From an uncultured Oscillospiraceae bacterium (GTDB lineage: Bacteria > Bacillota > Clostridia > Oscillospirales > Oscillospiraceae): 56,657 bases of DNA. A program made the translations under genes and the position numbers. The DNA lies in NCBI GenBank assembly GCA_947626315.1, contig CANQRQ010000019.1, positions 1-56,657 of the forward strand, written 5' to 3'. Shown in pieces: positions 1-56,657 of the stretch (within the stretch, counting starts at the first letter, position 1; every line of letters starts with the position of its first letter). The notes under the pieces are model-generated. The model was not told the DNA's origin, ran no database searches, and saw only the letters and a program-made list of their open reading frames with translations.

Positions 1-14
1 TTTCCCTTATTTGC

Positions 15-69
15 AAATAAATGTTGGGTGTACCTCAGCCTTGCGGCCGAGTTACCCCAACATTTATTT
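15..69. repeat. Inverted repeat at left edge
   Basis: Two perfect 14-bp arms, AAATAAATGTTGGG (15-28) and its complement (56-69), enclose 27 nt. There is no T-run directly after either arm and no gene overlaps it. It could be a cruciform, an operator or the end of a small mobile element. The rest of the stretch up to 111 shows nothing I can name. Confidence 0.5.
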
Positions 70-111
70 TAGAACCGAAAAATAAACAGGGAGTGACGGG
101 ATTGACAAGAG

Positions 112-148
112 CCGGGGCTGTGAAAGAAGAAAACTTTCACAGCCCCGG
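112..148 (-). terminator. Hairpin terminator after spoIIE operon
   Basis: A 15-bp perfect stem (112-126 with 134-148) with a 7-nt loop lies just past the stop of the small gene ending at 154. The outer bases TGACAA and TTGTCA also pair. The T-run on the minus strand is weak, so efficient termination is inferred from stem strength. Confidence 0.6.
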
Positions 149-153
149 TTTTG

Positions 154-504
154 TCAGAAAAGCCCCAGGAAATATTCAGCGGCCAGGACGGCCGCCGCCG
201 TCAGCAGCATCAGCAGCGGCGCGCTGAAGCGGCGGCGCCGGGAGGGGAGCGCGGAGGCGGTGTAGGCCCGGGCTGCCTCCCGGGCCTGGAGCAGCAGCTC
301 CTGCCGGTTCAGCTCCTCGCCGCCGGGCCAGTCCTCCCGCAGGATGAAGAGCACCTCCCGGAAGCGGGGGTCAGGAGAGGGGACCACGATCACACTGCGC
401 ATGGAGCCCTTCACCGGCGCGGCGCGGGGCCGCCCCAGGCGGCGGAGACGGGCGGCCGCGGCGGCCCGGAGGCGGGCCGCTCCCCGGCGCAGCGGCTGCC
501 TCAC
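154..504 (-). CDS. Small basic protein with C-terminal membrane helix
   Basis: This 116-aa protein uses a GTG start that overlaps the spoIIE stop by four bases, so the two are translationally coupled. The N-terminal 30 residues are very rich in Arg and Ala. A soluble middle follows (from about SVIVVPSPDPRFREVLFILRE), then a basic patch RRRR and a single hydrophobic helix at the C-terminus (about residues 95-116) with almost nothing after it, as in a tail-anchored protein. I do not recognise the family. Coupling to spoIIE suggests expression early in sporulation, but no function can be assigned. The Arg/Ala-rich start could also be an over-extended N-terminus; ATG at codon 35 would be an alternative. 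Confidence 0.55.
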   Translation of the reverse strand: MRQPLRRGAARLRAAAAARLRRLGRPRAAPVKGSMRSVIVVPSPDPRFREVLFILREDWPGGEELNRQELLLQAREAARAYTASALPSRRRRFSAPLLMLLTAAAVLAAEYFLGLF

Positions 505-2828
505 GGCCGCTCCTCCACCCGGACGGTGACAACGGTCATGTCGTCCCCGGCGCCGTAGAGCTTCTCCGCCTCAGTGACCACGGCCTTTGCCAGGGCCTTC
601 ATGTCCTCCGTCCCCTTGCTCAGCATTGCCCGGAGCCAGCCGTCCTCCCCCTCCGCCAGGACCCCGTCAGAGGTGATCAGGGCGGTGGAGCCCGGGCGCA
701 GCTTCATTCGCACGATGTCCGGGGCGATGCCGTCCCCCAGGCTCAGCCCGGCGGCCAGGGTTTCCCCCTTGATGCGGCGGATGCTCTTCCCGTTTTTCAC
801 ATAGGAGGGGGCCGCGCCGTACTTGTAAAAGCAGGTCTCCCCGGTGAAGAGGTCTACGCACATCAGATCCACCGTGGCATAGCCCCAGCTGTCCCCGCCC
901 CGGAGCAGCAGCACGGAGTTGAGCAGCTTCATGGCCACGGCCGGGTCCACGCCGGAGCGGAGGAATTTTTCCAGAATGTTGACCACCTGATCGCTGTCCC
1001 GGGCGGCCTCGTCCCCGCAGCCCATGCCGTCGGAGAGGAGCACGCAGAGCACGCCGGAGTCGGTTTTGAAATAGGTGCCCTTGTCGCCGCTGACCTTCTC
1101 CCCCCGCTTTTTCAGCGCGGCGATGCCCACGGAGACCGCCAGCGGCTCGGACTCCAGCAGCGTCAGCCGGGAGCAGCCCTCTGTCAGCTCCGCCGGCTGG
1201 CAGAGCCGGACGCCCACCACGGAGGACAGCTTTTCCAGGTAGTCCGCGTCCTTCGTGAGGGGGTTCAGCCGCCCACTCTCGATGACCACCCGCATCCGGC
1301 CGCCCCCGTCCCGGTAGACGGCGGCCTCCCCGTCTACATCCAGGCTTTTCAGATAGCGCATGAGCCGCCGCTCCGCCAGCGGGTCCGCGCCGTTGACGCT
1401 GCCCAGCTCGTCGGCCACGCTGCCCAGCACCGCGGCGATATCCGCGTACTGCCCCCAGGCCACGCTCCGGTTTTCCGACAGCTGCGCCTTGAGCTGCCGC
1501 CGGTAGGAGAGGCTCCGCAGCTCCCCGTTCACTGCCGTGACAAAGGCGGGCAGGCCGGTGCACTTCTCCCGGAAATAGCCGGGCAGGTCCTCCGGGGCCA
1601 GGCTGCCCTTTTCTGCCATGGCCTGGGTGGCGTCGTTCATGGCGGAGAGGGTGTCCACATAGTCCGCGTTCCAGCAGCGGTTCTTGTTCTTGCAGCGGAC
1701 GCAGACCTGATCCGCCGCCCGGTCAAAGACCCGGGCGATGTTCTCATCGCTGCCCGGCTCGGCGATGCTTTTGCGGACAATCTCGTACAGCTCCCCATAG
1801 GCCTCGCTGAGGTTCTTCACCCGCCGGGCCACGAAGCGCCGCAGGCCGGACTCCCCGGCCCCCTTCTCCATGGCCTGGAGAATCAGCCCTGCATGGTTGA
1901 GCAGGGAGGAGGGCAGCAGCATAAACACCACCGAGGCGCAGAAGGTCTCGAAGAGGGCGCTGATGTAGATCTCTGCGTTCCAGGCGCAGACCACCGCCAG
2001 GGCCCCGGAGAGAATAAAAGACAGCACGAAGATCAGCCGCCCGTGCCGGCCGAACACCCCGGACAGCAGGCCGCAGAAGGAGTAGGCCATGGTGTAAAAG
2101 GGGACGCCCGCGTGCGTCACGTCCATGGCCAGGCCCAGCACCGTCCCCACCGCCGCGCCGGTGAGCATGCCGCCCTTCATGGCGGAGGTCATCACCAGCA
2201 GCAGCGCCAAAAACCGGCCCAGGGACACTGTGTCAAAGAGCACCAGCCGGGACAGGGCCATGAGGACGCAGGCGGCCATGATCATGGACGAGACGCTGTG
2301 CTTCAGCTCTGCCGTCTCTGTGGTGCGCAGGCCGTTGGACAGGGCCTCGTGGAAAAAATAGGTCCCCCCAAAGGCCAGGGCGGTCTCCAGAAACAGCTCC
2401 GCCAGCAGGGGCACCTGCCCCTCCGCGGTGGAAAAGCTGCCCAGAAAGCCCGTCAGGGCCATGACCAGCCCCGCGGCCGCCGGCATAAAATAGGGCTGCC
2501 GGTAGGCGCGCAGCTCGTGAAACACAAAGGCGATGGTGTAGGCCAGCACCGACGCGGCGATATAGCGGATGCCCCAGTCCACCCCGCCGCTGAGCAGATA
2601 GCCCAGAGAGGAGCCCGCCAGGGCGAATACCCCCGCCAGCCCCGGCCCTGAGCAGGCCACCATCGCCATCCCGAAGGGCGCGCCGTTTTCCAGAACGCGG
2701 GCGCAGGCCATCACAAAGCCCAACCCTAAATAGATCCCGCAGCGGGCTGACAGCAGGATCCTCCCATCCACCCTGCCGGCTCCGGCCAGCCCCGGCCCGG
2801 CCAGTTTTCTCTGTCCTCCAGTCTCCAT
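501..2828 (-). CDS. spoIIE: Stage II sporulation protein E, PP2C phosphatase
   Basis: SpoIIE dephosphorylates the anti-anti-sigma factor SpoIIAA at the polar septum and so turns on sigma-F in the forespore. The 775-aa protein has the family layout. The N-terminal part (about residues 35-320) is a run of hydrophobic helices. A central soluble region contains a CVRCKNKNRC cysteine cluster. The last 200 residues form a PP2C domain with the metal-binding motif LSDGMGCGD (Asp near residue 600) and a final GDDMTVV motif. Length is slightly below that of the Bacillus protein (about 825). An AGGAGG site precedes the ATG. The gene marks the organism as a spore former. Confidence 0.93.
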   Translation of the reverse strand: METGGQRKLAGPGLAGAGRVDGRILLSARCGIYLGLGFVMACARVLENGAPFGMAMVACSGPGLAGVFALAGSSLGYLLSGGVDWGIRYIAASVLAYTIAFVFHELRAYRQPYFMPAAAGLVMALTGFLGSFSTAEGQVPLLAELFLETALAFGGTYFFHEALSNGLRTTETAELKHSVSSMIMAACVLMALSRLVLFDTVSLGRFLALLLVMTSAMKGGMLTGAAVGTVLGLAMDVTHAGVPFYTMAYSFCGLLSGVFGRHGRLIFVLSFILSGALAVVCAWNAEIYISALFETFCASVVFMLLPSSLLNHAGLILQAMEKGAGESGLRRFVARRVKNLSEAYGELYEIVRKSIAEPGSDENIARVFDRAADQVCVRCKNKNRCWNADYVDTLSAMNDATQAMAEKGSLAPEDLPGYFREKCTGLPAFVTAVNGELRSLSYRRQLKAQLSENRSVAWGQYADIAAVLGSVADELGSVNGADPLAERRLMRYLKSLDVDGEAAVYRDGGGRMRVVIESGRLNPLTKDADYLEKLSSVVGVRLCQPAELTEGCSRLTLLESEPLAVSVGIAALKKRGEKVSGDKGTYFKTDSGVLCVLLSDGMGCGDEAARDSDQVVNILEKFLRSGVDPAVAMKLLNSVLLLRGGDSWGYATVDLMCVDLFTGETCFYKYGAAPSYVKNGKSIRRIKGETLAAGLSLGDGIAPDIVRMKLRPGSTALITSDGVLAEGEDGWLRAMLSKGTEDMKALAKAVVTEAEKLYGAGDDMTVVTVRVEERP

Positions 2829-2992
2829 AGCAAATCCTCCTGAGTTTACATAAGATAAAATTATTATAATTATGTAATTTCAAGAAGCGCGTCGCACGGC
2901 GCTGTAAAATCCGATCTTTTCTCTTTGAAAAATAGGAGGAAAACCAGGGCGGAGGGCCGGAGCGGGAAATATGACGGGCGCCCAAAAAGATT

Positions 2993-3028
2993 CGCGGCGC
3001 CTCCCGTCAATCAACGGGAAGCGCCGCG
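2993..3028 (-). terminator. Terminator of metA
   Basis: A 15-bp GC-rich stem (2993-3007 with 3014-3028, one G-U pair) with a 6-nt loop lies 20 nt past the metA stop. On the minus strand it is followed by AATCTTTTTGG. This is a standard intrinsic terminator. Confidence 0.8.
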
Positions 3029-3047
3029 GCAGCTTCAAAGGCCTGTA

Positions 3048-3971
3048 TTAGAAGGAATTCATGTTTTCAATGACATAGGGCGTGGCCTGATAGACAAAGT
3101 AGTTGAGCCAGTTGGAGTACAGCAGGTTCGCCCCGGAGCGCCAGCGGCAGATGGGCGGCCGGCTGTCGTCATCGTCCGGATAGTAGTTGACGGGGACATG
3201 GATGGGCAGGCCGGCGGCCTTGTCCCGCAGGTATTCCCGCTCCAGGGTGTCCGGGTCGTACTCGGAGTGGCCGGTGATGAAGATGTGCCGGCCGCCATTG
3301 TTGGACACGGCGTAGACCCCCGCCTCCGGGCTCTCCGCCAGGATCTTCAGGGCGGGGACTTTCAGAATGTCCTCCCGCAGCACGGTGGTATGCCGGGAGT
3401 GGGGCACATAAAACCAGTCGTCAAAGCCCCGGAACAGGATGGAGCCCCGGTGGGTGACCTGGTGGGGGAAGACCCCGAAGAGCTTTTCCGGCAGGGGGCG
3501 TTTGGGGATGCCGTAGTGGTAGTACAGCGCGGCCTGGGCGCCCCAGCAGATGTGCAGACTGCTGTAGACATGGGACTTGCTCCACTCCATGATCTGGCAG
3601 AGCTCCTCCCAGTAGTCCACTTCCTCAAAGGGCAGATGCTCCACCGGCGCGCCGGTGATGATCATGCCGTCGAAAAAGCTGTCCTTCACATCGTCAAAGC
3701 TCTTGTAGAAGCTGAGCATGTGCTCCAGCGGGGTGTTTTTCGGCGTGTGGGAGCGGACGGCCAGCAGCTCCGGCTCGATCTGCAGAGGGGTGTTTCCCAG
3801 CAGGCGGGCAAGCTGCGTCTCCGTGACGATCTTGGTGGGCATCAGGTTCACGATCAGGATGCGCAGGGGACGGATGTCCTGGGTCACGGCACGCTGTTCG
3901 TTGATGACGAAGATGTTTTCCTCCTGCAGCACCTGGGCGGCGGGGAGGTTGATAGGAATTTTAATGGGCAT
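3048..3971 (-). CDS. metA: Homoserine O-acetyltransferase (MetA family)
   Basis: The enzyme acylates L-homoserine in the first committed step of methionine synthesis. The start [10 protein letters not shown] is the conserved N-terminus of the family, so I use 3971 and not the longer reading frame. The protein has 307 aa, normal for MetA. The nucleophile Cys142 sits in [11 protein letters not shown], and the catalytic His lies in [10 protein letters not shown]. Residue 111 is Glu ([11 protein letters not shown]). In this family Glu111 goes with acetyl-CoA and Gly111 with succinyl-CoA, so the product is probably O-acetylhomoserine. It is a single-gene unit with its own promoter and terminator, and no SAM riboswitch is visible in its short leader. 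Confidence 0.92.
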
Positions 3972-4020
3972 AGGCGTTCCCTCACAGTAGTCCGGCAGTT
4001 TCGCCCGGAAGTCTTTCTCG

Positions 4021-4049
4021 ACTATAACATGAGCGGCGGTTTCTGTCAA
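4021..4049 (-). promoter_or_regulatory. metA promoter
   Basis: On the minus strand, TTGACA (4044-4049), a 17-bp spacer and TATAGT (4021-4026) form a near-consensus sigma-A promoter. The leader to the ATG at 3971 is only about 45 nt, too short for a SAM riboswitch or T-box. Confidence 0.75.
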
Positions 4050-4146
4050 CATCAGGAGAGAAAGGGCTGTACGAAAAAGAGAAAAGGTGGTAGAATGTTG
4101 TCCGCCGCGGGGCGCTGCCCCAGGCGGACAGGAGCGTGACACAGGG

Positions 4147-4716
4147 ATGAATGAGAAACTCAGAAAGGCCGCCGGGCTGTATCTCTACTTTTTCCGGATC
4201 GGCTGGTTTACCTTCGGCGGCGGCTGGAGCATCGTGGCCCAGATGCAGACGGACTTTGTGGAGAAGAAAAAGACCGTCGGCTCCCAGGAACTGCTGGACA
4301 TTGTCAGCGTGGGACGGAGCCTGCCGGGCACCATGATCGGAAACGTGGCCTACCTCTTCGGGCACCACTTCGGGCACCACCAGGGGGGCGTCCTCTGCGG
4401 CGTGATGGCCGTGCTGGGGATCGTGACGCCGCCGCTGGTGATCCTCAGCGTGCTGACCTTTTTTTACGTCCAGTTCCGGGACAATCTCTGGGTCGCCAAG
4501 GCGCTGACCGGGATCCGGGCGGTGGTGCCGCCGATCATCCTCTCCGCCGTGCTGCGGCTGAACAAAGGGGCCTTTCCGGAGAAGGTCTGCTTCCTGCTCT
4601 GCGGACTGGGCTGCGTTCTCTCGCTGGTCTGGAAGGTCAACTGCGTGTTTCTGGTGCTCTTCGGGGCGGCGGCCGGGCTGCTTCTGAAGCGGGGAAAGGG
4701 GCGTGAGCAGGCATGA
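4147..4716 (+). CDS. chrA: Chromate transporter, N-terminal-half type
   Basis: This is a half-size (189 aa) CHR-family membrane protein. Full-length ChrA has two such halves; many Firmicutes carry them as two adjacent genes. The family motif [20 protein letters not shown] at the N-terminus and [19 protein letters not shown] are typical. Four to five hydrophobic helices follow. The ATG at 4147 starts the conserved part. The stop overlaps the start of the next half by four bases (ATGA), so both halves are probably made in equal amounts and form a heterodimer. Substrate may be chromate or another oxyanion; this is inferred from the family only. Confidence 0.85.
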
Positions 4717-5243
4717 GGGTGCTGCTGCAGCTGTTTTGGAGCTTCTGTCAGATCGGCTTTACCAGCTTCGGCGGCCTGTCCATGATCCCGCTGATCAACA
4801 GCCAGATGGTGGGCCACGGCTGGATGACCATCACGGAGGTGTCGGACATTGTGGCCATCGCGGAGATGACCCCCGGCCCGGTGGGCCTTAACTGCGCCAC
4901 CTTTGCCGGCATCCGGGTGGCGGGGCTTCCCGGGGCCCTGGCGGCGAACCTGGGCGTTCTGGCCCCCACCTTCACCATCTGCATCGTGGCGGCGGTCTGC
5001 TTTGAACGCTTCCGAAATTCCCGGGCGCTGGAGAACATCCTTTTCGGCGTGCGCCCGGTCTGCATCGGGCTGATCTGGGCGGTGATCCTGGACCTGTGCC
5101 GGACCAACTACCTGGTGGGCGGCAGCGTGCAGCTTGTGAGCGTTTTGATCGGGGCCCTGGCTGCCTGGCTGCTGATCGGGCGGAAATGGAGCGTCCCCAA
5201 GGTCATTGCGGCGGCCGCCGTGCTGGGCATCCTGTTCTGCTGA
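4713..5243 (+). CDS. chrA: Chromate transporter, C-terminal-half type
   Basis: This 176-aa half-size CHR protein is translationally coupled to the previous gene. The conserved start LFWSFCQIGFTSFGGLSMIPLI and the motif VAIAEMTPGPVGLNCATFAGIRVAG match the family. Four to five membrane helices are visible. Together with the preceding gene it gives the equivalent of one full ChrA. The operon ends here; the next transcript begins from a separate promoter at 5298. Confidence 0.85.
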   Translation: MRVLLQLFWSFCQIGFTSFGGLSMIPLINSQMVGHGWMTITEVSDIVAIAEMTPGPVGLNCATFAGIRVAGLPGALAANLGVLAPTFTICIVAAVCFERFRNSRALENILFGVRPVCIGLIWAVILDLCRTNYLVGGSVQLVSVLIGALAAWLLIGRKWSVPKVIAAAAVLGILFC

Positions 5244-5297
5244 GGCTGTCCGGCGGAAAAGCTTCAAAAAACTTGAATAAAAAATTAAATTTGGCTC

Positions 5298-5326
5298 TTG
5301 ACAAGGGGCGGAAGCCGGGGTATAAT
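5298..5326 (+). promoter_or_regulatory. Consensus sigma-A promoter of trp transporter operon
   Basis: TTGACA (5298-5303), a spacer of exactly 17 bp and TATAAT (5321-5326) match the sigma-A consensus at every position. Transcription should begin near 5333, just before the T-box leader. Such a strong promoter fits a unit whose output is set by premature termination. Confidence 0.9.
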
Positions 5327-5332
5327 GCAGAC

Positions 5333-5627
5333 AATTTCATACAGCAAACCGTTGAAGAAGAGCAAGTAACCTTTTCAGGCGTGGCACAGAGAGCCGCGGG
5401 GGCTGAGAGCGCGGCACAGGCCGGATTGTGTGAATGGACTTCGGAGGGCAATCGGAAGGCGGGTTACCCGCCCTATGTGCGACGGAGAGGGGCACTCCGT
5501 AAACAAAGCCGCCGCGTGATGGCGCGGAACAGAGCGGGCGCGAAAGCGCCAAGCCGGGTGGCACCGCAGGATGTTGATTTAAGTCCTGTCCCAGCAGAAT
5601 TGCTGGGACAGGATTTTTATTTTTTGC
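5333..5627 (+). ncRNA. Tryptophan T-box riboswitch with terminator
   Basis: The leader has the T-box landmarks in order: the stem I AGTA motif (5365-5368), AGAGAG (5388-5393) and GGCTGAGAGC (5401-5410) of the distal loops, and a specifier loop GAATGGAC whose codon is TGG at 5435-5437 (Trp). The T-box sequence GGGTGGCACCGCAG lies at 5556-5569. The acceptor-pairing tetranucleotide TGGC predicts discriminator G73, as in bacterial tRNA-Trp. The terminator follows: a 13-bp stem, 5584-5596 with 5601-5613, then a T-rich run. Uncharged tRNA-Trp should stabilise the antiterminator and turn on the downstream genes. Confidence 0.92.
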
Positions 5628-5759
5628 TTGGGAGGTTTTCAAGATGTTCCTTTTATCCAAACGATGGCGAGCCGGAAAATTAGGAATTAGGAATGAAGAA
5701 TTAGAAATTTTGGAAATCTAAATTGAAAGACTGCTTTAAAAATAAAAGGAGAAAAGAAA

Positions 5760-6875
5760 ATGAAAAATCTTAGAAATTTGCTTTGCGTTCTGCTGACCGC
5801 AGCCATGCTGCTGACCCTGGCCGCCTGCGGCGGCTCCCCCGCCCCCACGGAGGCCCCCGCCACGGAAGCTCCCGCCGCGGAAGCCCCGGCGGAAGACGCC
5901 GCCCCGGAAGAGAGCGCCGGCGCCGTGTACAAGGTGGGCATCTGCAACTACGTGGACGACGCCTCCCTCAACCAGATCGTGGAGAACATCCAGAACCAGC
6001 TGGCCGCCGTCAGCCAGGAGCAGGGCGTGACCTTTGAGATCAGCTATGACAACTGCAACGCCGACGCCGCCGTGATGGAGCAGATCATCGCCAACTTCAT
6101 CGCGGACGACGTGGACCTGATGGTGGGCGTGGCCACCCCCGTGGCCATGGCCATGCAGGGCGCCACCGCGGACAACCAGATCCCCGTGGTCTTTGCCGCC
6201 GTGTCTGACCCCGTGTCCGTGGAGCTGGTGGAGAGCCTGGAGGCCCCCGGCGCCAACATCACCGGCACCAGCGATTTCCTGGACACCGACGCCATCATGA
6301 ACCTGATCTTCGCCGAGAATCCGGAGGCGGACCTGATCGGCCTGCTGTACGACGTGGGCCAGGATTCCTCCACCACCCCCATTGCCGCCGCCAAGGCTTT
6401 CCTGGACGCCAAGGGCGTGGCCTACAAGGAGTATAACGGCACCAACGACCAGGAGGTGCTGCTGGCCGCCCAGGCTATGGCCGCCGACGGCGTGGACGCC
6501 GCCTTCACTCCCTCCGACAACACCATCATGACGGCGGAGCTATCCATCTATGAGACCCTGGCCGAGGCCGGCATCCCCCACTACACCGGCGCGGACTCCT
6601 TCGCCCTCAACGGCGCCTTCCTGGGCTACGGCGTGGACTACGCCAATCTGGGCGTGGAGACGGCCAATATGATCGCCGATATCCTGATCAACGGCGCCGA
6701 CCCCGCCGCGACCCCGGTCATGACCTTTGACAACGGCACCGCCACCATCAACACCGACGTGTGCGAGCAGATCACCGGCAAGACCTTTGAGGAGCTGGAG
6801 GAGCTGTTTGCCCCGCTTTGCACCCAGGTAAAGGGCACCGTCACCGCTGAGAGCTTCAGCGACGTGGCAGCGTAA
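5760..6875 (+). CDS. trpX: Tryptophan ABC transporter substrate-binding lipoprotein (TrpX-like)
   Basis: The protein has 371 aa. It begins with a lipoprotein signal ending in LTLAAC (Cys23), then a low-complexity Ala/Pro/Glu/Thr linker (about 26-55), then a periplasmic-binding-like domain (VYKVGICNYVDDASLNQI onwards) of the ABC_sub_bind/COG2984 type. In other Firmicutes this family occurs with a COG4120 permease and a COG1101 ATPase as TrpXYZ under Trp T-box control; here the same three families and the T-box are present. The likely ligand is therefore tryptophan or a close analogue such as indole. RBS GGAG lies at 5748-5751. Between 5628 and 5745 there is only AT-rich, repetitive leader sequence (GAATTAGGAAT-like repeats). 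Confidence 0.85.
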   Translation: MKNLRNLLCVLLTAAMLLTLAACGGSPAPTEAPATEAPAAEAPAEDAAPEESAGAVYKVGICNYVDDASLNQIVENIQNQLAAVSQEQGVTFEISYDNCNADAAVMEQIIANFIADDVDLMVGVATPVAMAMQGATADNQIPVVFAAVSDPVSVELVESLEAPGANITGTSDFLDTDAIMNLIFAENPEADLIGLLYDVGQDSSTTPIAAAKAFLDAKGVAYKEYNGTNDQEVLLAAQAMAADGVDAAFTPSDNTIMTAELSIYETLAEAGIPHYTGADSFALNGAFLGYGVDYANLGVETANMIADILINGADPAATPVMTFDNGTATINTDVCEQITGKTFEELEELFAPLCTQVKGTVTAESFSDVAA

Positions 6876-6901
6876 GCCGAAAGGCGGAGAGGAGAAACAA
6901 C

Positions 6902-8278
6902 ATGGAAAACATCCCTTATAAGATCTATCTGGCCGAAAACGAGCTGCCCACCGCCTGGTACAATATGCGGGCGGACATGAAGACCAAGCCTGCCCCGCTG
7001 CTGAACCCCGGCACCCATAAGCCCCTCACGGCGGAGGAGATGAGCGGCATCTTCTGCGAGGAGCTGGTGGCCCAGGAGCTGGACGACACCACGGCGTTTA
7101 TCCCCATCCCCCAGGAGATCCGGGACTTTTACAAGATGTACCGCCCCTCGCCCCTGGTGCGGGCCTACTGCCTGGAGAAGCAGCTGGGTACCCCGGCCAA
7201 GATCTACTACAAGTTTGAGGGCAACAACACCAGCGGCTCCCACAAGCTCAACTCCGCCATCGCCCAGGCCTACTATGCCAAGAAGCAGGGCCTGAAGGGC
7301 GTCACCACCGAGACCGGCGCCGGCCAGTGGGGCACTGCCCTCTCCATGGCCTGCGCGTACCTGGGGCTGGACTGCAAGGTATACATGGTGAAGGTCTCCT
7401 ATGAGCAGAAGCCCTTCCGCCGGGAGGTCATGCGCACCTACGGCGCGTCCGTGACCGCCTCCCCCTCCATGGAGACGGAGGTGGGCCGGAAGATCCTGGC
7501 CGAGCACCCCGGCACCACCGGCAGCCTGGGCTGCGCCATCTCCGAGGCGGTGGAGGTGGCCGTGACCAATCCGGGCTACCGCTATGTGCTGGGCAGCGTC
7601 CTCAACCAGGTGCTGCTGCACCAGTCGGTGATCGGCCTGGAGACCAAGGCGGCCATGGACAAATACGGCATCAAGCCGGACATCATCATCGGCTGCGCCG
7701 GCGGCGGCAGCAACCTGGGCGGCCTGATCGCCCCCTTTATGGGCGAAAAGCTCCGGGGCGAGGCGGATTACCGGGTGATTGCCGTGGAGCCCGCCTCCTG
7801 CCCCAGCTTCACCCGCGGCAAGTTCGCCTTTGACTTCTGCGACACGGGCAAGATCTGCCCCCTGGCCCGGATGTACACCCTGGGCAGCGGCTTTATCCCC
7901 GCCCCCAACCACGCCGGCGGCCTGCGCTTCCACGGCATGAGCACCACCCTCAGCCAGCTCTACCACGACGGCTATCTGGAGGCGAGAGCGGTAGAGCAGA
8001 CCTCCGTGTTCAAAGCCGCGGAGCAGTTCGCCCGGGTGGAGGGCATCCTGCCCGCCCCGGAGAGCAGCCACGCCATCAAGGTGGCCATGGACGAGGCCCT
8101 CAAGTGCAAGGAGACCGGCGAGGAGAAGACCATCCTCTTTGGCCTCACCGGCACCGGCTATTTCGACCTGAAGGCTTACGAATCCTACAACGACGGGACC
8201 ATGACCGACTATATCCCCACCGACGAGGACCTGGCCGTGGGCTTTGCCAGCCTGCCGCCTGTGCCCGAGTACGACTGA
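6902..8278 (+). CDS. trpB: Tryptophan synthase beta chain, TrpB2 type
   Basis: The 458-aa PLP enzyme condenses indole with serine to give tryptophan. The PLP lysine is K115 in SGSHKLNSA, the phosphate loop is GCAGGGSN (about 264-271) and the catalytic Glu137 is in TETGAGQWG. TrpB1 normally has His where this protein has Trp (GQWG), and the long N-terminal extension and total length are also TrpB2 features. TrpB2 works without TrpA, and no trpA or other biosynthetic gene is present here. Lying between transporter genes under a Trp T-box, the enzyme probably salvages free indole. Deamination of O-phosphoserine or serine has been proposed for other TrpB2 enzymes and cannot be excluded. Confidence 0.9.
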   Translation: MENIPYKIYLAENELPTAWYNMRADMKTKPAPLLNPGTHKPLTAEEMSGIFCEELVAQELDDTTAFIPIPQEIRDFYKMYRPSPLVRAYCLEKQLGTPAKIYYKFEGNNTSGSHKLNSAIAQAYYAKKQGLKGVTTETGAGQWGTALSMACAYLGLDCKVYMVKVSYEQKPFRREVMRTYGASVTASPSMETEVGRKILAEHPGTTGSLGCAISEAVEVAVTNPGYRYVLGSVLNQVLLHQSVIGLETKAAMDKYGIKPDIIIGCAGGGSNLGGLIAPFMGEKLRGEADYRVIAVEPASCPSFTRGKFAFDFCDTGKICPLARMYTLGSGFIPAPNHAGGLRFHGMSTTLSQLYHDGYLEARAVEQTSVFKAAEQFARVEGILPAPESSHAIKVAMDEALKCKETGEEKTILFGLTGTGYFDLKAYESYNDGTMTDYIPTDEDLAVGFASLPPVPEYD

Positions 8279-8298
8279 GCCACGTTTTCTTAGCGTTG

Positions 8299-8328
8299 TC
8301 GGGAGGCCGCGATTTTGCGGCCTCCCGA
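8299..8328 (+). terminator. Intercistronic hairpin between trpB and trpY
   Basis: A perfect 12-bp stem (8299-8310 with 8317-8328, arm TCGGGAGGCCGC) with loop GATTTT lies in the 80-nt gap. No U-run follows, so it is better read as an mRNA-stabilising or attenuating hairpin that sets the ratio of soluble enzyme and binding protein to the membrane components than as a full terminator. Confidence 0.55.
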
Positions 8329-8358
8329 TTGAGACTACCATCCTCCAGGAGGTTTTTT

Positions 8359-9291
8359 ATGTCTTTTTCCGCCATATGGGGCCTGGTGCAGACGGCCCTG
8401 GAGCTGGGCCTGACCTGCTCGCTGACGGTATTGGCCCTGTTTTTGAGCTACTCCATGCTGAATGTGTGCGACCTGTCCACCGACGGCTGCTTCACTCTGG
8501 GCGCCGCGGTGGGCGCCGTGGTGGCCATCGCCGGGCACCCCTGGCTCTCCATTCCCGCCGCTATGGCGGCCGGGACCCTGTCCGGCCTGATCACGGCCGT
8601 TCTCCAGACCCGCATGGGCATTGACAGCCTCCTGGCGGGCATCATCGTCAACACGGGGCTGTACTCTGTGAACATTGCCGTGATGGGCAAGTCCTCCCAG
8701 CTGAACATGAACAAGACCGAGACGGTGTTCACCAAGCTGAAGACCCTGCTGGCGGATACGCCCCTGGCCGGGCAGTATGAGATGCTCATCTCTCTGGCGG
8801 CGGTGACGCTGGTGATCCTGTTTCTAGCGCTGTTCCTCCGGACCCGGCTGGGCCTGGCCATCCGGGCTACCGGCAACAACCCGGACATGGTGCGCTCCTC
8901 CTCCATCAACCCGGTTTTCACCACCACGGTGGGCCTGTGCGTGGCCAACGCCTTCACCGGCCTCTCCGGCTGCCTGCTGGCCCAGAGCCAGAAATCCGTG
9001 AACATCGATATTGGCTCCGGCATGGTGACCATCGCCCTGGCCAGCCTCCTGATCGGCCAGACCTTTATGGGCAAGGGCTCCATCGCCAAGCGGGCGGTGG
9101 GCATGGTGCTGGGCTCCGTGATCTTCCGGCTGGTGTACACCGCCGCCCTGCGGCTGAATATGCCCGCCTTTATGCTGAAGCTGGTCAGCTCCGTGATCGT
9201 GGTGCTGGCGATCGCCGGGCCCTACTTCAAGGGCCAGCTGCCCACGCTCCGCCGCCGGATGGCCGCCCGGAGCGGGAAAGGGGGGCAGTGA
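8359..9291 (+). CDS. trpY: Tryptophan ABC transporter permease (TrpY-like)
   Basis: This 310-aa polytopic protein belongs to the branched-chain-type permease superfamily (BPD_transp_2, COG4120). It has eight or more hydrophobic segments and the typical stretch LFLRTRLGLAIRATGNNPDMVRSSSINP. I start it at the ATG at 8359 because AGGAGG lies at 8347-8352 and the family begins with such a hydrophobic helix; the longer upstream reading frame overlaps trpB. The next gene starts two bases after the stop, so permease and ATPase are probably coupled. Confidence 0.87.
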   Translation: MSFSAIWGLVQTALELGLTCSLTVLALFLSYSMLNVCDLSTDGCFTLGAAVGAVVAIAGHPWLSIPAAMAAGTLSGLITAVLQTRMGIDSLLAGIIVNTGLYSVNIAVMGKSSQLNMNKTETVFTKLKTLLADTPLAGQYEMLISLAAVTLVILFLALFLRTRLGLAIRATGNNPDMVRSSSINPVFTTTVGLCVANAFTGLSGCLLAQSQKSVNIDIGSGMVTIALASLLIGQTFMGKGSIAKRAVGMVLGSVIFRLVYTAALRLNMPAFMLKLVSSVIVVLAIAGPYFKGQLPTLRRRMAARSGKGGQ

Positions 9292-9292
9292 C

Positions 9293-10078
9293 ATGCTGCG
9301 TCTGCAGAACATCTCCAAGACCTTTAATCCGGGCACGGTGAACGAGAAGACCGCCCTGCGGGATATCAACCTCCACCTGGAGCCGGGGGATTTTGTCACC
9401 ATCATCGGCGCCAACGGAGCGGGCAAGAGCACCCTCTTCAACGCCATTGCCGGCAGCTTCCTGCCGGACACCGGGTCCATCCACCTGGACGGGCAGGACA
9501 TTACCTTCCTGCCGGAGCACCGCCGGGCCAAGACCATCGGCCGGCTGTTCCAGGACCCCCTGCGGGGCAGCGCCCCGGCCATGACCATTGAGGAAAACCT
9601 GGCCCTGGCCGCGGGGGGCGGCGGCTGGCTCAGCCACGTGACCCGGGCGGAAAAGAACGCCTTTCGGGACCGGCTGGCCCTGCTGGGCATGGACCTGGAG
9701 GACCGGATGCGGCAGCCGGTGGGCCTGCTCTCCGGCGGCCAGCGGCAGGCGCTGACTCTGCTGATGGCCACCATGGTGCCGCCGAAGCTCCTGCTGCTGG
9801 ACGAACACACCGCCGCCCTGGATCCCGGGACCGCCGAGAAGGTCCTGACCCTGACGGAGGATATCGTCCGGGAGGGAAAGCTCACCTGCCTGATGATCAC
9901 CCACAACATGTCTTCCGCCCTGACCCTGGGGAACCGGACGCTGATGATGGATTCCGGCCGGATCCTCCTGGACCTGAAGGGGGAGGAGCGCCGGGGGCTC
10001 ACCGTGGACGATCTGTTGCGGATGTTCAAGGAAAACGTGGGCAAGGCCCTGGACAACGATCGGATGCTTTTGTCATAA
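9293..10078 (+). CDS. trpZ: Tryptophan ABC transporter ATPase (TrpZ-like)
   Basis: This 261-aa ABC ATPase powers the importer. Walker A is GANGAGKST (39-47), the signature is LSGGQ (146-150), Walker B with catalytic Glu is LLLLDEHTAAL (from 166), and the switch His204 lies in MITHNM. The sequence is of the COG1101 type that always pairs with the COG2984/COG4120 proteins encoded upstream. It is the last gene of the T-box operon. Confidence 0.9.
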   Translation: MLRLQNISKTFNPGTVNEKTALRDINLHLEPGDFVTIIGANGAGKSTLFNAIAGSFLPDTGSIHLDGQDITFLPEHRRAKTIGRLFQDPLRGSAPAMTIEENLALAAGGGGWLSHVTRAEKNAFRDRLALLGMDLEDRMRQPVGLLSGGQRQALTLLMATMVPPKLLLLDEHTAALDPGTAEKVLTLTEDIVREGKLTCLMITHNMSSALTLGNRTLMMDSGRILLDLKGEERRGLTVDDLLRMFKENVGKALDNDRMLLS

Positions 10079-10088
10079 GACATGCCAA

Positions 10089-10114
10089 ATCCTCCGCCAT
10101 GCACGGCGGAGGAT
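10089..10114 (+). terminator. Terminator after trpZ
   Basis: A 10-bp stem ATCCTCCGCC (10089-10098) with its complement (10105-10114) and a 6-nt loop lies 10 nt after the trpZ stop. The following TTATCATA is only weakly U-rich. It sits between convergent trpZ and hxlR and may serve both. Confidence 0.65.
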
Positions 10115-10148
10115 TTATCATACATATAGAACGTTGGTAAGGATAATA

Positions 10149-10487
10149 TCAGCCGTCCTGCCGGTGCTCCAGCCCCCAGTCGCAGAGCTTATCCAGCACC
10201 TGCACCAGGGAGCTGCCCCGCTCCGTCAGGCTGTACTCCACCCTGGGGGGCACCTCCGGGTACATCTTCCGGGAGATCAGCCCGTCCCGCTCCAGCTCCT
10301 TCAGGTTCTGGCTCAGGGTCTTGTCCGCCACCTTGCCCAGGTAGCGCTGCATCTGGTTGAAACGCACCGGCTCGTACTCCATCAGGCAGTAGAGAATGAC
10401 CGGCTTATATTTGCCGGCGATCAAGGAGAGGGTATAGCTGTAGCCCGTATCGCAGAAGCGGGCCTCGTCGATTTTCTTTTCACGCAT
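10149..10487 (-). CDS. HxlR-family winged-helix regulator
   Basis: The 112-aa protein matches the single-domain HxlR family: FCDTGYSYTLSLIAGKYKPVILYCLME at the N-terminus (with Cys in position for thiol sensing), the recognition helix DKTLSQNLKELERDGLISR, and the wing YPEVPPRVEYSLTERG. These regulators bind as dimers to inverted repeats and often sense electrophiles or redox state. It lies downstream of the MATE exporter on the same strand but has its own promoter and a perfect inverted repeat just upstream, so autoregulation is likely. The target outside its own gene is unknown. Confidence 0.88.
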   Translation of the reverse strand: MREKKIDEARFCDTGYSYTLSLIAGKYKPVILYCLMEYEPVRFNQMQRYLGKVADKTLSQNLKELERDGLISRKMYPEVPPRVEYSLTERGSSLVQVLDKLCDWGLEHRQDG

Positions 10488-10498
10488 AGCTTTCCTGT

Positions 10499-10575
10499 AA
10501 GCAGGTACCTAACTTGTCTGTTGGTACCTGCTTTCTTTTCACATTCAGTATAGCACAGAGGGGGACAAAAGACAA
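10499..10575 (-). promoter_or_regulatory. hxlR promoter and candidate HxlR operator
   Basis: On the minus strand TTGTCT (10570-10575), 16 bp and TATACT (10548-10553) form a good sigma-A promoter. Downstream of the start site lies a perfect 11-bp inverted repeat, AAGCAGGTACC (10499-10509) and its complement (10523-10533), separated by 13 bp. Each arm contains the core GGTACC. Binding here would block transcription, so this is a strong candidate for the HxlR operator. Confidence 0.7.
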
Positions 10576-10585
10576 GGAGTGGGAT

Positions 10586-12004
10586 TCATCCGTTCCGAAG
10601 CGGCGGAGCGCCGGCCCCGCCCTCCATTGGCCCGTTCATCAGCCGCCGGAGCACTGCCATGACGGCCACGCACAGTACCAGTTCCGCCACCGTCTGGGAA
10701 TAGGGGAGACCGTAGAGGGGGAACAGAGCGTTGAGCACATAGAGGGCCGGGATCTCCAGCACGATCTTGCGGAGAATGGCAAAGACCAGTGCCTGCCGCC
10801 CCAGACCGCAGGCCTGGAAAATGCCGACGCCCAGAAAGTCGATGCTGAAAAAGGGGATCGCGAAGGAGAAGGCCCGGAGGAAGCGGGTGCCGTAGGCGAC
10901 GACTGAGGGGTTCTTGATAAACAGGACCGTCAGAGGCCGGGCCCCGGCGTAGCAGCCTGCCGCCACCGCCAGCATGGACACGGCGATGATCCGCCCCGCG
11001 AAAAAGATGGTCTTCTTAAAACGCTCCCGGTCCCCGGAGGCGTAACAGTAGCCCACCAGGGGCATGATGCCCTGGGTAAAGCCGAAGGCCACCTGGGTGG
11101 GCACCATATGGATCCGCTGGGCGATGCCCATGGCGGCCACCGCGTCCGAGCCAAAGGCGGAGGTGAAGTTGTTGAGCACGGTGATGCCGGTCACATTCAG
11201 CAGGTTCTGGATGGCGGCGGGGATCCCCACAGAGCAGATACCCAGGAGAATGGCCCGGTCGAAGCGGAGCCGGGCGGGATTGACGCTGACATAGGTGCTG
11301 CCCCGCTTGAGGGCCAGAAGCGCGAAGAAATACAGGCAGGCCGCGCAGTTGGAGAGAAGGGTGGCCAGGCCGGCGCCGGCGGCCCCCATGTTCAGCCCCT
11401 GGGGCAGGATGAAAACCGGGTCCAGCAGGATGTTGAGCAGACAGCCGCTCATGCTGCCGATGCTGGCGTGGAGGGAGGCCCCCTCCGCCCGAACCAGATA
11501 GGCCAGCACGATATTGACGATCGAGGGCACCGCCCCGCAGCTCACGGTCCAGAACAGGTAGGCGGCGGTGTCCGCCCGGGTGGAGCTGTCCGCCCCCAGC
11601 AGGCGGAGGAAGGGGCCCTGAAAGGCGGTAAAGCCCAGGGAAAACGCGACGGCACAGAACAGGGCGCAGTAAAAGCCCAGAGAGGAGCTGACGCGCACGG
11701 CCTCGTAATCCCGCCGGCCCAGGGCCCGGCTCATCATGCTGGAGGCGCCCACGCCAAAGAGATTAGTGATTGCGTAGAAGGCCAGCAGCACCGGTGCGGC
11801 CAGGGTCACGGCGGCGTTCTGGACCGGGTCATTCAGCATCCCGACAAAATAGGTGTCGGCCATGTTGTAGAGCACCATGACCAGGGAACTGACAATGGTG
11901 GGCACCGCCAGGGTCGCCACCGCCCTGGGGATAGGGGTGCGCTCAAAGAGCTGCACCTTCTGCTGATCTGCGTCCAGGCCACCGGCCTGCTTCCGATTGA
12001 ACAC
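10586..12004 (-). CDS. MATE-family multidrug/sodium antiporter
   Basis: This 472-aa protein has the twelve hydrophobic helices and motifs of the NorM/DinF-like MATE family: an N-terminal PIPRAVATLAVPTIVSSLVMVLYN followed by MADTYFVGMLND, and in the second half GFTQGIMPLVGYCYASGDRERFKK. It exports cationic drugs or metabolites in exchange for Na+ or H+. The gene follows the ferredoxin-like gene by 50 nt and is probably in the same transcript. The hxlR gene lies just downstream, so a drug- or stress-response unit is plausible. Confidence 0.88.
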   Translation of the reverse strand: MFNRKQAGGLDADQQKVQLFERTPIPRAVATLAVPTIVSSLVMVLYNMADTYFVGMLNDPVQNAAVTLAAPVLLAFYAITNLFGVGASSMMSRALGRRDYEAVRVSSSLGFYCALFCAVAFSLGFTAFQGPFLRLLGADSSTRADTAAYLFWTVSCGAVPSIVNIVLAYLVRAEGASLHASIGSMSGCLLNILLDPVFILPQGLNMGAAGAGLATLLSNCAACLYFFALLALKRGSTYVSVNPARLRFDRAILLGICSVGIPAAIQNLLNVTGITVLNNFTSAFGSDAVAAMGIAQRIHMVPTQVAFGFTQGIMPLVGYCYASGDRERFKKTIFFAGRIIAVSMLAVAAGCYAGARPLTVLFIKNPSVVAYGTRFLRAFSFAIPFFSIDFLGVGIFQACGLGRQALVFAILRKIVLEIPALYVLNALFPLYGLPYSQTVAELVLCVAVMAVLRRLMNGPMEGGAGAPPLRNG

Positions 12005-12054
12005 CTTGAACCTTCCTTTTCCGCCGAGTTACCGTTTGCTCTATGCCGGACTTC

Positions 12055-12762
12055 TTACCGGTCCAGCACCGTCCCGTCCGCGGAGACGGTCACCACCTGC
12101 CAGGGAATGAACTTCCCGCTGGCCTGCAGGGCCCGCTTGACCGCCGCCTCCAGGCCGCCGCAGCAGGGCACCTCCATGCGCAGGACCGTGACGCGCCGCA
12201 CATCGTTGCGGCGGATGATCTCCGTCAGCTTTTCGCTGTAGTCCACCGCGTCCAGCTTGGGGCAGCCGATCAGAGTGACCCGGCCCCGCATGAAGTCTTG
12301 GTGGAAGGCGGCGTAGGCGTAGGCGGTGCAGTCGGCGGCGACAAGCAGCTTGGCCCCGTCAAAGTAGGCCGCCTGCACCGGGGCCAGCTTGATCTGGGGC
12401 GGCCAGTTGCGCAGCTCCGAGCCCCCGGCAGGGGGCGGGACGCCGGGGCCCGCCTTGGGGCCGGGGCGCAGATCCCGGACCCGGGCGCCGGGGCAGGCGT
12501 GGACTGGCGGCGCGGGGGGCGCGGGCTGATTGCCCTTCGCCGCGACTGCCGCCGCGTCGTAGGCCGCGGCCTCCCGCTCCTCAAAGGAGATGGCCCCGGT
12601 GGGGCACTGGGGCAGGCAGTCTCCCATGCCGTCGCAGTAGTCATCCCGGATCAGACGGGCCTTGCCGTCCGTCATGGCGATGGCTCCCTCGTGGCAGGCC
12701 TTGGCGCAGGCGCCGCAGCCGCTGCATTTTTCTGTATCGATATGGACGATCCGCCGAATCAT
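12055..12762 (-). CDS. 4Fe-4S ferredoxin-type protein
   Basis: The 235-aa protein starts with a bacterial ferredoxin domain. The first cluster motif CSGCGACAKACHEGA is complete. The second, CDGMGDCLPQCPTGA, has Met where the second cysteine is expected, so this site either lacks a cluster or uses an unusual ligand. A Pro/Ala-rich linker (about 75-125) leads to a C-terminal domain with conserved cysteines (AADCTAYAYAAF, IGCPKLDAVDY, EVPCCGGLE) and a possible Rossmann-like fold. Such proteins are common single genes in clostridia; their redox partner is not known to me. It heads the transcript that continues into the MATE gene. Confidence 0.8.
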   Translation of the reverse strand: MIRRIVHIDTEKCSGCGACAKACHEGAIAMTDGKARLIRDDYCDGMGDCLPQCPTGAISFEEREAAAYDAAAVAAKGNQPAPPAPPVHACPGARVRDLRPGPKAGPGVPPPAGGSELRNWPPQIKLAPVQAAYFDGAKLLVAADCTAYAYAAFHQDFMRGRVTLIGCPKLDAVDYSEKLTEIIRRNDVRRVTVLRMEVPCCGGLEAAVKRALQASGKFIPWQVVTVSADGTVLDR

Positions 12763-12796
12763 GCTTCGTTCCTCCCTGTTTGACAGTTTGATTATA

Positions 12797-12824
12797 ATTA
12801 TAACAGAAACTTCCCTTAAATCAA
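12797..12824 (-). promoter_or_regulatory. Promoter of ferredoxin-MATE transcript
   Basis: On the minus strand TTGATT (12819-12824), 16 bp and TATAAT (12797-12802) lie 35 nt upstream of the ferredoxin start. A GGAGG site follows. The divergent DJ-1 gene appears to use TGGACG (12865-12870), 17 bp and TAAAAT (12888-12893), a weaker promoter. Confidence 0.65.
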
Positions 12825-12929
12825 CGGGATTTTAGGAAAAAGCGGCTGAACTGCAGGTTCCCGCTGGACGGCAGGCCCGGCCTGTGCTAAAATAAGGACA
12901 GCTTACAAAAGAAAGGCGGGCGGAGTTTT

Positions 12930-13484
12930 TTGAAGAAAACGGCGATCCTTTTGGCCGAGGGCTTTGAAGAGGTGGAGGCTCTGACGGTGGTGGACCTGCT
13001 GCGGCGGGCAGACATCGGCTGTGACATGGTGTCGCTGGAGGCGGTCCGGGTGACCGGCAGCCACGGCATGATAGTGACGGCGGACAAGACCTGGCCGGAG
13101 GCCGATTTTGAGGCATACGACGCGCTGCTGCTCCCCGGCGGCCTGCGGGGGACCGGCAGACTGGTGGCGGACGGGCGGGTGGCGGACCAGCTGCGCCGCT
13201 TTCAGGAGACAGGGCGGCTCACCGCCGCCATATGCGCCGCGCCTACGGTGCTGGCGGCGGCCGGCATCCTGAAGGGGAAGCGGGCGGCCTGCTATCCCGG
13301 CATGGAGGACAAGCTTCGGGAAGGGGGCGCGGAGGCCTGCTTTGAGCCGGTGGTCAGGGACGGCAGCGTGATCACCAGCCGGGGGCTGGGCACGGCGATC
13401 CCCTTCGCGCTGGAGCTGGTGTCCTATTTCCTGGGGCAAGAGCGGGCGGACAGCCTGGCGAAAGCCATCGTCTATCAGCAATAA
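12930..13484 (+). CDS. DJ-1/PfpI family protein
   Basis: The 184-aa protein belongs to the DJ-1 (YajL-like) branch of the class I glutamine-amidotransferase fold. The conserved acidic residue lies in LLAEGFEEVEA and the oxidation-sensitive nucleophile is Cys102 in TAAICAAPTVLAA. DJ-1 proteins act in protection against oxidative or carbonyl stress; the exact activity is debated. It uses a TTG start at 12930 preceded by GGGCGGAG. A strong bidirectional terminator separates it from the convergent HAD gene. Confidence 0.88.
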   Translation: MKKTAILLAEGFEEVEALTVVDLLRRADIGCDMVSLEAVRVTGSHGMIVTADKTWPEADFEAYDALLLPGGLRGTGRLVADGRVADQLRRFQETGRLTAAICAAPTVLAAAGILKGKRAACYPGMEDKLREGGAEACFEPVVRDGSVITSRGLGTAIPFALELVSYFLGQERADSLAKAIVYQQ

Positions 13485-13523
13485 ACGCAAAAAAGGCGGC
13501 CTTCCGGCCGCCTTTTTTGCGTT
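13484..13523. terminator. Bidirectional terminator
   Basis: An 18-bp perfect stem, with A-run and T-run built into the two arms (AAAAAAGGCGGCC and its complement) and loop TTCC, lies between the convergent DJ-1 and HAD genes. It should stop transcription from both directions. Confidence 0.9.
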
Positions 13524-13536
13524 ATAACAGGAAGGT

Positions 13537-14331
13537 TTACTTCAAGAGCTCGTGGAGCTCCTTGACGCTGGGGAGGACATAATCCGGCTTGCGCTCGGCG
13601 GCGTCTACCATGGCCTGGTCCGTCTCGCCGGAGAGGACCAGCACTGAGACGGAGCCCGCGTTCTGGGCCACGGCGATATCCGTATACAGCCGGTCGCCCA
13701 CGGCGCAGATCTTCTCATTGGGGACCCCGGTGGTCTGGGAGATCAGGTCGATCATCCGGCGGTTGGGCTTGCCGATGTACAGCGGCTCCACCCCAGTGGC
13801 GGCCGTCAGCAGCGCGCAGATACTGCCGCAGTCCGGCATCACCTCGTCGTGGGGCATGGGGCAGACCCAGTCCGGATTGGCGGCGATGAAGGGCGCGCCC
13901 CGGCGCAGATAGTGGACAGCTTTGTCCAGCTTCTCATAGGTCAGCTCCGTGTCAAAGCCCGCTACCACCAGGTCGGCCCCCTCGTCCACCAGCTGGACGC
14001 CGTAGCTGGACAGCTCCCGACGGAAGGCGGAATTGCCCACCAGGTAGACCTTGGCGCCCGGGTGATAGCTGTTGAGGTAGATGCCGGTGGCCATGCCGGA
14101 GGAGAACACGTTCTCCGCCTGGCAGGGAAAGCCCAGCCGGGTCAGACGGCCGATATAGTCCGCGCCGGCCCGGGAGGAGTTGTTGGTCAGATAGATGTAC
14201 TTTTTCCCCAGGCCGGGCAGCCCCTCCATGAGTTCAATAGCCCCGGGGTACACATCGTCCCCCAGATAGAGGGTGCCGTCCATGTCAAAGAGAAAGAGCT
14301 CGCAGGCGCGCAGGGCGCTGTAATCAGTCAT
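13537..14331 (-). CDS. HAD-IIA sugar/glycerol-phosphate phosphatase (NagD-like)
   Basis: This 264-aa HAD phosphatase has motif I FDMDGTLYLGDD, motif II IYLTNNSS, the lysine motif IGKPN and motif IV VGDRLYTDIAVAQNAG. The cap is of type IIA, as in NagD and the glycerol-3-phosphate/phosphoglycolate phosphatases. It is the third gene of an operon with glycerol-1-phosphate dehydrogenase and glycerol kinase (gap of 27 nt to glpK). That context suggests a glycerol phosphate as substrate. A general house-cleaning phosphatase is the alternative. Confidence 0.85.
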   Translation of the reverse strand: MTDYSALRACELFLFDMDGTLYLGDDVYPGAIELMEGLPGLGKKYIYLTNNSSRAGADYIGRLTRLGFPCQAENVFSSGMATGIYLNSYHPGAKVYLVGNSAFRRELSSYGVQLVDEGADLVVAGFDTELTYEKLDKAVHYLRRGAPFIAANPDWVCPMPHDEVMPDCGSICALLTAATGVEPLYIGKPNRRMIDLISQTTGVPNEKICAVGDRLYTDIAVAQNAGSVSVLVLSGETDQAMVDAAERKPDYVLPSVKELHELLK

Positions 14332-14358
14332 GTGTCCAGAAACCTCTCTTATTTTTTC

Positions 14359-15852
14359 TCAGTCCTGTTCGGACCAGATCAAGGCGCATTTGACGGCCTT
14401 CTCCCAGCCCTTGAGAAGGCTCTGCCGTTTGGCCTCCTCCATGGCGGGGCTGAAGATCCGGTCCACCGCCCAGTTGCCCTTGATATCCTCCAGGCTGGTC
14501 CAGAAGCCTACGGCCAGGCCGGCCAGATAGGCCGCGCCCAGAGCGGTGGTCTCCACGCACTTGGGCCGCACCACGCTGGCGCCGATGGTGTCCGCCTGGA
14601 ACTGCATCAGGAAGTTGTTGGCGCTGGCGCCGCCGTCCACCTTCAGCTCGGTGATCTTGATGCCGGAGTCCCGCTCCATGGCCCGGACGATATCATGGGT
14701 CTGGTAGGCCAGAGATTCCAGCGTGGCCCGCACCAGGTGGGCCCGGGTAAAGCCGCGGGTGATGCCCACCACCACGCCCCGGGCGTGCTGATTCCAGTAG
14801 GGGGCGCCCAGGCCGGTGAAGGCGGGGACCACATAGCCCCCGGCGGTGTCCGGCACCTCCAGGGCGTAGCGCTCACTGTCCGCCGCGGAGGAGACCACGG
14901 TCAGTGCGTCCCGCAGCCACTGCACCGCCGCGCCGGCGGTAAAGATGCTGCCCTCCAGCACGTACTCCACGTGGCCGCTGGGGCCGGCGGCAATGCTGGT
15001 GACCAGGCCGTTCTTGCTCTCCACGATCTCCCAGCCGGTGTTCATCAGCAGGAAACAGCCGGTGCCATAGGTGTTCTTGATCTGGCCCTGCTCAAAGCCG
15101 CACTGGCCGAAGAGGGCGCACTGCTGGTCCCCGGCTGCGCCGGAGATGGGAATCTCCGCCCCATAGAGCCAGGGCTCGGACAGGCCGTAGACGCAGCTGG
15201 AGGGCTTGACCTCCGGCAGGATGCAGGCGGGCACGTCCAGCAGCTTCAGCAGCTCCTCGTCCCAGCACAGGTCGCGGATGTTGAAGAGCATGGTGCGGCT
15301 GGCGTTGGTATAGTCCGTCACGTGGACCCGGCCGCCGGTGAGCTTCCAGATCAGCCAGGTGTCAATGGTGCCGAAGAGGAGCTTACCGGCCTCGGCCTTC
15401 TCCCGGGCCCCGGGCACATGGTCCAGCAGCCATTTGATCTTGGAGCCGGAGAAGTAGGCGTCCGGCACCAGGCCGGTCTTGTGGCGGATCATGTCGCCGT
15501 AGCCGTCCTTCACCAGGCCGTCGATGATGTCCGCTGTGCGGCGGCACTGCCAGACGATGGCGTTGGCGATGGGCTCACCGGTCTCCTTATCCCAGACGAC
15601 GGTGGTCTCCCGCTGGTTGGTGATGCCGATGCCGGCGATATCCGCCGCGGTGACGCCGAGGCGCACCATGGCCGCCCGGGAGACCTCCAGGGTCACGTCC
15701 CAGATCTCCTGGGCGTCGTGCTCCACCCAGCCGGGCTGGGGGAAGATCTGCCTGAACTCTTTCTGCACGGAGACGCAGATGTTGCCGGCCTTGTCAAAAA
15801 GAATGCAGCGGGAACTGGTGGTGCCCTGGTCCAGGGCCATGATGTACTTCAT
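14359..15852 (-). CDS. glpK: Glycerol kinase
   Basis: The 497-aa FGGY kinase phosphorylates glycerol to sn-glycerol 3-phosphate with ATP. The conserved start [16 protein letters not shown], the motif [15 protein letters not shown], the adenine-site region [13 protein letters not shown] and FTGLGAPYW are intact, and the length is that of the family. No glpF or glpD is nearby. It follows the glycerol-1-phosphate dehydrogenase gene by 10 nt, so the two are transcribed together. Confidence 0.95.
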
Positions 15853-15862
15853 AGCGTCCTCC

Positions 15863-17101
15863 TTAATCGGCGATCAGCCTGGTCATTCTGGCCAGGGTCA
15901 GGCGGTTGCGGATGGCAGAGGAGATGTCCAGGAAGTCCTCCTTCACGGCGGGGTCAATGCCCAGCTCCTCCAGAGAGTGCTTGGCGCCGATGGCGGCGTA
16001 GAGCTCGTTCAGCTCTTCATAGCTGGGGATCTGGGCGATGACCTCACGGATCTGGGGCCAGGCCTTTTTCAGATTCTCGGCGGGGAAGCTGGCCAGCACG
16101 TCGTTCTCGTTCTCCTTCAGGATGCCGTCGGCCAGGTCGCCGAACTCATAGCGGACCCAGGCCTCGTCAATGGGCTGGAAGGGCTTGACCTCGATGGTCT
16201 CCCGCTGGGCCAGCTTGTGGTAAGCCTCGGCCACCAGCAGGGTGCCCACGCCTACGCATTCGCCGTGGAGGCCGTGAGCGTTTTCAAAGCCCCGGGGTTT
16301 CATCTCCACCAGGTGGGCCACCAGATGCTCGGAACCGGAGGCGGCGCGGGAGTTGGAGAGGATCTGCATGGTCAGGCCGGAGAGCATCTGGGTGTAGGCC
16401 ATGGTCTCAATGTCCGGCTCCTTGCCGGCCTTGAGATCGTAGGCGCATTTGGTCATCAGGTCCAGAGCCTCCTGGGCCATGTCGCAGACCTTCTGGCAGA
16501 AGTACTCGCCGGAGACCAGGTGGGCGATTTTCCAGTCGGCAATAGAGATGACCTTGGCCATAATGTCCTGCACGCCGGCAATGGTCAAAAACCGGGGCGC
16601 GCCGGCCACCACGTCAATGTCGCAGATGACCGCGTCCGCCGCCTGCATGGGGATGGACTTTTTCTGCCCGTCGATGATGATGGAGCAGATGTCCGCCGTG
16701 AAGCCGTCGGAGGAGACAATGGTGGGGATGGCCACAAAGGGAATGCCCAGCTTCCAGGCGCTGTACCGGCCAAAGTCCATCAGCGTGCCGCCGCCGACCA
16801 CCACCACATAGTCCGGCTTCTGGACAAAGCGGGTCATGCAGTCCTCAATCAGGCCCTTTTCACTGTGCAGGCCCTGGGCCTCCAGGACGATCTCCTGGTC
16901 GGCCGGGACGTGGGTGATGGAGGGGAGATTGTAGGTGTTGGTGTCGTAAATCACCGTGCGGAAGCCGGTCAGGCCGCAGTCGGCCATGTATTTGTCAAAG
17001 CTTTTCAGAGCGCCGTGCTCACAGACCACCAGCTTGGTGCGCAGCTCATGATCGCGCCCGCAGGCGCAGGGGCCCAGATATTTCGCGGTATCCAGAATCA
17101 T
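15863..17101 (-). CDS. araM: sn-Glycerol-1-phosphate dehydrogenase (AraM/EgsA family)
   Basis: The enzyme interconverts dihydroxyacetone phosphate and sn-glycerol 1-phosphate with NAD(P)H. The 412-aa protein has the family signature [36 protein letters not shown] (in parts), and metal-ligand histidines in [10 protein letters not shown] and [11 protein letters not shown]. In archaea this product builds lipid backbones; in Bacillus the homologue AraM makes heptaprenylglyceryl phosphate. No PcrB-like prenyltransferase is present here. The gene heads the operon with glpK and the HAD phosphatase, with RBS GGAGGT ten bases before the ATG. Confidence 0.88.
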
Positions 17102-17199
17102 AGGGGAATTACCTCCATATGTAAAAAGTATAGGTTAATTTTACAACTCCTGCCGGAAAAAAGCAACAATATTTTGCTATTTTGCCGACTGTTTTACAA

Positions 17200-17226
17200 A
17201 AGCGTGCCGCTAAGGGCGGCACGCTT
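17200..17226 (-). terminator. Terminator of kup
   Basis: An 11-bp stem AAGCGTGCCGC (17200-17210) with its complement (17216-17226) and a 5-nt loop lies 25 nt past the kup stop. On the minus strand it runs into TTTTGTAAAAC. Confidence 0.8.
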
Positions 17227-17251
17227 GAATCCAAGTTACTTAGTTTTGGCT

Positions 17252-19255
17252 TTAGTCCTGCGCGTCCTCCGGCAGCAGGCGCTGGATCCGCCTGCCGGAG
17301 GGGGCGCCGCTGGTGATCAGCGGCACATACTCCATGATCAGGGAGGAGGTATCCAGCCCGTACCACTTGACCTTGGACCCGGCCACCCGGCGGATGGCGT
17401 ACTTGGCGTGGAGGATCAGCTCGTCCAGAGCGGACAGCTCGGACTTGGTGGAGACGGATTTGTGGATGATGCAGAATTTGAAGGTGCCCACGGTGGACTT
17501 GCCGTAGATGGAGTACTTTTTGTCCTGCTCCGGCAGCTCCCCGCTGGCCTGCAGGTCCTGGACGATCTGCCGCAGATATACGTTCACCCGGGGGCTGCAG
17601 CGGAAGCCCAGATTCAGCTTGATGCGGAAAATAAAGTCCGTCCCGTAGGTCTCCACCTGGTAGTTCAGCGTGTCCGGCTCGTTGAGCACGTTGACGCTGA
17701 CAAACCAGTAGGCCTGAGCCCGTTTGGGGTCCTTGTCCAGAATGGAGTAGAGAATGTCCCGGTCAATGGTGTCGTCGCTGCGCTCCCCGTCCAGATAGAC
17801 CAGGTTGTGGGCCAGAAGGGGCTGCTCCCGGTCCTCGTGGAGGCTCTTCAGGTTGGAGATATAGTCCTCAAAATTCAGCCGGGTGCTGTACTGCCGCTCC
17901 AGCTGGGTGGCCCGGTACCAGATGATCATGAGGCACAGCAGCACCAGGGTCAGCAGCACCGTCACATAGCCGCCGTGGGCGAACTTGCCCAGGCTGGAGA
18001 TGAAGAACACCGCCTCGATGGTGCCGAAGACCAGCAGCACCAGCCAGGACAGGGGGCCCCGCCTTCGGATCTTCCGCAGATAGACGGTGATCAGCAGCGT
18101 CGTCATCAGCATGGTGATGGTGATGGCCAGGCCGTAGGCAGATTCCATACGGGCGCCGGAGCGGAAGTAGAGCACCACCAGGCTGCAGCCCACCCAGAGG
18201 ATGCTGTTGACCGCGGAGATGTAGAGCTGGCCCTTGGTGTCCGCCGGATAGCGGATCTCCAGATGGGGCAGCAGGTCCAGCAGAATGGCCTCGGAGACCA
18301 GGGTATAGGAGCCGGTGATCAGAGCCTGGGAGGCGATGATGGCGGCGGCGGTGCTGAGAATGACGGCAAAGGGCCGCAGCAGCTCCGGTAGCATCAGGTA
18401 GAAGGGGTTCAGATCCTCAATCCCCAGCAGGGCGGCGTTGGCGCGGCTCTGGATGATCCAGGCGCCCTGACCCAGGTAGTTGAGGATCAGGCAGGTTTTC
18501 ACCAAGGGCCAGCTGATGTTGATGTTCTCCCGGCCTACGTGGCCCATGTCGGAATACAGGGCCTCGGCGCCGGTGGTGGCCAGAAAGACGCTGCCCAGGA
18601 TCATGAAGCCCGCCTTGTTGTTGGGGCTGAGCAGCACCTGCACCGCGTACAGGGGGTTGAAGGCACGCAGGACGCCGGGCAGCTCAAAGATATGTAGCAG
18701 ACCGGTGACGCCCAGGAAAGAGAACCAGAGCAGCATGACCGGGCCGAAGGCCTTGCCGATCTTGCTGGTGCCCGCGTGCTGCACGGAAAAGAGCAGGGAG
18801 ATGATCGCCAGGGTGATCAGCACCACCTTCCACTGGCCGCCGCCCAAAAAGCGGTCCATGGCCGGGATGCTCCGCAGGCCCTCCACCGCGGTGGTCACCG
18901 TCACGGCGGGGGTCAGCACCCCATCAGCCAGCAGGGCCGCGCCGCCCAGCATGGTGGGGACGATCAGCCACTTGCCACAGTGCTTCACCAGCGAATACAG
19001 AGAAAAGATGCCGCCCTCCCCGTGGTTGTCCGCCTTCAGGGCGATCAGCACGTACTTGATCGTCGTCAGCAGGGTAATGGTCCAGATGACCAGGGACAGA
19101 GAGCCGATGATGAACTGCTCGTCCACCTGCCCGATGCCGCCGTTGCCCTCCAGAATGGACTTCATCACGTACATGGGCGAGGTGCCGATGTCCCCATAGA
19201 CGATGCCAATGGTCACCAGGAACATGCCAAACCGAAATCTGCGCTTCTTTTCCAT
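17252..19255 (-). CDS. kup: Kup-type potassium uptake protein
   Basis: The 667-aa KUP/HAK/KT transporter imports K+ with H+. The family signature VTIGIVYGDIGTSPMYVMKSI is at the N-terminus, followed by GGIFSLYSLVKH and a pore region with GVLTPAVTVTTAVEGL. About twelve membrane segments occupy residues 10-430, and a cytoplasmic C-terminal domain (about 440-667) completes it. It is a monocistronic gene with TTTACA (19387-19392), 17 bp and TATAAT (19364-19369) on the minus strand. I looked for a c-di-AMP riboswitch in its 110-nt leader and did not find the conserved blocks. Confidence 0.94.
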   Translation of the reverse strand: MEKKRRFRFGMFLVTIGIVYGDIGTSPMYVMKSILEGNGGIGQVDEQFIIGSLSLVIWTITLLTTIKYVLIALKADNHGEGGIFSLYSLVKHCGKWLIVPTMLGGAALLADGVLTPAVTVTTAVEGLRSIPAMDRFLGGGQWKVVLITLAIISLLFSVQHAGTSKIGKAFGPVMLLWFSFLGVTGLLHIFELPGVLRAFNPLYAVQVLLSPNNKAGFMILGSVFLATTGAEALYSDMGHVGRENINISWPLVKTCLILNYLGQGAWIIQSRANAALLGIEDLNPFYLMLPELLRPFAVILSTAAAIIASQALITGSYTLVSEAILLDLLPHLEIRYPADTKGQLYISAVNSILWVGCSLVVLYFRSGARMESAYGLAITITMLMTTLLITVYLRKIRRRGPLSWLVLLVFGTIEAVFFISSLGKFAHGGYVTVLLTLVLLCLMIIWYRATQLERQYSTRLNFEDYISNLKSLHEDREQPLLAHNLVYLDGERSDDTIDRDILYSILDKDPKRAQAYWFVSVNVLNEPDTLNYQVETYGTDFIFRIKLNLGFRCSPRVNVYLRQIVQDLQASGELPEQDKKYSIYGKSTVGTFKFCIIHKSVSTKSELSALDELILHAKYAIRRVAGSKVKWYGLDTSSLIMEYVPLITSGAPSGRRIQRLLPEDAQD

Positions 19256-19363
19256 AAGATCGCAGCCTCCTTATCTCCGGCCAAACGCAGAATCCGCCTG
19301 CCTGCCGGCGCGCCGGCGCAGAAGCCTGTAGCGGCAGACGGTAAATTTTCGCATACATCATTT

Positions 19364-19533
19364 ATTATAGCAGAGGCCCGCCGAAGTGTAAAGAACGGAG
19401 TAAAAATTTCTGTGAAAGCCCGGTGTTGCCGTCTGCTTTGAATTGCTATGCCGATTATTTACACAGAAATTTTACATATATACATATAATGTCTAAACAA
19501 AATATTGAAATAGTAAAAATTTTGGTGTATACT
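19364..19533. promoter_or_regulatory. Divergent promoters of kup and degV
   Basis: This 310-nt intergenic region (19256-19566) holds two back-to-back promoters. The minus-strand one for kup is TTTACA-17-TATAAT (19364-19392). The plus-strand one for degV is TTGAAA (19505-19510), 17 bp and TATACT (19528-19533). The stretch between them is AT-rich and shows no other structure I can support. Confidence 0.75.
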
Positions 19534-19566
19534 CTCCGGGTACTTCCAGAAGAAAGGAGAAACAAC

Positions 19567-20421
19567 ATGAGCGTAAAGGTAAAGATCATCGCGGATTCCG
19601 CCTGCGATCTGCCCCGGGAGCAGGCGGCCAAACTGGGGGTGGAGCTGCTGCCGCTGACCACCGTGTTCGGAGATAAGGAATACCTGGATGGGGTCACCAT
19701 GAGCAGCCGTCAGTTTTACGAGATGCTGGTGGAGACGGACGAGCTGCCCCACACCAGCCAGGTGACGCCTGCCCAATATGAGGAGGCGTTCCGGCACCTG
19801 GAGCCGGGGGAGGAGGCGGTCTGCGTGACCCTCTCCGCCAAGCTTTCCGGCACGTATAACAGCGCGCGGCTGGCCATGGCGGATTTCCCGGGCAAGGTGC
19901 AGCTGATGGACAGCGAGACCGTCTGCATCGGGGAACAGCTGCTGGTGCGGCTGGCCGTCCGGCTGCGGGACAGGGGGCTTTCCGCGCCGGAGATCGCGGC
20001 GGAGCTGGAGCGGGAGAAAAAGCGCGTCCATGTGCTGGGATTGCTGGACACCCTGGAATACCTGAAAAAAGGCGGGCGGCTCTCCTCTACGGCGGCCTTC
20101 GCCGGCGGGCTGCTGTCCATCAAGCCGGTGGTGACAACGGTGAACGGGGAGGTGACGGTGCTGGGGAAAGCCAGGGGCTCCAAAAACGGGAACAACCTGC
20201 TGCGGAGCTTTATCGAGCAGGCCGGTGGCATCGACTTTTCCATGCCCTATGCCCTGGCTTACAGCGGCCTGTCTGACGCGCTGCTGCAAAAATACCTGGC
20301 GGACAGCGCGTCCCTCTACGAGGGAAAAGCGGAGGAGATCCCCATCTGCGCCATTGGCAGCACCATCGGCACCTACGCGGGGCCGGGGGCCATCGCCGTG
20401 GCTTTCTTCGGCCGCCGGTAA
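19567..20421 (+). CDS. DegV family fatty-acid-binding protein
   Basis: The 284-aa protein has the DegV fold. The N-terminal motif VKIIADSACDLPREQA, the TSQVTPAQYEEAF segment and SAKLSGTYNSARLA are typical, as is the C-terminal IGSTIGTYAGPGAIAVAF. Family members (FakB) bind a fatty acid and present it to the kinase FakA, so the role is likely in fatty-acid uptake or phospholipid synthesis. I chose the ATG at 19567 because AAAGGAG precedes it and the protein then begins at the conserved strand. No fakA is nearby. Confidence 0.9.
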   Translation: MSVKVKIIADSACDLPREQAAKLGVELLPLTTVFGDKEYLDGVTMSSRQFYEMLVETDELPHTSQVTPAQYEEAFRHLEPGEEAVCVTLSAKLSGTYNSARLAMADFPGKVQLMDSETVCIGEQLLVRLAVRLRDRGLSAPEIAAELEREKKRVHVLGLLDTLEYLKKGGRLSSTAAFAGGLLSIKPVVTTVNGEVTVLGKARGSKNGNNLLRSFIEQAGGIDFSMPYALAYSGLSDALLQKYLADSASLYEGKAEEIPICAIGSTIGTYAGPGAIAVAFFGRR

Positions 20422-20449
20422 CCCCCGCGCAAATGTTATATAGCAAGAA

Positions 20450-20490
20450 CCCCTGGGCATTGGCAGACTGCTTCTGTCAAAGCCCAGGGG
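20450..20490. terminator. Terminator between degV and the LacI gene
   Basis: A 9-bp GC stem CCCCTGGGC (20450-20458) with GCCCAGGGG (20482-20490) is extended by an inner 8-bp helix (TTGGCAGA region). GCATTTTAATT follows on the plus strand. It lies between convergent genes. Confidence 0.65.
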
Positions 20491-20495
20491 GCATT

Positions 20496-21494
20496 TTAAT
20501 TCAGAATGGGCGCCGGGCCGGTGGAGGCCCGCTCGACCAGCTCCGCGTGGAGCAGCAGCGTGCTGATGGGCACGTGCTCAATCAGGCTGGAGAGGGCGTA
20601 GAAGGCGCTCTTGCCCAGCTGGGTCCGGTCCTGCCGGATGGTGGTCAGCGGGGGAGAGGTATACCGGCAGAGGGGGAGATCGTCAATGCCTACCACGCTC
20701 AGGTCCTCCGGCACCCGCAGACCCAGCTCCCCGCAGTGGATCAGCAGGGTGTGGGCCAGCAGATCGTGGCTGCAGATTACCGCCGTGCAGCCCTTGTCCA
20801 GCAGCCGGGGCAGGTGTTTGGCCAGACAGTCGGAGCTGCGGTAGGCGTAGCCGGCCATGTACTGATGGGCGTCCAGCTTGAACTGCCGCAGGGCGTGAAA
20901 GAAGGAGGCGTACCGGGCCTGATAGACATAGGAGCCCAGGGCGCTGCTCAGATAGCCGATCTTTCGGTGCCCTAGCTCCACCAGCCGGGCCACGGCCATC
21001 TCCATGCCCTCGTCGTTGTCGATCCCCAGGTGGGTGACGGCGGGGTTGGACTGCACGTGGTTGTCGTACAGCACGGCGGGGGTGGTGCAGTGCTGAAAAT
21101 CCTTCATCCAGGGGTCCAGCAGGGTCAGGCCCAGGAACACCGCCCCCAGATAGTTGTGGCGCAGCATGAATTCGTCGTACCGGGACTCCTTCTGCATCTG
21201 CTCGTTGAAGGGGATAATGTCCACCTGATAGTCCGTAGGCTCCGCCATTTTGCGAAAGCCCGTGATGATATCCCAGCCGAAGTCGTCTGGCTTTTCATAG
21301 GCCATGTTGTTGACAAACACGCACAGGCGCTTTCCGGAGGCGCTGCGGGCGATACGGGAATAGCCGATCTCCACGGCGGTCTCCACCACAGATTTTCGCA
21401 TTGTTTCGCTCACGTCTGCCGCGCCGCTGAGCGCCTTGGACACCGTCCCCTTGGAAACGCCCAGACGCCGGGCAATATCGTCCATGGTCGCCAT
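20496..21494 (-). CDS. LacI-family regulator of maltodextrin genes
   Basis: The 332-aa protein starts with the LacI helix-turn-helix (MATMDDIARRLGVSKGTVSKALSG, in which Val-Ser-x-x-Thr-Val-Ser is the recognition helix) followed by a sugar-binding domain from about residue 60. ICSHDLLAHTLL and VVGIDDLPLCRYTSPPLTTI are the conserved C-terminal blocks. It is divergent from the maltodextrin importer, so it most likely represses that operon in the absence of malto-oligosaccharide. Its promoter on the minus strand is TTGATT (21562-21567), 17 bp and TATAAT (21539-21544). Confidence 0.88.
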   Translation of the reverse strand: MATMDDIARRLGVSKGTVSKALSGAADVSETMRKSVVETAVEIGYSRIARSASGKRLCVFVNNMAYEKPDDFGWDIITGFRKMAEPTDYQVDIIPFNEQMQKESRYDEFMLRHNYLGAVFLGLTLLDPWMKDFQHCTTPAVLYDNHVQSNPAVTHLGIDNDEGMEMAVARLVELGHRKIGYLSSALGSYVYQARYASFFHALRQFKLDAHQYMAGYAYRSSDCLAKHLPRLLDKGCTAVICSHDLLAHTLLIHCGELGLRVPEDLSVVGIDDLPLCRYTSPPLTTIRQDRTQLGKSAFYALSSLIEHVPISTLLLHAELVERASTGPAPILN

Positions 21495-21701
21495 GCGTGA
21501 ACACCTCGATTCCCTGAGTAAAGTCTGTTATTGTTTTCATTATAGCCGATAAATCGGAGAAAATCAACGGGGAGAGCGGAACTTCCGCACGTTTTGAAAA
21601 GTTTCGTTAGAAAAGGACAGAGAACTATTGGCGACTTCAACAAAAAAAGGACATAAATGGTGTGCAAAACGTAAAATTTAAAAATTTGTGAATATATTAT
21701 C

Positions 21702-21758
21702 TTGACTTTTTGAACAGTTTAGCATAAACTTCGACTTAGCGAAACTTCACGAAACATT
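21702..21758 (+). promoter_or_regulatory. Promoter and LacI-type half-sites of the maltodextrin operon
   Basis: TTGACT (21702-21707), 17 bp and TAAACT (21725-21730) form the promoter. Directly downstream are repeated half-sites, GCGAAACTT (21739-21747) and ACGAAACATT (21750-21759). A related GCGAAACGTTTG occurs at 25562-25573 in front of pullulanase. The shared CGAAAC core suggests the binding site of the LacI regulator. The remaining 200 bases to 21495 carry the regulator's own promoter. Confidence 0.55.
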
Positions 21759-21781
21759 TTATCACAACGGGGGGAATTTTT

Positions 21782-23146
21782 ATGCTCCAAAAACCCAGGC
21801 GTTTCCTGGCCCTGCTCCTGCTGGCGGCCCTGGCGCTGTGCCTTGCCGGCTGCGGCAGCGGCGGCGGCAGCAGCGCCGGTTCCGGCGCGGAGGATATCCG
21901 CCTGCTGGTATGGGCGCCGTCGGAAGATCAGGCCCAGGCCAGCGGCGAATGGCTCCAGACCTGCTGCAACAATTTTGCGGCTCTGCATCCCGAGTGGAAC
22001 ATCACCTTCAACTACGGCGTGGCCGACGAGGCCACCTCGGCCAGCACCGTGGCCTATGACCCGGAGGACAGCGCCGACGTATTCATGTACGCCAACGACA
22101 ACATCACCGTCCTCACCGACGCCAAGGCCCTGGCCAAGATCGGCGGCAAGTACGCCGATGAGATCAAGTCCTTTACCAGCCAGGCGCTGGTGGACTCCGT
22201 CTCCCTGGACGGCTATCTCTACGGCGTGCCCTACACCACCAACACCTGGTTCATGTACTACGACAAGAGTTTTTTCACCGAGGAGGACGTAAAGAGCCTG
22301 GAGTCCATGCTGGAAAAGGGCCGGGTGGCCTTTCCCTTCACCAACTCCTGGTATCTGCCCGCCTTCTATGTGGCCAACGGCTGCACCCTCTTCGGCAACA
22401 ATAACCAGGAGGAGCTGGGCGTGGACTTCGGCGGCGAGAACGCAGCCCAAGTCACCGACTACCTGATCGACCTGGCGGCCAACCCCAACTTCGTCATTGA
22501 CAACGACGGCGCCGGCATGGCCGGGCTCCGGGACGGCAGCATCCACGCCATCTTCACCGGCTCCTGGGATGCGCCCAGCATCAAGGAGATCCTGGGGGAC
22601 AACATGGGCGCCGTGGCTCCTCCCTGCTTCAACCTCAACGGGGAGGAAAAGCAGATGATGGCCTACGCCGGCTCCAAGGCCATCGGCGTCAACGCCCACT
22701 CTGAGCACATGGTGGCGGCGGTAGAGCTGGCCATCTACCTGGGCTCCGCCGAGGCGCAGAAGCTCCACTATGAGCTGCGCAGCACCATCCCCAGCAATAC
22801 CGAGCTGCTGACCCATGAGGACATCACCGCAGATCCGGTGGTCATCGCCCAGAACGATACCTTTGACCGCACCTCCATCCTTCAGCCCACCGTGTCCGCC
22901 ATGGGCAACTGCTGGACGCCGGTGCAGAACATGGGCGAGTCGATCCGCAACGGCACCACGACCCACGCCAACGCCGCGGAGCAGACGGAGGGCATGAACG
23001 CCGCCATGAACAGCACGGCATCAGCTGAAAGGGGTGAGAGACGAAATGACGACTACCAAAGAGTTACAGAGACAGGCGCGCATCGGCACCCGGGAGATGA
23101 TCCGGGCGAAAAGCTGCCTGGCGGCCCTCCGCAGCGGCGGGCCTGA
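21782..23146 (+). CDS. Maltodextrin ABC transporter binding lipoprotein (MalE type)
   Basis: The lipoprotein signal ends in CLAGC (Cys24), a Gly/Ser linker follows, and from about residue 38 the protein is a family 1 solute-binding protein (IRLLVWAPSEDQAQASGEW; LYGVPYTTNTWFMYYDKS; AGSKAIGVNAHSEHM). The reading frame gives 454 aa but the last 34 codons overlap the permease gene and encode an Arg/Pro/Gly-rich tail quite unlike the rest. A normal family member would end near NAAMNSTAS. A TGA lies at 23025 in the +1 frame, so a small frameshift just upstream may have removed the native stop; a sequencing error is also possible. Confidence 0.85.
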   Translation: MLQKPRRFLALLLLAALALCLAGCGSGGGSSAGSGAEDIRLLVWAPSEDQAQASGEWLQTCCNNFAALHPEWNITFNYGVADEATSASTVAYDPEDSADVFMYANDNITVLTDAKALAKIGGKYADEIKSFTSQALVDSVSLDGYLYGVPYTTNTWFMYYDKSFFTEEDVKSLESMLEKGRVAFPFTNSWYLPAFYVANGCTLFGNNNQEELGVDFGGENAAQVTDYLIDLAANPNFVIDNDGAGMAGLRDGSIHAIFTGSWDAPSIKEILGDNMGAVAPPCFNLNGEEKQMMAYAGSKAIGVNAHSEHMVAAVELAIYLGSAEAQKLHYELRSTIPSNTELLTHEDITADPVVIAQNDTFDRTSILQPTVSAMGNCWTPVQNMGESIRNGTTTHANAAEQTEGMNAAMNSTASAERGERRNDDYQRVTETGAHRHPGDDPGEKLPGGPPQRRA

Positions 23147-24440
23147 GACCAAAGCTTCTGCTTTGGTCATGGGTCTTGGCAACATGGTCCATAAGCAGAT
23201 TCCCAAGGGACTGCTGTTCCTCGCCGCCGAGATCGCCTACATCGTTTTCATGATCACCAACGGCTTTCACAATCTGGCCATGCTCGTCTCCCTGGGGAGC
23301 ATAGAACAGCAGGAAGTCTGGAACGAGGAGCTGCAGGTCTACCTGTACACCAAGGGCGACCAGTCCGTGCTGCTCTTGCTGTACGGCGTGGCCACCATCC
23401 TGCTGACCGCCGTCATGTTCTGGATCTGGCGGGGCACCCTCAAGAGCGCCTACAGCGCGGAGCTCACCGACAAGGCGGGCCGCCATGTGGCCACCCTGGG
23501 GGAGGATCTAGCCTCCCTGCTGGACGAGAACCTGTACAGGCTTCTCATGACCCCGTCCATGTTCTTCATCATCGTGCTGAACATTCTGCCTCTGGTCTTT
23601 ATGATCTGCATGGCCTTCACCAGCTACAGCAAGATCGACGACCATCTGGTGCTCTTCGACTGGGTGGGCCTGAAGAACTTCGCCACGCTTTTTGACAGCG
23701 GCAGCGTCTTGGGCAGCACCTTCTGGTCCGTTCTGGGCTGGACGCTGATCTGGGCTTTCTTCGCCACCTTCACCAACTATTTCTTCGGCATGATCCTGGC
23801 CATCCTGATCAACCGGAAGGACACCAAGGCCAAGGGCTTCTGGCGCTTCTGCTTCGTGATCTCCTGCGCGGTGCCCATGTTCGTGTCCCTGCTCATCATG
23901 CGCACCATGCTCCAGCCCGAGGGCGCGGTCAACGTGCTGCTGCGGAACCTGGGCCTGATCAAGGACAGCCTGCCCTTCTTCACCAACGCCACCTGGGCCC
24001 GGGTCACGGTCATCGTCATCAATATCTGGGTGGGCGTGCCCTATACGCTGCTCCAGCTGACAGGCGTTCTGCAGAACATCCCCGGCGACCTCTACGAGGC
24101 GGCGGATCTGGACGGCGCCAGCAAGGTTCAGCAGTTTTTCAAGATCACCCTGCCCTATATGTTCTATGTGACCACCCCGTACCTGATCTCCACCTTCACC
24201 GGCAACGTCAACAACTTCAACGTGATCTACCTGCTCTCCGGCGGCGCTCCGGTGACCAACCTGGCCTCCACCGCCGGCTCCACGGATCTGCTGGTCACCT
24301 GGCTGTACAAGCTGACCATCGACAAGCAGTACTACAACATCGGCTCTGTGGTGGGCATCCTGACCTTTATCATCTTGGCGGTCGGCTCCCTGCTCACCTA
24401 CCGCAACAGTAAGTCCTATAAAGAGGAAGGAGGATTTTAA
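23046..24440 (+). CDS. malF: Maltodextrin ABC transporter permease (MalF type)
   Basis: This 464-aa inner-membrane protein has the long N-terminal region with two membrane segments typical of Gram-positive MalF/MdxF, then a six-helix permease core. The EAA loop that docks the ATPase reads YEAADLDGASKVQQFFKITLP (Glu-Ala-Ala and Gly conserved). I prefer the ATG at 23046; a GTG at 23034 is too close to the GAAAGGGG site. The matching ATPase is absent from the window, so a shared MsmX-like ATPase elsewhere is expected. Confidence 0.9.
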   Translation: MTTTKELQRQARIGTREMIRAKSCLAALRSGGPETKASALVMGLGNMVHKQIPKGLLFLAAEIAYIVFMITNGFHNLAMLVSLGSIEQQEVWNEELQVYLYTKGDQSVLLLLYGVATILLTAVMFWIWRGTLKSAYSAELTDKAGRHVATLGEDLASLLDENLYRLLMTPSMFFIIVLNILPLVFMICMAFTSYSKIDDHLVLFDWVGLKNFATLFDSGSVLGSTFWSVLGWTLIWAFFATFTNYFFGMILAILINRKDTKAKGFWRFCFVISCAVPMFVSLLIMRTMLQPEGAVNVLLRNLGLIKDSLPFFTNATWARVTVIVINIWVGVPYTLLQLTGVLQNIPGDLYEAADLDGASKVQQFFKITLPYMFYVTTPYLISTFTGNVNNFNVIYLLSGGAPVTNLASTAGSTDLLVTWLYKLTIDKQYYNIGSVVGILTFIILAVGSLLTYRNSKSYKEEGGF

Positions 24441-24442
24441 CC

Positions 24443-25315
24443 GTGAAAGGAGAACGCCTGAAAAGCGCCAAGGCCGCGAGAGTGCGCAACAATGTCCTCA
24501 TTCATATCCTGCTGGCCGTTCTGGCCTTCATCTGGGTATTCCCGGTGCTGTGGGTCATCATGACCAGCTTCCGGGCGGAGAAGGGCTCGTATATTTCCAC
24601 CTTCTTCCCCCACGCTTTTACCCTCGCCAACTATACCAAGCTGTTCACGGACACCACCATTCTGAACTTTCCCAGAATGTTCATGAACACCTTGATCATC
24701 GCCATTTTCTCCTGCATCATGACCACCTTTTTCCAGCTCTCCGCGTCCTTCTGCCTTTCCCGGATGCGCTTTAAGATGCGCAAGCCCTTCATGAACATGG
24801 CCATGATCCTGGGGCTCTTCCCCGGCTTTATGTCCATGGTGGCCGTGTACTTCATCCTGAAGGCCGTGGGCCTGACCGAGGGCAACCTGATCCGCTTCGC
24901 CCTGGTCCTGTGCTATTCCGGCAGCGCGGCGCTGGGCTTTCAGATCGCCAAGGGCTTCTTTGACACCACGCCCTTTGCCATCGACGAGGCGGCCACGCTG
25001 GACGGCTGTACCAAGTGGCAGATCTTTACCAAGATCACCCTGCCCCTGTCCAAGCCCATCATCATCTACACGGTGCTGACCTCCTTCATCGGGCCCTGGG
25101 TGGACTTTATCTTCGCCAAGGTCATTTGCCGGGCCAACGCCGACCAGTACACGGTGGCCATCGGCCTGTGGCGGATGCTGGAAAAGGAGTACATTGACAA
25201 CTGGTACACCTCTTTCGCTGCCGGCGCGGTGCTGATCTCCATCCCCATCGCCATCCTGTTCTTGAACCTGCAGAAGTTCTACGTCAACGGGACCTCCGGC
25301 GCGGTCAAAGGATAA
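24443..25315 (+). CDS. malG: Maltodextrin ABC transporter permease (MalG type)
   Basis: The 290-aa protein is the second permease of the importer. Six hydrophobic helices and the EAA loop IDEAATLDGCTKWQIFTKITLP are present. It starts with GTG at 24443, two bases after the malF stop, with AAGGAGGA at 24427-24434. The end YVNGTSGAVKG is the classical MalG C-terminus. It is followed at once by the structured repeat described below. Confidence 0.92.
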   Translation: MKGERLKSAKAARVRNNVLIHILLAVLAFIWVFPVLWVIMTSFRAEKGSYISTFFPHAFTLANYTKLFTDTTILNFPRMFMNTLIIAIFSCIMTTFFQLSASFCLSRMRFKMRKPFMNMAMILGLFPGFMSMVAVYFILKAVGLTEGNLIRFALVLCYSGSAALGFQIAKGFFDTTPFAIDEAATLDGCTKWQIFTKITLPLSKPIIIYTVLTSFIGPWVDFIFAKVICRANADQYTVAIGLWRMLEKEYIDNWYTSFAAGAVLISIPIAILFLNLQKFYVNGTSGAVKG

Positions 25316-25326
25316 TCGTTTCCCCG

Positions 25327-25549
25327 GGTCTGTTCCGGAAAACTCCGGAACAGACCTCAAGTTGAAGACAAAGTGTCTTCAACTTGAAAGCTTATCCAGG
25401 AGCATTCAAAAATGCTCCTGGATAAGAGTAGATTGAACGCTGAAAGGGGGCTCCCGCCCCCTCTCTGCGCTCTCCCCCTGCAATTCTATACATTGCCGAT
25501 AGCTTTGTCTACAGTCTGGGGTCTGTTCCGGAAAACTCCGGAACAGACC
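25327..25549 (+). repeat. Structured repeat element, copy 1
   Basis: The element starts 12 nt after the malG stop. In order: hairpin H1 (13 bp, 25327-25339 with 25344-25356), H2 (14 bp, 25357-25370 with 25374-25387), H3 (16 bp, 25391-25406 with 25411-25426), a core of about 90 nt (25427-25519) with a GGGGG/CCCCC mini-hairpin, and an exact second copy of H1 (25520-25549) followed by six T. The second H1 is a good intrinsic terminator. Copy 2 lies at 39200-39425 on the other strand. The first 63 nt of the core differ at about four positions, and the stems H1-H3 differ with pairing kept. Confidence 0.85.
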
Positions 25550-25555
25550 TTTTTT
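25520..25555 (+). terminator. Intrinsic terminator at end of repeat copy 1
   Basis: The 13-bp stem GGTCTGTTCCGGA with loop AAAC is followed by TTTTTT (25550-25555). It separates the importer operon from the pullulanase operon. The same hairpin without the T-run occurs directly after malG. Confidence 0.85.
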
Positions 25556-25588
25556 AATCTTGCGAAACGTTTGGGAACGTGCTAAAAC

Positions 25589-27547
25589 ATGCTTATGAAA
25601 CAGAACACGCTGAAAACAGAAAATCTGGCCGCCTGGTTCGATTCGCCGGAATTTGAGGCCGCCTATCACTGCGACCTCCCTATGGGCGCCCTGTGGACGC
25701 CGGAAAAGACGGTGTTCCGCCTCTGGGCCCCCACAGCGGAGCGGGTGCGCCTGCGACTCTTCCGGGAGGGGACCGGCGGCGCGGCCCTGAAGGAGCTGGA
25801 GCTGAAGCCCGGCGAGCGTGGCCTGTGGTCCGCCGAGGCGGCGGGAAACCTGCACGGGGTATATTACGACTATCTGGTCACGGTGGACGGGATCTGCCGC
25901 CGGACGGCCGACCCATATGCCCGCGCCTGCAGCCTGAACGGGGAGCGGAGCATGGCCGTCGATCTGCGCCGGACCGATCCGCCGGGCTGGGAGGCAGACC
26001 GGGCCCCGGCCCGAAAGGCGGAGACGGTGATCTATGAGGTCCATGTGAAGGACTTCTCCTGGGACCCGGCCTGCGGCGTAAAGCCGGAGTGGCGGGGCCG
26101 CTTCCCGGCTCTCACCCAGGAGGGGACCAGCCTGAACGGCGACGGGCTCCATCCCACGGGTCTGGACTATCTGAAGGGCCTGGGGATCACCCATGTTCAG
26201 CTGATGCCGGTGTTTGACTACGGCTCAGTGGACGAGGGCGGCAGCCCGGAGCAGTTCAACTGGGGCTACGACCCGGTGAACTACAACGTCCCGGAGGGGT
26301 CCTATTCCACGGACCCTGCCCGGGGTGAGGTCCGCATCCGGGAGCTGAAGGAGGCCGTGCAGGCCCTCCACCGGGCGGGCCTGCGGGTGGTCATGGACGT
26401 GGTCTACAACCACACCTACCGACTGGACTCCTGGCTGTGGCGGACGGTGCCCTGGTATTACGTTCGGCAGTGGCCGGACGGCGAAGCCTCCAACGGCTCC
26501 GGCTGCGGCTGCGACCTGGCCACCGAGCGGAGCATGTGCGGAAAATATGTCCTGGATTCGGTCCTGTATTGGGCGGAGGAGTACCACATGGACGGCTTCC
26601 GCTTCGACCTGATGGGCCTCTTGGATACCGAGCTCATGAACTCGATCCGCCGGGCCCTGGACCAACGCTACGGGCCGGGGGAGAAGCTGATGCTGGGGGA
26701 GCCCTGGGCGGCGGACCGGACCGCTGTCCGGCCCGGCACGTATCTTTCGGACAAGGAGAATTTGTCCCGTCTGGACAAGGGCATCGCCGCCTTTTGCGAC
26801 AATACCCGGGACGCGGTGAAGGGCAGCCTGTTCCGGTCCGACGCCCGGGGCCTGGCAAACGGCGGGGGACTGGACCCGGAGCGGCTGCGCAGCTGTCTGC
26901 GGGGCTGGGCCGGGGAGGGCCTTCCCACCAGGGCCCCGTCCCAGACGGTCAGCTATCTCTCCGCCCACGACGACTGGACGCTGTGGGACCGGCTGGTGCT
27001 GACCCTGGACCCGGCCGCCGGTTTTAACGCGCCCACAACCACGTTGCTGCGGGCCAACCGCTTCGCGGCGGCGGTCTGCTTCAGCTGCCAGGGCCAGCTG
27101 TTTCTCCTCTCCGGGGAGGAGTTCGGCCGCACCAAGCAGGGGGTGCAGAACACCTATAACGCAGCCCCCTCCCTCAACCGGCTGGACTGGGAGCGGGCCT
27201 GGCGCTTTGAAGAACTGGCGGACTATTACCGGGGCCTCCTGGCCCTGCGGCAGCGCCTCCCCGGCCTTTGCGACAAGTCCCCCCGGGCAGGGGAGCGCTT
27301 TTCCCCGGTCCGCGTTCCGGCGCCGGGCTGCGCGGTGTTTGAACTGGACAACGGCGTCGGCAGCCCCTGGCGTCGGCTGTTCCTGGCCTACAACGCCGGA
27401 GAGGGGGAGGCCTCTTTCCGCCTGCCGCCGGGAAGATGGGAGCTTTTGCTGGACGGGAGCTCCAGCTGGAAATGGAAAAGCCCGGAAACGGCGGAGGGGC
27501 GGTTCACGCTTCCGCCGGTCTCCGCGGCCTTCTTTGGACTGATATGA
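25589..27547 (+). CDS. pulA: Type I pullulanase (GH13_14), cytoplasmic
   Basis: This 652-aa enzyme hydrolyses alpha-1,6 branches in maltodextrins. There is no signal peptide, so it works on imported sugars. A CBM48-like domain (about 35-115, FRLWAPTAERVRLRLF) precedes the GH13 barrel. The pullulanase signature is NWGYDPVNYNVPEGSYS (224-240). Catalytic residues are Asp340 (GFRFDLMG), Glu371 (MLGEPW) and Asp462 in SAHDD. Two ATG codons (25589, 25595) are possible and the ribosome site is poor. A LacI-type half-site GCGAAACGTTTG lies just upstream. The stop overlaps the next start by four bases. Confidence 0.93.
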   Translation: MLMKQNTLKTENLAAWFDSPEFEAAYHCDLPMGALWTPEKTVFRLWAPTAERVRLRLFREGTGGAALKELELKPGERGLWSAEAAGNLHGVYYDYLVTVDGICRRTADPYARACSLNGERSMAVDLRRTDPPGWEADRAPARKAETVIYEVHVKDFSWDPACGVKPEWRGRFPALTQEGTSLNGDGLHPTGLDYLKGLGITHVQLMPVFDYGSVDEGGSPEQFNWGYDPVNYNVPEGSYSTDPARGEVRIRELKEAVQALHRAGLRVVMDVVYNHTYRLDSWLWRTVPWYYVRQWPDGEASNGSGCGCDLATERSMCGKYVLDSVLYWAEEYHMDGFRFDLMGLLDTELMNSIRRALDQRYGPGEKLMLGEPWAADRTAVRPGTYLSDKENLSRLDKGIAAFCDNTRDAVKGSLFRSDARGLANGGGLDPERLRSCLRGWAGEGLPTRAPSQTVSYLSAHDDWTLWDRLVLTLDPAAGFNAPTTTLLRANRFAAAVCFSCQGQLFLLSGEEFGRTKQGVQNTYNAAPSLNRLDWERAWRFEELADYYRGLLALRQRLPGLCDKSPRAGERFSPVRVPAPGCAVFELDNGVGSPWRRLFLAYNAGEGEASFRLPPGRWELLLDGSSSWKWKSPETAEGRFTLPPVSAAFFGLI

Positions 27548-29499
27548 GATTTGATTTTGAAAAAGAAGAGCTCTCCGCCCTGCCCGGGGCGGAGAGTCCT
27601 TGCTGGCTGCTCACCAACGGCCTGGGCGGCTATGCCTCCCTCTCGGCGGCCTTCTCCGTCACCCGCTGCGACCAGGGGCTGCTGGCGGCGGCCAGGGAGG
27701 CCCCCGGCCGCCGCTTCGTCCTGGTTCACCGGCTGTCGGAGACGCTGACGGTGGGGGGACATGCGGCGTCTCTGTCCGCCCAGCGCTTCGCGGACGGGCG
27801 GCCGCCGGAGGACGGGCTTGCCCGGCTGCTCCGCTTCACCCTGGACCGGTGGCCGGAGTGGCTGTACGAAGAGGGCGGCGTCCGGGTGCGCCGGCGCTGC
27901 GCTCTGGCCCACGGGGAGAACACGGCGGCGGTCCTGTACGAAGTGGAAAACAACGCGGCGAAGCCCTGCGTTCTGCGGGTGACGCCCTTTTTCCTGGGCG
28001 CCCCCAAGGGTGAGGCCCTGGGGGAGAAGCCCTCCCTCCGCTGGGAGGGGGAAAGGGTCCGGGCAAACGGACAGACCGTCTATCTCCGCACGGACGCCCG
28101 GCTGGAGGAGACCGCCCCGGTCTGGGAGCGGCTGGCCTATCCGGACGACGCCCGGGATGGGCGGCCCGCCTCCGGCTGGGCCGGGAGCTGCTGCGCGGCG
28201 GAGCTCCGGGTCCCCGCCGGAGAGCGTGGACGCTTTGAGCTGCTCTTTTCCGACCGGCCGGTACAGGTTTCCGGCGAGGAGCTGCTCTCCGCCATGGCGG
28301 AGCGGCAGCGGGCGCTGGAGGAGCGCTCGGGCCTGTCCGACCCGGTGGCCCGGCAGCTGGTGGTGGCGGCGGACGCCTTTGTAGCCCGCCGGGATTCCAC
28401 CGGCGGCGGGACCATCATCGCCGGTTATCCGCTCTTTGCTGACTGGGGGCGGGACACCATGATCGCCCTGCCGGGCTGTGTGCTGACGGCAGGGCGCTTT
28501 GAGACGGCCAAGAGCATCCTGCGCACTTTCCTGGCCTATGAGCGGGACGGCCTGGTGCCGAACCTCTTTCCCGAGGGCGGCGCGGAGCCCCTGTACAATA
28601 CGGCGGACGCCTCGCTGCTGCTCATCAACTGCGTCTGGCTGTATTTCCGGCGCACGGGCGACGCCGCCTTTGTCCGGGAGGCCTGGCCGGTGCTGGAGCG
28701 GATCGTCCGGGCCTACCGGCGGGGCACCCGCCACGCGATTTTCATGGATACGGACGGCCTTCTCCACGCCGGGGAGGGGCTGGACCAGGTCACCTGGATG
28801 GATGTGCGCATCGGAGACCTGCTCCCCACGCCCCGCCACGGGAAGCCGGTGGAGATCAACGCCTACTGGTACAACGCCCTCTGTGTCCTCCGGGAGCTGG
28901 CCCCTCTGGCGGGGGCAGACGGCGGGGAGTACGGGGCGCTGGCGGAGCGGGTGAAGGCGGCCTTCAACGAGAAATTCTGGATGGAGGACGAGGGCTGCCT
29001 GTGGGATGTCCTTTCGGGGACGAAGGCCGACAGCCAGATCCGCTGCAACCAGATCTGGGCGGTGTCCCTGCCCTTTACCATGCTGCCGCCTGAGCGGGAG
29101 GCCCGGGTGGTGGAGACCGTATACCGCCATCTGTATACGCCCCAGGGCCTGCGGACCCTCTCGCCAGAGGACCCGGAGTTTCACCCCTTCTACGGCGGGA
29201 GCCAGCGGGAGCGGGATCTGGCCTACCATCAGGGGACCGTCTGGCCCTTCCCCCTTGGGGCCTGGTACCTGGCCTATCTGAAGGTCCGCGGGTACAGCCG
29301 GGAGGCGCTCCGGCAGGTCCGGGAATGGCTTTCGCCCATGGCCTGCTTCCTGCGGGAGGGCTGCGTGGGCCAGCTGCCGGAGATCTACGACGGCGGCACG
29401 CCCGGACCATCCAAAGGCTGCTATGCCCAGGCCTGGAGCGTGGGGGAGCTGCTGCGGGTATATGAGACGCTGGAACAGGAGGAAAAAACCTATGCTTGA
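27544..29499 (+). CDS. Glycogen debranching enzyme, amylo-alpha-1,6-glucosidase (GH133)
   Basis: The 651-aa protein has an N-terminal sandwich domain starting with SPCWLLTNGLGGYASLSAA and a C-terminal (alpha/alpha)6 barrel with FADWGRDTMIALPG, YNTADASLLLINCVWLYF and DQVTWMDVRIGDLLPTPRHGKPVEINAYWYNAL (in parts), all hallmarks of GH133. It releases glucose from alpha-1,6-linked stubs. The start ATG overlaps the pullulanase stop (ATGA). With pullulanase and the alpha-1,6-glucosidase on either side it completes a debranching set. The gene codes for the real protein although its very high GC also leaves long false frames on the other strand. Confidence 0.92.
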   Translation: MRFDFEKEELSALPGAESPCWLLTNGLGGYASLSAAFSVTRCDQGLLAAAREAPGRRFVLVHRLSETLTVGGHAASLSAQRFADGRPPEDGLARLLRFTLDRWPEWLYEEGGVRVRRRCALAHGENTAAVLYEVENNAAKPCVLRVTPFFLGAPKGEALGEKPSLRWEGERVRANGQTVYLRTDARLEETAPVWERLAYPDDARDGRPASGWAGSCCAAELRVPAGERGRFELLFSDRPVQVSGEELLSAMAERQRALEERSGLSDPVARQLVVAADAFVARRDSTGGGTIIAGYPLFADWGRDTMIALPGCVLTAGRFETAKSILRTFLAYERDGLVPNLFPEGGAEPLYNTADASLLLINCVWLYFRRTGDAAFVREAWPVLERIVRAYRRGTRHAIFMDTDGLLHAGEGLDQVTWMDVRIGDLLPTPRHGKPVEINAYWYNALCVLRELAPLAGADGGEYGALAERVKAAFNEKFWMEDEGCLWDVLSGTKADSQIRCNQIWAVSLPFTMLPPEREARVVETVYRHLYTPQGLRTLSPEDPEFHPFYGGSQRERDLAYHQGTVWPFPLGAWYLAYLKVRGYSREALRQVREWLSPMACFLREGCVGQLPEIYDGGTPGPSKGCYAQAWSVGELLRVYETLEQEEKTYA

Positions 29500-31123
29500 C
29501 AAAACAAAACGCGGCTGGTGGCAGTCCGCGGTCTTCTATCAGATCTATCCCAAAAGCTTTCAGGACAGCGACGGGGACGGGATCGGAGATCTCCCCGGCA
29601 TCCTCTCCCGGCTGGACTATCTGGAGCAGCTGGGCGTGGACGGCATCTGGCTGTCCCCGGTCTACGCCTCTCCCCAGGCCGACAACGGCTATGATATTTC
29701 CGACTACCGGGCCATCTGGGAGCCCTTCGGCACCATGGCGGATATGGACCGGCTGATCGCCGAGGCCAAAAAGCGGGGCATCTCCATCATCATGGACCTG
29801 GTGCTGAACCACACTTCCGACCAGCACCGCTGGTTTCAGGAGGCTCTGAAGGGCCGGGACAATCCCTGGCACGACTACTACATTTGGCGGGACGGCGTCC
29901 CCGGCACGCCGCCCAACGGCATGCGGGCCAACTTCGGCGGCTCCGCCTGGGAGTGGGTGGAGGAGCTGGGGCAGTATTACTTCCACCAGTTTGCCGTGCA
30001 GCAGCCGGACCTGAACTGGGCCAACCCCCGCCTGCGCCGGGAGCTGTACGATATGATCCGCTTCTGGGTGGACCGGGGCGTGGAGGGCTTCCGGCTGGAT
30101 GTAATCGATTCCGTAGGCAAGGAGCCGGACCGGAGCATCACCTCCCGGGGGCCCAGGCTCCACGAATATGTCCGGGAGCTCAGCCGGGAGGCTTTTAAAG
30201 AGGAGTGCCTGGTCACGGTGGGCGAGGCCTGGAGCGCCGACGTGGAGGAGGCCAAGCTGTACAGCGACCCCACGGGCCGGGAGCTGAGCATGGTGTTCCA
30301 GTTTGAGCACAATTTTGCCGACTGCCCGCCCGGCGGGAAGAAGTGGGACCTGGCCCCGCTGTCCCTGCCCAGGCTGAAAAGCATCCTGGCCCGGTGGCAG
30401 ACGGGCCTTTTCCGGCAGGGCTGGAACAGCCTCTTCTGGGACAACCACGACCTGCCCCGGATCGTCTCCCGCTGGGGGGACGAGGGGGAGTACCGGGTGC
30501 GCTCCGCCAAAATGCTGGCCATCGCCCTCTACGGCCTGCAAGGGACGCCCTACATCTTCCAGGGCGAGGAGCTGGGCATGACCAACATCTGCCTGCCCAT
30601 CGAGGCCTATGAGGACATCGAGACCCGGAACCTGTACGCCGAGCGGGTGGCCGAGGGAGACCGGCCGGAGGAGGTCCTGGCCGCCGTCCATGCCCGCAGC
30701 CGGGACAACGCCCGCACGCCCATGCAGTGGTCCGGGGAGAAAAACGCCGGCTTTACCACCGGTACGCCTTGGTTTGCGGTGAACCCCAACTATCCGGAGA
30801 TCAACGCCCAGGCGGCCCTGGCCGACCCGGACTCCGTTTTTTACACCTATCAGAAGCTGATTGCCCTGCGCAAGCGCTTCCCGGTGTTCCGGGACGGGGC
30901 TTTTACGCTCCTGGAGCCGGAGAACGAACAGGTGTTCGCCTATCTCCGGGAGTCCGGCTCGGAACGGCTGCTGACCGTCTGCAATTTCAGCGCCGCCCCT
31001 GCGGCGTGGAAAGTGCCGGAGGACTTTGCCGGGGCAGAGCTGTTGCTCTCCAACTGCGGCGCAACCGGGGAGGGACTGCGGCCCTACGAGGGCTACATGC
31101 TCCGGCAGGAGCTCCGGCCATGA
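29492..31123 (+). CDS. Oligo-1,6-glucosidase / alpha-glucosidase (GH13_31)
   Basis: This 543-aa cytoplasmic enzyme cleaves glucose from isomaltose-type or short malto-oligosaccharides. It begins WWQSAVFYQIYPKSFQDSDGDGIGDLPG. Catalytic residues are Asp203 (GFRLDVID), Glu245 (GEAW) and Asp320 (WDNHD). Val204 directly after the nucleophile is the residue linked to alpha-1,6 specificity in this subfamily (Thr goes with alpha-1,4). The start overlaps the preceding stop by eight bases, with AGGAGG upstream. The stretch 31124-31328 that follows has only a weak hairpin and the promoter of the next small gene. Confidence 0.93.
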   Translation: MLDKTKRGWWQSAVFYQIYPKSFQDSDGDGIGDLPGILSRLDYLEQLGVDGIWLSPVYASPQADNGYDISDYRAIWEPFGTMADMDRLIAEAKKRGISIIMDLVLNHTSDQHRWFQEALKGRDNPWHDYYIWRDGVPGTPPNGMRANFGGSAWEWVEELGQYYFHQFAVQQPDLNWANPRLRRELYDMIRFWVDRGVEGFRLDVIDSVGKEPDRSITSRGPRLHEYVRELSREAFKEECLVTVGEAWSADVEEAKLYSDPTGRELSMVFQFEHNFADCPPGGKKWDLAPLSLPRLKSILARWQTGLFRQGWNSLFWDNHDLPRIVSRWGDEGEYRVRSAKMLAIALYGLQGTPYIFQGEELGMTNICLPIEAYEDIETRNLYAERVAEGDRPEEVLAAVHARSRDNARTPMQWSGEKNAGFTTGTPWFAVNPNYPEINAQAALADPDSVFYTYQKLIALRKRFPVFRDGAFTLLEPENEQVFAYLRESGSERLLTVCNFSAAPAAWKVPEDFAGAELLLSNCGATGEGLRPYEGYMLRQELRP

Positions 31124-31228
31124 CGCGCCGGAGGAGCTGTGCAGGCTCTGCCGGCTCCTGACCGGGGCTGCCGCATAGAAAAAAGGTCCCGGACAGCTTG
31201 CGGTCAAAGCCGCGCGGCAGATCATGCC

Positions 31229-31257
31229 TTGAAGGGTAAAAATCCATATGATATACT
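31229..31257 (+). promoter_or_regulatory. Promoter of small acidic gene
   Basis: TTGAAG (31229-31234), 17 bp and TATACT (31252-31257) stand 70 nt before the ATG at 31329. The base composition becomes AT-rich from about here to 31830. Confidence 0.65.
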
Positions 31258-31328
31258 GAAAAAAATATTCTCCAACACACGCAGGCTGAGCCTATTATTA
31301 TTTAGTAATCAGAAAGGATGCGGTTAAT

Positions 31329-31541
31329 ATGGAAAAGAACGGTAATAGATTTGTAGATTACGGAGAAAATCAGTTCACTACCAACGATAAACATAGGAGC
31401 TTAACGCAAGCGGAGATAAATGAATACATTGACCAAAGAGCGCAGGCTCTATTAAAACAGATCCATGATTATTATGCAGCTTCTTCAAACCAGCAATCAG
31501 AAGGACAGGAAGAAGGACAGGAAGAAGGACAGGACGAATAA
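31329..31541 (+). CDS. Small acidic protein with GQEE tandem repeat
   Basis: The 70-aa soluble protein has a predicted helix with LTQAEINEYIDQRAQALLKQIHDYYAASS, then a tail of three short repeats, GQEEGQEEGQDE, coded by tandem 12-bp units that are nearly identical in DNA. It has its own promoter, an AGAAAGGA site and a terminator-like hairpin behind it. Codon use is AT-rich, unlike the high-GC genes on both sides, so recent acquisition is likely. I do not recognise the family. Replication slippage at the repeat could change the tail length. Confidence 0.6.
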   Translation: MEKNGNRFVDYGENQFTTNDKHRSLTQAEINEYIDQRAQALLKQIHDYYAASSNQQSEGQEEGQEEGQDE

Positions 31542-31608
31542 TACAAAACGGCTGATAGTTGATTGCCGGCATAAAAAACGTCTGAATAAGCGAGAGGCAT
31601 AAGCAAAG

Positions 31609-31644
31609 TACCCATAGACATCGCTGTTTGCATGGCTATGGGTA
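31609..31644 (+). terminator. Terminator-like hairpin after small acidic gene
   Basis: A 9-bp stem TACCCATAG (31609-31617) with its complement (31636-31644) is followed by TTTCG. The stretch from 31645 to 31710 contains no gene and no clear structure apart from a short GGGTACTGTCTGCCCC repeat-like sequence. Confidence 0.5.
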
Positions 31645-31710
31645 TTTCGCCACAAACGGCCTGCTCCGGCTTAGACAGGGTACTGTCTGCCCCTGCGGGC
31701 CGCCGCGGAT

Positions 31711-31818
31711 GGATTTATAAAATTTATACGTGTAATAAATCCGTATTATAGTTGACAAAAGGGGAATGTAGATGTATGATGATTCCGTAAAATGATTAAT
31801 AGTATTAATCAATTACGG
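31711..31818 (+). promoter_or_regulatory. Promoter and operators of sulfo-TK plus-strand operon
   Basis: TTGACA (31752-31757), 17 bp and TATGAT (31775-31780) form a strong promoter. Two inverted repeats flank it. Upstream lies GGATTTAT (31711-31718) with its complement (31735-31742). At the start site lies a two-part palindrome, CCGTAA and GATTAAT (31785-31800) with ATTAATC and TTACGG (31804-31818), arms kept in register by short bulges. The second repeat ends five bases before the GTG start, so it can act as an operator in DNA or as an mRNA hairpin that hides the ribosome site. Confidence 0.7.
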
Positions 31819-31822
31819 GACG

Positions 31823-32731
31823 GTGATTTTTACGGAGTCGTCCAAGGGAAATATCGCGCCGCTGCTGATCCTGCCGGTGATCTGGGGGAGCTATTATGTG
31901 GCCAGCCAGAAATGGGTGGGCTACACCTCTGTGTTCACCTCCGGCGTGGGGATCCGGCTGATCACCTTTGTGTTTTTGACCTTGATCATGATCAAGCGGA
32001 AGGAGTTCGGCCTGCTGCTGAAGACCAAGGGCGTTTTCAAGCGCCTGCTGCTCATCGGTACGCTAGGCTTCCTGCTGGATCTGACGGCTTTTATCGGCCT
32101 GTCCATGTCCTCCGCCGCCAGCGGCACGGCGCTTCTGAAATGCGATGTGCTGATGGTCAACATCATGTCCGTCATCATCTATAAGCAGCGCTTTACCTGG
32201 AAGGCCTGGGCCTGCACCCTGGTCATGCTCCTGGGCGTGTTCCTGGTCATGGGGGTCGACTTTACGAGCTTTCGGATCGGGGACCCGGGCAACATCTTCT
32301 TCCTCCTCAGCGCCTTCTTCGTGTCCTGCAACGCCTTTGTCATCAAAAGCGTCCAGCTGGACAAGAACAACCCCACCTGCGACGATGTGGTGGCCTATTA
32401 CAACAATTTTGTCACCCTGCTCTATTTCACCGCTGCCGGCCTGATCATGCACACCCTGGGCCAGTTCTCCGTGGTGCTCACGGAGCCCTGGGCCGCCCTG
32501 GCCCTGCTGCTGGCCGGCCTGGGCCAGACGCTGATCTATGTGGTCTACTACTATAACCTGCGCAACTATCCGGTCTGGCTGGTGAAGACCTTCCTGCTGT
32601 TCATGCCCATTGTCTCCACGCTGATCACCTTCCTGCTCTTCGGGGAGCGGATGGGGCTGGCGCAGTACATCGGCATGGCGGTGGTGATCGCAGGCGCCCT
32701 GGGAATTTTGCTGGAGCAGAAGCACCAGTAG
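31823..32731 (+). CDS. DMT-superfamily (EamA) permease, possible sulfonate exporter
   Basis: The 302-aa protein has ten hydrophobic helices in two EamA halves (VIWGSYYVASQKWVGYTS near the start; GERMGLAQYIGMAVVIAGALGILLEQ at the end). DMT proteins export small metabolites. It is the first gene of the operon with RpiB-like isomerase, split transketolase and iron alcohol dehydrogenase, so it may export the end product isethionate; this is inferred from position only. It uses a GTG start at 31823 and lacks a good Shine-Dalgarno site apart from ACGGGA inside the hairpin. Confidence 0.8.
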   Translation: MIFTESSKGNIAPLLILPVIWGSYYVASQKWVGYTSVFTSGVGIRLITFVFLTLIMIKRKEFGLLLKTKGVFKRLLLIGTLGFLLDLTAFIGLSMSSAASGTALLKCDVLMVNIMSVIIYKQRFTWKAWACTLVMLLGVFLVMGVDFTSFRIGDPGNIFFLLSAFFVSCNAFVIKSVQLDKNNPTCDDVVAYYNNFVTLLYFTAAGLIMHTLGQFSVVLTEPWAALALLLAGLGQTLIYVVYYYNLRNYPVWLVKTFLLFMPIVSTLITFLLFGERMGLAQYIGMAVVIAGALGILLEQKHQ

Positions 32732-32765
32732 AATATATCATTGAAATCACAAGGAGAGATTCATT

Positions 32766-33239
32766 ATGCGGGTCATTATCGGTTCCGACAAATCCGGCTT
32801 TACGCTGAAGGAAGCAATCAAAGCCCACCTGCTGGAGCAGGGGCATGAGGTCGAGGACGGGGGCACCCTGGACCTGGACCATGTGAAGCCCTATTTTATC
32901 ACGGCCTCCGCCGTCGCTCCCCGTATTGCCAGCGGAGAATTTACCAAGGGTATCCTGATCTGCGGCACCGGCGCCGGTATGGCCATTGTGGCCAACAAGT
33001 ACAAGGGCGTTTATGCCATGCCCTGCGGCGACACCTATGACGCCCGGATGTGCCGCGCCATCAACGACGCCAACATCATGACCATGGGCGGCTGGAAGAT
33101 CGCGCCGGAGCTGGGCATCGAGATGGTGGATATCTTCCTGTCCACCGACTTCACCCAGGGTCTGGAGCCCTGGCGCCAGGAGTTCCTCAAGGGCGCGAAG
33201 GTCAAGGTCGAGGAGCTGGAAAAGGAAATCTACGGTTGA
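32766..33239 (+). CDS. sqwI: RpiB/LacAB-family isomerase, candidate 4-deoxy-4-sulfoerythrose isomerase
   Basis: The 157-aa protein has the RpiB fold and keeps the catalytic ICGTGAG cysteine and NDANIM loop. Three usual features are changed. The SDHAG histidine is Lys (GSDKSG). The CHDxxSAR histidine that opens the sugar ring is replaced by Gly (PCGDTYDARM). The C-terminal phosphate-binding arginines are replaced by GLEPWRQEF. A four-carbon sugar sulfonate needs neither ring opening nor phosphate binding, so these changes fit a sulfoerythrose/sulfoerythrulose isomerase (SqwI) better than ribose-5-phosphate isomerase. Position between the DMT and transketolase genes supports this. Confidence 0.8.
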   Translation: MRVIIGSDKSGFTLKEAIKAHLLEQGHEVEDGGTLDLDHVKPYFITASAVAPRIASGEFTKGILICGTGAGMAIVANKYKGVYAMPCGDTYDARMCRAINDANIMTMGGWKIAPELGIEMVDIFLSTDFTQGLEPWRQEFLKGAKVKVEELEKEIYG

Positions 33240-33269
33240 GCCGCTGAGGACCGGAAAGGACACGGGAAT

Positions 33270-34106
33270 ATGAACGTAAAAGAGACCAAGGAATTTGCGA
33301 TCAACATTCGCAAAGAGACCATCAAATGCATCGGCCATCTGGGCGTGGGCCACATCGGCGGCGCTCTGTCCATCGTGGACGTGCTGGCCGTGCTGTACAG
33401 CGGCGTCATGAACATCGACCCCGCCGACCCTAAGAAGGACGACCGGGACATGCTGGTTTGCTCCAAGGGCCATGCCGGCCCCGCCGTGTACTCCACCCTG
33501 GCCCTGAAGGGCTACTTCCCCATGGAGATGCTGAACACCCTGAACCAGCCCGGCACCCGCCTGCCCAGCCACTGCGACATGAACCGGACCCCCGGTATCG
33601 ACATGACCACCGGCTCCCTGGGCCAGGGCTCCAGCTCCGCCATGGGCATCGCCTGCGCCAACCGGCTGAAGGGCTATAACAACTATACCTATCTGATTCT
33701 GGGCGACGGCGAGATCGAGGAGGGCCAGGTCTGGGAGGCCGCCCTGTTCGCGGCCGCCAAGAAGCTGGACCATGTGATCGCCTTTGTGGACTACAACAAG
33801 TGCCAGATCGACGACTATGTGGAAAATCTCTGCGCCCTGGGCGACGTGGCCGCCAAGTTTGAGAAGTTTGGCTGGTACGCCCAGAACGTGGAGGACGGAA
33901 ACGATGTGGAGCAGATCGCCGCCGCCATCGAAAAGGCGAAGGCCCAGAGCGGGAGCGGCAAGCCCTCCGTAATCGTGCTCAACACCGTCAAGGGCAAGGG
34001 CTACAGCAAGATCGAGGGCTCCCTGGGCTCCCACAACATGCCTGTGACCGATGAAATGGTGACGGAGGCGCTCGCCGAGCTGGACGAGCAGCTGAAGGCG
34101 CTTTGA
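33270..34106 (+). CDS. sqwG: Transketolase N-terminal subunit, candidate SqwG
   Basis: The 278-aa protein is the ThDP-pyrophosphate-binding half of a split transketolase: IGHLGVGHIGGALSIVDVLAVLY, CSKGHAGPAVYSTLALKG, TTGSLGQGSSSAMGIA and the ThDP motif GDGEIEEGQVWEAA followed by VDYNKCQIDD. Split transketolases are common in Firmicutes, but this pair lies in an operon with an RpiB-like isomerase and an iron alcohol dehydrogenase, as in the sulfo-TK pathway. There it would take two-carbon units from sulfofructose and again from sulfoerythrulose. The C-terminal subunit follows after 17 nt. Confidence 0.85.
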   Translation: MNVKETKEFAINIRKETIKCIGHLGVGHIGGALSIVDVLAVLYSGVMNIDPADPKKDDRDMLVCSKGHAGPAVYSTLALKGYFPMEMLNTLNQPGTRLPSHCDMNRTPGIDMTTGSLGQGSSSAMGIACANRLKGYNNYTYLILGDGEIEEGQVWEAALFAAAKKLDHVIAFVDYNKCQIDDYVENLCALGDVAAKFEKFGWYAQNVEDGNDVEQIAAAIEKAKAQSGSGKPSVIVLNTVKGKGYSKIEGSLGSHNMPVTDEMVTEALAELDEQLKAL

Positions 34107-34123
34107 AAGAAGGAGGAACTACC

Positions 34124-35179
34124 ATGAGTGTTAAAGTTGCTGCCAATCACGGCATGGGAGATAAAGAGCTGCGCAAGGAGTTCTGCGAGACCCTGATCGC
34201 CATGGCCCAGGAGGATGAGCGGGTCGTCGTGCTGGACGCGGATCTGATGAACGCGGCCGGGACCAAACCTTTCCGGGCCGCTTTCCCGGAGCGCACCTTC
34301 GACTGCGGCGTGCAGGAGGCCAACATGATCGGCGTGGCCGCCGGTCTCTCCTCCCGGGGCTTCATCCCCTTTACGCACACCTTCGGCCCCTTTGCCGCCC
34401 GCCGCGCCTGTGACCAGATCTTCATGTCCTGCGCCTATGCCAAGCAGAACGTGAAGGTAGTGGGTTCTGACCCCGGCATCACGGCCGCCCTCAACGGCGG
34501 CACCCACATGCCCTTTGAGGATCTGGGTATCATGAGCACCATCCCGGAGATGACGGTGGTGGAGCCCTGTGACGCGGTGTCCGTGGGCAAGGTGACCCGC
34601 CTGGCCAAGGAGACCTACGGCACCTGGTACATGCGCCTGCACCGCAAGCCGGCCCCGGTCATCTACGAGGCGGACAGCGAGTTTACCGTTGGCAAGGCCA
34701 ACCTGCTCCGGGCTGGCACCGATGTGACCATCATCGCCATGGGCTATCTGGTGGCCGAGGCCCTGAAGGCCGCCGAGGAGCTGGAGAAGGAGGGCATTTC
34801 CGCCCGGGTCCTGGATATGTGGTGCCTCAAGCCCCTGGATGTGGAGGCCGTGCTGACCGCCGCTAAGGAGACCGGCGCCATCGTCACCGCCGAGAACCAC
34901 AACGTGAAAAACGGCCTGGGCTCCGCCGTGGCCTCCGCACTGGCGCTGGGCCATCCCGTGCCGGTGGAGATGGTGGGCGTTCAGGACGAGTTCGGCGAGG
35001 TGGGCCAGGTGCCCTATCTGGCCGAGCGCTTCCACCTGACTGCCGATGAGATCGTCGATAAGACCAAGCGGGTCATGTCCCGCAAGGTCACCCGGCACAC
35101 CTGGGAGAAGATCTCCAACGATCTGGCCACGGCCATCAACGAGCTGCGCTCCTGCACCAACGACGTCTGGACCTTCTAA
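34124..35179 (+). CDS. sqwH: Transketolase C-terminal subunit, candidate SqwH
   Basis: The 351-aa protein is the pyrimidine-binding and C-terminal half of transketolase: EAFDCGVQEANMIGVAAGLS-like motif (FDCGVQEANMIG), FGPFAARRACDQIFMSCAYAK, and GSDPGITAALNGGTHMPFEDLG. With the preceding subunit it forms one active enzyme. The start at ATG 34124 is preceded by AAGGAGGAA. In the proposed pathway it converts 6-deoxy-6-sulfofructose to 4-deoxy-4-sulfoerythrose, and sulfoerythrulose to sulfoacetaldehyde, giving xylulose 5-phosphate each time. An ordinary transketolase role in pentose metabolism is the alternative. Confidence 0.85.
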   Translation: MSVKVAANHGMGDKELRKEFCETLIAMAQEDERVVVLDADLMNAAGTKPFRAAFPERTFDCGVQEANMIGVAAGLSSRGFIPFTHTFGPFAARRACDQIFMSCAYAKQNVKVVGSDPGITAALNGGTHMPFEDLGIMSTIPEMTVVEPCDAVSVGKVTRLAKETYGTWYMRLHRKPAPVIYEADSEFTVGKANLLRAGTDVTIIAMGYLVAEALKAAEELEKEGISARVLDMWCLKPLDVEAVLTAAKETGAIVTAENHNVKNGLGSAVASALALGHPVPVEMVGVQDEFGEVGQVPYLAERFHLTADEIVDKTKRVMSRKVTRHTWEKISNDLATAINELRSCTNDVWTF

Positions 35180-35206
35180 GCGAAAGTTCGTCTTTACAGC
35201 GTTTTT

Positions 35207-35233
35207 CAGCGCCTGTCCTCTGGGCAGGCGCTG
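35207..35233 (+). other. Intercistronic hairpin before iron alcohol dehydrogenase gene
   Basis: A 9-bp stem CAGCGCCTG (35207-35215) with its complement (35225-35233) lies in the 84-nt gap. No U-run follows. It may protect or trim the mRNA and so adjust the level of the reductase. Confidence 0.45.
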
Positions 35234-35263
35234 CATATAAATACGAATAGGGAGGTTATCACT

Positions 35264-36382
35264 ATGCTTTGGGAATACATTCAGCCTGTTACGATCCGCT
35301 TCGGTGAGGGCGTGCTGGGCGAACTGACGGATGTAGTCGCCGGCCTGGGCTGCAGCTGCGGCCTGCTGGTCTGCACGCCGTTCTTCGTCAGAAGCGGCCT
35401 GGCGGAAAAGCTGGTAGCGGAGAGCAAGGGCGTTCTGGTGGATATTTACAGCCAGGTCTCCCCCAATCCGGAGGTCAGCGAGGTAGACGCCTGCGCCCAG
35501 CTGATTCGGAACAAGGAGATCGACTTTCTGGTGGCCATGGGCGGCGGCAGCACCCTGGACTGCGCCAAGGCAGCCGGGACTGTCTGCTTTACCCAGGATT
35601 CCATCCGCAAATACCACGGCACCGGCGTGGCCCTTCCGGCCAAGCACCTGCCCCTCATCGCCGTGCCCAGCACCGCCGGGACCGGCAGCGAGGTCACCTG
35701 CGTCTCTGTCCTTAGCGACAGGGACCTGGGCAAAAAGGGCCCCATCGTCTCCAACAATTTCTATCCCACCATCGCCCTGGTGGATCCGGAGCTGACCTAC
35801 TCTCTGCCGGCCCACATCACCGCCGGCACCGGCATCGACGTGCTGAGCCACGCGGTGGAGGGCTACTGGAGCAAGGGCCACCAGCCCGTCTGTGACGCGC
35901 TGGCCCTGCACGCGGCCAAGCTGGTCTTTCAGTATCTGCGCACCGCCGTCCGGGAGCCGGACAACAAGGAGGCCCGGGCCAAGATGGCGGAGGCCTCTGT
36001 GATTGCGGGCCTGGCCTTCACCCTGCCCAAGACCACCAGCTCCCACGCCTGCTCCTTCCCGCTGACCAATCTGCTGCACATCCCCCACGGCGAGGCCTGC
36101 GGCCTGACGCTGGATTACTTTGCCCGCATCAACGCGGAGGCCCAGAACGGCCGTGTCCACGCCTTTGCCCGGGATCTGGGCTTCCAGGACGCCTACGCCA
36201 TGGCCGACGCCATCTATGAGCTAAAAAAGGACATCGGGCTCCGGCTGGATCTGAAGGAGTTCAACCTGACGGACGAGCAGGTGGCCGATCTGGTCCGCAT
36301 CAGCCGCCATCCCAATCTCTACAACAACCCAGTGGAGATTACCGACGAGATGCTCAACGAGATGTACCAGTCCATGCGGTAA
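35264..36382 (+). CDS. sqwF: Iron-containing alcohol dehydrogenase, candidate sulfoacetaldehyde reductase
   Basis: The 372-aa group III alcohol dehydrogenase has the NAD-binding block AMGGGSTLDCAKAAG, the conserved IAVPSTAGTGSEVTCVSVL, and metal ligands in GIDVLSHAVE and LHIPHGEACG. As the last gene of the operon it would reduce sulfoacetaldehyde to isethionate with NADH. Known sulfoacetaldehyde reductases of gut anaerobes (SarD) belong to this same family. A broad aldehyde reductase is possible. A GGGAGG site precedes the ATG, and a bidirectional terminator follows. Confidence 0.83.
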   Translation: MLWEYIQPVTIRFGEGVLGELTDVVAGLGCSCGLLVCTPFFVRSGLAEKLVAESKGVLVDIYSQVSPNPEVSEVDACAQLIRNKEIDFLVAMGGGSTLDCAKAAGTVCFTQDSIRKYHGTGVALPAKHLPLIAVPSTAGTGSEVTCVSVLSDRDLGKKGPIVSNNFYPTIALVDPELTYSLPAHITAGTGIDVLSHAVEGYWSKGHQPVCDALALHAAKLVFQYLRTAVREPDNKEARAKMAEASVIAGLAFTLPKTTSSHACSFPLTNLLHIPHGEACGLTLDYFARINAEAQNGRVHAFARDLGFQDAYAMADAIYELKKDIGLRLDLKEFNLTDEQVADLVRISRHPNLYNNPVEITDEMLNEMYQSMR

Positions 36383-36409
36383 GAATCAAATGTGACCTGC
36401 GTAAATAGT

Positions 36410-36448
36410 AAAACAGCCCCTCTGGTTACCCGCCGGAGGGGCTGTTTT
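36410..36448. terminator. Bidirectional terminator
   Basis: A 13-bp stem AAAACAGCCCCTC (36410-36422) with its complement (36436-36448) has A and T runs on both sides. It lies between the convergent iron alcohol dehydrogenase and ROK genes. Confidence 0.88.
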
Positions 36449-37665
36449 TACAGTTCAGACGGCGCGGAGAGGAAGAGCCGGTTCATCACCAGGGCCAGGG
36501 GCCCGATGAAATCCGCCTTGTCTCCCAGGCTGGAGCGGAGGAGATAACTCTCGCCATACTGAGGGTCGATCTCCCGGCAGGCGTCCATAAAGCGGCGCAG
36601 CAGAGCCGGCTGGTCAAAGAGCTTCCCGTAGAGGATCACCTGGTCCGGGGCCAGCATGGTGACGGCGTTGCAGACCGAGCGGGCCAGCATTCCCACGTCC
36701 CACTCCAAAATCTCCCACATGGCCGGGTCGTTCAGTTCCAGAAAGCGGGTAAAGTTGCGGGCCGCGATCTCGCTCAGATCCCCCTTGACCGCCCGGTACA
36801 GCTCCGGCATGGTCTCCGGCGTGCAGCGCTCCCGCAGCTGCTCCGCCATGGCGTGGGTGCCGGCAAAGGTCTCCAGGCAGCCCCGGCGCCCGCAGCGGCA
36901 GAGTCGGCCCTGGCTGTTCATGGCAAAGTGGCCGATCTCCGCGTTTTTGGAGCGCCTGCTGTCGTACACCTGCTTGTTGAGCACAATAGCGGAGCCTACG
37001 CCGGGCCCCCACTTGACAAACAGCATATTCTCCGCCTGCTTGCCGCCGCCGAAAATCAGCTCCGCCTCCGCGAAGGCCCGGACGTTGTTTTCCACCAGGA
37101 CCGGCATCCCCAGATGCTTCCGGAGCACGGAGCCCACTTGGACAGGCTTTTCCCAGATCCGGTAGGCGTGCAGACTGGCACCCGTCTCTTCATTGACGAT
37201 TCCGGGCACGGAGACGCCCACGCCCAGGACGGAAGAGGGGGGAATATTCTCTTCCTCCAGCAGGAGCAGGCAGAGATGGGCGATCTGCCGGAGAAATTGC
37301 CCCGGCGGAACGGCAGTGTTGGTCTGGAGACGGCGGAAGCGGACCCGGTCCCCCTTCAGATTGCTGACGGCGACACAGGTCTCCGGGCTCTCGATGGAGA
37401 CGGACAGCGCATAGTAGCGGTCATAATTGATGCCCAGCAGGATCTTTTTCCGGCCGGCCCGCTTGTCCTCTTCCAATTCTCCCAGTTCGCGGAGGATCCC
37501 CGCCTCGATCAGGTCCGCACAGATGACGGTCACGGTGGCGGGCGTCAAGCCCAGGGCCTGGGCGATGTCCTTACGGGACAGGGCGCTTTGATCATTGAGC
37601 AGCCGCAGGATCGCGCTGCGGTTGTTGCTCTTCAGGTTTTCCAGATTGATTCCCGTGTAGGCCAT
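36448..37665 (-). CDS. ROK-family transcriptional repressor
   Basis: The 405-aa protein joins an N-terminal winged helix (SNNRSAILRLLNDQSALSRKDIAQALGLTPATVTVICADL, in parts) to a ROK sugar-binding domain with the zinc motif CRCGRRGCLETFAG and the ROK block HFAMNS upstream of it. I start it at the ATG at 37665, behind TTGGAGGCG; the longer frame runs through the promoter. Its place between the two sulfoquinovose blocks makes it the likely local regulator, with sulfoquinovose or a derivative as inducer. Candidate operators are listed at 31711-31818 and 45637-45752. Confidence 0.87.
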   Translation of the reverse strand: MAYTGINLENLKSNNRSAILRLLNDQSALSRKDIAQALGLTPATVTVICADLIEAGILRELGELEEDKRAGRKKILLGINYDRYYALSVSIESPETCVAVSNLKGDRVRFRRLQTNTAVPPGQFLRQIAHLCLLLLEEENIPPSSVLGVGVSVPGIVNEETGASLHAYRIWEKPVQVGSVLRKHLGMPVLVENNVRAFAEAELIFGGGKQAENMLFVKWGPGVGSAIVLNKQVYDSRRSKNAEIGHFAMNSQGRLCRCGRRGCLETFAGTHAMAEQLRERCTPETMPELYRAVKGDLSEIAARNFTRFLELNDPAMWEILEWDVGMLARSVCNAVTMLAPDQVILYGKLFDQPALLRRFMDACREIDPQYGESYLLRSSLGDKADFIGPLALVMNRLFLSAPSEL

Positions 37666-37694
37666 GTCATCGCCTCCAACAAAAATACACGAGT

Positions 37695-37723
37695 AGTATA
37701 CAATGCTATTTTGCGATTGTAAA
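37695..37723 (-). promoter_or_regulatory. Promoter of ROK gene
   Basis: On the minus strand TTTACA (37718-37723), 17 bp and TATACT (37695-37700) stand 30 nt before the ROK start, so the regulator is transcribed separately from the isomerase. Confidence 0.7.
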
Positions 37724-37753
37724 GGAGTCTGACAAACTGACAAACAATAAGCC

Positions 37754-37785
37754 GATGGCGAAACACCGCAAGGTGCTTCGCCATC
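37754..37785 (-). terminator. Terminator after sugar isomerase gene
   Basis: A 14-bp stem (37754-37767 with 37772-37785, one G-U pair, loop GCAA) lies 20 nt past the isomerase stop. The minus strand then reads GGCTTATTGTTTG, a modest T-run. Confidence 0.65.
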
Positions 37786-37805
37786 AGAAAGTTTTAAATA
37801 GCTTG

Positions 37806-39146
37806 TCAGAAACGGCAGATCTCCATGCCGAGCATCCGGCCCAGGGCCTCCAGCTCCCGGCCCACCTTGGCATAGACCACTACAAAGTGGGGCTCCCAGC
37901 CGGCCTTGACGCTGTCGCAGACCAGCTTTTTGGCGTCGCTCTCGGTCTTGACCACGATGGAGGTGCCGCAGAACTGCTTGGGCTTGTCCAGGGCCTCGCC
38001 CTCGGCGATGAAGAAACGGAAGCTCCCGTCCGGATTGCGGCCCACCCGGAAGATGGTGACCTCCCCGCAGGGCCGGCAGCCGAAGTCCATCACAGGGCCG
38101 ATCTTCCGGTTGGGGTGGACGCCGACGGCGGCGCCGGTATCGGTCCGGGCCAGGTCGCAGGCGGCCATGCCGCAGTGCCAGAAAGTGACGGTGTTCTCCG
38201 CCTCGTCCAGGGAGACCGGGTCCCCGAAGAAGCTGGATTTGCCAGAGAGCTGACTGCCGATGAACATGGACAGGGCCCCGTAGGCGTCGGACTCGCAGCT
38301 GGCGGCGATGCCGTTGGCGTTGAGCAAGGAGAGAACGGTGCAGACCGGGGTGCCGAAGGAGGTGAAGAAGTCCGGCCAGCAGCGGGAGGAGATGGCGCCG
38401 ATGCCGTTTTCCTGCACGTAGCTCTTATAGGCCTTGTACAGCCGGGCGAAATCCTGCACGTTTTTCTCCGGGGTGGCGTCCAGGCCGGTGAGAGTCCGCC
38501 GGGCCTCGTCCAGCTCCTCGCTGCAGTCCTCCACGGAGTAGGCCTTGGCCTTTTCGATCAGCTCCCGGGCCTCGATGGACTCCAGGGTGACGCCGAAGCG
38601 GCTCATGAGCTCCGCGTCCAGGGCGCGGCCAAAGCCAAAGCCCTGGGGCGTGTGCCCAATGGAGGTCATTTTCAGGCCCTGAAGGGCTGTTTTGACCCGG
38701 GCGGCCTCCAGCACAGCCTTGATCTCCTGCACGACCTCCTCCTCGCCGGGCGCGCCGAAGACATATTCGAACTGGCCGGGACCCCGGAAAGCGGTGATGG
38801 CGTTGGCGGCGGAATAGGCACCTGTCAGTGAGTTGAGGCGCAGACGGCCCCCGTCAATGACGGGCTCCCGCAGCGTCCAGAGCAGGACAGGGCAGCTGAA
38901 ACGCTTGAGCACCTCGCTGGCATAGGCGGCGTTGGCAAAGGTGATATTCTGCAGGATCACCAGGTCAGGCTTCAGTGTGTCCAGATAGGCGTTCAGGTCG
39001 CCGACGGTGAGCAGCATCTTCTCCGGGCAGACAACGGTATCCGACAGGGAGCGGAGCATGTCCACAGACCGGTCAAACTGGGCCTGGGCGCTCTCCAGGT
39101 GGAAGGTGCCCACGCCGATGGGTACATAGGCTGCTTGAAAGGCCAT
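37806..39146 (-). CDS. sqvD: Fucose/arabinose-isomerase-fold protein, candidate sulfoquinovose isomerase
   Basis: The 446-aa protein starts VPIGVGTFHLESAQAQFDRSVDML and has the layout of the L-fucose/L-arabinose isomerase superfamily, including a metal-site region near AISSRCWPDFFTSFG, CESDAYGALSMFIG and FWHCGMAACDL. The same superfamily supplies the SQ-to-sulfofructose isomerase (SqvD type) in the sulfo-TK and sulfo-transaldolase pathways. Together with the GH31 enzyme upstream and the transketolase block it would close the route. It is the last gene of the minus-strand block, separated from tctA by the structured repeat. The exact sugar cannot be read from the sequence. Confidence 0.75.
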   Translation of the reverse strand: MAFQAAYVPIGVGTFHLESAQAQFDRSVDMLRSLSDTVVCPEKMLLTVGDLNAYLDTLKPDLVILQNITFANAAYASEVLKRFSCPVLLWTLREPVIDGGRLRLNSLTGAYSAANAITAFRGPGQFEYVFGAPGEEEVVQEIKAVLEAARVKTALQGLKMTSIGHTPQGFGFGRALDAELMSRFGVTLESIEARELIEKAKAYSVEDCSEELDEARRTLTGLDATPEKNVQDFARLYKAYKSYVQENGIGAISSRCWPDFFTSFGTPVCTVLSLLNANGIAASCESDAYGALSMFIGSQLSGKSSFFGDPVSLDEAENTVTFWHCGMAACDLARTDTGAAVGVHPNRKIGPVMDFGCRPCGEVTIFRVGRNPDGSFRFFIAEGEALDKPKQFCGTSIVVKTESDAKKLVCDSVKAGWEPHFVVVYAKVGRELEALGRMLGMEICRF

Positions 39147-39199
39147 AGTAAAGACTCCTTTGCAAATTTACTGGCAATATTTAGCGGGATTCTAAAGAA

Positions 39200-39425
39200 G
39201 GCAACCAGCCAGTGAGACGGACGGGTTGACGCAGACTGCAGACAAACAGAACGGCTGTGCATAGAACTGCAGGGGGAGAGAGCAGAGAGGGGGCGGGAGC
39301 CCCCTTTCAGCGTTCAATCTACACTTAACCAAGAGCATTCAAAAATGCTCTTGGTTAAGCTGTCAAGGGGAAGACACCTTGTCTTCCCCTTGAGGCAACC
39401 CGTCCGCTTTTTCAGACGGGTTGCC
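39200..39425 (-). repeat. Structured repeat element, copy 2
   Basis: Read on the minus strand, the element starts 23 nt after the tctA stop: H1 (11 bp, 39415-39425 with 39394-39404), H2 (14 bp, 39380-39393 with 39363-39376), H3 (16 bp, 39344-39359 with 39324-39339), the core (about 39229-39323), and a decayed second H1 (39200-39228). Compared with copy 1, H2 changes AAGTTGAAGACA to AAGGGGAAGACA and H3 changes CTTATCCAGG to CTTAACCAAG. The opposite arms change to match in both cases. Confidence 0.85.
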
Positions 39426-39447
39426 GGGGTTGTGACGAAAAGCGCGC

Positions 39448-41016
39448 TCAGTTGGCGGCGGAGCTCTCCGGCTCGTCCATCTTGGCGTGCTCGGCGGCCA
39501 TTTCTGCCTCCTGCTGGGCGTTGAGGGTCTCGATGCGCTTGTTGACGCGCATCATGGAGACCAGCAGCACGATGGTGAGGATCAGAATGACAGCGGAGAT
39601 GGGCCGGCGGAGGAAGATGGTGTAGTCCCGGTCATAGGCCATAGAGGCGGAGACGAAGTTGGACTCCATGATTTTCTCCAAAATCATGCCCAGCATCAGC
39701 GGCGTGTTGGAGATGTCCAGCAGCGTGAGCACATAGCTGAAAATCAGGATGGCGGCGCAGAGGACCAGCTCCTTGGTGTTGCCGGTGGCGGCGAAGGCGC
39801 CGGCGAAGCAGAACATGATGATGACGGGGGCCAGGTAGGTGTACTTCACCTGGACGATCTTGGCCACGCCCCGGGTCATGCCCAGGCCGATGGGGGCCAG
39901 CAGAATGTTGGCCACCAGGCAGCCGAGAATGACGGTGTAGGCCATGACGCCCTGCTTGGTGAACATGGTGGGGCCGGGGGTGATACCGTGCAGGATGAAG
40001 GCGGACATGAGCAGCGCGGTGACGCCGTCGCCGGGGATGCCCAGGGTCAGCATGGGGATCATGGCGGAGCCGACCACCGCGTTGTTGGAGGATTCGGCGG
40101 CGGCGATACCCTCCAGGGCGCCCTTGCCGAATTCCTCGGGGTGTTTGGAGGTCCGGCGGGCCTCATTGTAGCACAGGAACTGGGCCACGCCGCCGCCTAC
40201 ACCGGGCATGGCGCCCAGAACGGAGGCCACAGCGGAGGAACGCAGGCAGGCGGGGAGGATCTTCTTGGCCTCCTTGCGGGTGATGCCCTCCTTGTCGATC
40301 TTGCTGGCGTCGTCCAGCTTGCCGCCGGAAACCTTGAAGTCGCGCAGCTTCATGACCACCTGGGTCAGGGCGATCAGGGCGATCATGGCGGGCAGCATGT
40401 CGATGCCGTATTTCAGGGTGTTCAGGCCGTAGGCCATACGGGTGACGCCGGTGACGGCGTCCATGCCCACGCAGGCCATCAGCAGGCCGATCATGCCGGA
40501 GATGATGGACTTGGGCAGGCTGTCGCCGGAGACGCCGGCAATCAGGGAGATGCCCAGGATGCCCATGGAGAAATATTCCACCGTGGTGAAGCCGGCCACC
40601 AGCTTGGTGATCAGCGAGGCGCAGACCAGCAGCAGGATGGCGGAGAAGAGGCCGCCGAACACGGAGGCAAACAGGGACACGTCCAGCGCCTTCTTCACCT
40701 TGCCCTTTTTGGCCAGGGGATAGCCGTCGAAGGTGGTGGCGATGGCGGAGTTGGTGCCCGGTGTGTTCAAGGTAATGGCGCTGATGGAGCCGCCGTACAT
40801 ACCGCCCACGTACACGGCCAGCAGCAGGATGATGGCGGTGGCGGGGTCGTCAAAGGTATAGGTCAGGGGGAGCATCAGGATAATGCCCAGTGTGACGCTC
40901 AGGCCGGGGATGCAGCCGACGATCATGCCGATGACCAGGCCGATGAGAATCATGCCTATATTGGCCAGGGAGAACACCTGGGGCAGGGCCTGCATAATCA
41001 TTTGAAAATCAGTCAT
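39448..41016 (-). CDS. tctA: Tripartite tricarboxylate transporter, large membrane subunit (TctA)
   Basis: The 522-aa protein has the TctA family motifs GCIPGLSVTLGIILMLPLTYTF, YVGGMYGGSISAITLNTPGTNSAIATTFDGYP (in parts), and GIPGDGVTALLMSAFILHGI, with about twelve membrane helices. With TctB and the binding protein TctC it imports organic acids using an ion gradient. In this operon with a sulfoquinovosidase the cargo may be sulfoquinovose or its glyceryl glycoside; this is inferred. ATG 41016 follows AAAGGAGG at a proper distance; a TTG nine bases earlier is too close. Confidence 0.9.
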   Translation of the reverse strand: MTDFQMIMQALPQVFSLANIGMILIGLVIGMIVGCIPGLSVTLGIILMLPLTYTFDDPATAIILLLAVYVGGMYGGSISAITLNTPGTNSAIATTFDGYPLAKKGKVKKALDVSLFASVFGGLFSAILLLVCASLITKLVAGFTTVEYFSMGILGISLIAGVSGDSLPKSIISGMIGLLMACVGMDAVTGVTRMAYGLNTLKYGIDMLPAMIALIALTQVVMKLRDFKVSGGKLDDASKIDKEGITRKEAKKILPACLRSSAVASVLGAMPGVGGGVAQFLCYNEARRTSKHPEEFGKGALEGIAAAESSNNAVVGSAMIPMLTLGIPGDGVTALLMSAFILHGITPGPTMFTKQGVMAYTVILGCLVANILLAPIGLGMTRGVAKIVQVKYTYLAPVIIMFCFAGAFAATGNTKELVLCAAILIFSYVLTLLDISNTPLMLGMILEKIMESNFVSASMAYDRDYTIFLRRPISAVILILTIVLLVSMMRVNKRIETLNAQQEAEMAAEHAKMDEPESSAAN

Positions 41017-41031
41017 TCTATCCAACCTCCT

Positions 41032-41496
41032 TTAAAACGGCAGAAGGCCCGAGGGCAGGTTGATGAGGAAGACCTTCTTGAACAGGAAATAGATCAGAAC
41101 GGCGGCCACGATGGTATAGACGAACATATACCATTTCCGCTCGCCGCAGTAGAACAGGACCAGGCAGAAGATGATGATAGAGGCCAGGACGTAGCCGATG
41201 TAGATGATCAGAGCCACGTACACGCACAGGGCCAGGATCAGGATAATGGCGGGCTTCTCCTTCTGCCAGTCAAATTCCACGACCTTCTCTTTCTTGAAGA
41301 CCAGGCTCTGGATGATCAGAACAACGGAAAAGACCAGCATCAAAACGGTGCAGATCATGGGGATGATGCGGGGGCTGGGGGCGCCGGAATCAAAAGCGGG
41401 GACACGGATCTGCTGCGGCATCGTGACCAGCAGGAAGATGCTGAACAGGCCCATGAGAATACCGGAGACCAGATTGGTCTTGATTTTGAATTTCAT
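41032..41496 (-). CDS. tctB: Tripartite tricarboxylate transporter, small membrane subunit (TctB)
   Basis: The 154-aa protein has four hydrophobic helices with a charged loop between helices 2 and 3 (KKEKVVEFDWQKEKP), as in TctB. Sequence conservation in this family is low; assignment rests on size, topology and place between TctC and TctA. It is 15 nt from tctA. Confidence 0.85.
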   Translation of the reverse strand: MKFKIKTNLVSGILMGLFSIFLLVTMPQQIRVPAFDSGAPSPRIIPMICTVLMLVFSVVLIIQSLVFKKEKVVEFDWQKEKPAIILILALCVYVALIIYIGYVLASIIIFCLVLFYCGERKWYMFVYTIVAAVLIYFLFKKVFLINLPSGLLPF

Positions 41497-41559
41497 AGGC
41501 GTTTACCTCTCAACACATTCTGTGCGTTTTTGCGTTTTCTAGCTGTGCGTTTTTAGGAA

Positions 41560-41589
41560 GGCCGTTTGGGGGCTGAACCCCAAACGGCC
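41560..41589 (-). terminator. Attenuating hairpin between tctC and tctB
   Basis: A perfect 12-bp stem GGCCGTTTGGGG (41560-41571) with its complement (41578-41589) and a 6-nt loop lies in the 128-nt gap. The minus strand continues TTCCTAAAAACG, so termination would be partial. Such hairpins give more binding protein than membrane subunits. Confidence 0.65.
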
Positions 41590-41624
41590 CCTTCAAGCAA
41601 GGGAAGCTTCCCGGACAGGGAAGA

Positions 41625-42701
41625 TCAGGCCTGGCCGCTGAGCAGCTCGTAAGCAGCGGTGCAGCGCTCGGCGTTGGCGTTCATGGTCGCCTCGCACTCG
41701 TCGCCGTAGAGCTCCAGGTGGTTGAGCAGCACGGAATCGATCCAGGCGCTGAAGCCGTCGGCAGAGTCGTCGGCCCAGACATCCCTCATGATCTGCTCCA
41801 TATCGGCGATGAAGGCCTCGTCGGCGCCCCGGTGGGTGGCGATGCCGCCGCCGGAGGCCAGGATGCAACTGGTGAAGTCGATATCGGCGGGCAGCTCAGG
41901 GGCTTTGCCCTCGCCCACGATGCAGGGGACGGAGATGGGGCCGTCGGGAGTGGTGAAGTTGTCAAAGGTCTTGTCGGCAAAGGCCAGGATGGGGACCAGG
42001 GTGCCGGCTTCGACCTCTTCCTGGGCGGCCTGGGTGGTGCCCACGAACACGTCCACTTCGCCGTCGGTCAGGGCCTTCTTCTGGTTGGCGCCGCCGTCAT
42101 AGGGGACAGGCTGCACTCTGCCGCCGCCCAGCAGGGTCACCAGGGAGCCCAGCATCAGGTGGTACTCGGACAGGGGGTTGCCGCCGGACATCTTGAGGCC
42201 GTCGGACTGAGCTTTGGCCAGAACGTCGGCCAGGGTGGTGCCGGCAGGGGCGTACATAACGGGCGTCCGGTCGTCCACGATGCCGATGGGATCCATCTTC
42301 TCACGGTCGAAGTCCACTTCCTCCACGCCGAACTGCTTGCCGTTGTCGTGGCGGTAAATGACGCCGTAGCCGTAGACCAGCAGATCCTTGACGGAGGGAT
42401 CCTCGTCGGCGAAGAAGGTGGCCGCGGCGAAGCCGTCGCCGCCGGTCATGTTCTCGACGATGAAGTTGTACTTGCTCTGGATGCTGTTGGCGGTCTGCGC
42501 ATACTTGCGGGCCACCAGGTCGGCGGTGCCGCCGGCCGCGTAGCCGCAGATGATCTTGATGGTCTCGCCGCCGTTAGAGGGCTGATCGGCCTCCGCCGGA
42601 GCGTCGCCGCCGGCGGGAGCGGAAGAGCCGCCGCCGCAGGCAACCAGGGTCAGGGCCATGGCCAGAACGAGAACCAGTGCTAAGAGCTTGCTGTGTTTCA
42701 T
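41625..42701 (-). CDS. tctC: Tripartite transporter binding lipoprotein (TctC/Bug family)
   Basis: The 358-aa protein has a lipoprotein signal ending LTLVAC (Cys22), a short Gly/Ser/Ala linker, and a Bug-type binding domain (IKIICGYAAGGTADLVARKYAQT; MTGGDGFAAATFF; GTTLADVLAKAQSDGLKMSGG; VQPVPYDGGANQKKALTDGEVDVFVG, in parts). It delivers the substrate to TctA/TctB. Family members usually bind carboxylates through two water molecules; whether this one prefers a sulfonate sugar cannot be told by eye. An AGGAGG site precedes the ATG. Confidence 0.9.
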   Translation of the reverse strand: MKHSKLLALVLVLAMALTLVACGGGSSAPAGGDAPAEADQPSNGGETIKIICGYAAGGTADLVARKYAQTANSIQSKYNFIVENMTGGDGFAAATFFADEDPSVKDLLVYGYGVIYRHDNGKQFGVEEVDFDREKMDPIGIVDDRTPVMYAPAGTTLADVLAKAQSDGLKMSGGNPLSEYHLMLGSLVTLLGGGRVQPVPYDGGANQKKALTDGEVDVFVGTTQAAQEEVEAGTLVPILAFADKTFDNFTTPDGPISVPCIVGEGKAPELPADIDFTSCILASGGGIATHRGADEAFIADMEQIMRDVWADDSADGFSAWIDSVLLNHLELYGDECEATMNANAERCTAAYELLSGQA

Positions 42702-42776
42702 TTTGTTTCCTCCTGTTTTTGAATTTTGGTTCTATTTCCGTGGCGCGATGCGCCAAACAGACAGGTTTATACCACC

Positions 42777-44789
42777 TCAGCGGTCCAGACTATATTCCTT
42801 GCCGATTTTTTCAAACAGGGGAGCCCACTTGGAATCCTTCCGGTAAAACACCGGGGGCTGGCCCAGGGGGGCGGGCACCGTCCAGGTCCCCTTGCCGTAT
42901 TCCCGGCCGCTCCAGAGATGGACCCAGGGGGCCTCGGGCAGATACAGCTCCCACTGGCTCACGCCCGCGTGCCAGACCGGGGCCACCAGGATATCCGGCC
43001 CCAGCAGGTACTCAAACTGGATGGAATAGCAGGCCTCGTCCTCCTCGTGGTGCAGGAACAGGGGCCGCTGCACGGGGATGCCCCGGGCGGCGTTCTCCGC
43101 CACCTGCTCTTTCAGGTAGGGGGCCAGCTCCGTATAGACCTTTACCAGCCGGGCCAGCTGCTCCATGCAGTCCTCGTCATCGTAATACTGGAAGTTGGTG
43201 TCCGGCCGGTTGCACTCATGGGTGCGCATGACCGGGGTAAAGGCGTTCATCTCCGCCCAGCGGAGGAACAGCTCCTTGGTGCGGACGTTCTCATACATGG
43301 AGGTGTAGCCGCCAATGTCGCTGTGGGTCAGGCCGCAGCCGCTGAGCCCGGCGCTGAGGGCGGCGCAGATCACGGTGCAGAGCCCGTCGTGCCGGCTGAA
43401 GTCCACAGACTGGTCCCCGGCCCAGAGCAGGGTGCAGTATTTCTGGCTGCCGGTGCCGCCGGAGCGCATGAAGTAGACCACCTGGCCCAGCTTCCCGGCC
43501 TCCTGCACCGCCTCATAGTTGCACTTGGCCCAGAGAGCGGGGTAGTGGTTGTGCTCCAGCATGGGGGAGCGCCCGCTGGCAAAAACCAGGTCGTCCGTGG
43601 GGACATACTCCCCAAAATCGGCCATCCAGCCGTCCACGCCGATATCCAGCAGGTTCTTTTTCAGGATCTCATCCTTATACCAGCGGCAGGCCTCCGGGTC
43701 CGTCAGGTCCGCGATGCCGCAGTCAAACTCGCCGAAGTCCACCAGGTAATTGCTGCCGTCGGCCCGCTTGGCGAAGATATCCGCCTCCGCCCCCTTGGCG
43801 TACATGTCCCCGTCGCTGGCCAGGTGGGAGGTGGCATAGGCCATGAAGCGGATGCCCCGCTCATGGAGCTCCTCGATCCGTTTGGGCAGATCGGGGTACA
43901 GCTCCCGGTTGAAGCGCCAGTTCCAGTTGAGCCGCTTGCCGAAGGAGGTGTACCGCACGCCGGCCCAGTCCTGGCACCAGACGGCGGACACGGGGATGCC
44001 CTTGGCGATGCTCCGGTCCACAATGCCGAAGGAGCGCTCGCTGCCCCCCTGGACGCCCACGATGAGCCCGTTGTAGATCCAGTCCGGCAGCTCCGGCTGG
44101 CGGCCCAGGTAGGCGGACTGCTTCTCCAGCAGCTCCAGAAACGTAGGCGCGGCCTCGATGCGGACGGAAGCGGGGACCTCCCAGAACTGGAGCTCGTGGA
44201 AGTCCTCATGGCGGAAGTCAAAATCCGCGTAGGCGGTGGAGTCCGCATGGACGTAATAATGACGGCTGGAGACAAAGCTGGGCTGGGGGAAATTGGTGTT
44301 GTAATAGTCCCCGCCGGCGCCGCAGTCCTGGTCATAGCGCCAGGTCAGATAGGTGCTCTTGTCCCGGCCCACCCCCGGCTCCGAGGTCCAGAGGGGGAAA
44401 TGCCGGCCCCGCAGGTCAAAATAGGACATCTGCTCCCCGCAGCCGTAGCAGTGCTCACCCTTTTCGGCCCGCAGCCGCAGCCAGAACCGGTTGATGGCCG
44501 GATTGAGCCGGGTAAAGGACAGCACGGCGCAGTCTCCCTCCACGCGGACATCCACGCGGAGCTCGCCCTCCAGGTCCAGCCGGCAGCCTTCCGCCGTCTC
44601 CTCCAGGGCCGTAACGGCCAGAGGGCGGCGCTGAACAACGTAGTCCTGGATATCAAAATTGCCCTGGTGCATGTTCACCGTCTCCTGCCCAAGGCCCACA
44701 TAGACCATGGCGGAGTCCCGGTCGGACTGCAAAATCACGTCGTTCCCATTCCTTAGGGTAAAATCCAATGCGCTGTGCACGAGTTGCAT
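42777..44789 (-). CDS. GH31 sulfoquinovosidase
   Basis: This 670-aa GH31 enzyme releases sulfoquinovose from its glycosides. Compared with E. coli YihQ from memory, all six diagnostic residues appear at matching spacing: Gln273, Arg286 and Trp289 (in QDWAGVRYTSFGKRLNWNW), nucleophile Asp391 (WMADFGEY), acid/base Asp459 (WAGDQS) and Tyr495 (DIGGYTS). The Gln-Arg-Trp spacing (13 and 3) equals that of Gln288, Arg301, Trp304. There is no signal peptide, so glycosides are imported first. I use ATG 44789 because AAAAGGAGAA is better placed for it than for the TTG at 44795. Confidence 0.9.
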   Translation of the reverse strand: MQLVHSALDFTLRNGNDVILQSDRDSAMVYVGLGQETVNMHQGNFDIQDYVVQRRPLAVTALEETAEGCRLDLEGELRVDVRVEGDCAVLSFTRLNPAINRFWLRLRAEKGEHCYGCGEQMSYFDLRGRHFPLWTSEPGVGRDKSTYLTWRYDQDCGAGGDYYNTNFPQPSFVSSRHYYVHADSTAYADFDFRHEDFHELQFWEVPASVRIEAAPTFLELLEKQSAYLGRQPELPDWIYNGLIVGVQGGSERSFGIVDRSIAKGIPVSAVWCQDWAGVRYTSFGKRLNWNWRFNRELYPDLPKRIEELHERGIRFMAYATSHLASDGDMYAKGAEADIFAKRADGSNYLVDFGEFDCGIADLTDPEACRWYKDEILKKNLLDIGVDGWMADFGEYVPTDDLVFASGRSPMLEHNHYPALWAKCNYEAVQEAGKLGQVVYFMRSGGTGSQKYCTLLWAGDQSVDFSRHDGLCTVICAALSAGLSGCGLTHSDIGGYTSMYENVRTKELFLRWAEMNAFTPVMRTHECNRPDTNFQYYDDEDCMEQLARLVKVYTELAPYLKEQVAENAARGIPVQRPLFLHHEEDEACYSIQFEYLLGPDILVAPVWHAGVSQWELYLPEAPWVHLWSGREYGKGTWTVPAPLGQPPVFYRKDSKWAPLFEKIGKEYSLDR

Positions 44790-44844
44790 GGACAAATATT
44801 CTCCTTTTGCTGAGAAAGCTTCTCTGTAATTTCCGGGGCCGGCG

Positions 44845-45510
44845 TCAATAAAACAGCTCCCGGTTTTCGCCCAGCAGGCCGGGGAAGGCCCCCTGCCGGA
44901 TCAACGGCTCCCGCTCCGGGTGGGCGATGACCCATTTGTTCTTCTGCAGGAGCAGCCGGCTCTCCGGGTCGCCGGAGGCGGGCCGGGCCTCCAGGGGGGT
45001 GTTGGTCCCCCGGGGCAGGATGACGATATCCTTAAAGCCCCCGTCCGACACCTTGCAGGGGGACAAGTGCAGCGTGGTCTGGTACATCTCAATGGCGGCG
45101 CCCTTCTCCACGAAGAAGACCTGGGCGTCCTCCACCCGGTAGCAGTTGTCCTTAATGAGCCAGCTGTGCCCCAGGACCAGCATAAAGTCCGTCACCGCCA
45201 CGTTGATCTCGCTGCCCTTGTGGTATTCAAAACCGTTGTATGTACTGTTGCGGCCGTTGCAGTAGCCGATCTGGATGGGCATGCCTCCGTAGAGACCCTG
45301 GCAGAGCTTTTCCGCCTCCGGGTCCTGCTCCAGCTCGGGGACGGAGGCCACATAGACGTTCCCGCTTTCGGGAACGGAGGTGGCCGCCATCTTGTCCATC
45401 AGACCGGAAAAATCATAGCCGCTGACGATCCGCCCGTAGGGGGCGAAGGCCGGGTCCGTAACCGGGAGCACCGGGACTTTGTTCACCTGATTGAGACGTT
45501 CCAGCGTCAT
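44845..45510 (-). CDS. DUF4867-like cupin-type protein
   Basis: The 221-aa protein starts MTLERLNQVNKVPVLPVTDPAFAPYGRIVSGYDFSGLMDKM (in parts) and has a cupin-like core: GFEYHKGSEINVAVTDFMLVLGH and DAQVFFVEKGAAIEMYQTTLHLSPC. The His/Glu pair in EYHKGSE and the later His in TTLHLSP could bind a metal. I believe it belongs to DUF4867, a family without known function. It is the first gene of the operon with the sulfoquinovosidase and the transporter, so a sugar isomerase or mutarotase role is possible but not shown. ATG 45510 follows GGGGGAT. Confidence 0.7.
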   Translation of the reverse strand: MTLERLNQVNKVPVLPVTDPAFAPYGRIVSGYDFSGLMDKMAATSVPESGNVYVASVPELEQDPEAEKLCQGLYGGMPIQIGYCNGRNSTYNGFEYHKGSEINVAVTDFMLVLGHSWLIKDNCYRVEDAQVFFVEKGAAIEMYQTTLHLSPCKVSDGGFKDIVILPRGTNTPLEARPASGDPESRLLLQKNKWVIAHPEREPLIRQGAFPGLLGENRELFY

Positions 45511-45636
45511 ATTAATCCCCCATTCTGCCGCAAGTCCGGCAGCACAAATAGAAATGAAAATGCTCCCATGCGGCTGAATGGGGATTTTCGGCATGTGCCG
45601 CGGTTGCCGCTTTGCGGCGAGCGGCACGCCGTTTTA

Positions 45637-45752
45637 ATTATAGTGTGATTTGTCACACTATCTTTCACACCTTTACAGCCGGGCACCTTCCTGAAGCAGA
45701 AGGAGAATCCGGAAGAAGTTAATATTTATTATTAGTTTATTAAATTAACTAA
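45637..45752 (-). promoter_or_regulatory. Regulatory region of sulfoquinovosidase operon
   Basis: On the minus strand TATAAT lies at 45637-45642 without a clear -35 box. It is overlapped by a perfect palindrome, TAGTGTGA (45641-45648), TTTG, TCACACTA (45653-45660). Farther upstream, 45732-45752 forms a 21-bp palindrome with arms TTAGTT and AACTAA, symmetric at 18 positions and very similar in layout to XylR-type ROK operators. It is followed by the wider AT-rich block from 45719. Both are candidate operators; the second fits the local ROK regulator. Confidence 0.6.
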
Positions 45753-46248
45753 TGTTGCAATAAAAAAAGCCCGATCTGGCGCACGCCCATATGCCAAGGC
45801 GGTCAAATATCCGGCAATCAGTAATTCCTTTCATCTTCCCTTGATTAACAACAGTATATAGATGGATTGCACAAATGTCAAGCCTTTTTTCAGGTCCTGC
45901 CGGCGGGAAAAAATGAAAAAATGCACAGACGCCCAGGAATTGCCAGCCTGCTTCCTGCTGAGCCGGCTAAAGCGCGATGTGCGCGCGGGACCGGCCAGAC
46001 GGACGGGCTTTGGCAAGGGAGAAGCCGGAACGGCGGAGCGGCAGCAAAATGCAGGGACGGTGTAAACGCATTTGACAAAGCGTGCTCTATGAGATATCAT
46101 ATTGATAAAGTCCGCTGACCGGGCCGGCCGAAAGGCCGCTGCAAAAGCTGAAAAGCTGGGCCTGATGCTGTAAAGGAGATCCGATCGTTCGCGGAATTTG
46201 TAATTTTGCGTATCGCGTCTGACGAAGAAGGAAAGGCAAAGCATAGCG
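45753..46248. other. Gene-poor junction before the polysaccharide island
   Basis: This stretch of about 500 nt has no credible gene; the short frames here lack ribosome sites and family features. Seen in it are an A7 run at 45763-45770, a promoter TTGACA (46072-46077), 17 bp, TATCAT (46095-46100) for the glycosyltransferase genes, and a leader of about 140 nt with a GGCC-GAAA-GGCC hairpin (46127-46138) followed by GCAAAAGC and GGGCCTGA. Confidence 0.6.
46072..46100 (+). promoter_or_regulatory. Promoter of polysaccharide gene cluster
   Basis: TTGACA (46072-46077), exactly 17 bp, and TATCAT (46095-46100). Transcription should begin near 46107, leaving a leader of about 140 nt before the first glycosyltransferase. 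Confidence 0.8.
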
Positions 46249-47238
46249 ATGGAGGAAAAGAAACTCAGTATTATTATTCCTGTCTATAATGTGGAAAAAT
46301 ATCTGAACGAATGTGTTGAAAGCATACGCAGTCAAATGGACGATAGCTGCGAAATGATATTGGTAGACGACGGTTCACCCGATAAATGTCCGGGTATATG
46401 CGATAACTATGCCAAAAAAGATGCTCGGATCAAGGTTATACATCAAGCAAACGGAGGTTTGGCTTCCGCCAGAAATGCTGGGTTAGGAGCTGCTGTTGGC
46501 AAGTATATAGCTTTTGTTGATTCAGACGACAGAGTAGCAGGGGGATGCATAGATAAAATATTAAAATGGATAGGTCAGACTGACGCGGATTTATGTTTTC
46601 TGGAGGCGACAAAATTTTTCCCCGATGGAAGAAAAACTCCATTGGGAGATCGTGTATTACGAGAGAAGGTCAGAGGTCAGTCTGCTGAAAAAGCCGTGGA
46701 GCATTTGTCGACTCGACCTAAATTTCCGGGTTCGGCTTGTACAAAACTGTACAGCAGAGCTTTTCTTTTGAACAATGGCCTAATGTTTCCGCTCGACAAT
46801 AGGGTGTCGGAGGATTTAGGCTTTGTCAGAGACTGCATTATGTGTGCCGGGCGCTTTGATGCGCTGGAGTTTCCATATTATGAGTACAGGCAAAACCGTA
46901 TTGGCTCAATTTCAAATACACCCTCTCAGAGAAGCATAGAAGGACTGGAAAAATTTATTGTTGAGTCGTCCGATAAACTTACAATAGCCGGAAAGCCCAA
47001 AAATAAGAAGTCCAGGTACGCCTTGAGTTTTGCGGCATATGAGTATGCTATCCTGCTTTCTATGTTGGGGAAATATGAAGGAAACCATAGAGAGGAAATA
47101 GTTTGCTTTTTGAAAAAATTCAAATGGGTCCTGCGTTATGGCAAATCTCTGCGGTTAAAAGGAATTAACTTCATACTGAGTTTGTTTGGCCTTGAAGGAA
47201 CGTCAAAAATACTGGCGTTTTATACCGGTCATCGTTAA
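46249..47238 (+). CDS. Family 2 glycosyltransferase 1
   Basis: The 329-aa protein has a GT-A domain: LSIIIPVYNVEKYLNECVESI, ILVDDGSPDKCPGICDNYA, and the metal-binding acidic motif FVDSDDR (about 95-101), then a C-terminal region without membrane helices. It transfers a sugar from a nucleotide sugar to a polysaccharide repeat unit on the cytoplasmic side. Donor and acceptor are unknown. The gene is AT-rich compared with the genes before 45 kb, and resembles the next two genes, so all three may descend from one ancestor. Confidence 0.9.
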   Translation: MEEKKLSIIIPVYNVEKYLNECVESIRSQMDDSCEMILVDDGSPDKCPGICDNYAKKDARIKVIHQANGGLASARNAGLGAAVGKYIAFVDSDDRVAGGCIDKILKWIGQTDADLCFLEATKFFPDGRKTPLGDRVLREKVRGQSAEKAVEHLSTRPKFPGSACTKLYSRAFLLNNGLMFPLDNRVSEDLGFVRDCIMCAGRFDALEFPYYEYRQNRIGSISNTPSQRSIEGLEKFIVESSDKLTIAGKPKNKKSRYALSFAAYEYAILLSMLGKYEGNHREEIVCFLKKFKWVLRYGKSLRLKGINFILSLFGLEGTSKILAFYTGHR

Positions 47239-47338
47239 GGGGCATATCGTGTCCGTTTATGTAGTGGTTGTTGCAGCAGCACATTCTTATAATTGTCAAC
47301 TGTTGTACACATCAATCTTCAATCAATAACGGAGAAAA

Positions 47339-48313
47339 ATGAAAGAACTTATTTCAGTTATTATTCCAATTTACAAGGTCGAAAAGTATCTGGAAAACTG
47401 TGTAAATTCTGTTTTACAGCAGACTTATGAAAATTTAGAAATCATTTTGATTGATGACGGCTCCACAGACCGTTGTCCGCAAATATGCGACGAATTTGCC
47501 AAAAAAGACAAACGGGTCAAAGTAATACACAAGCCAAACGGCGGATTATCGGATGCCAGAAATGCCGGCTTGGATATGTGCCAAGGAAAGTATATTACGT
47601 TTATAGATGGCGATGACTATGTCTCCAAAAACTATATTGAACTCCTCTATAACGCATTGATCAGGAATGACGCAGACGTTTCCATCGTAGATGCTGCAAC
47701 AATACAGGAGAATACGGTATACAGCACGGATTCGGTCGAGGGCAGTGTTGAGACATATACGCAGGAAGAAGCTATTGTTCAGAGCCTGAATATAAGAATA
47801 CCGCAAAGAGCGTGGGGAAAATTGTATCCTGGCGCGTGTTTTAAGGATTTACGTTTCCCAGTTGGCAAACTATACGAAGATCTTGCAGTATTGTATCGAA
47901 TACTGTTGAAAACAAAAAAAATAGTTGTTGTTCGGGCGCCTGCATATAAATATCTTATAAGAAGCGAATCGATCATGCACGCAAAGTTTAACGCAAGACA
48001 GCTTGATGAAATTGGGATAATTGACGAAGAAATGGACAATCTGATTCTGCATTTCCCGGAATATAAGACCATGGCAAACGGACGGAGACTTTATTCCTAC
48101 TTTGTGGTTTTGAGAAGGATCAATTCCTCAGAGAATGTCAATGAATATACACAGGAAAAGGAAGCAATCATGAGTAAAATTCGAGAATACTCGAAGGAAA
48201 TGCTTTTTAAGAAAGATATAAATGTCCGCTTGAAATCGAAAATACTCGCGTTTTATTTCGGGGAAGCCGTCTTTAACAAATGGATGGGATTTATGGAGTC
48301 CACATATCGTTAA
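47339..48313 (+). CDS. Family 2 glycosyltransferase 2
   Basis: The 324-aa GT2 enzyme has ISVIIPIYKVEKYLENCVNSVL, ILIDDGSTDRCPQICDEFAKKD, and FIDGDDYVS as the acidic motif. Similarity to the preceding gene runs through the whole GT-A domain. GGAGAAAA precedes the ATG at 47339. The 100-nt gap before it is AT-rich and without visible structure. Confidence 0.9.
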   Translation: MKELISVIIPIYKVEKYLENCVNSVLQQTYENLEIILIDDGSTDRCPQICDEFAKKDKRVKVIHKPNGGLSDARNAGLDMCQGKYITFIDGDDYVSKNYIELLYNALIRNDADVSIVDAATIQENTVYSTDSVEGSVETYTQEEAIVQSLNIRIPQRAWGKLYPGACFKDLRFPVGKLYEDLAVLYRILLKTKKIVVVRAPAYKYLIRSESIMHAKFNARQLDEIGIIDEEMDNLILHFPEYKTMANGRRLYSYFVVLRRINSSENVNEYTQEKEAIMSKIREYSKEMLFKKDINVRLKSKILAFYFGEAVFNKWMGFMESTYR

Positions 48314-48360
48314 AAAGAGATATGTGTCCCGATTTAACAGCATATCAGAGGATGAAAAAG

Positions 48361-49470
48361 ATGAGAGATACTTGTATATCTAATAAAAAGGGATTTGATA
48401 GTATACCTCCTATGCTTTCTGTCATTATTCCAGTGTATAACGTAGAATCGTATATCTGTCAGTGCCTTGATAGTATCGTTAATCAGACTTTCAAAGATAT
48501 AGAGGTAATCTGTATTGACGACGGTTCATCTGACAACAGCGGCACTATTTGCGATGAATATGCTAAATTAAATCAAGGAATATCGGTTACAGTTATTCAT
48601 AAGAAAAATGAGGGAGTAGTAAAAGCACGAAATGACGGTATGAGAGTAGCAAACGGCGAATATCTAACATTTGTCGATGCTGATGATTGGCTGGATACAG
48701 ATTATTTTGAAAGAATGTTTGCTGCACTTGGTGAAAGTAACGCTGAGATTTTTTGCTCCGGCGGCATGTACATTGAGAAAATCAAAGTGACACAAATCAC
48801 CAAAACGTTTGAGTCCCCCTTTTTGTATCACCATGGACAACATAGAGCGGAGATGATGGCAAGAGTTCTCACCAGTTGGCCCACCGGAAGAAAAAATGAA
48901 CTTCTTTGTGATTTAGGATATATGTGGGACAAAATTTATAAAACATCTTTTGTCAAAGAAAAGATACTTGGGCAGATAGATTGTTCAGATTATGCTTTAT
49001 GGGAAGATGCATTGTTTGAATTAGAAACTTTTTCAAAGGCAGAAACGATAGGTGGTTGCCTTGAAATAGGGTATCATTATAGAAAAGATATTCCAGATTC
49101 AGCCTTGACAAGATATAGGGAAGATCTTACTGAAATATGCAAACATTGGGCAGATGATGTTTATAAATACCTTGAGAAGGACCCTGCATTTAATGACCCC
49201 TCTTTGCAAAAGGCTTTTTTCGCAAGATGTCAGATGATGTTAATAATTGTTTTGAAGAATTATATGCATCCAGACAACAAGGCTTCTTATCGTGAGAAGG
49301 CAAGGGAATACCGAGATTTAAAAAAAAGCAAATATTTTAGAGAATCTTTACGACATAGGACGCCATACAGAACAAGTATGTCGAATGTGAAGATCACTGT
49401 TATGCGGTGGACGGGTCTATGGTCTCAATATTTAATCAAATGGGTAAGGCATGATCTGAAACGCATATAA
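48361..49470 (+). CDS. Family 2 glycosyltransferase 3
   Basis: The 369-aa GT2 enzyme has PMLSVIIPVYNVESYICQCLDSIV, VICIDDGSSDNSGTICDEYAKL and FVDADDWLDTDYFERMF, with a longer C-terminal region than its two neighbours. Several starts are possible. The frame is open from 48280, overlapping the previous gene, but AGAGGA at 48346-48351 best serves the ATG at 48361 (or 48352). The gene has the lowest GC of the cluster. Confidence 0.87.
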   Translation: MRDTCISNKKGFDSIPPMLSVIIPVYNVESYICQCLDSIVNQTFKDIEVICIDDGSSDNSGTICDEYAKLNQGISVTVIHKKNEGVVKARNDGMRVANGEYLTFVDADDWLDTDYFERMFAALGESNAEIFCSGGMYIEKIKVTQITKTFESPFLYHHGQHRAEMMARVLTSWPTGRKNELLCDLGYMWDKIYKTSFVKEKILGQIDCSDYALWEDALFELETFSKAETIGGCLEIGYHYRKDIPDSALTRYREDLTEICKHWADDVYKYLEKDPAFNDPSLQKAFFARCQMMLIIVLKNYMHPDNKASYREKAREYRDLKKSKYFRESLRHRTPYRTSMSNVKITVMRWTGLWSQYLIKWVRHDLKRI

Positions 49471-49517
49471 TTTTTTCGCTCCGTAAATGCGGATGCACTT
49501 ACTACCGCGAGGAAAAA

Positions 49518-50702
49518 TTGGTGCGAAAAATGGAGGAACATTGTTTGAATAATATATTTAACTATAGATCTATCGCTATTATAACTACATACGATGATTC
49601 AAATTTTGGAAACAAACTTCAAAATTATGCTGTACAAACGTATTTTCAAAAAATGGGCTTTCGCGTCGCCACAGTTGTTGATGCCAGGCAGACAAAGCCT
49701 GTGAGGGTCTATTTTAACCCCATCATAATTCTCAAAAGAATTGCCCATTTCGTTCTTCAGCACTTGGGGTTTGAAAAGGACAAAGCTGAAAGAAAAGAGC
49801 GCCTAAACAAAAGGTGTCTTTACATGAGAGAGTTTTCGGATGAGCATCTGACTACGACATCTCCAGTAGATTACAGGCATTTGCCGCGCGACTTTTCCGA
49901 ACGATTCGATTATTTCGCAGCCGGCTCAGACCAGATATGGCACGGCTGGAAAAATGACCGACAGGAACTGGAATACTTCCTTTTGATGTTCGCCGAACCG
50001 TCCCAGCGGCTCACTGTCGCGCCCAGCTTTGGATTTAATGAGTTTCCGGAAAAGTTCCGTGATACGTATAAAAAGGGCCTGGAGGGTTTTGAATATCTCT
50101 CTGTCCGCGAGGAGCGTGGGGCGGAGCTCATCAAAGAGCTGACCGGGAAGGACGCGACGGTCCTCCTTGACCCGACTATGCTCATCGACACGTCAGAATG
50201 GCTGAAGTTACTCAAAAAGCCGGTCCAGTTTACAGACGAGAACTATATTTTTGTATATTCTATCGACGGATTTAAAGGCGAAGTCGGGGAAAAGACCTGC
50301 TGCCTTGCCAATGAGCTGGGCCTTCAGGTCATAGATATCATGGATATAAACAGTGATTACTATATCCACACCCGGCCGGACGAGTTTTTGTACTGGATCT
50401 ACCACGCGAAGCTGGTCGTCACGGACAGCTTCCACGCCTCGGTGTTCTCAATACTGTTCAACAGGCCGTTCGTTGTCACAGAACGGACCGACATCAAGGG
50501 CATGGGCAGCCGGATAGATACGCTTTTCAGCAAGTTCGCCCTGCCGGACAGACGGTTTGAGACGCTGAAAGAGGCTTTCGCTTCCGAGGCCGAAAGACAG
50601 GCCCTGTTCGATACGCCCTACGAAAACGTCCCGTCGGTCCTGGAAAAGGAGCGGAAAAAAGCTGCGGCGTTTTACGCCAAGTGTTTCCGTCTGGAAAGCT
50701 GA
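49518..50702 (+). CDS. Polysaccharide pyruvyl transferase family protein
   Basis: The 394-aa protein has features of the PS_pyruv_trans (CsaB-like) family: IAIITTYDDSNFGNKLQNYAVQ at the start, FAAGSDQIWHGWKN, LSVREERGAELIKELTGKDATVLLDPTMLI (in parts), and the C-terminal KLVVTDSFHASVFSILFNRPFVV. It would add pyruvate ketals from phosphoenolpyruvate to a sugar of the repeat unit, giving a negative charge. The start is GTG 49518 behind GCGAGG; ATG 49530 is an alternative. GC rises within the gene toward the level of the following genes. Confidence 0.88.
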   Translation: MVRKMEEHCLNNIFNYRSIAIITTYDDSNFGNKLQNYAVQTYFQKMGFRVATVVDARQTKPVRVYFNPIIILKRIAHFVLQHLGFEKDKAERKERLNKRCLYMREFSDEHLTTTSPVDYRHLPRDFSERFDYFAAGSDQIWHGWKNDRQELEYFLLMFAEPSQRLTVAPSFGFNEFPEKFRDTYKKGLEGFEYLSVREERGAELIKELTGKDATVLLDPTMLIDTSEWLKLLKKPVQFTDENYIFVYSIDGFKGEVGEKTCCLANELGLQVIDIMDINSDYYIHTRPDEFLYWIYHAKLVVTDSFHASVFSILFNRPFVVTERTDIKGMGSRIDTLFSKFALPDRRFETLKEAFASEAERQALFDTPYENVPSVLEKERKKAAAFYAKCFRLES

Positions 50703-50726
50703 ATTGCAGAGAAAGGATAGGTCTAT

Positions 50727-52466
50727 ATGCAGACAAATTATACGCGGGAAGTCAACACCCAGATACTTATATCTCTCATGAAGTCCCACGGCATACGCAA
50801 GGTGATAGCCAGCCCAGGGACGACGAATTTCAACTTTGTTGCCAGCGTTCAGTCTGATCCCTTTTTTGAAATATACTCCTCGGTTGACGAACGTTCCGCT
50901 GCCTATATGGCCTGCGGTCTGGCGTCTGAGAGCGGAGAGCCGGTCGCTTTGAGCTGCACCGGAGCCACTGCCTCCCGCAACTATATCCCCGGACTGACGG
51001 AGGCATATTACCGCAGGCTGCCTGTTCTGGCCATAACCTCCACCCAGCATCAGGGGCGTATCGGCCAGAACATTGCCCAGGTCATCGACCGCCGCGCCGT
51101 TTTGAACGACATGGTCAAGCTGAGTATCCAGGCCCCCACGGTCCATACGGAAGAGGACAAGTGGGCCCTGACTGTGCAGATAAACCGGGCCCTGCTGGAG
51201 CTGCGCCGCCATGGCGGAGGCCCGGTCCACATCAATCTGACGACGGAATACAACAAAGATTTTTCCCTCCGGCAGCTTCCAAATGCGAAAGTCATACGCC
51301 GGGTGTGCTATGGCGACGAGCTGCCGCCGATCCCGCAGGGGCGTGTCGCGGTCTTTGCCGGGGCACATCAGCGCTGGAGCGACAGGCTGACGGCGGCCGT
51401 GGACCGATTCTGCGCGGAATACAACGGTGTGGTGCTCTGTGAGCAGGTCAGCAATTACCGCGGGAAATACCGGGTTCTGGACGATGTTGTCGCATCCCAG
51501 GAGCAGTATGCTTCACCCTGCTTTAACGCTGACCTTATGATAGACATCGGAGATATAACCGCGACGGATATACGCTGCAAGGCAGAGCAGGTCTGGCGCG
51601 TGGCCCCTGACGGGGAGCTGAGGGACAGATTCAAAAAAATGAACTGTGTGTTCGAAATGCGGGAGGAGGATTTCTTCGAGGCTTATACGGCCTCCGCCTC
51701 CGGCACATGCAGGGATAACTACTATCATGAATGGTTAGCCGAGATAGATAAATTCGAGCAGAAGATACACGATCTTCCGTTTTCCAATGTATGGATCGCC
51801 CGGCAGACGGCGGGAAAGCTGCCGGAAAAATCTCTCCTGTATCTTGGCATCCTCAACACGGTCCGCTGCTGGAATTTCTTCGAGACCCCTGAGACTGTTA
51901 CATGCTACGCCAATACAGGCGGCTTCGGCATAGACGGCGGCGTGTCGACCTTGCTGGGGCTGTCGCTGGCGGACAAAAGCCGGATCTGTATCGGCGTCGT
52001 GGGCGACCTGGGATTTTTCTATGACATGAACGCTCTTGGAAACCGGCATTTAGGGAAAAATTTGCGCCTTATGTTGGTCAATAACGGCCGCGGCACAGAG
52101 TTTCGCAATTATAACCACCCTGTCGCCAGCTTTGGCGAGGACGCCGACCCCTATATGGCGGCTGCCGGGCATTACGGCGCTCAGTCCAGGGACCTGGTGA
52201 AGCATTACGCGGAGGATTTGGGCTTTGAATATATGAGCGCGGAGAACGAAAGGGAGTACATGGCCAATATCGACCGTTTTCTGACGCCGGAGCTCACCGA
52301 AAAACCGATGATTTTTGAGGTGTTCACAGACTATCGATGCGAGAGCGACGCGTTGAAGATCATGAACAACCTTGAAGTGACAAGGAGCGCGGCGGCAAAA
52401 CAGGCCGTGAAAACCGTGCTGGGGGAGAAAGGGACACAGGCGGTAAAGAAGATACTGAAGAAGTAA
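50727..52466 (+). CDS. MenD-like ThDP-dependent enzyme in polysaccharide cluster
   Basis: The 579-aa protein has the three-domain layout of 2-oxoacid decarboxylase-type ThDP enzymes. The catalytic Glu55 is in SVDERSAAYMACGLA, and the C-terminal ThDP motif is GDLGFFYDMNALGN...MLVNNGRG. The N-terminal HGIRKVIASPGT resembles MenD. No other menaquinone gene is near. Related enzymes in sugar pathways (such as YerE) transfer two-carbon units to make branched sugars, so formation of an unusual branched or acyl-modified sugar is a reasonable guess. The C-terminal 30 residues are basic and helical. Confidence 0.8.
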   Translation: MQTNYTREVNTQILISLMKSHGIRKVIASPGTTNFNFVASVQSDPFFEIYSSVDERSAAYMACGLASESGEPVALSCTGATASRNYIPGLTEAYYRRLPVLAITSTQHQGRIGQNIAQVIDRRAVLNDMVKLSIQAPTVHTEEDKWALTVQINRALLELRRHGGGPVHINLTTEYNKDFSLRQLPNAKVIRRVCYGDELPPIPQGRVAVFAGAHQRWSDRLTAAVDRFCAEYNGVVLCEQVSNYRGKYRVLDDVVASQEQYASPCFNADLMIDIGDITATDIRCKAEQVWRVAPDGELRDRFKKMNCVFEMREEDFFEAYTASASGTCRDNYYHEWLAEIDKFEQKIHDLPFSNVWIARQTAGKLPEKSLLYLGILNTVRCWNFFETPETVTCYANTGGFGIDGGVSTLLGLSLADKSRICIGVVGDLGFFYDMNALGNRHLGKNLRLMLVNNGRGTEFRNYNHPVASFGEDADPYMAAAGHYGAQSRDLVKHYAEDLGFEYMSAENEREYMANIDRFLTPELTEKPMIFEVFTDYRCESDALKIMNNLEVTRSAAAKQAVKTVLGEKGTQAVKKILKK

Positions 52467-52512
52467 TATCCAGAGAACGGAAATGCAGGATCAAGAGGCA
52501 TTTGGAGGACTG

Positions 52513-54066
52513 ATGAGCAGCAACGAGGCCAAAAACATCAGCAGCTATCAGAGCATAGCGAAAAATACCGCTATGCTCTATATCCGCCAAATCATCATTC
52601 TGGTGGTAGGGCTGTATAGCTCCCGGCTCGTTCTGAACGCGTTGGGGACTGACGACTACGGAATATTTCAGGTGGTCGGCGGATTCGTGACGATGTTCAA
52701 CATCATAACGGGAGCGTTTACAGTTGCGATCACCCGGTTTATGTCCCGGGAGTATGTGAGCGATGACCCGGATGATATACGCAGATGCTATTCCACTGCA
52801 CTGATGATCCAGACCTGTTTAGGGCTGGCCGTGTCTCTCCTGATTGCGACCGTAGGGGTCTGGTATGTAAAAAATGTCATGGTGCTGCCGGAAGGGCGGA
52901 CAGGGGACGCCCTGATCGTGCTGGCTTTTTCTGCAGCCTCGTTCTTTATCTCATTGATCAGCAGCCCGTTTAACGCTATGATCGTGGCCAATGAGCGTAT
53001 GCAGGCCTTCGCCTATATTGGCTTGGCTGAAGCAGCAGTTAAAATAATCAATGCCCTGATCGTTTTCAAGATCGCTCACGCGCGGCTGATCGTTTATGGC
53101 GCGCTGACGATGTTGGCCACTTTGCTGGTGCTTTTGCTGTATATCATCTATTGTAAGAGGCATTTCAGGGAATGCCGTTTTATGTTTGAAATTAACAGAA
53201 ACATGCTCAAAAATATGTTCAGCTTCATCAGCTGGGCATTTCTTGGGAATGGGTCTGTCGTGGTCAAGGACCAGGGTGTGAACATGGTCCTGAACTATTT
53301 CGGCGGGACGGCAGTCAACGCAGCCCGGGGAATTGCCAACACTGTCAGCGGAGCGGTTGCCGGCTTTATAAGTAATTTTATTCAGGCAATCCAGCCCCAG
53401 ATAACCAAGCTGTGCGCGATCGGGCAAAACGATAAGATGATCGACCTGATCTTCCTGAGCGCAAAGTGTTCTTACTTTTTAATGCTGGTTTTTTGCCTGC
53501 CGATCTTCAAAAATCTGGAATATATTCTGCGGTTGTGGCTTGGCTATGTCCCGGATTATACCGTGGTTTTTTTGACCATGACGCTGCTGGAATCGCTGAT
53601 ACAAAGCCTCGGGAATCCGATGATCTATGGGATCCTGGCAACTGGAAAACTCAGAAGCTATGAGATCCGGCTGACGATCCTATATACATCCTCCCTGCCC
53701 CTGTCATATATCGCTTTAAGATCCGGTCTGCCTATGATCAGCGCCTATTTTGTTACAGCGGCGTTGACGGCGGCGGTCCACGTTTTGCTGGTGCTGCAAT
53801 CAAAAAAGACATACGGGCTTTCCGTATGGGCTTTTATAAAGCAGGTGATCACGCGGGTGACGGCTGTGACGGTCCCGGCAGGGCTGTTGGTTTATTTTGT
53901 AAGCATCCCGGTGGGGAACCGGTTTGGCCAGCTGGTCCTGGAAACGGCGTTTTCGGTTGCTGTTACAGGCGTCTGTGTTTTGATCCTTGGGCTCAAAACG
54001 GCGGAGAGAAACGCACTGTTTTCCTTTGTGCAAAATAAGCTCCGGCGCAAAAAGGAAAACCAATGA
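52513..54066 (+). CDS. Wzx-type polysaccharide flippase (MVF superfamily)
   Basis: The 517-aa protein has twelve to fourteen hydrophobic helices and the start NTAMLYIRQIIILVVGLYSSRLVLNALGTDDYGIFQVVGG (in parts) typical of Gram-positive polysaccharide exporters. It would flip lipid-linked repeat units across the membrane. I choose ATG 52513 because GGAGG lies six bases before it; ATG 52483 lacks a site. No Wzy-type polymerase is present in the window, so this cluster continues elsewhere or makes a short glycan. Confidence 0.88.
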   Translation: MSSNEAKNISSYQSIAKNTAMLYIRQIIILVVGLYSSRLVLNALGTDDYGIFQVVGGFVTMFNIITGAFTVAITRFMSREYVSDDPDDIRRCYSTALMIQTCLGLAVSLLIATVGVWYVKNVMVLPEGRTGDALIVLAFSAASFFISLISSPFNAMIVANERMQAFAYIGLAEAAVKIINALIVFKIAHARLIVYGALTMLATLLVLLLYIIYCKRHFRECRFMFEINRNMLKNMFSFISWAFLGNGSVVVKDQGVNMVLNYFGGTAVNAARGIANTVSGAVAGFISNFIQAIQPQITKLCAIGQNDKMIDLIFLSAKCSYFLMLVFCLPIFKNLEYILRLWLGYVPDYTVVFLTMTLLESLIQSLGNPMIYGILATGKLRSYEIRLTILYTSSLPLSYIALRSGLPMISAYFVTAALTAAVHVLLVLQSKKTYGLSVWAFIKQVITRVTAVTVPAGLLVYFVSIPVGNRFGQLVLETAFSVAVTGVCVLILGLKTAERNALFSFVQNKLRRKKENQ

Positions 54067-54110
54067 TATAGTCATATCCATGCAGAAAAAGCAAGAAAGG
54101 GGTAAAAACC

Positions 54111-55308
54111 ATGTTCAGACTGTCCAATCTAAAGAAATACACCAAAGAAGGCTGGTGCTATCTCGGCTGCGATTTTGATGTAACGGAAATCAAAAATCCG
54201 TTCCAGGAAAAGACAATGTGGGTCGCCGTAGAGGAAAAGAATGCAGACATGTTGGCGGATAATGTGTATGATCCGTTCGTGCTGGTCCCGGTGATCCTTG
54301 GAATGTACTATAAGCAGGACGTACATATCGACGGAAATATTTCTCCCCGGCTGTATCACAATGTGCAGCACTATCTGATGAATATTTTCGACCGGTTTTC
54401 GGACCACACCAGCCCGATCCAGTTCACCGTGAACGGCTTCGATACCGTTACCCGGGGGGGGGTATTTGGTGGGCACAGGGATCTCCTGCGGCGTCGATTC
54501 TCTGGTGACTATTTACGATAACTTTATCAACGAGACGGACCCGAATTTCAGGATCAACAGCCTGTTTTTCGTCAACTGCGGGACACATGGGGACTATGAA
54601 GACCCCGCTTCCCACAAGAAATACCGCGACAGAGTGGCGCTGAACAAGACTGCGGCGGAAGAACTCGGCCTGCCGATGTATCTGATAAACTCCAATTACC
54701 ACGCTTTTACCCATAAATGGGGAGAACAGGTAATAGGATATCTTGCGATCTACTCCTGCGTTTTGAGTTTGCAGAAATACATTAAGAGATATTATACCTC
54801 GAGCAATCTCAGCTACGACGAAATCGCGGAATTCAACAGGCTCTCCCGAGATTTCGATATCGCTGAATACTGCGAATCTTTTATGCCGCACCTGATTTCC
54901 ACAGAAGCCTTTGAGCTGGTGATCGACGGCTGCCAATACACGAGGGCCGAAAAAACGGAACGGATCAGCGACTGGGAGTTTGCTCATAAGCACCTTAATG
55001 TTTGTGTGCCCACGGTTGACAATGGACGCAACTGCTCCTGCTGCAATAAATGTATGTGGACGCTGATTCCCTTGGATGCGATGGGTAAACTGGACAGCTT
55101 CAAAGACGTATTCGACCTGGATGTTTACAGAAAAAGAGTTTTCGGCTGGAAATGCAGTTTCCTTTCCCACTATGGCAAAGATTCTATGGAAACCTCTATT
55201 GTGAGATACGCCAAAGCGCAAGGCATGAGGTTTCCGCCCAAATGGCTGGCAAGTACCCTGCTGTTTATGCACAGAGCGGCGAGAAAGATAGGCCTGGTAA
55301 AAAAATAA
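54111..55308 (+). pseudogene. PP-loop ATPase gene interrupted at a G9 tract
   Basis: Two frames, 54111-54521 and from 54463 to 55308, are halves of one protein. They join at a run of nine G (54454-54462). With eight G the frame is open for 398 aa and reads VTRGGYLVGTGISCGVDSLVT, in which GISCGVDS is a PP-loop of adenylating ATP pyrophosphatases. A later cysteine cluster (NCSCCNKCMW) may bind zinc. The protein resembles amidotransferase- or QueC-like PP-loop enzymes in glycan clusters; the reaction is unknown. Causes could be on/off slippage, true decay or a base-calling error. Confidence 0.8.
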
Positions 55309-55329
55309 ATAATAAATAAGGAAACCGAT

Positions 55330-56415
55330 ATGAAAATACTTGTCTTAGGCGGCACCGGCGCGATGGGCGTCGATTTGGTAACAATTTTGGGCGAGCGCGG
55401 CGAGAACGTCACCGTCACAAGCCGCTCCGAGAGAAGATCTGAGCTTGAAAATGTCAAGTATATAAAAGGCGACGCACATGACACAGCGTTTCTGCAATCG
55501 CTTCTGTCCGAAAAGTACGACGCGGTTGTAGACTTCATGATTTATAACACAGAAGAATTCAAGTCGAGGCGGGATATGCTTCTCGGTGCGACAGATCAGT
55601 ATGTTTTCCTGAGCTCAAGCCGTGTTTATGCCGATTCTCAAACACCTTTGACCGAAGATTCCCCGCGGCTTCTGGATGTAACCACAGACAGCGAATATCT
55701 GAAAACTGACGAGTATGCCCTCACAAAGGCCCGGTGCGAGAACCTGCTCCATGAATCCGGCAAAACAAACTGGACCATTATCCGGCCTTACATCACATAC
55801 AGCAGCCAGCGTCTGCAGCTTGGCACATATGAAAAGGAACTGTGGTTATACCGAGCTCTGCATGACAGAACGACCGTTTTTCCGATGAAAATTGCGGAAA
55901 AATACACGACTATGACCCTGGGGGAGGATGTAGCCAGAGGAATTTCAAAACTTCTGTTTAATGAAAAGGCGATGGGGCAGGCATTCCATATAGCTACTGA
56001 CAGAGCAATTAAGTGGACTGACGTGCTGGCAGTTTATAGGCGCGTTTTCAAAGATGTCACCAGCCAAGAGATCAAAATCCAGTTTTTTTACGAAAATAAT
56101 GTCGTTTTTGGAAACTACTACCAGGAAATTTATGACAGGTATTATAATCGAAGGTTTGATAACAACAAATTCATGTGCGCGGCAGGAGAGTTTGAATTTG
56201 AACTGCCGGAAGCCGGCCTGGAAAGGTGCCTGAGAGAATTTTTGGAGAGACCTGTGTTCAGAGAGATTCCGATAGTCCCAATGATGGATAAAACAGCGGG
56301 AGAGAGGGCAAGCCTCTCGGAGATTCCGGGGTTAGAGGATAAAGTAAAATATCTAGCGGTAAGATATTTGCCGGATAGAACAAGAAAGGGCATAAAGCGA
56401 TTACTGGGAAAATAA
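55330..56415 (+). CDS. NAD-dependent epimerase/dehydratase (extended SDR)
   Basis: The 361-aa protein begins with the nucleotide-binding motif ILVLGGTGAMGVDLV (GxxGxxG), has the SDR serine region VFLSSSRVYAD and the catalytic YALTK (Tyr-x-x-x-Lys; residues near 138-142), and a long substrate domain. It likely makes a modified nucleotide sugar for the cluster. The C-terminal 40 residues (ending RTRKGIKRLLGK) are an unusual basic tail. It is the last gene before a terminator. Confidence 0.87.
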   Translation: MKILVLGGTGAMGVDLVTILGERGENVTVTSRSERRSELENVKYIKGDAHDTAFLQSLLSEKYDAVVDFMIYNTEEFKSRRDMLLGATDQYVFLSSSRVYADSQTPLTEDSPRLLDVTTDSEYLKTDEYALTKARCENLLHESGKTNWTIIRPYITYSSQRLQLGTYEKELWLYRALHDRTTVFPMKIAEKYTTMTLGEDVARGISKLLFNEKAMGQAFHIATDRAIKWTDVLAVYRRVFKDVTSQEIKIQFFYENNVVFGNYYQEIYDRYYNRRFDNNKFMCAAGEFEFELPEAGLERCLREFLERPVFREIPIVPMMDKTAGERASLSEIPGLEDKVKYLAVRYLPDRTRKGIKRLLGK

Positions 56416-56450
56416 GAACGGGCTTTCTTTCAGCATTGAAAACAGGGATC

Positions 56451-56502
56451 AAAAGTACCCACAGACGCCTCCTTGCGGGTTTGAGGGTGCTTTTCTTTTT
56501 TT
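56451..56502 (+). terminator. Terminator of polysaccharide cluster
   Basis: AAAAGTACCC (56451-56460) pairs with GGGTGCTTTT (56485-56494), with one mismatch, and CTTTTTTTTG follows. It ends the cluster 35 nt after the SDR gene. Confidence 0.7.
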
Positions 56503-56519
56503 GTGATGGTCCCTTTGTT

Positions 56520-56560
56520 CCCCTTGGATTTGGTAAAATGAGGATACCAAATCCAAGGGG
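56520..56560 (+). promoter_or_regulatory. 16-bp inverted repeat over ribosome site of recombinase gene
   Basis: CCCCTTGGATTTGGTA (56520-56535) and its exact complement (56545-56560) are separated by nine bases. The right arm includes AAGGGG of the ribosome binding site for the GTG at 56569. In RNA the stem would hide that site; in DNA it could be an operator or recombination core site. Confidence 0.7.
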
Positions 56561-56568
56561 GTATTTTT

Positions 56569-56657
56569 GTGAGCAATATTATAAATAAGGAAGAGATCAA
56601 GCGCTTTGAGGCGGCTCTACGGTCGGAGGACCGGGCGGCGGGGACGGTGGAGAAGTA
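56569..56657 (+). CDS. Possible tyrosine recombinase/integrase, 5' end only
   Basis: Only 29 codons are present. After a GTG start with AAGGGGG eight bases upstream the protein reads SNIINKEEIKRFEAALRSED and then RAAGTVEKY. A helix of this kind followed by a T-V/I-x-x-Y element is typical of the N-terminal core-binding (SAM-like) domain of integrases and Xer-type recombinases. The catalytic domain lies beyond the window, so the call is tentative. Confidence 0.6.
   Translation, partial: MSNIINKEEIKRFEAALRSEDRAAGTVEK

What the first reader, a model, noticed from the sequence alone, without database searches (positions are those of the whole stretch)
31711..45752. Two facing operons make a near-complete sulfo-TK pathway for sulfoquinovose
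Gene content matches each step of the sulfoglycolytic transketolase route to isethionate. GH31 sulfoquinovosidase releases sulfoquinovose and a fucose-isomerase-fold enzyme gives sulfofructose. The split transketolase acts twice, with an RpiB-like isomerase between the two steps. An iron alcohol dehydrogenase reduces sulfoacetaldehyde. A DMT permease may export the product and a ROK repressor sits in the middle. The division into two opposed blocks and the use of a TctABC transporter are unusual. Each single family is also found in ordinary sugar pathways, so the claim rests on the combination and on residue changes. The product isethionate would feed sulfite-reducing gut bacteria.
Basis: partly seen in the sequence, partly recalled or inferred. 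Interest (0 to 1): 0.8.

Follow-up and report, generated by a model that had tools for sequence, protein, structure and literature searches.

The report
Hybrid sulfoquinovose pathway in two operons
A gut bacterium carries a full gene set to break down the plant sulfur sugar sulfoquinovose by the known transketolase route, but the set looks pieced together from two different versions of the pathway, one of them normally working with a different key enzyme.

Summary
Checks beyond family names agree: the GH31 keeps the YihQ active-site residues; the isomerase fits the sulfoquinovose isomerase model; the RpiB-like protein has K9 and I99 in place of the phosphate and ring-opening histidines and keeps Cys66; SqwH has the published RAFDR-type change. 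The pathway is known.

Less expected is how it is built. (1) The minus-strand operon (SqvB-YihQ-TctCBA-SqvD-ROK) has the gene order of two transaldolase-type operons, without their transaldolase and sulfolactaldehyde-reductase-like genes; the genome has no transaldolase. TctABC is therefore not unique. (2) The facing operon brings a transketolase not in one clade with those of the common sulfo-TK clusters of its genus (AU p 0.0006); 2 of 101 sampled genomes of the genus, its own included, carry it. (3) A palindrome, TRATTAA-N5-TTAATYA, lies before this operon and before SQ genes of other clusters; in a congener with unlinked modules, its only two genomic copies (at most one mismatch) front each. 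Substrates and product remain untested.

The parts
31752..31780 (+). sigma-70-like promoter of the transketolase operon (TTGACA-17-TATGAT)
   Evidence: 11 of 12 matches
31793..31811 (+). palindromic operator candidate TGATTAATAGTATTAATCA just downstream of the -10 box
   Evidence: only site with 0-1 mismatch in the 2.68-Mb genome; same motif before SQ genes elsewhere
31823..32731 (+). EamA/DMT permease, candidate isethionate exporter
   Evidence: PF00892 88.8 bits; 62-65% identical to DMT of L117, L119, L126 and L129
32766..33239 (+). SqwI-like sulfoerythrose isomerase (RpiB family)
   Evidence: PF02502; signature D8-K9, C66, I99, L133-R137
33270..34106 (+). SqwG: transketolase N subunit (ThDP-binding)
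   Evidence: PF00456; trees
34124..35179 (+). SqwH: transketolase C subunit with A51 and D123 (numbered from the TTG at 34103) at the phosphate-site positions
   Evidence: PF02779, PF02780; motif; start codon
35264..36382 (+). SqwF-like iron alcohol dehydrogenase, candidate sulfoacetaldehyde reductase
   Evidence: PF00465; SarD model 197.6 bits, under its cut-off of 700
36410..36448 (.). bidirectional terminator-like hairpin between the facing operons
   Evidence: by eye; not listed by the scan
36448..37665 (-). ROK-family repressor
   Evidence: PF00480; shares a branch with ROK of transaldolase-type operons, support 100
37806..39146 (-). SqvD/SftI sulfoquinovose isomerase
   Evidence: NF048012 424 bits; distribution
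39448..41025 (-). TctA, large permease subunit
   Evidence: PF01970 439.9 bits
41032..41496 (-). TctB, small permease subunit
   Evidence: PF07331 69.7 bits
41625..42701 (-). divergent TctC-like substrate-binding lipoprotein
   Evidence: PF03401 18.9 bits, under the cut-off of 27; 394 relatives at E<=0.001 among the 8000 candidates scored
42777..44795 (-). GH31 sulfoquinovosidase YihQ
   Evidence: NF007746 936 bits over cut-off 553; active-site columns
44845..45510 (-). SqvB (DUF4867), putative sulfoquinovose mutarotase or ring opener
   Evidence: PF16161 251 bits; 71% to SqvB of the transaldolase-type operon L111; start codon
45853..45881 (-). sigma-70-like promoter of the SqvB operon (TTGACA-17-TATACT), with a half-site TTAATCA just downstream
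   Evidence: half-site within 45839-45851

Best explanation
This is a complete reductive sulfo-TK cassette. TctABC (inferred) takes up sulfoquinovose or its glycoside; GH31 YihQ releases sulfoquinovose; SqvB helps open or mutarotate the ring; SqvD makes sulfofructose; SqwGH moves two carbons to glyceraldehyde-3-phosphate, giving xylulose-5-phosphate and sulfoerythrose; SqwI makes sulfoerythrulose; SqwGH acts again, giving a second xylulose-5-phosphate and sulfoacetaldehyde; SqwF reduces that to isethionate, which the DMT permease may export; ROK represses. Shown here: gene content, residue signatures, conserved linkage, and a shared operator motif. Inferred: every substrate, the product and the direction of transport. 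The cassette looks like a hybrid: its minus-strand operon is of transaldolase (sulfo-TAL) type with the transaldolase and sulfolactaldehyde reductase gone, and its plus-strand operon supplies a transketolase lineage distinct from that of the common sulfo-TK clusters.
For: Family models. YihQ residues Q275, R288, W291, D393, D461, Y497. SqvD scores bimodal: at least 580 bits in 16 of 300 family genomes, no other above 115.2. SqwI signature K9 with I or V99 in 4 of 4 window-type and 24 of 24 other rows linked to an SqvD over 500 bits, while 3 RpiB-like rows keep both histidines, the host's own RpiB among them. SqwH A+D in 5 of 5 window-type and 17 of 19 such rows against 8 of 53 without SqvD on the locus. 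Window-type SqwH is in 3 of 300 sampled family genomes, all 3 with SqvD, and in G001, with SqvD; G002 is the exception. Operator: the only two genomic copies (at most 1 mismatch) in G001 front its two unlinked modules. Operons L114 and L115 have the window's minus-strand gene order with transaldolase and reductase genes in front. No transaldolase in the genome. AU p 0.0006 against one transketolase clade (rejected again).
Against: No biochemistry or expression. SqwF is under the SarD cut-off and its tree is inconclusive (p 0.19); sulfoacetate-forming genes (SqwD, SqwKL) were not searched genome-wide. The D of RAFDR also occurs in many transketolases without SqvD nearby, and the A occurs in 13 H-type ones. 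In the window no operator with 0-1 mismatch lies before the minus operon. AU tests do not reject grouping the window's SqvB, ROK and SqvD with the common sulfo-TK rows instead (p 0.26, 0.17, 0.40); for YihQ both groupings are rejected and the tree is mixed. G002 has window-type SqwGH without SqvD, though its locus is decayed.
Confidence: 0.85

Rival explanations
1. Oxidative sulfo-TK: the Fe-ADH is not the last step and sulfoacetaldehyde is oxidised to sulfoacetate, as in the SqwD/SqwKL variant.
For: The SqwF-like protein is far from SarD (197.6 of 700 bits) and only 38-44% identical to the Fe-ADH of the common sulfo-TK clusters.
Against: A Fe-ADH of the same clade sits in the transketolase operon in all four window-type loci other than the decayed L005 (window, L004, L092, L094), and no acylating dehydrogenase or CoA ligase is among the annotated genes of the block.
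Confidence: 0.08
2. The plus-strand operon serves another sugar and lies beside an SQ uptake operon by chance; SQ would then be only partly used.
For: The nearest outgroup of its transketolase (L008, L009, L021 and others) is not on SQ loci and lies by a glycyl radical enzyme in L008 and L009; G002 has the transketolase without SqvD.
Against: The SqwI signature is shared with SqvD-linked clusters; facing linkage recurs in G283; the same operator fronts both modules in G001, where they are unlinked; without this operon the genome has no transaldolase either to cleave sulfofructose.
Confidence: 0.05
3. The cassette is a plain vertical variant of the ordinary sulfo-TK cluster of its genus, and the separate transketolase clade is a tree artefact.
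For: SqwI is compatible with one clade (p 0.64), SqvD groups with the common type against the Bacteroidia, Spirochaete and Planctomycete rows; AU tests for SqvB, ROK and SqvD do not exclude the common type; trees are quick LG+G4 trees and some branches are long.
Against: AU p 0.0006 and far lower; SqvB 36-42%, ROK 27-31% and SqwF 38-44% identical to the common type, while SqvB is 71% and ROK 55% identical to L111; gene order matches L114 and L115.
Confidence: 0.15

Closest known systems
Sulfo-TK pathway of Clostridium sp. MSTE9 (SqvD, SqwGH, SqwI, SqwF; Liu et al. 2021, known to me here through PMC9594981, PMC12890257 and PMC11659671)
   Same: Same enzyme families and the same steps, including SqvB (DUF4867) and a Fe-ADH reductase.
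   Different: MSTE9 sequences were not in hand, so lineage and gene order could not be compared; an ABC permease is mentioned for MSTE9 (PMC11659671) where the window has TctABC.
Common sulfo-TK clusters of the same genus and family (L010, L011, L098-L106 and others); sulfo-TK is reported for Oscillospiraceae of rumen (PMC13219744)
   Same: SqvD 59-69%, SqwI signature, SqwG 52-59%, YihQ up to 68%.
   Different: SqvD is divergent from SqwG-H-I-F-DMT-ROK-SqvB; SqwH 44-54%, SqwF 38-44%, ROK 27-31%, SqvB 36-42%; no TctABC in the stretches fetched.
Sulfo-TAL-type operons of the family of G408, Clostridiales bacterium 1_7_47_FAA (L111, L114, L115); called sulfo-TAL from gene content
   Same: Gene order SqvB-YihQ-TctC-TctB-TctA-SqvD(-ROK) in L114 and L115 (L114 with a TauE gene inserted, L115 without ROK); SqvB 64-71%, SqvD 68-72%.
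   Different: They start with a transaldolase and a sulfolactaldehyde-reductase-like gene, which the window lacks.
Bifurcated sulfo-TK/sulfo-TAL cluster of Faecalicatena (PMC11659671; L126 and L129 have the same order of the genes I tested)
   Same: SqwGHI, Fe-ADH, DMT (63-65%), SqvD 66%; SqwH with A and D.
   Different: Keeps a transaldolase in the cluster; its transketolase is in yet another place of the tree.

Membership tests
Sulfo-TK pathway | SQ isomerase SqvD | tested here: met
   NF048012 424 bits; none of the 9 genomes exceeds its 700-bit cut-off, the common sulfo-TK genome G006 included; bimodal scores
Sulfo-TK pathway | Two-subunit SF transketolase with altered phosphate site (RAFDR) | tested here: met
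   A51 and D123; signature not exclusive (8 of 53 rows without SqvD on the locus)
Sulfo-TK pathway | SqwGH orthologous to that of other sulfo-TK clusters | tested here: not met
   one clade rejected, p 0.0006, and with further rows; MSTE9 itself not sampled, and the common type plus the rows L112, L126, L129, L134 is itself weakly rejected (p 0.034)
Sulfo-TK pathway | SqwI distinct from RpiB | tested here: met
   K9, I99 signature and tree support 99 against RpiB rows
Sulfo-TK pathway | SqwF sulfoacetaldehyde reductase | tested here: inconclusive
   Fe-ADH present; tree p 0.19; under SarD cut-off
Sulfo-TK pathway | Isethionate produced from SQ | not testable with these tools
   needs culture or purified enzymes
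Sulfo-TAL pathway | SF transaldolase | tested here: not met
   no PF00923 match in the genome (97.75% complete) at E<=0.001; best match of a transaldolase to the window 19.6 bits
YihQ sulfoquinovosidase (GH31) | Sulfonate pocket Q, R, W, Y and catalytic Asp pair | tested here: met
   Q275, R288, W291, Y497, D393, D461 align to the E. coli chain; roles of the residues recalled
Tripartite tricarboxylate transporter | TctA, TctB and TctC | tested here: met
   TctA and TctB over cut-off; TctC only 18.9 of 27 bits, so divergent

The most novel reading that the evidence does not exclude
A sulfo-transaldolase operon was turned into a sulfo-transketolase pathway by module exchange: it lost its transaldolase and sulfolactaldehyde reductase and was paired with a facing transketolase operon whose SF transketolase was recruited separately from a pool of related split transketolases. 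One ROK repressor and one palindromic operator, TRATTAA-N5-TTAATYA, are common to sulfo-TAL, bifurcated and sulfo-TK clusters and let the modules work together even when unlinked. SqwI is the shared constant, an isomerase that lost its ring-opening histidine because its substrate cannot form a ring.
Probability: 0.5. Interest if true: 0.7.

Novelty: new variant of a known kind. Interest (0 to 1): 0.58.

Why it matters
The choice between transaldolase and transketolase decides which sulfonate a gut bacterium excretes (C3 or C2), hence which sulfide producer it feeds. Evidence that the halves of the pathway are exchangeable modules, with an operator motif in common, means the product cannot be read from sulfoquinovosidase or SqvD alone. 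The operator and the SqwI signature give simple sequence tests for SQ genes that are unlinked or in fragmented genomes, and the SqwI residues bear on an open point, since by 2022 its activity had not been measured directly (PMC9594981, passage read).

Tried and rejected
Rejected: an ordinary pentose or fucose pathway (SqwI and SqvD signatures); a sulfo-TAL or bifurcated pathway (no transaldolase); phosphoketolase recycling of xylulose-5-phosphate (no PF09364 match in the genome); TctABC as a feature peculiar to this cluster (it is in L113, L114 and L115, 3 of the 26 SqvD loci); foreign composition of the block (GC 57-64%, left flank 58-68%; the drop to 38-43% begins only at the glycosyltransferases after 46 kb).

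Led nowhere: no PDB relative of the isomerase by sequence; no Rfam match in 26000-50000; no shared word of 11 bases or more between the DMT and SqvB upstream stretches; literature on TTT, TctC, ROK or operators with sulfoquinovose; a structure of the TctC-like protein. MSTE9 could not be sampled. Weak points: I relaxed the operator consensus to R and Y after seeing sites in other loci, so the counts are partly circular; the strict motif was set from the upstream stretches printed (window and G001), that is, from sites that include those it then found, and what is not circular is its absence elsewhere in those genomes. The reversed control also puts 6 of its 11 hits upstream of SQ genes, so AT-rich promoters explain a part of the operator count.
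Full report
Gene content. The window is contig C19 of a 2.68-Mb, 68-contig genome. Between 31.8 and 45.5 kb lie two convergent gene blocks. Plus strand: EamA/DMT permease, RpiB-family protein, transketolase N and C subunits, Fe-ADH, with gaps of 34, 30, 17 and 84 bases. Minus strand, in order of transcription: DUF4867, GH31, a TctC-like lipoprotein, TctB, TctA, a fucose-isomerase-related protein, ROK. Apart from the unproven transport steps, nothing of the reductive sulfo-TK scheme (PMC12890257, section read) is missing.

Enzyme by enzyme. GH31: 936 bits to NF007746/PRK10426, whose cut-off is 553 (the PDB chains are labelled YihQ or sulfoquinovosidase for E. coli and a second bacterium, alpha-glucosidase or GH31 for the two best). 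Aligned to the E. coli YihQ chain 5aed, the window keeps Q275, R288, W291, Y497 and the aspartates 393 and 461; their roles as sulfonate pocket and catalytic pair are recalled, while chain 5aee printed has N at the column of 461. Isomerase: 424 bits to the SftI model, cut-off 700, with no match over that cut-off in 9 of 9 genomes tested; no PDB relative by sequence. In 300 genomes of the family, SqvD scores are bimodal: 16 genomes at 580 bits or more, the window included, and no other match above 115.2.

SqwI. RpiB enzymes use a histidine (E. coli His99) for furanose ring opening and a histidine (E. coli His10) at the phosphate (PMC3755991 and PMC4783025, passages read). The window protein has I99 and K9 there and keeps the catalytic Cys66. 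K9 with I or V99 is found in 4 of 4 window-type rows and 24 of 24 other rows linked to an SqvD over 500 bits; three ordinary RpiB-like rows, among them the host's own RpiB (L001), keep both histidines; six further rows, L012, L016, L022, L031, L033 and L054, have K, L or R with I or V (37 rows in all). Later rows L112, L126, L129 and L134 agree; L121 has SDG. A mechanistic reading, by inference: 4-deoxy-4-sulfoerythrose has no hydroxyl on C4 and cannot close a furanose ring, so a ring-opening histidine is of no use. [quoted passage not shown]

Transketolase. Faecalicatena SF transketolase was described as RAFDR in place of RSFHR (PMC11659671, section read). The window SqwH has A51 and D123 (numbered from the TTG at 34103) at the S and H positions; the C. 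hydrogenoformans split enzyme 6yaj has S and H. Of 80 rows, A with D occurs in 5 of 5 window-type rows (three of them, L004, L005 and L094, without SqvD on the locus), 17 of 19 other rows linked to SqvD over 500 bits, 3 of 3 rows with SqvD at 300-500 bits, and 8 of 53 rows with no such SqvD on the locus. The D is thus typical of a wide group of split transketolases, and A alone is not informative (13 H-type rows have it). So the motif agrees with SF as substrate but does not prove it.

Two lineages of SF transketolase. The closest relatives (L004, L005, later L092 and L094; 73-88%) form one clade with the window. The transketolases of the common SqvD-linked clusters are 52-59% (SqwG) and 44-54% (SqwH) identical and form another clade, each lying among transketolases without SqvD nearby. 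Holding window-type and common-type rows as one clade is rejected, AU p 0.0006 on 49 rows. With L112, L126, L129, L134 and L016 added (54 rows, L016 with SqwG only) it is rejected again, as are window-type plus L112, L126, L129 and L134, all three sets together, and window-type plus the Bacteroidia and Spirochaete rows (p 0.0012); common-type plus those four rows gives p 0.034. These are quick LG+G4 trees. By contrast SqvD (support 96 for one side of a branch) and SqwI (p 0.64) are compatible with a common origin of both types, and SqwF is undecided (p 0.19). In the window's genus 65 of 101 sampled genomes have SqvD at E<=1e-100, but only the window genome and G375 have the window-type SqwH; the next score is 373 bits. 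G375 and G001 (the genome of L004) give identical coordinates and contig length and are taken as one genome. In the family sample of 300, window-type SqwH is in 3 genomes (G000, G283, G286), all with SqvD. For 26 loci, 23 without SqvD on the locus and three with only a weak match, I searched the genomes: two have an SqvD elsewhere (G408 747 bits, G405 594), the rest only matches of 137 bits or less or none.

Origin of the minus operon. Of 397 genomes of that family, 26 have SqvD at E<=1e-90, and I fetched all 26 places. Thirteen of these loci carry both transaldolase and reductase homologues. L114 reads TAL-reductase-SqvB-YihQ-TauE-TctC-TctB-TctA-SqvD-ROK, and L115 reads TAL-reductase-SqvB-YihQ-TctC-TctB-TctA-SqvD. 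The window's minus operon is this arrangement without the first two genes. The window genome has no transaldolase-family gene and the window no match to the two L111 proteins above 19.6 and 23.5 bits. In trees the window's SqvB (99), ROK (100) and SqvD (99.9) share a branch with sulfo-TAL-type rows, but AU tests that hold the window-type proteins with the common sulfo-TK rows are not rejected (p 0.26, 0.17, 0.40); for YihQ both groupings are rejected and it lies near both L010/L011 and L111/L115. Gene order is therefore the stronger argument.

Modules and their linkage. G283 (L092, another genus) has the same facing arrangement up to its contig edge. In G001 the sqwIGHF module (L004) and YihQ-SqvD-ROK (L090) are on different contigs, and in G286 TctB-TctA-SqvD (L093) and DMT-SqwIGHF (L094) likewise; in both genomes the SqvD piece lies near a contig end. 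In G002 (L005) SqwG, SqwH and ROK are open, DMT and SqwI are in pieces in different frames, SqwF is missing, and the genome's best SqvD match is 47 bits. That looks like a decaying copy; it was only described.

Operator. A palindrome TGATTAA-N5-TTAATCA at 31793-31811 follows the -10 box of the plus operon. With at most one mismatch it is the only copy in the window genome; in G001 there are exactly two, one before SqwI and one before YihQ, the heads of the two unlinked modules; the reversed control pattern gives none; G283, G286 and G002 have none at that stringency. In the window alone the count is not unusual at 3 mismatches (2 found, 0.57 expected, 12 of 100 shuffles as high). With the relaxed form TRATTAA-N5-TTAATYA, 66 SqvD-linked loci (1.21 Mb; L004 and L094 put there by hand) have 25 exact and 49 sites with at most one mismatch; 59 loci without SqvD (0.97 Mb) have 0 and 2. 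Of the 49, 30 lie within 300 bases upstream of an SQ gene, in 27 loci, and 19 do not. Three control patterns at one mismatch give 11, 0 and 1 hits in the first set (6, 0 and 0 upstream) and 4, 3 and 4 in the second. L001-L003, L084-L089, L091, L108-L110 and L138 were left out of that count, some loci are close relatives, and the relaxation was made after seeing sites. The upstream sites precede TAL, YihQ, SqvB or SqvD in sulfo-TAL-type and related loci, SqwG or SqvD in common sulfo-TK loci, and SqvD or SqwF in L126 and L129. That ROK binds them is inference. In the window the minus operon has only a half-site (TTAATCA) after its -10 box, so joint control of both operons is not shown for this genome.

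Transport and carbon flow. TctA and TctB are clear; the TctC-like protein is a divergent branch (18.9 bits, cut-off 27) with relatives that one source names TctC. A TTT is a putative sulfolactate importer in Taurinivorans muris (PMC10507020, passage read), so a sulfonate substrate is plausible. With neither transaldolase nor phosphoketolase found, xylulose-5-phosphate would have to pass through the host's other transketolases and a sedoheptulose-bisphosphate route; this is inference.

What is in print. Sulfo-TK in Oscillospiraceae is described for rumen (PMC13219744, passages and part of one section read) and for six Oscillibacter MAGs of mice (PMC12330013, passages read). The bifurcated TK/TAL pathway is described for Faecalicatena (PMC11659671, abstract, sections and passages read). 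Searches for sulfoquinovose with TTT, TctC (67), ROK family (89), and operator plus repressor plus transaldolase (90) gave 1, 2, 0 and 1 papers: the Taurinivorans paper, two plant papers and a glycolysis review, the last three seen as listings only. The library is open-licence PMC; the primary Liu et al. 2021 paper was not read.

Verdict. New to me is the architecture: a hybrid of sulfo-TAL-type and sulfo-TK modules, a separate transketolase lineage, a shared operator motif and a residue signature for SqwI.

Noticed in passing
L008:9959-17180 and L009:5038-15800: The outgroup of the window transketolase lies near a glycyl radical enzyme (TIGR01774 family, nearest to hydroxyproline and sulfopropanediol dehydratase models, all under cut-off); in L009 also a radical-SAM activase, a Fe-ADH and a HpaB-family flavoprotein. 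The pathway is unknown to me.
   Followed up: partly
53 of 300 family genomes (336-406 bits): A split transketolase 49-60% identical to the window SqwH is widespread in the family; none of these 53 genomes is among the 16 with SqvD. Its substrate is unknown.
   Followed up: no
window 46249-56415: GC falls to 38-55% over glycosyltransferase-like genes and a MenD/acetolactate-synthase-like ThDP enzyme (50727-52466), which looks like a polysaccharide island next to the SQ cluster.
   Followed up: no
window 25589-31123: Type I pullulanase, a glycogen-debranching-like enzyme and a phosphotrehalase-like GH13 in a row upstream of the SQ cluster.
   Followed up: no
L005:9349-11824: Decaying copy of the transketolase module: DMT and SqwI in pieces in different frames, SqwF missing, SqwG and SqwH open.
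   Followed up: partly
   Followed up: partly
L016 (Planctomycetota MAG contig): SqwGHIF, a transaldolase homologue (64%) and SqvB (53%) with only a distant SqvD-like protein (29%): perhaps a bifurcated cluster in another phylum.
   Followed up: no
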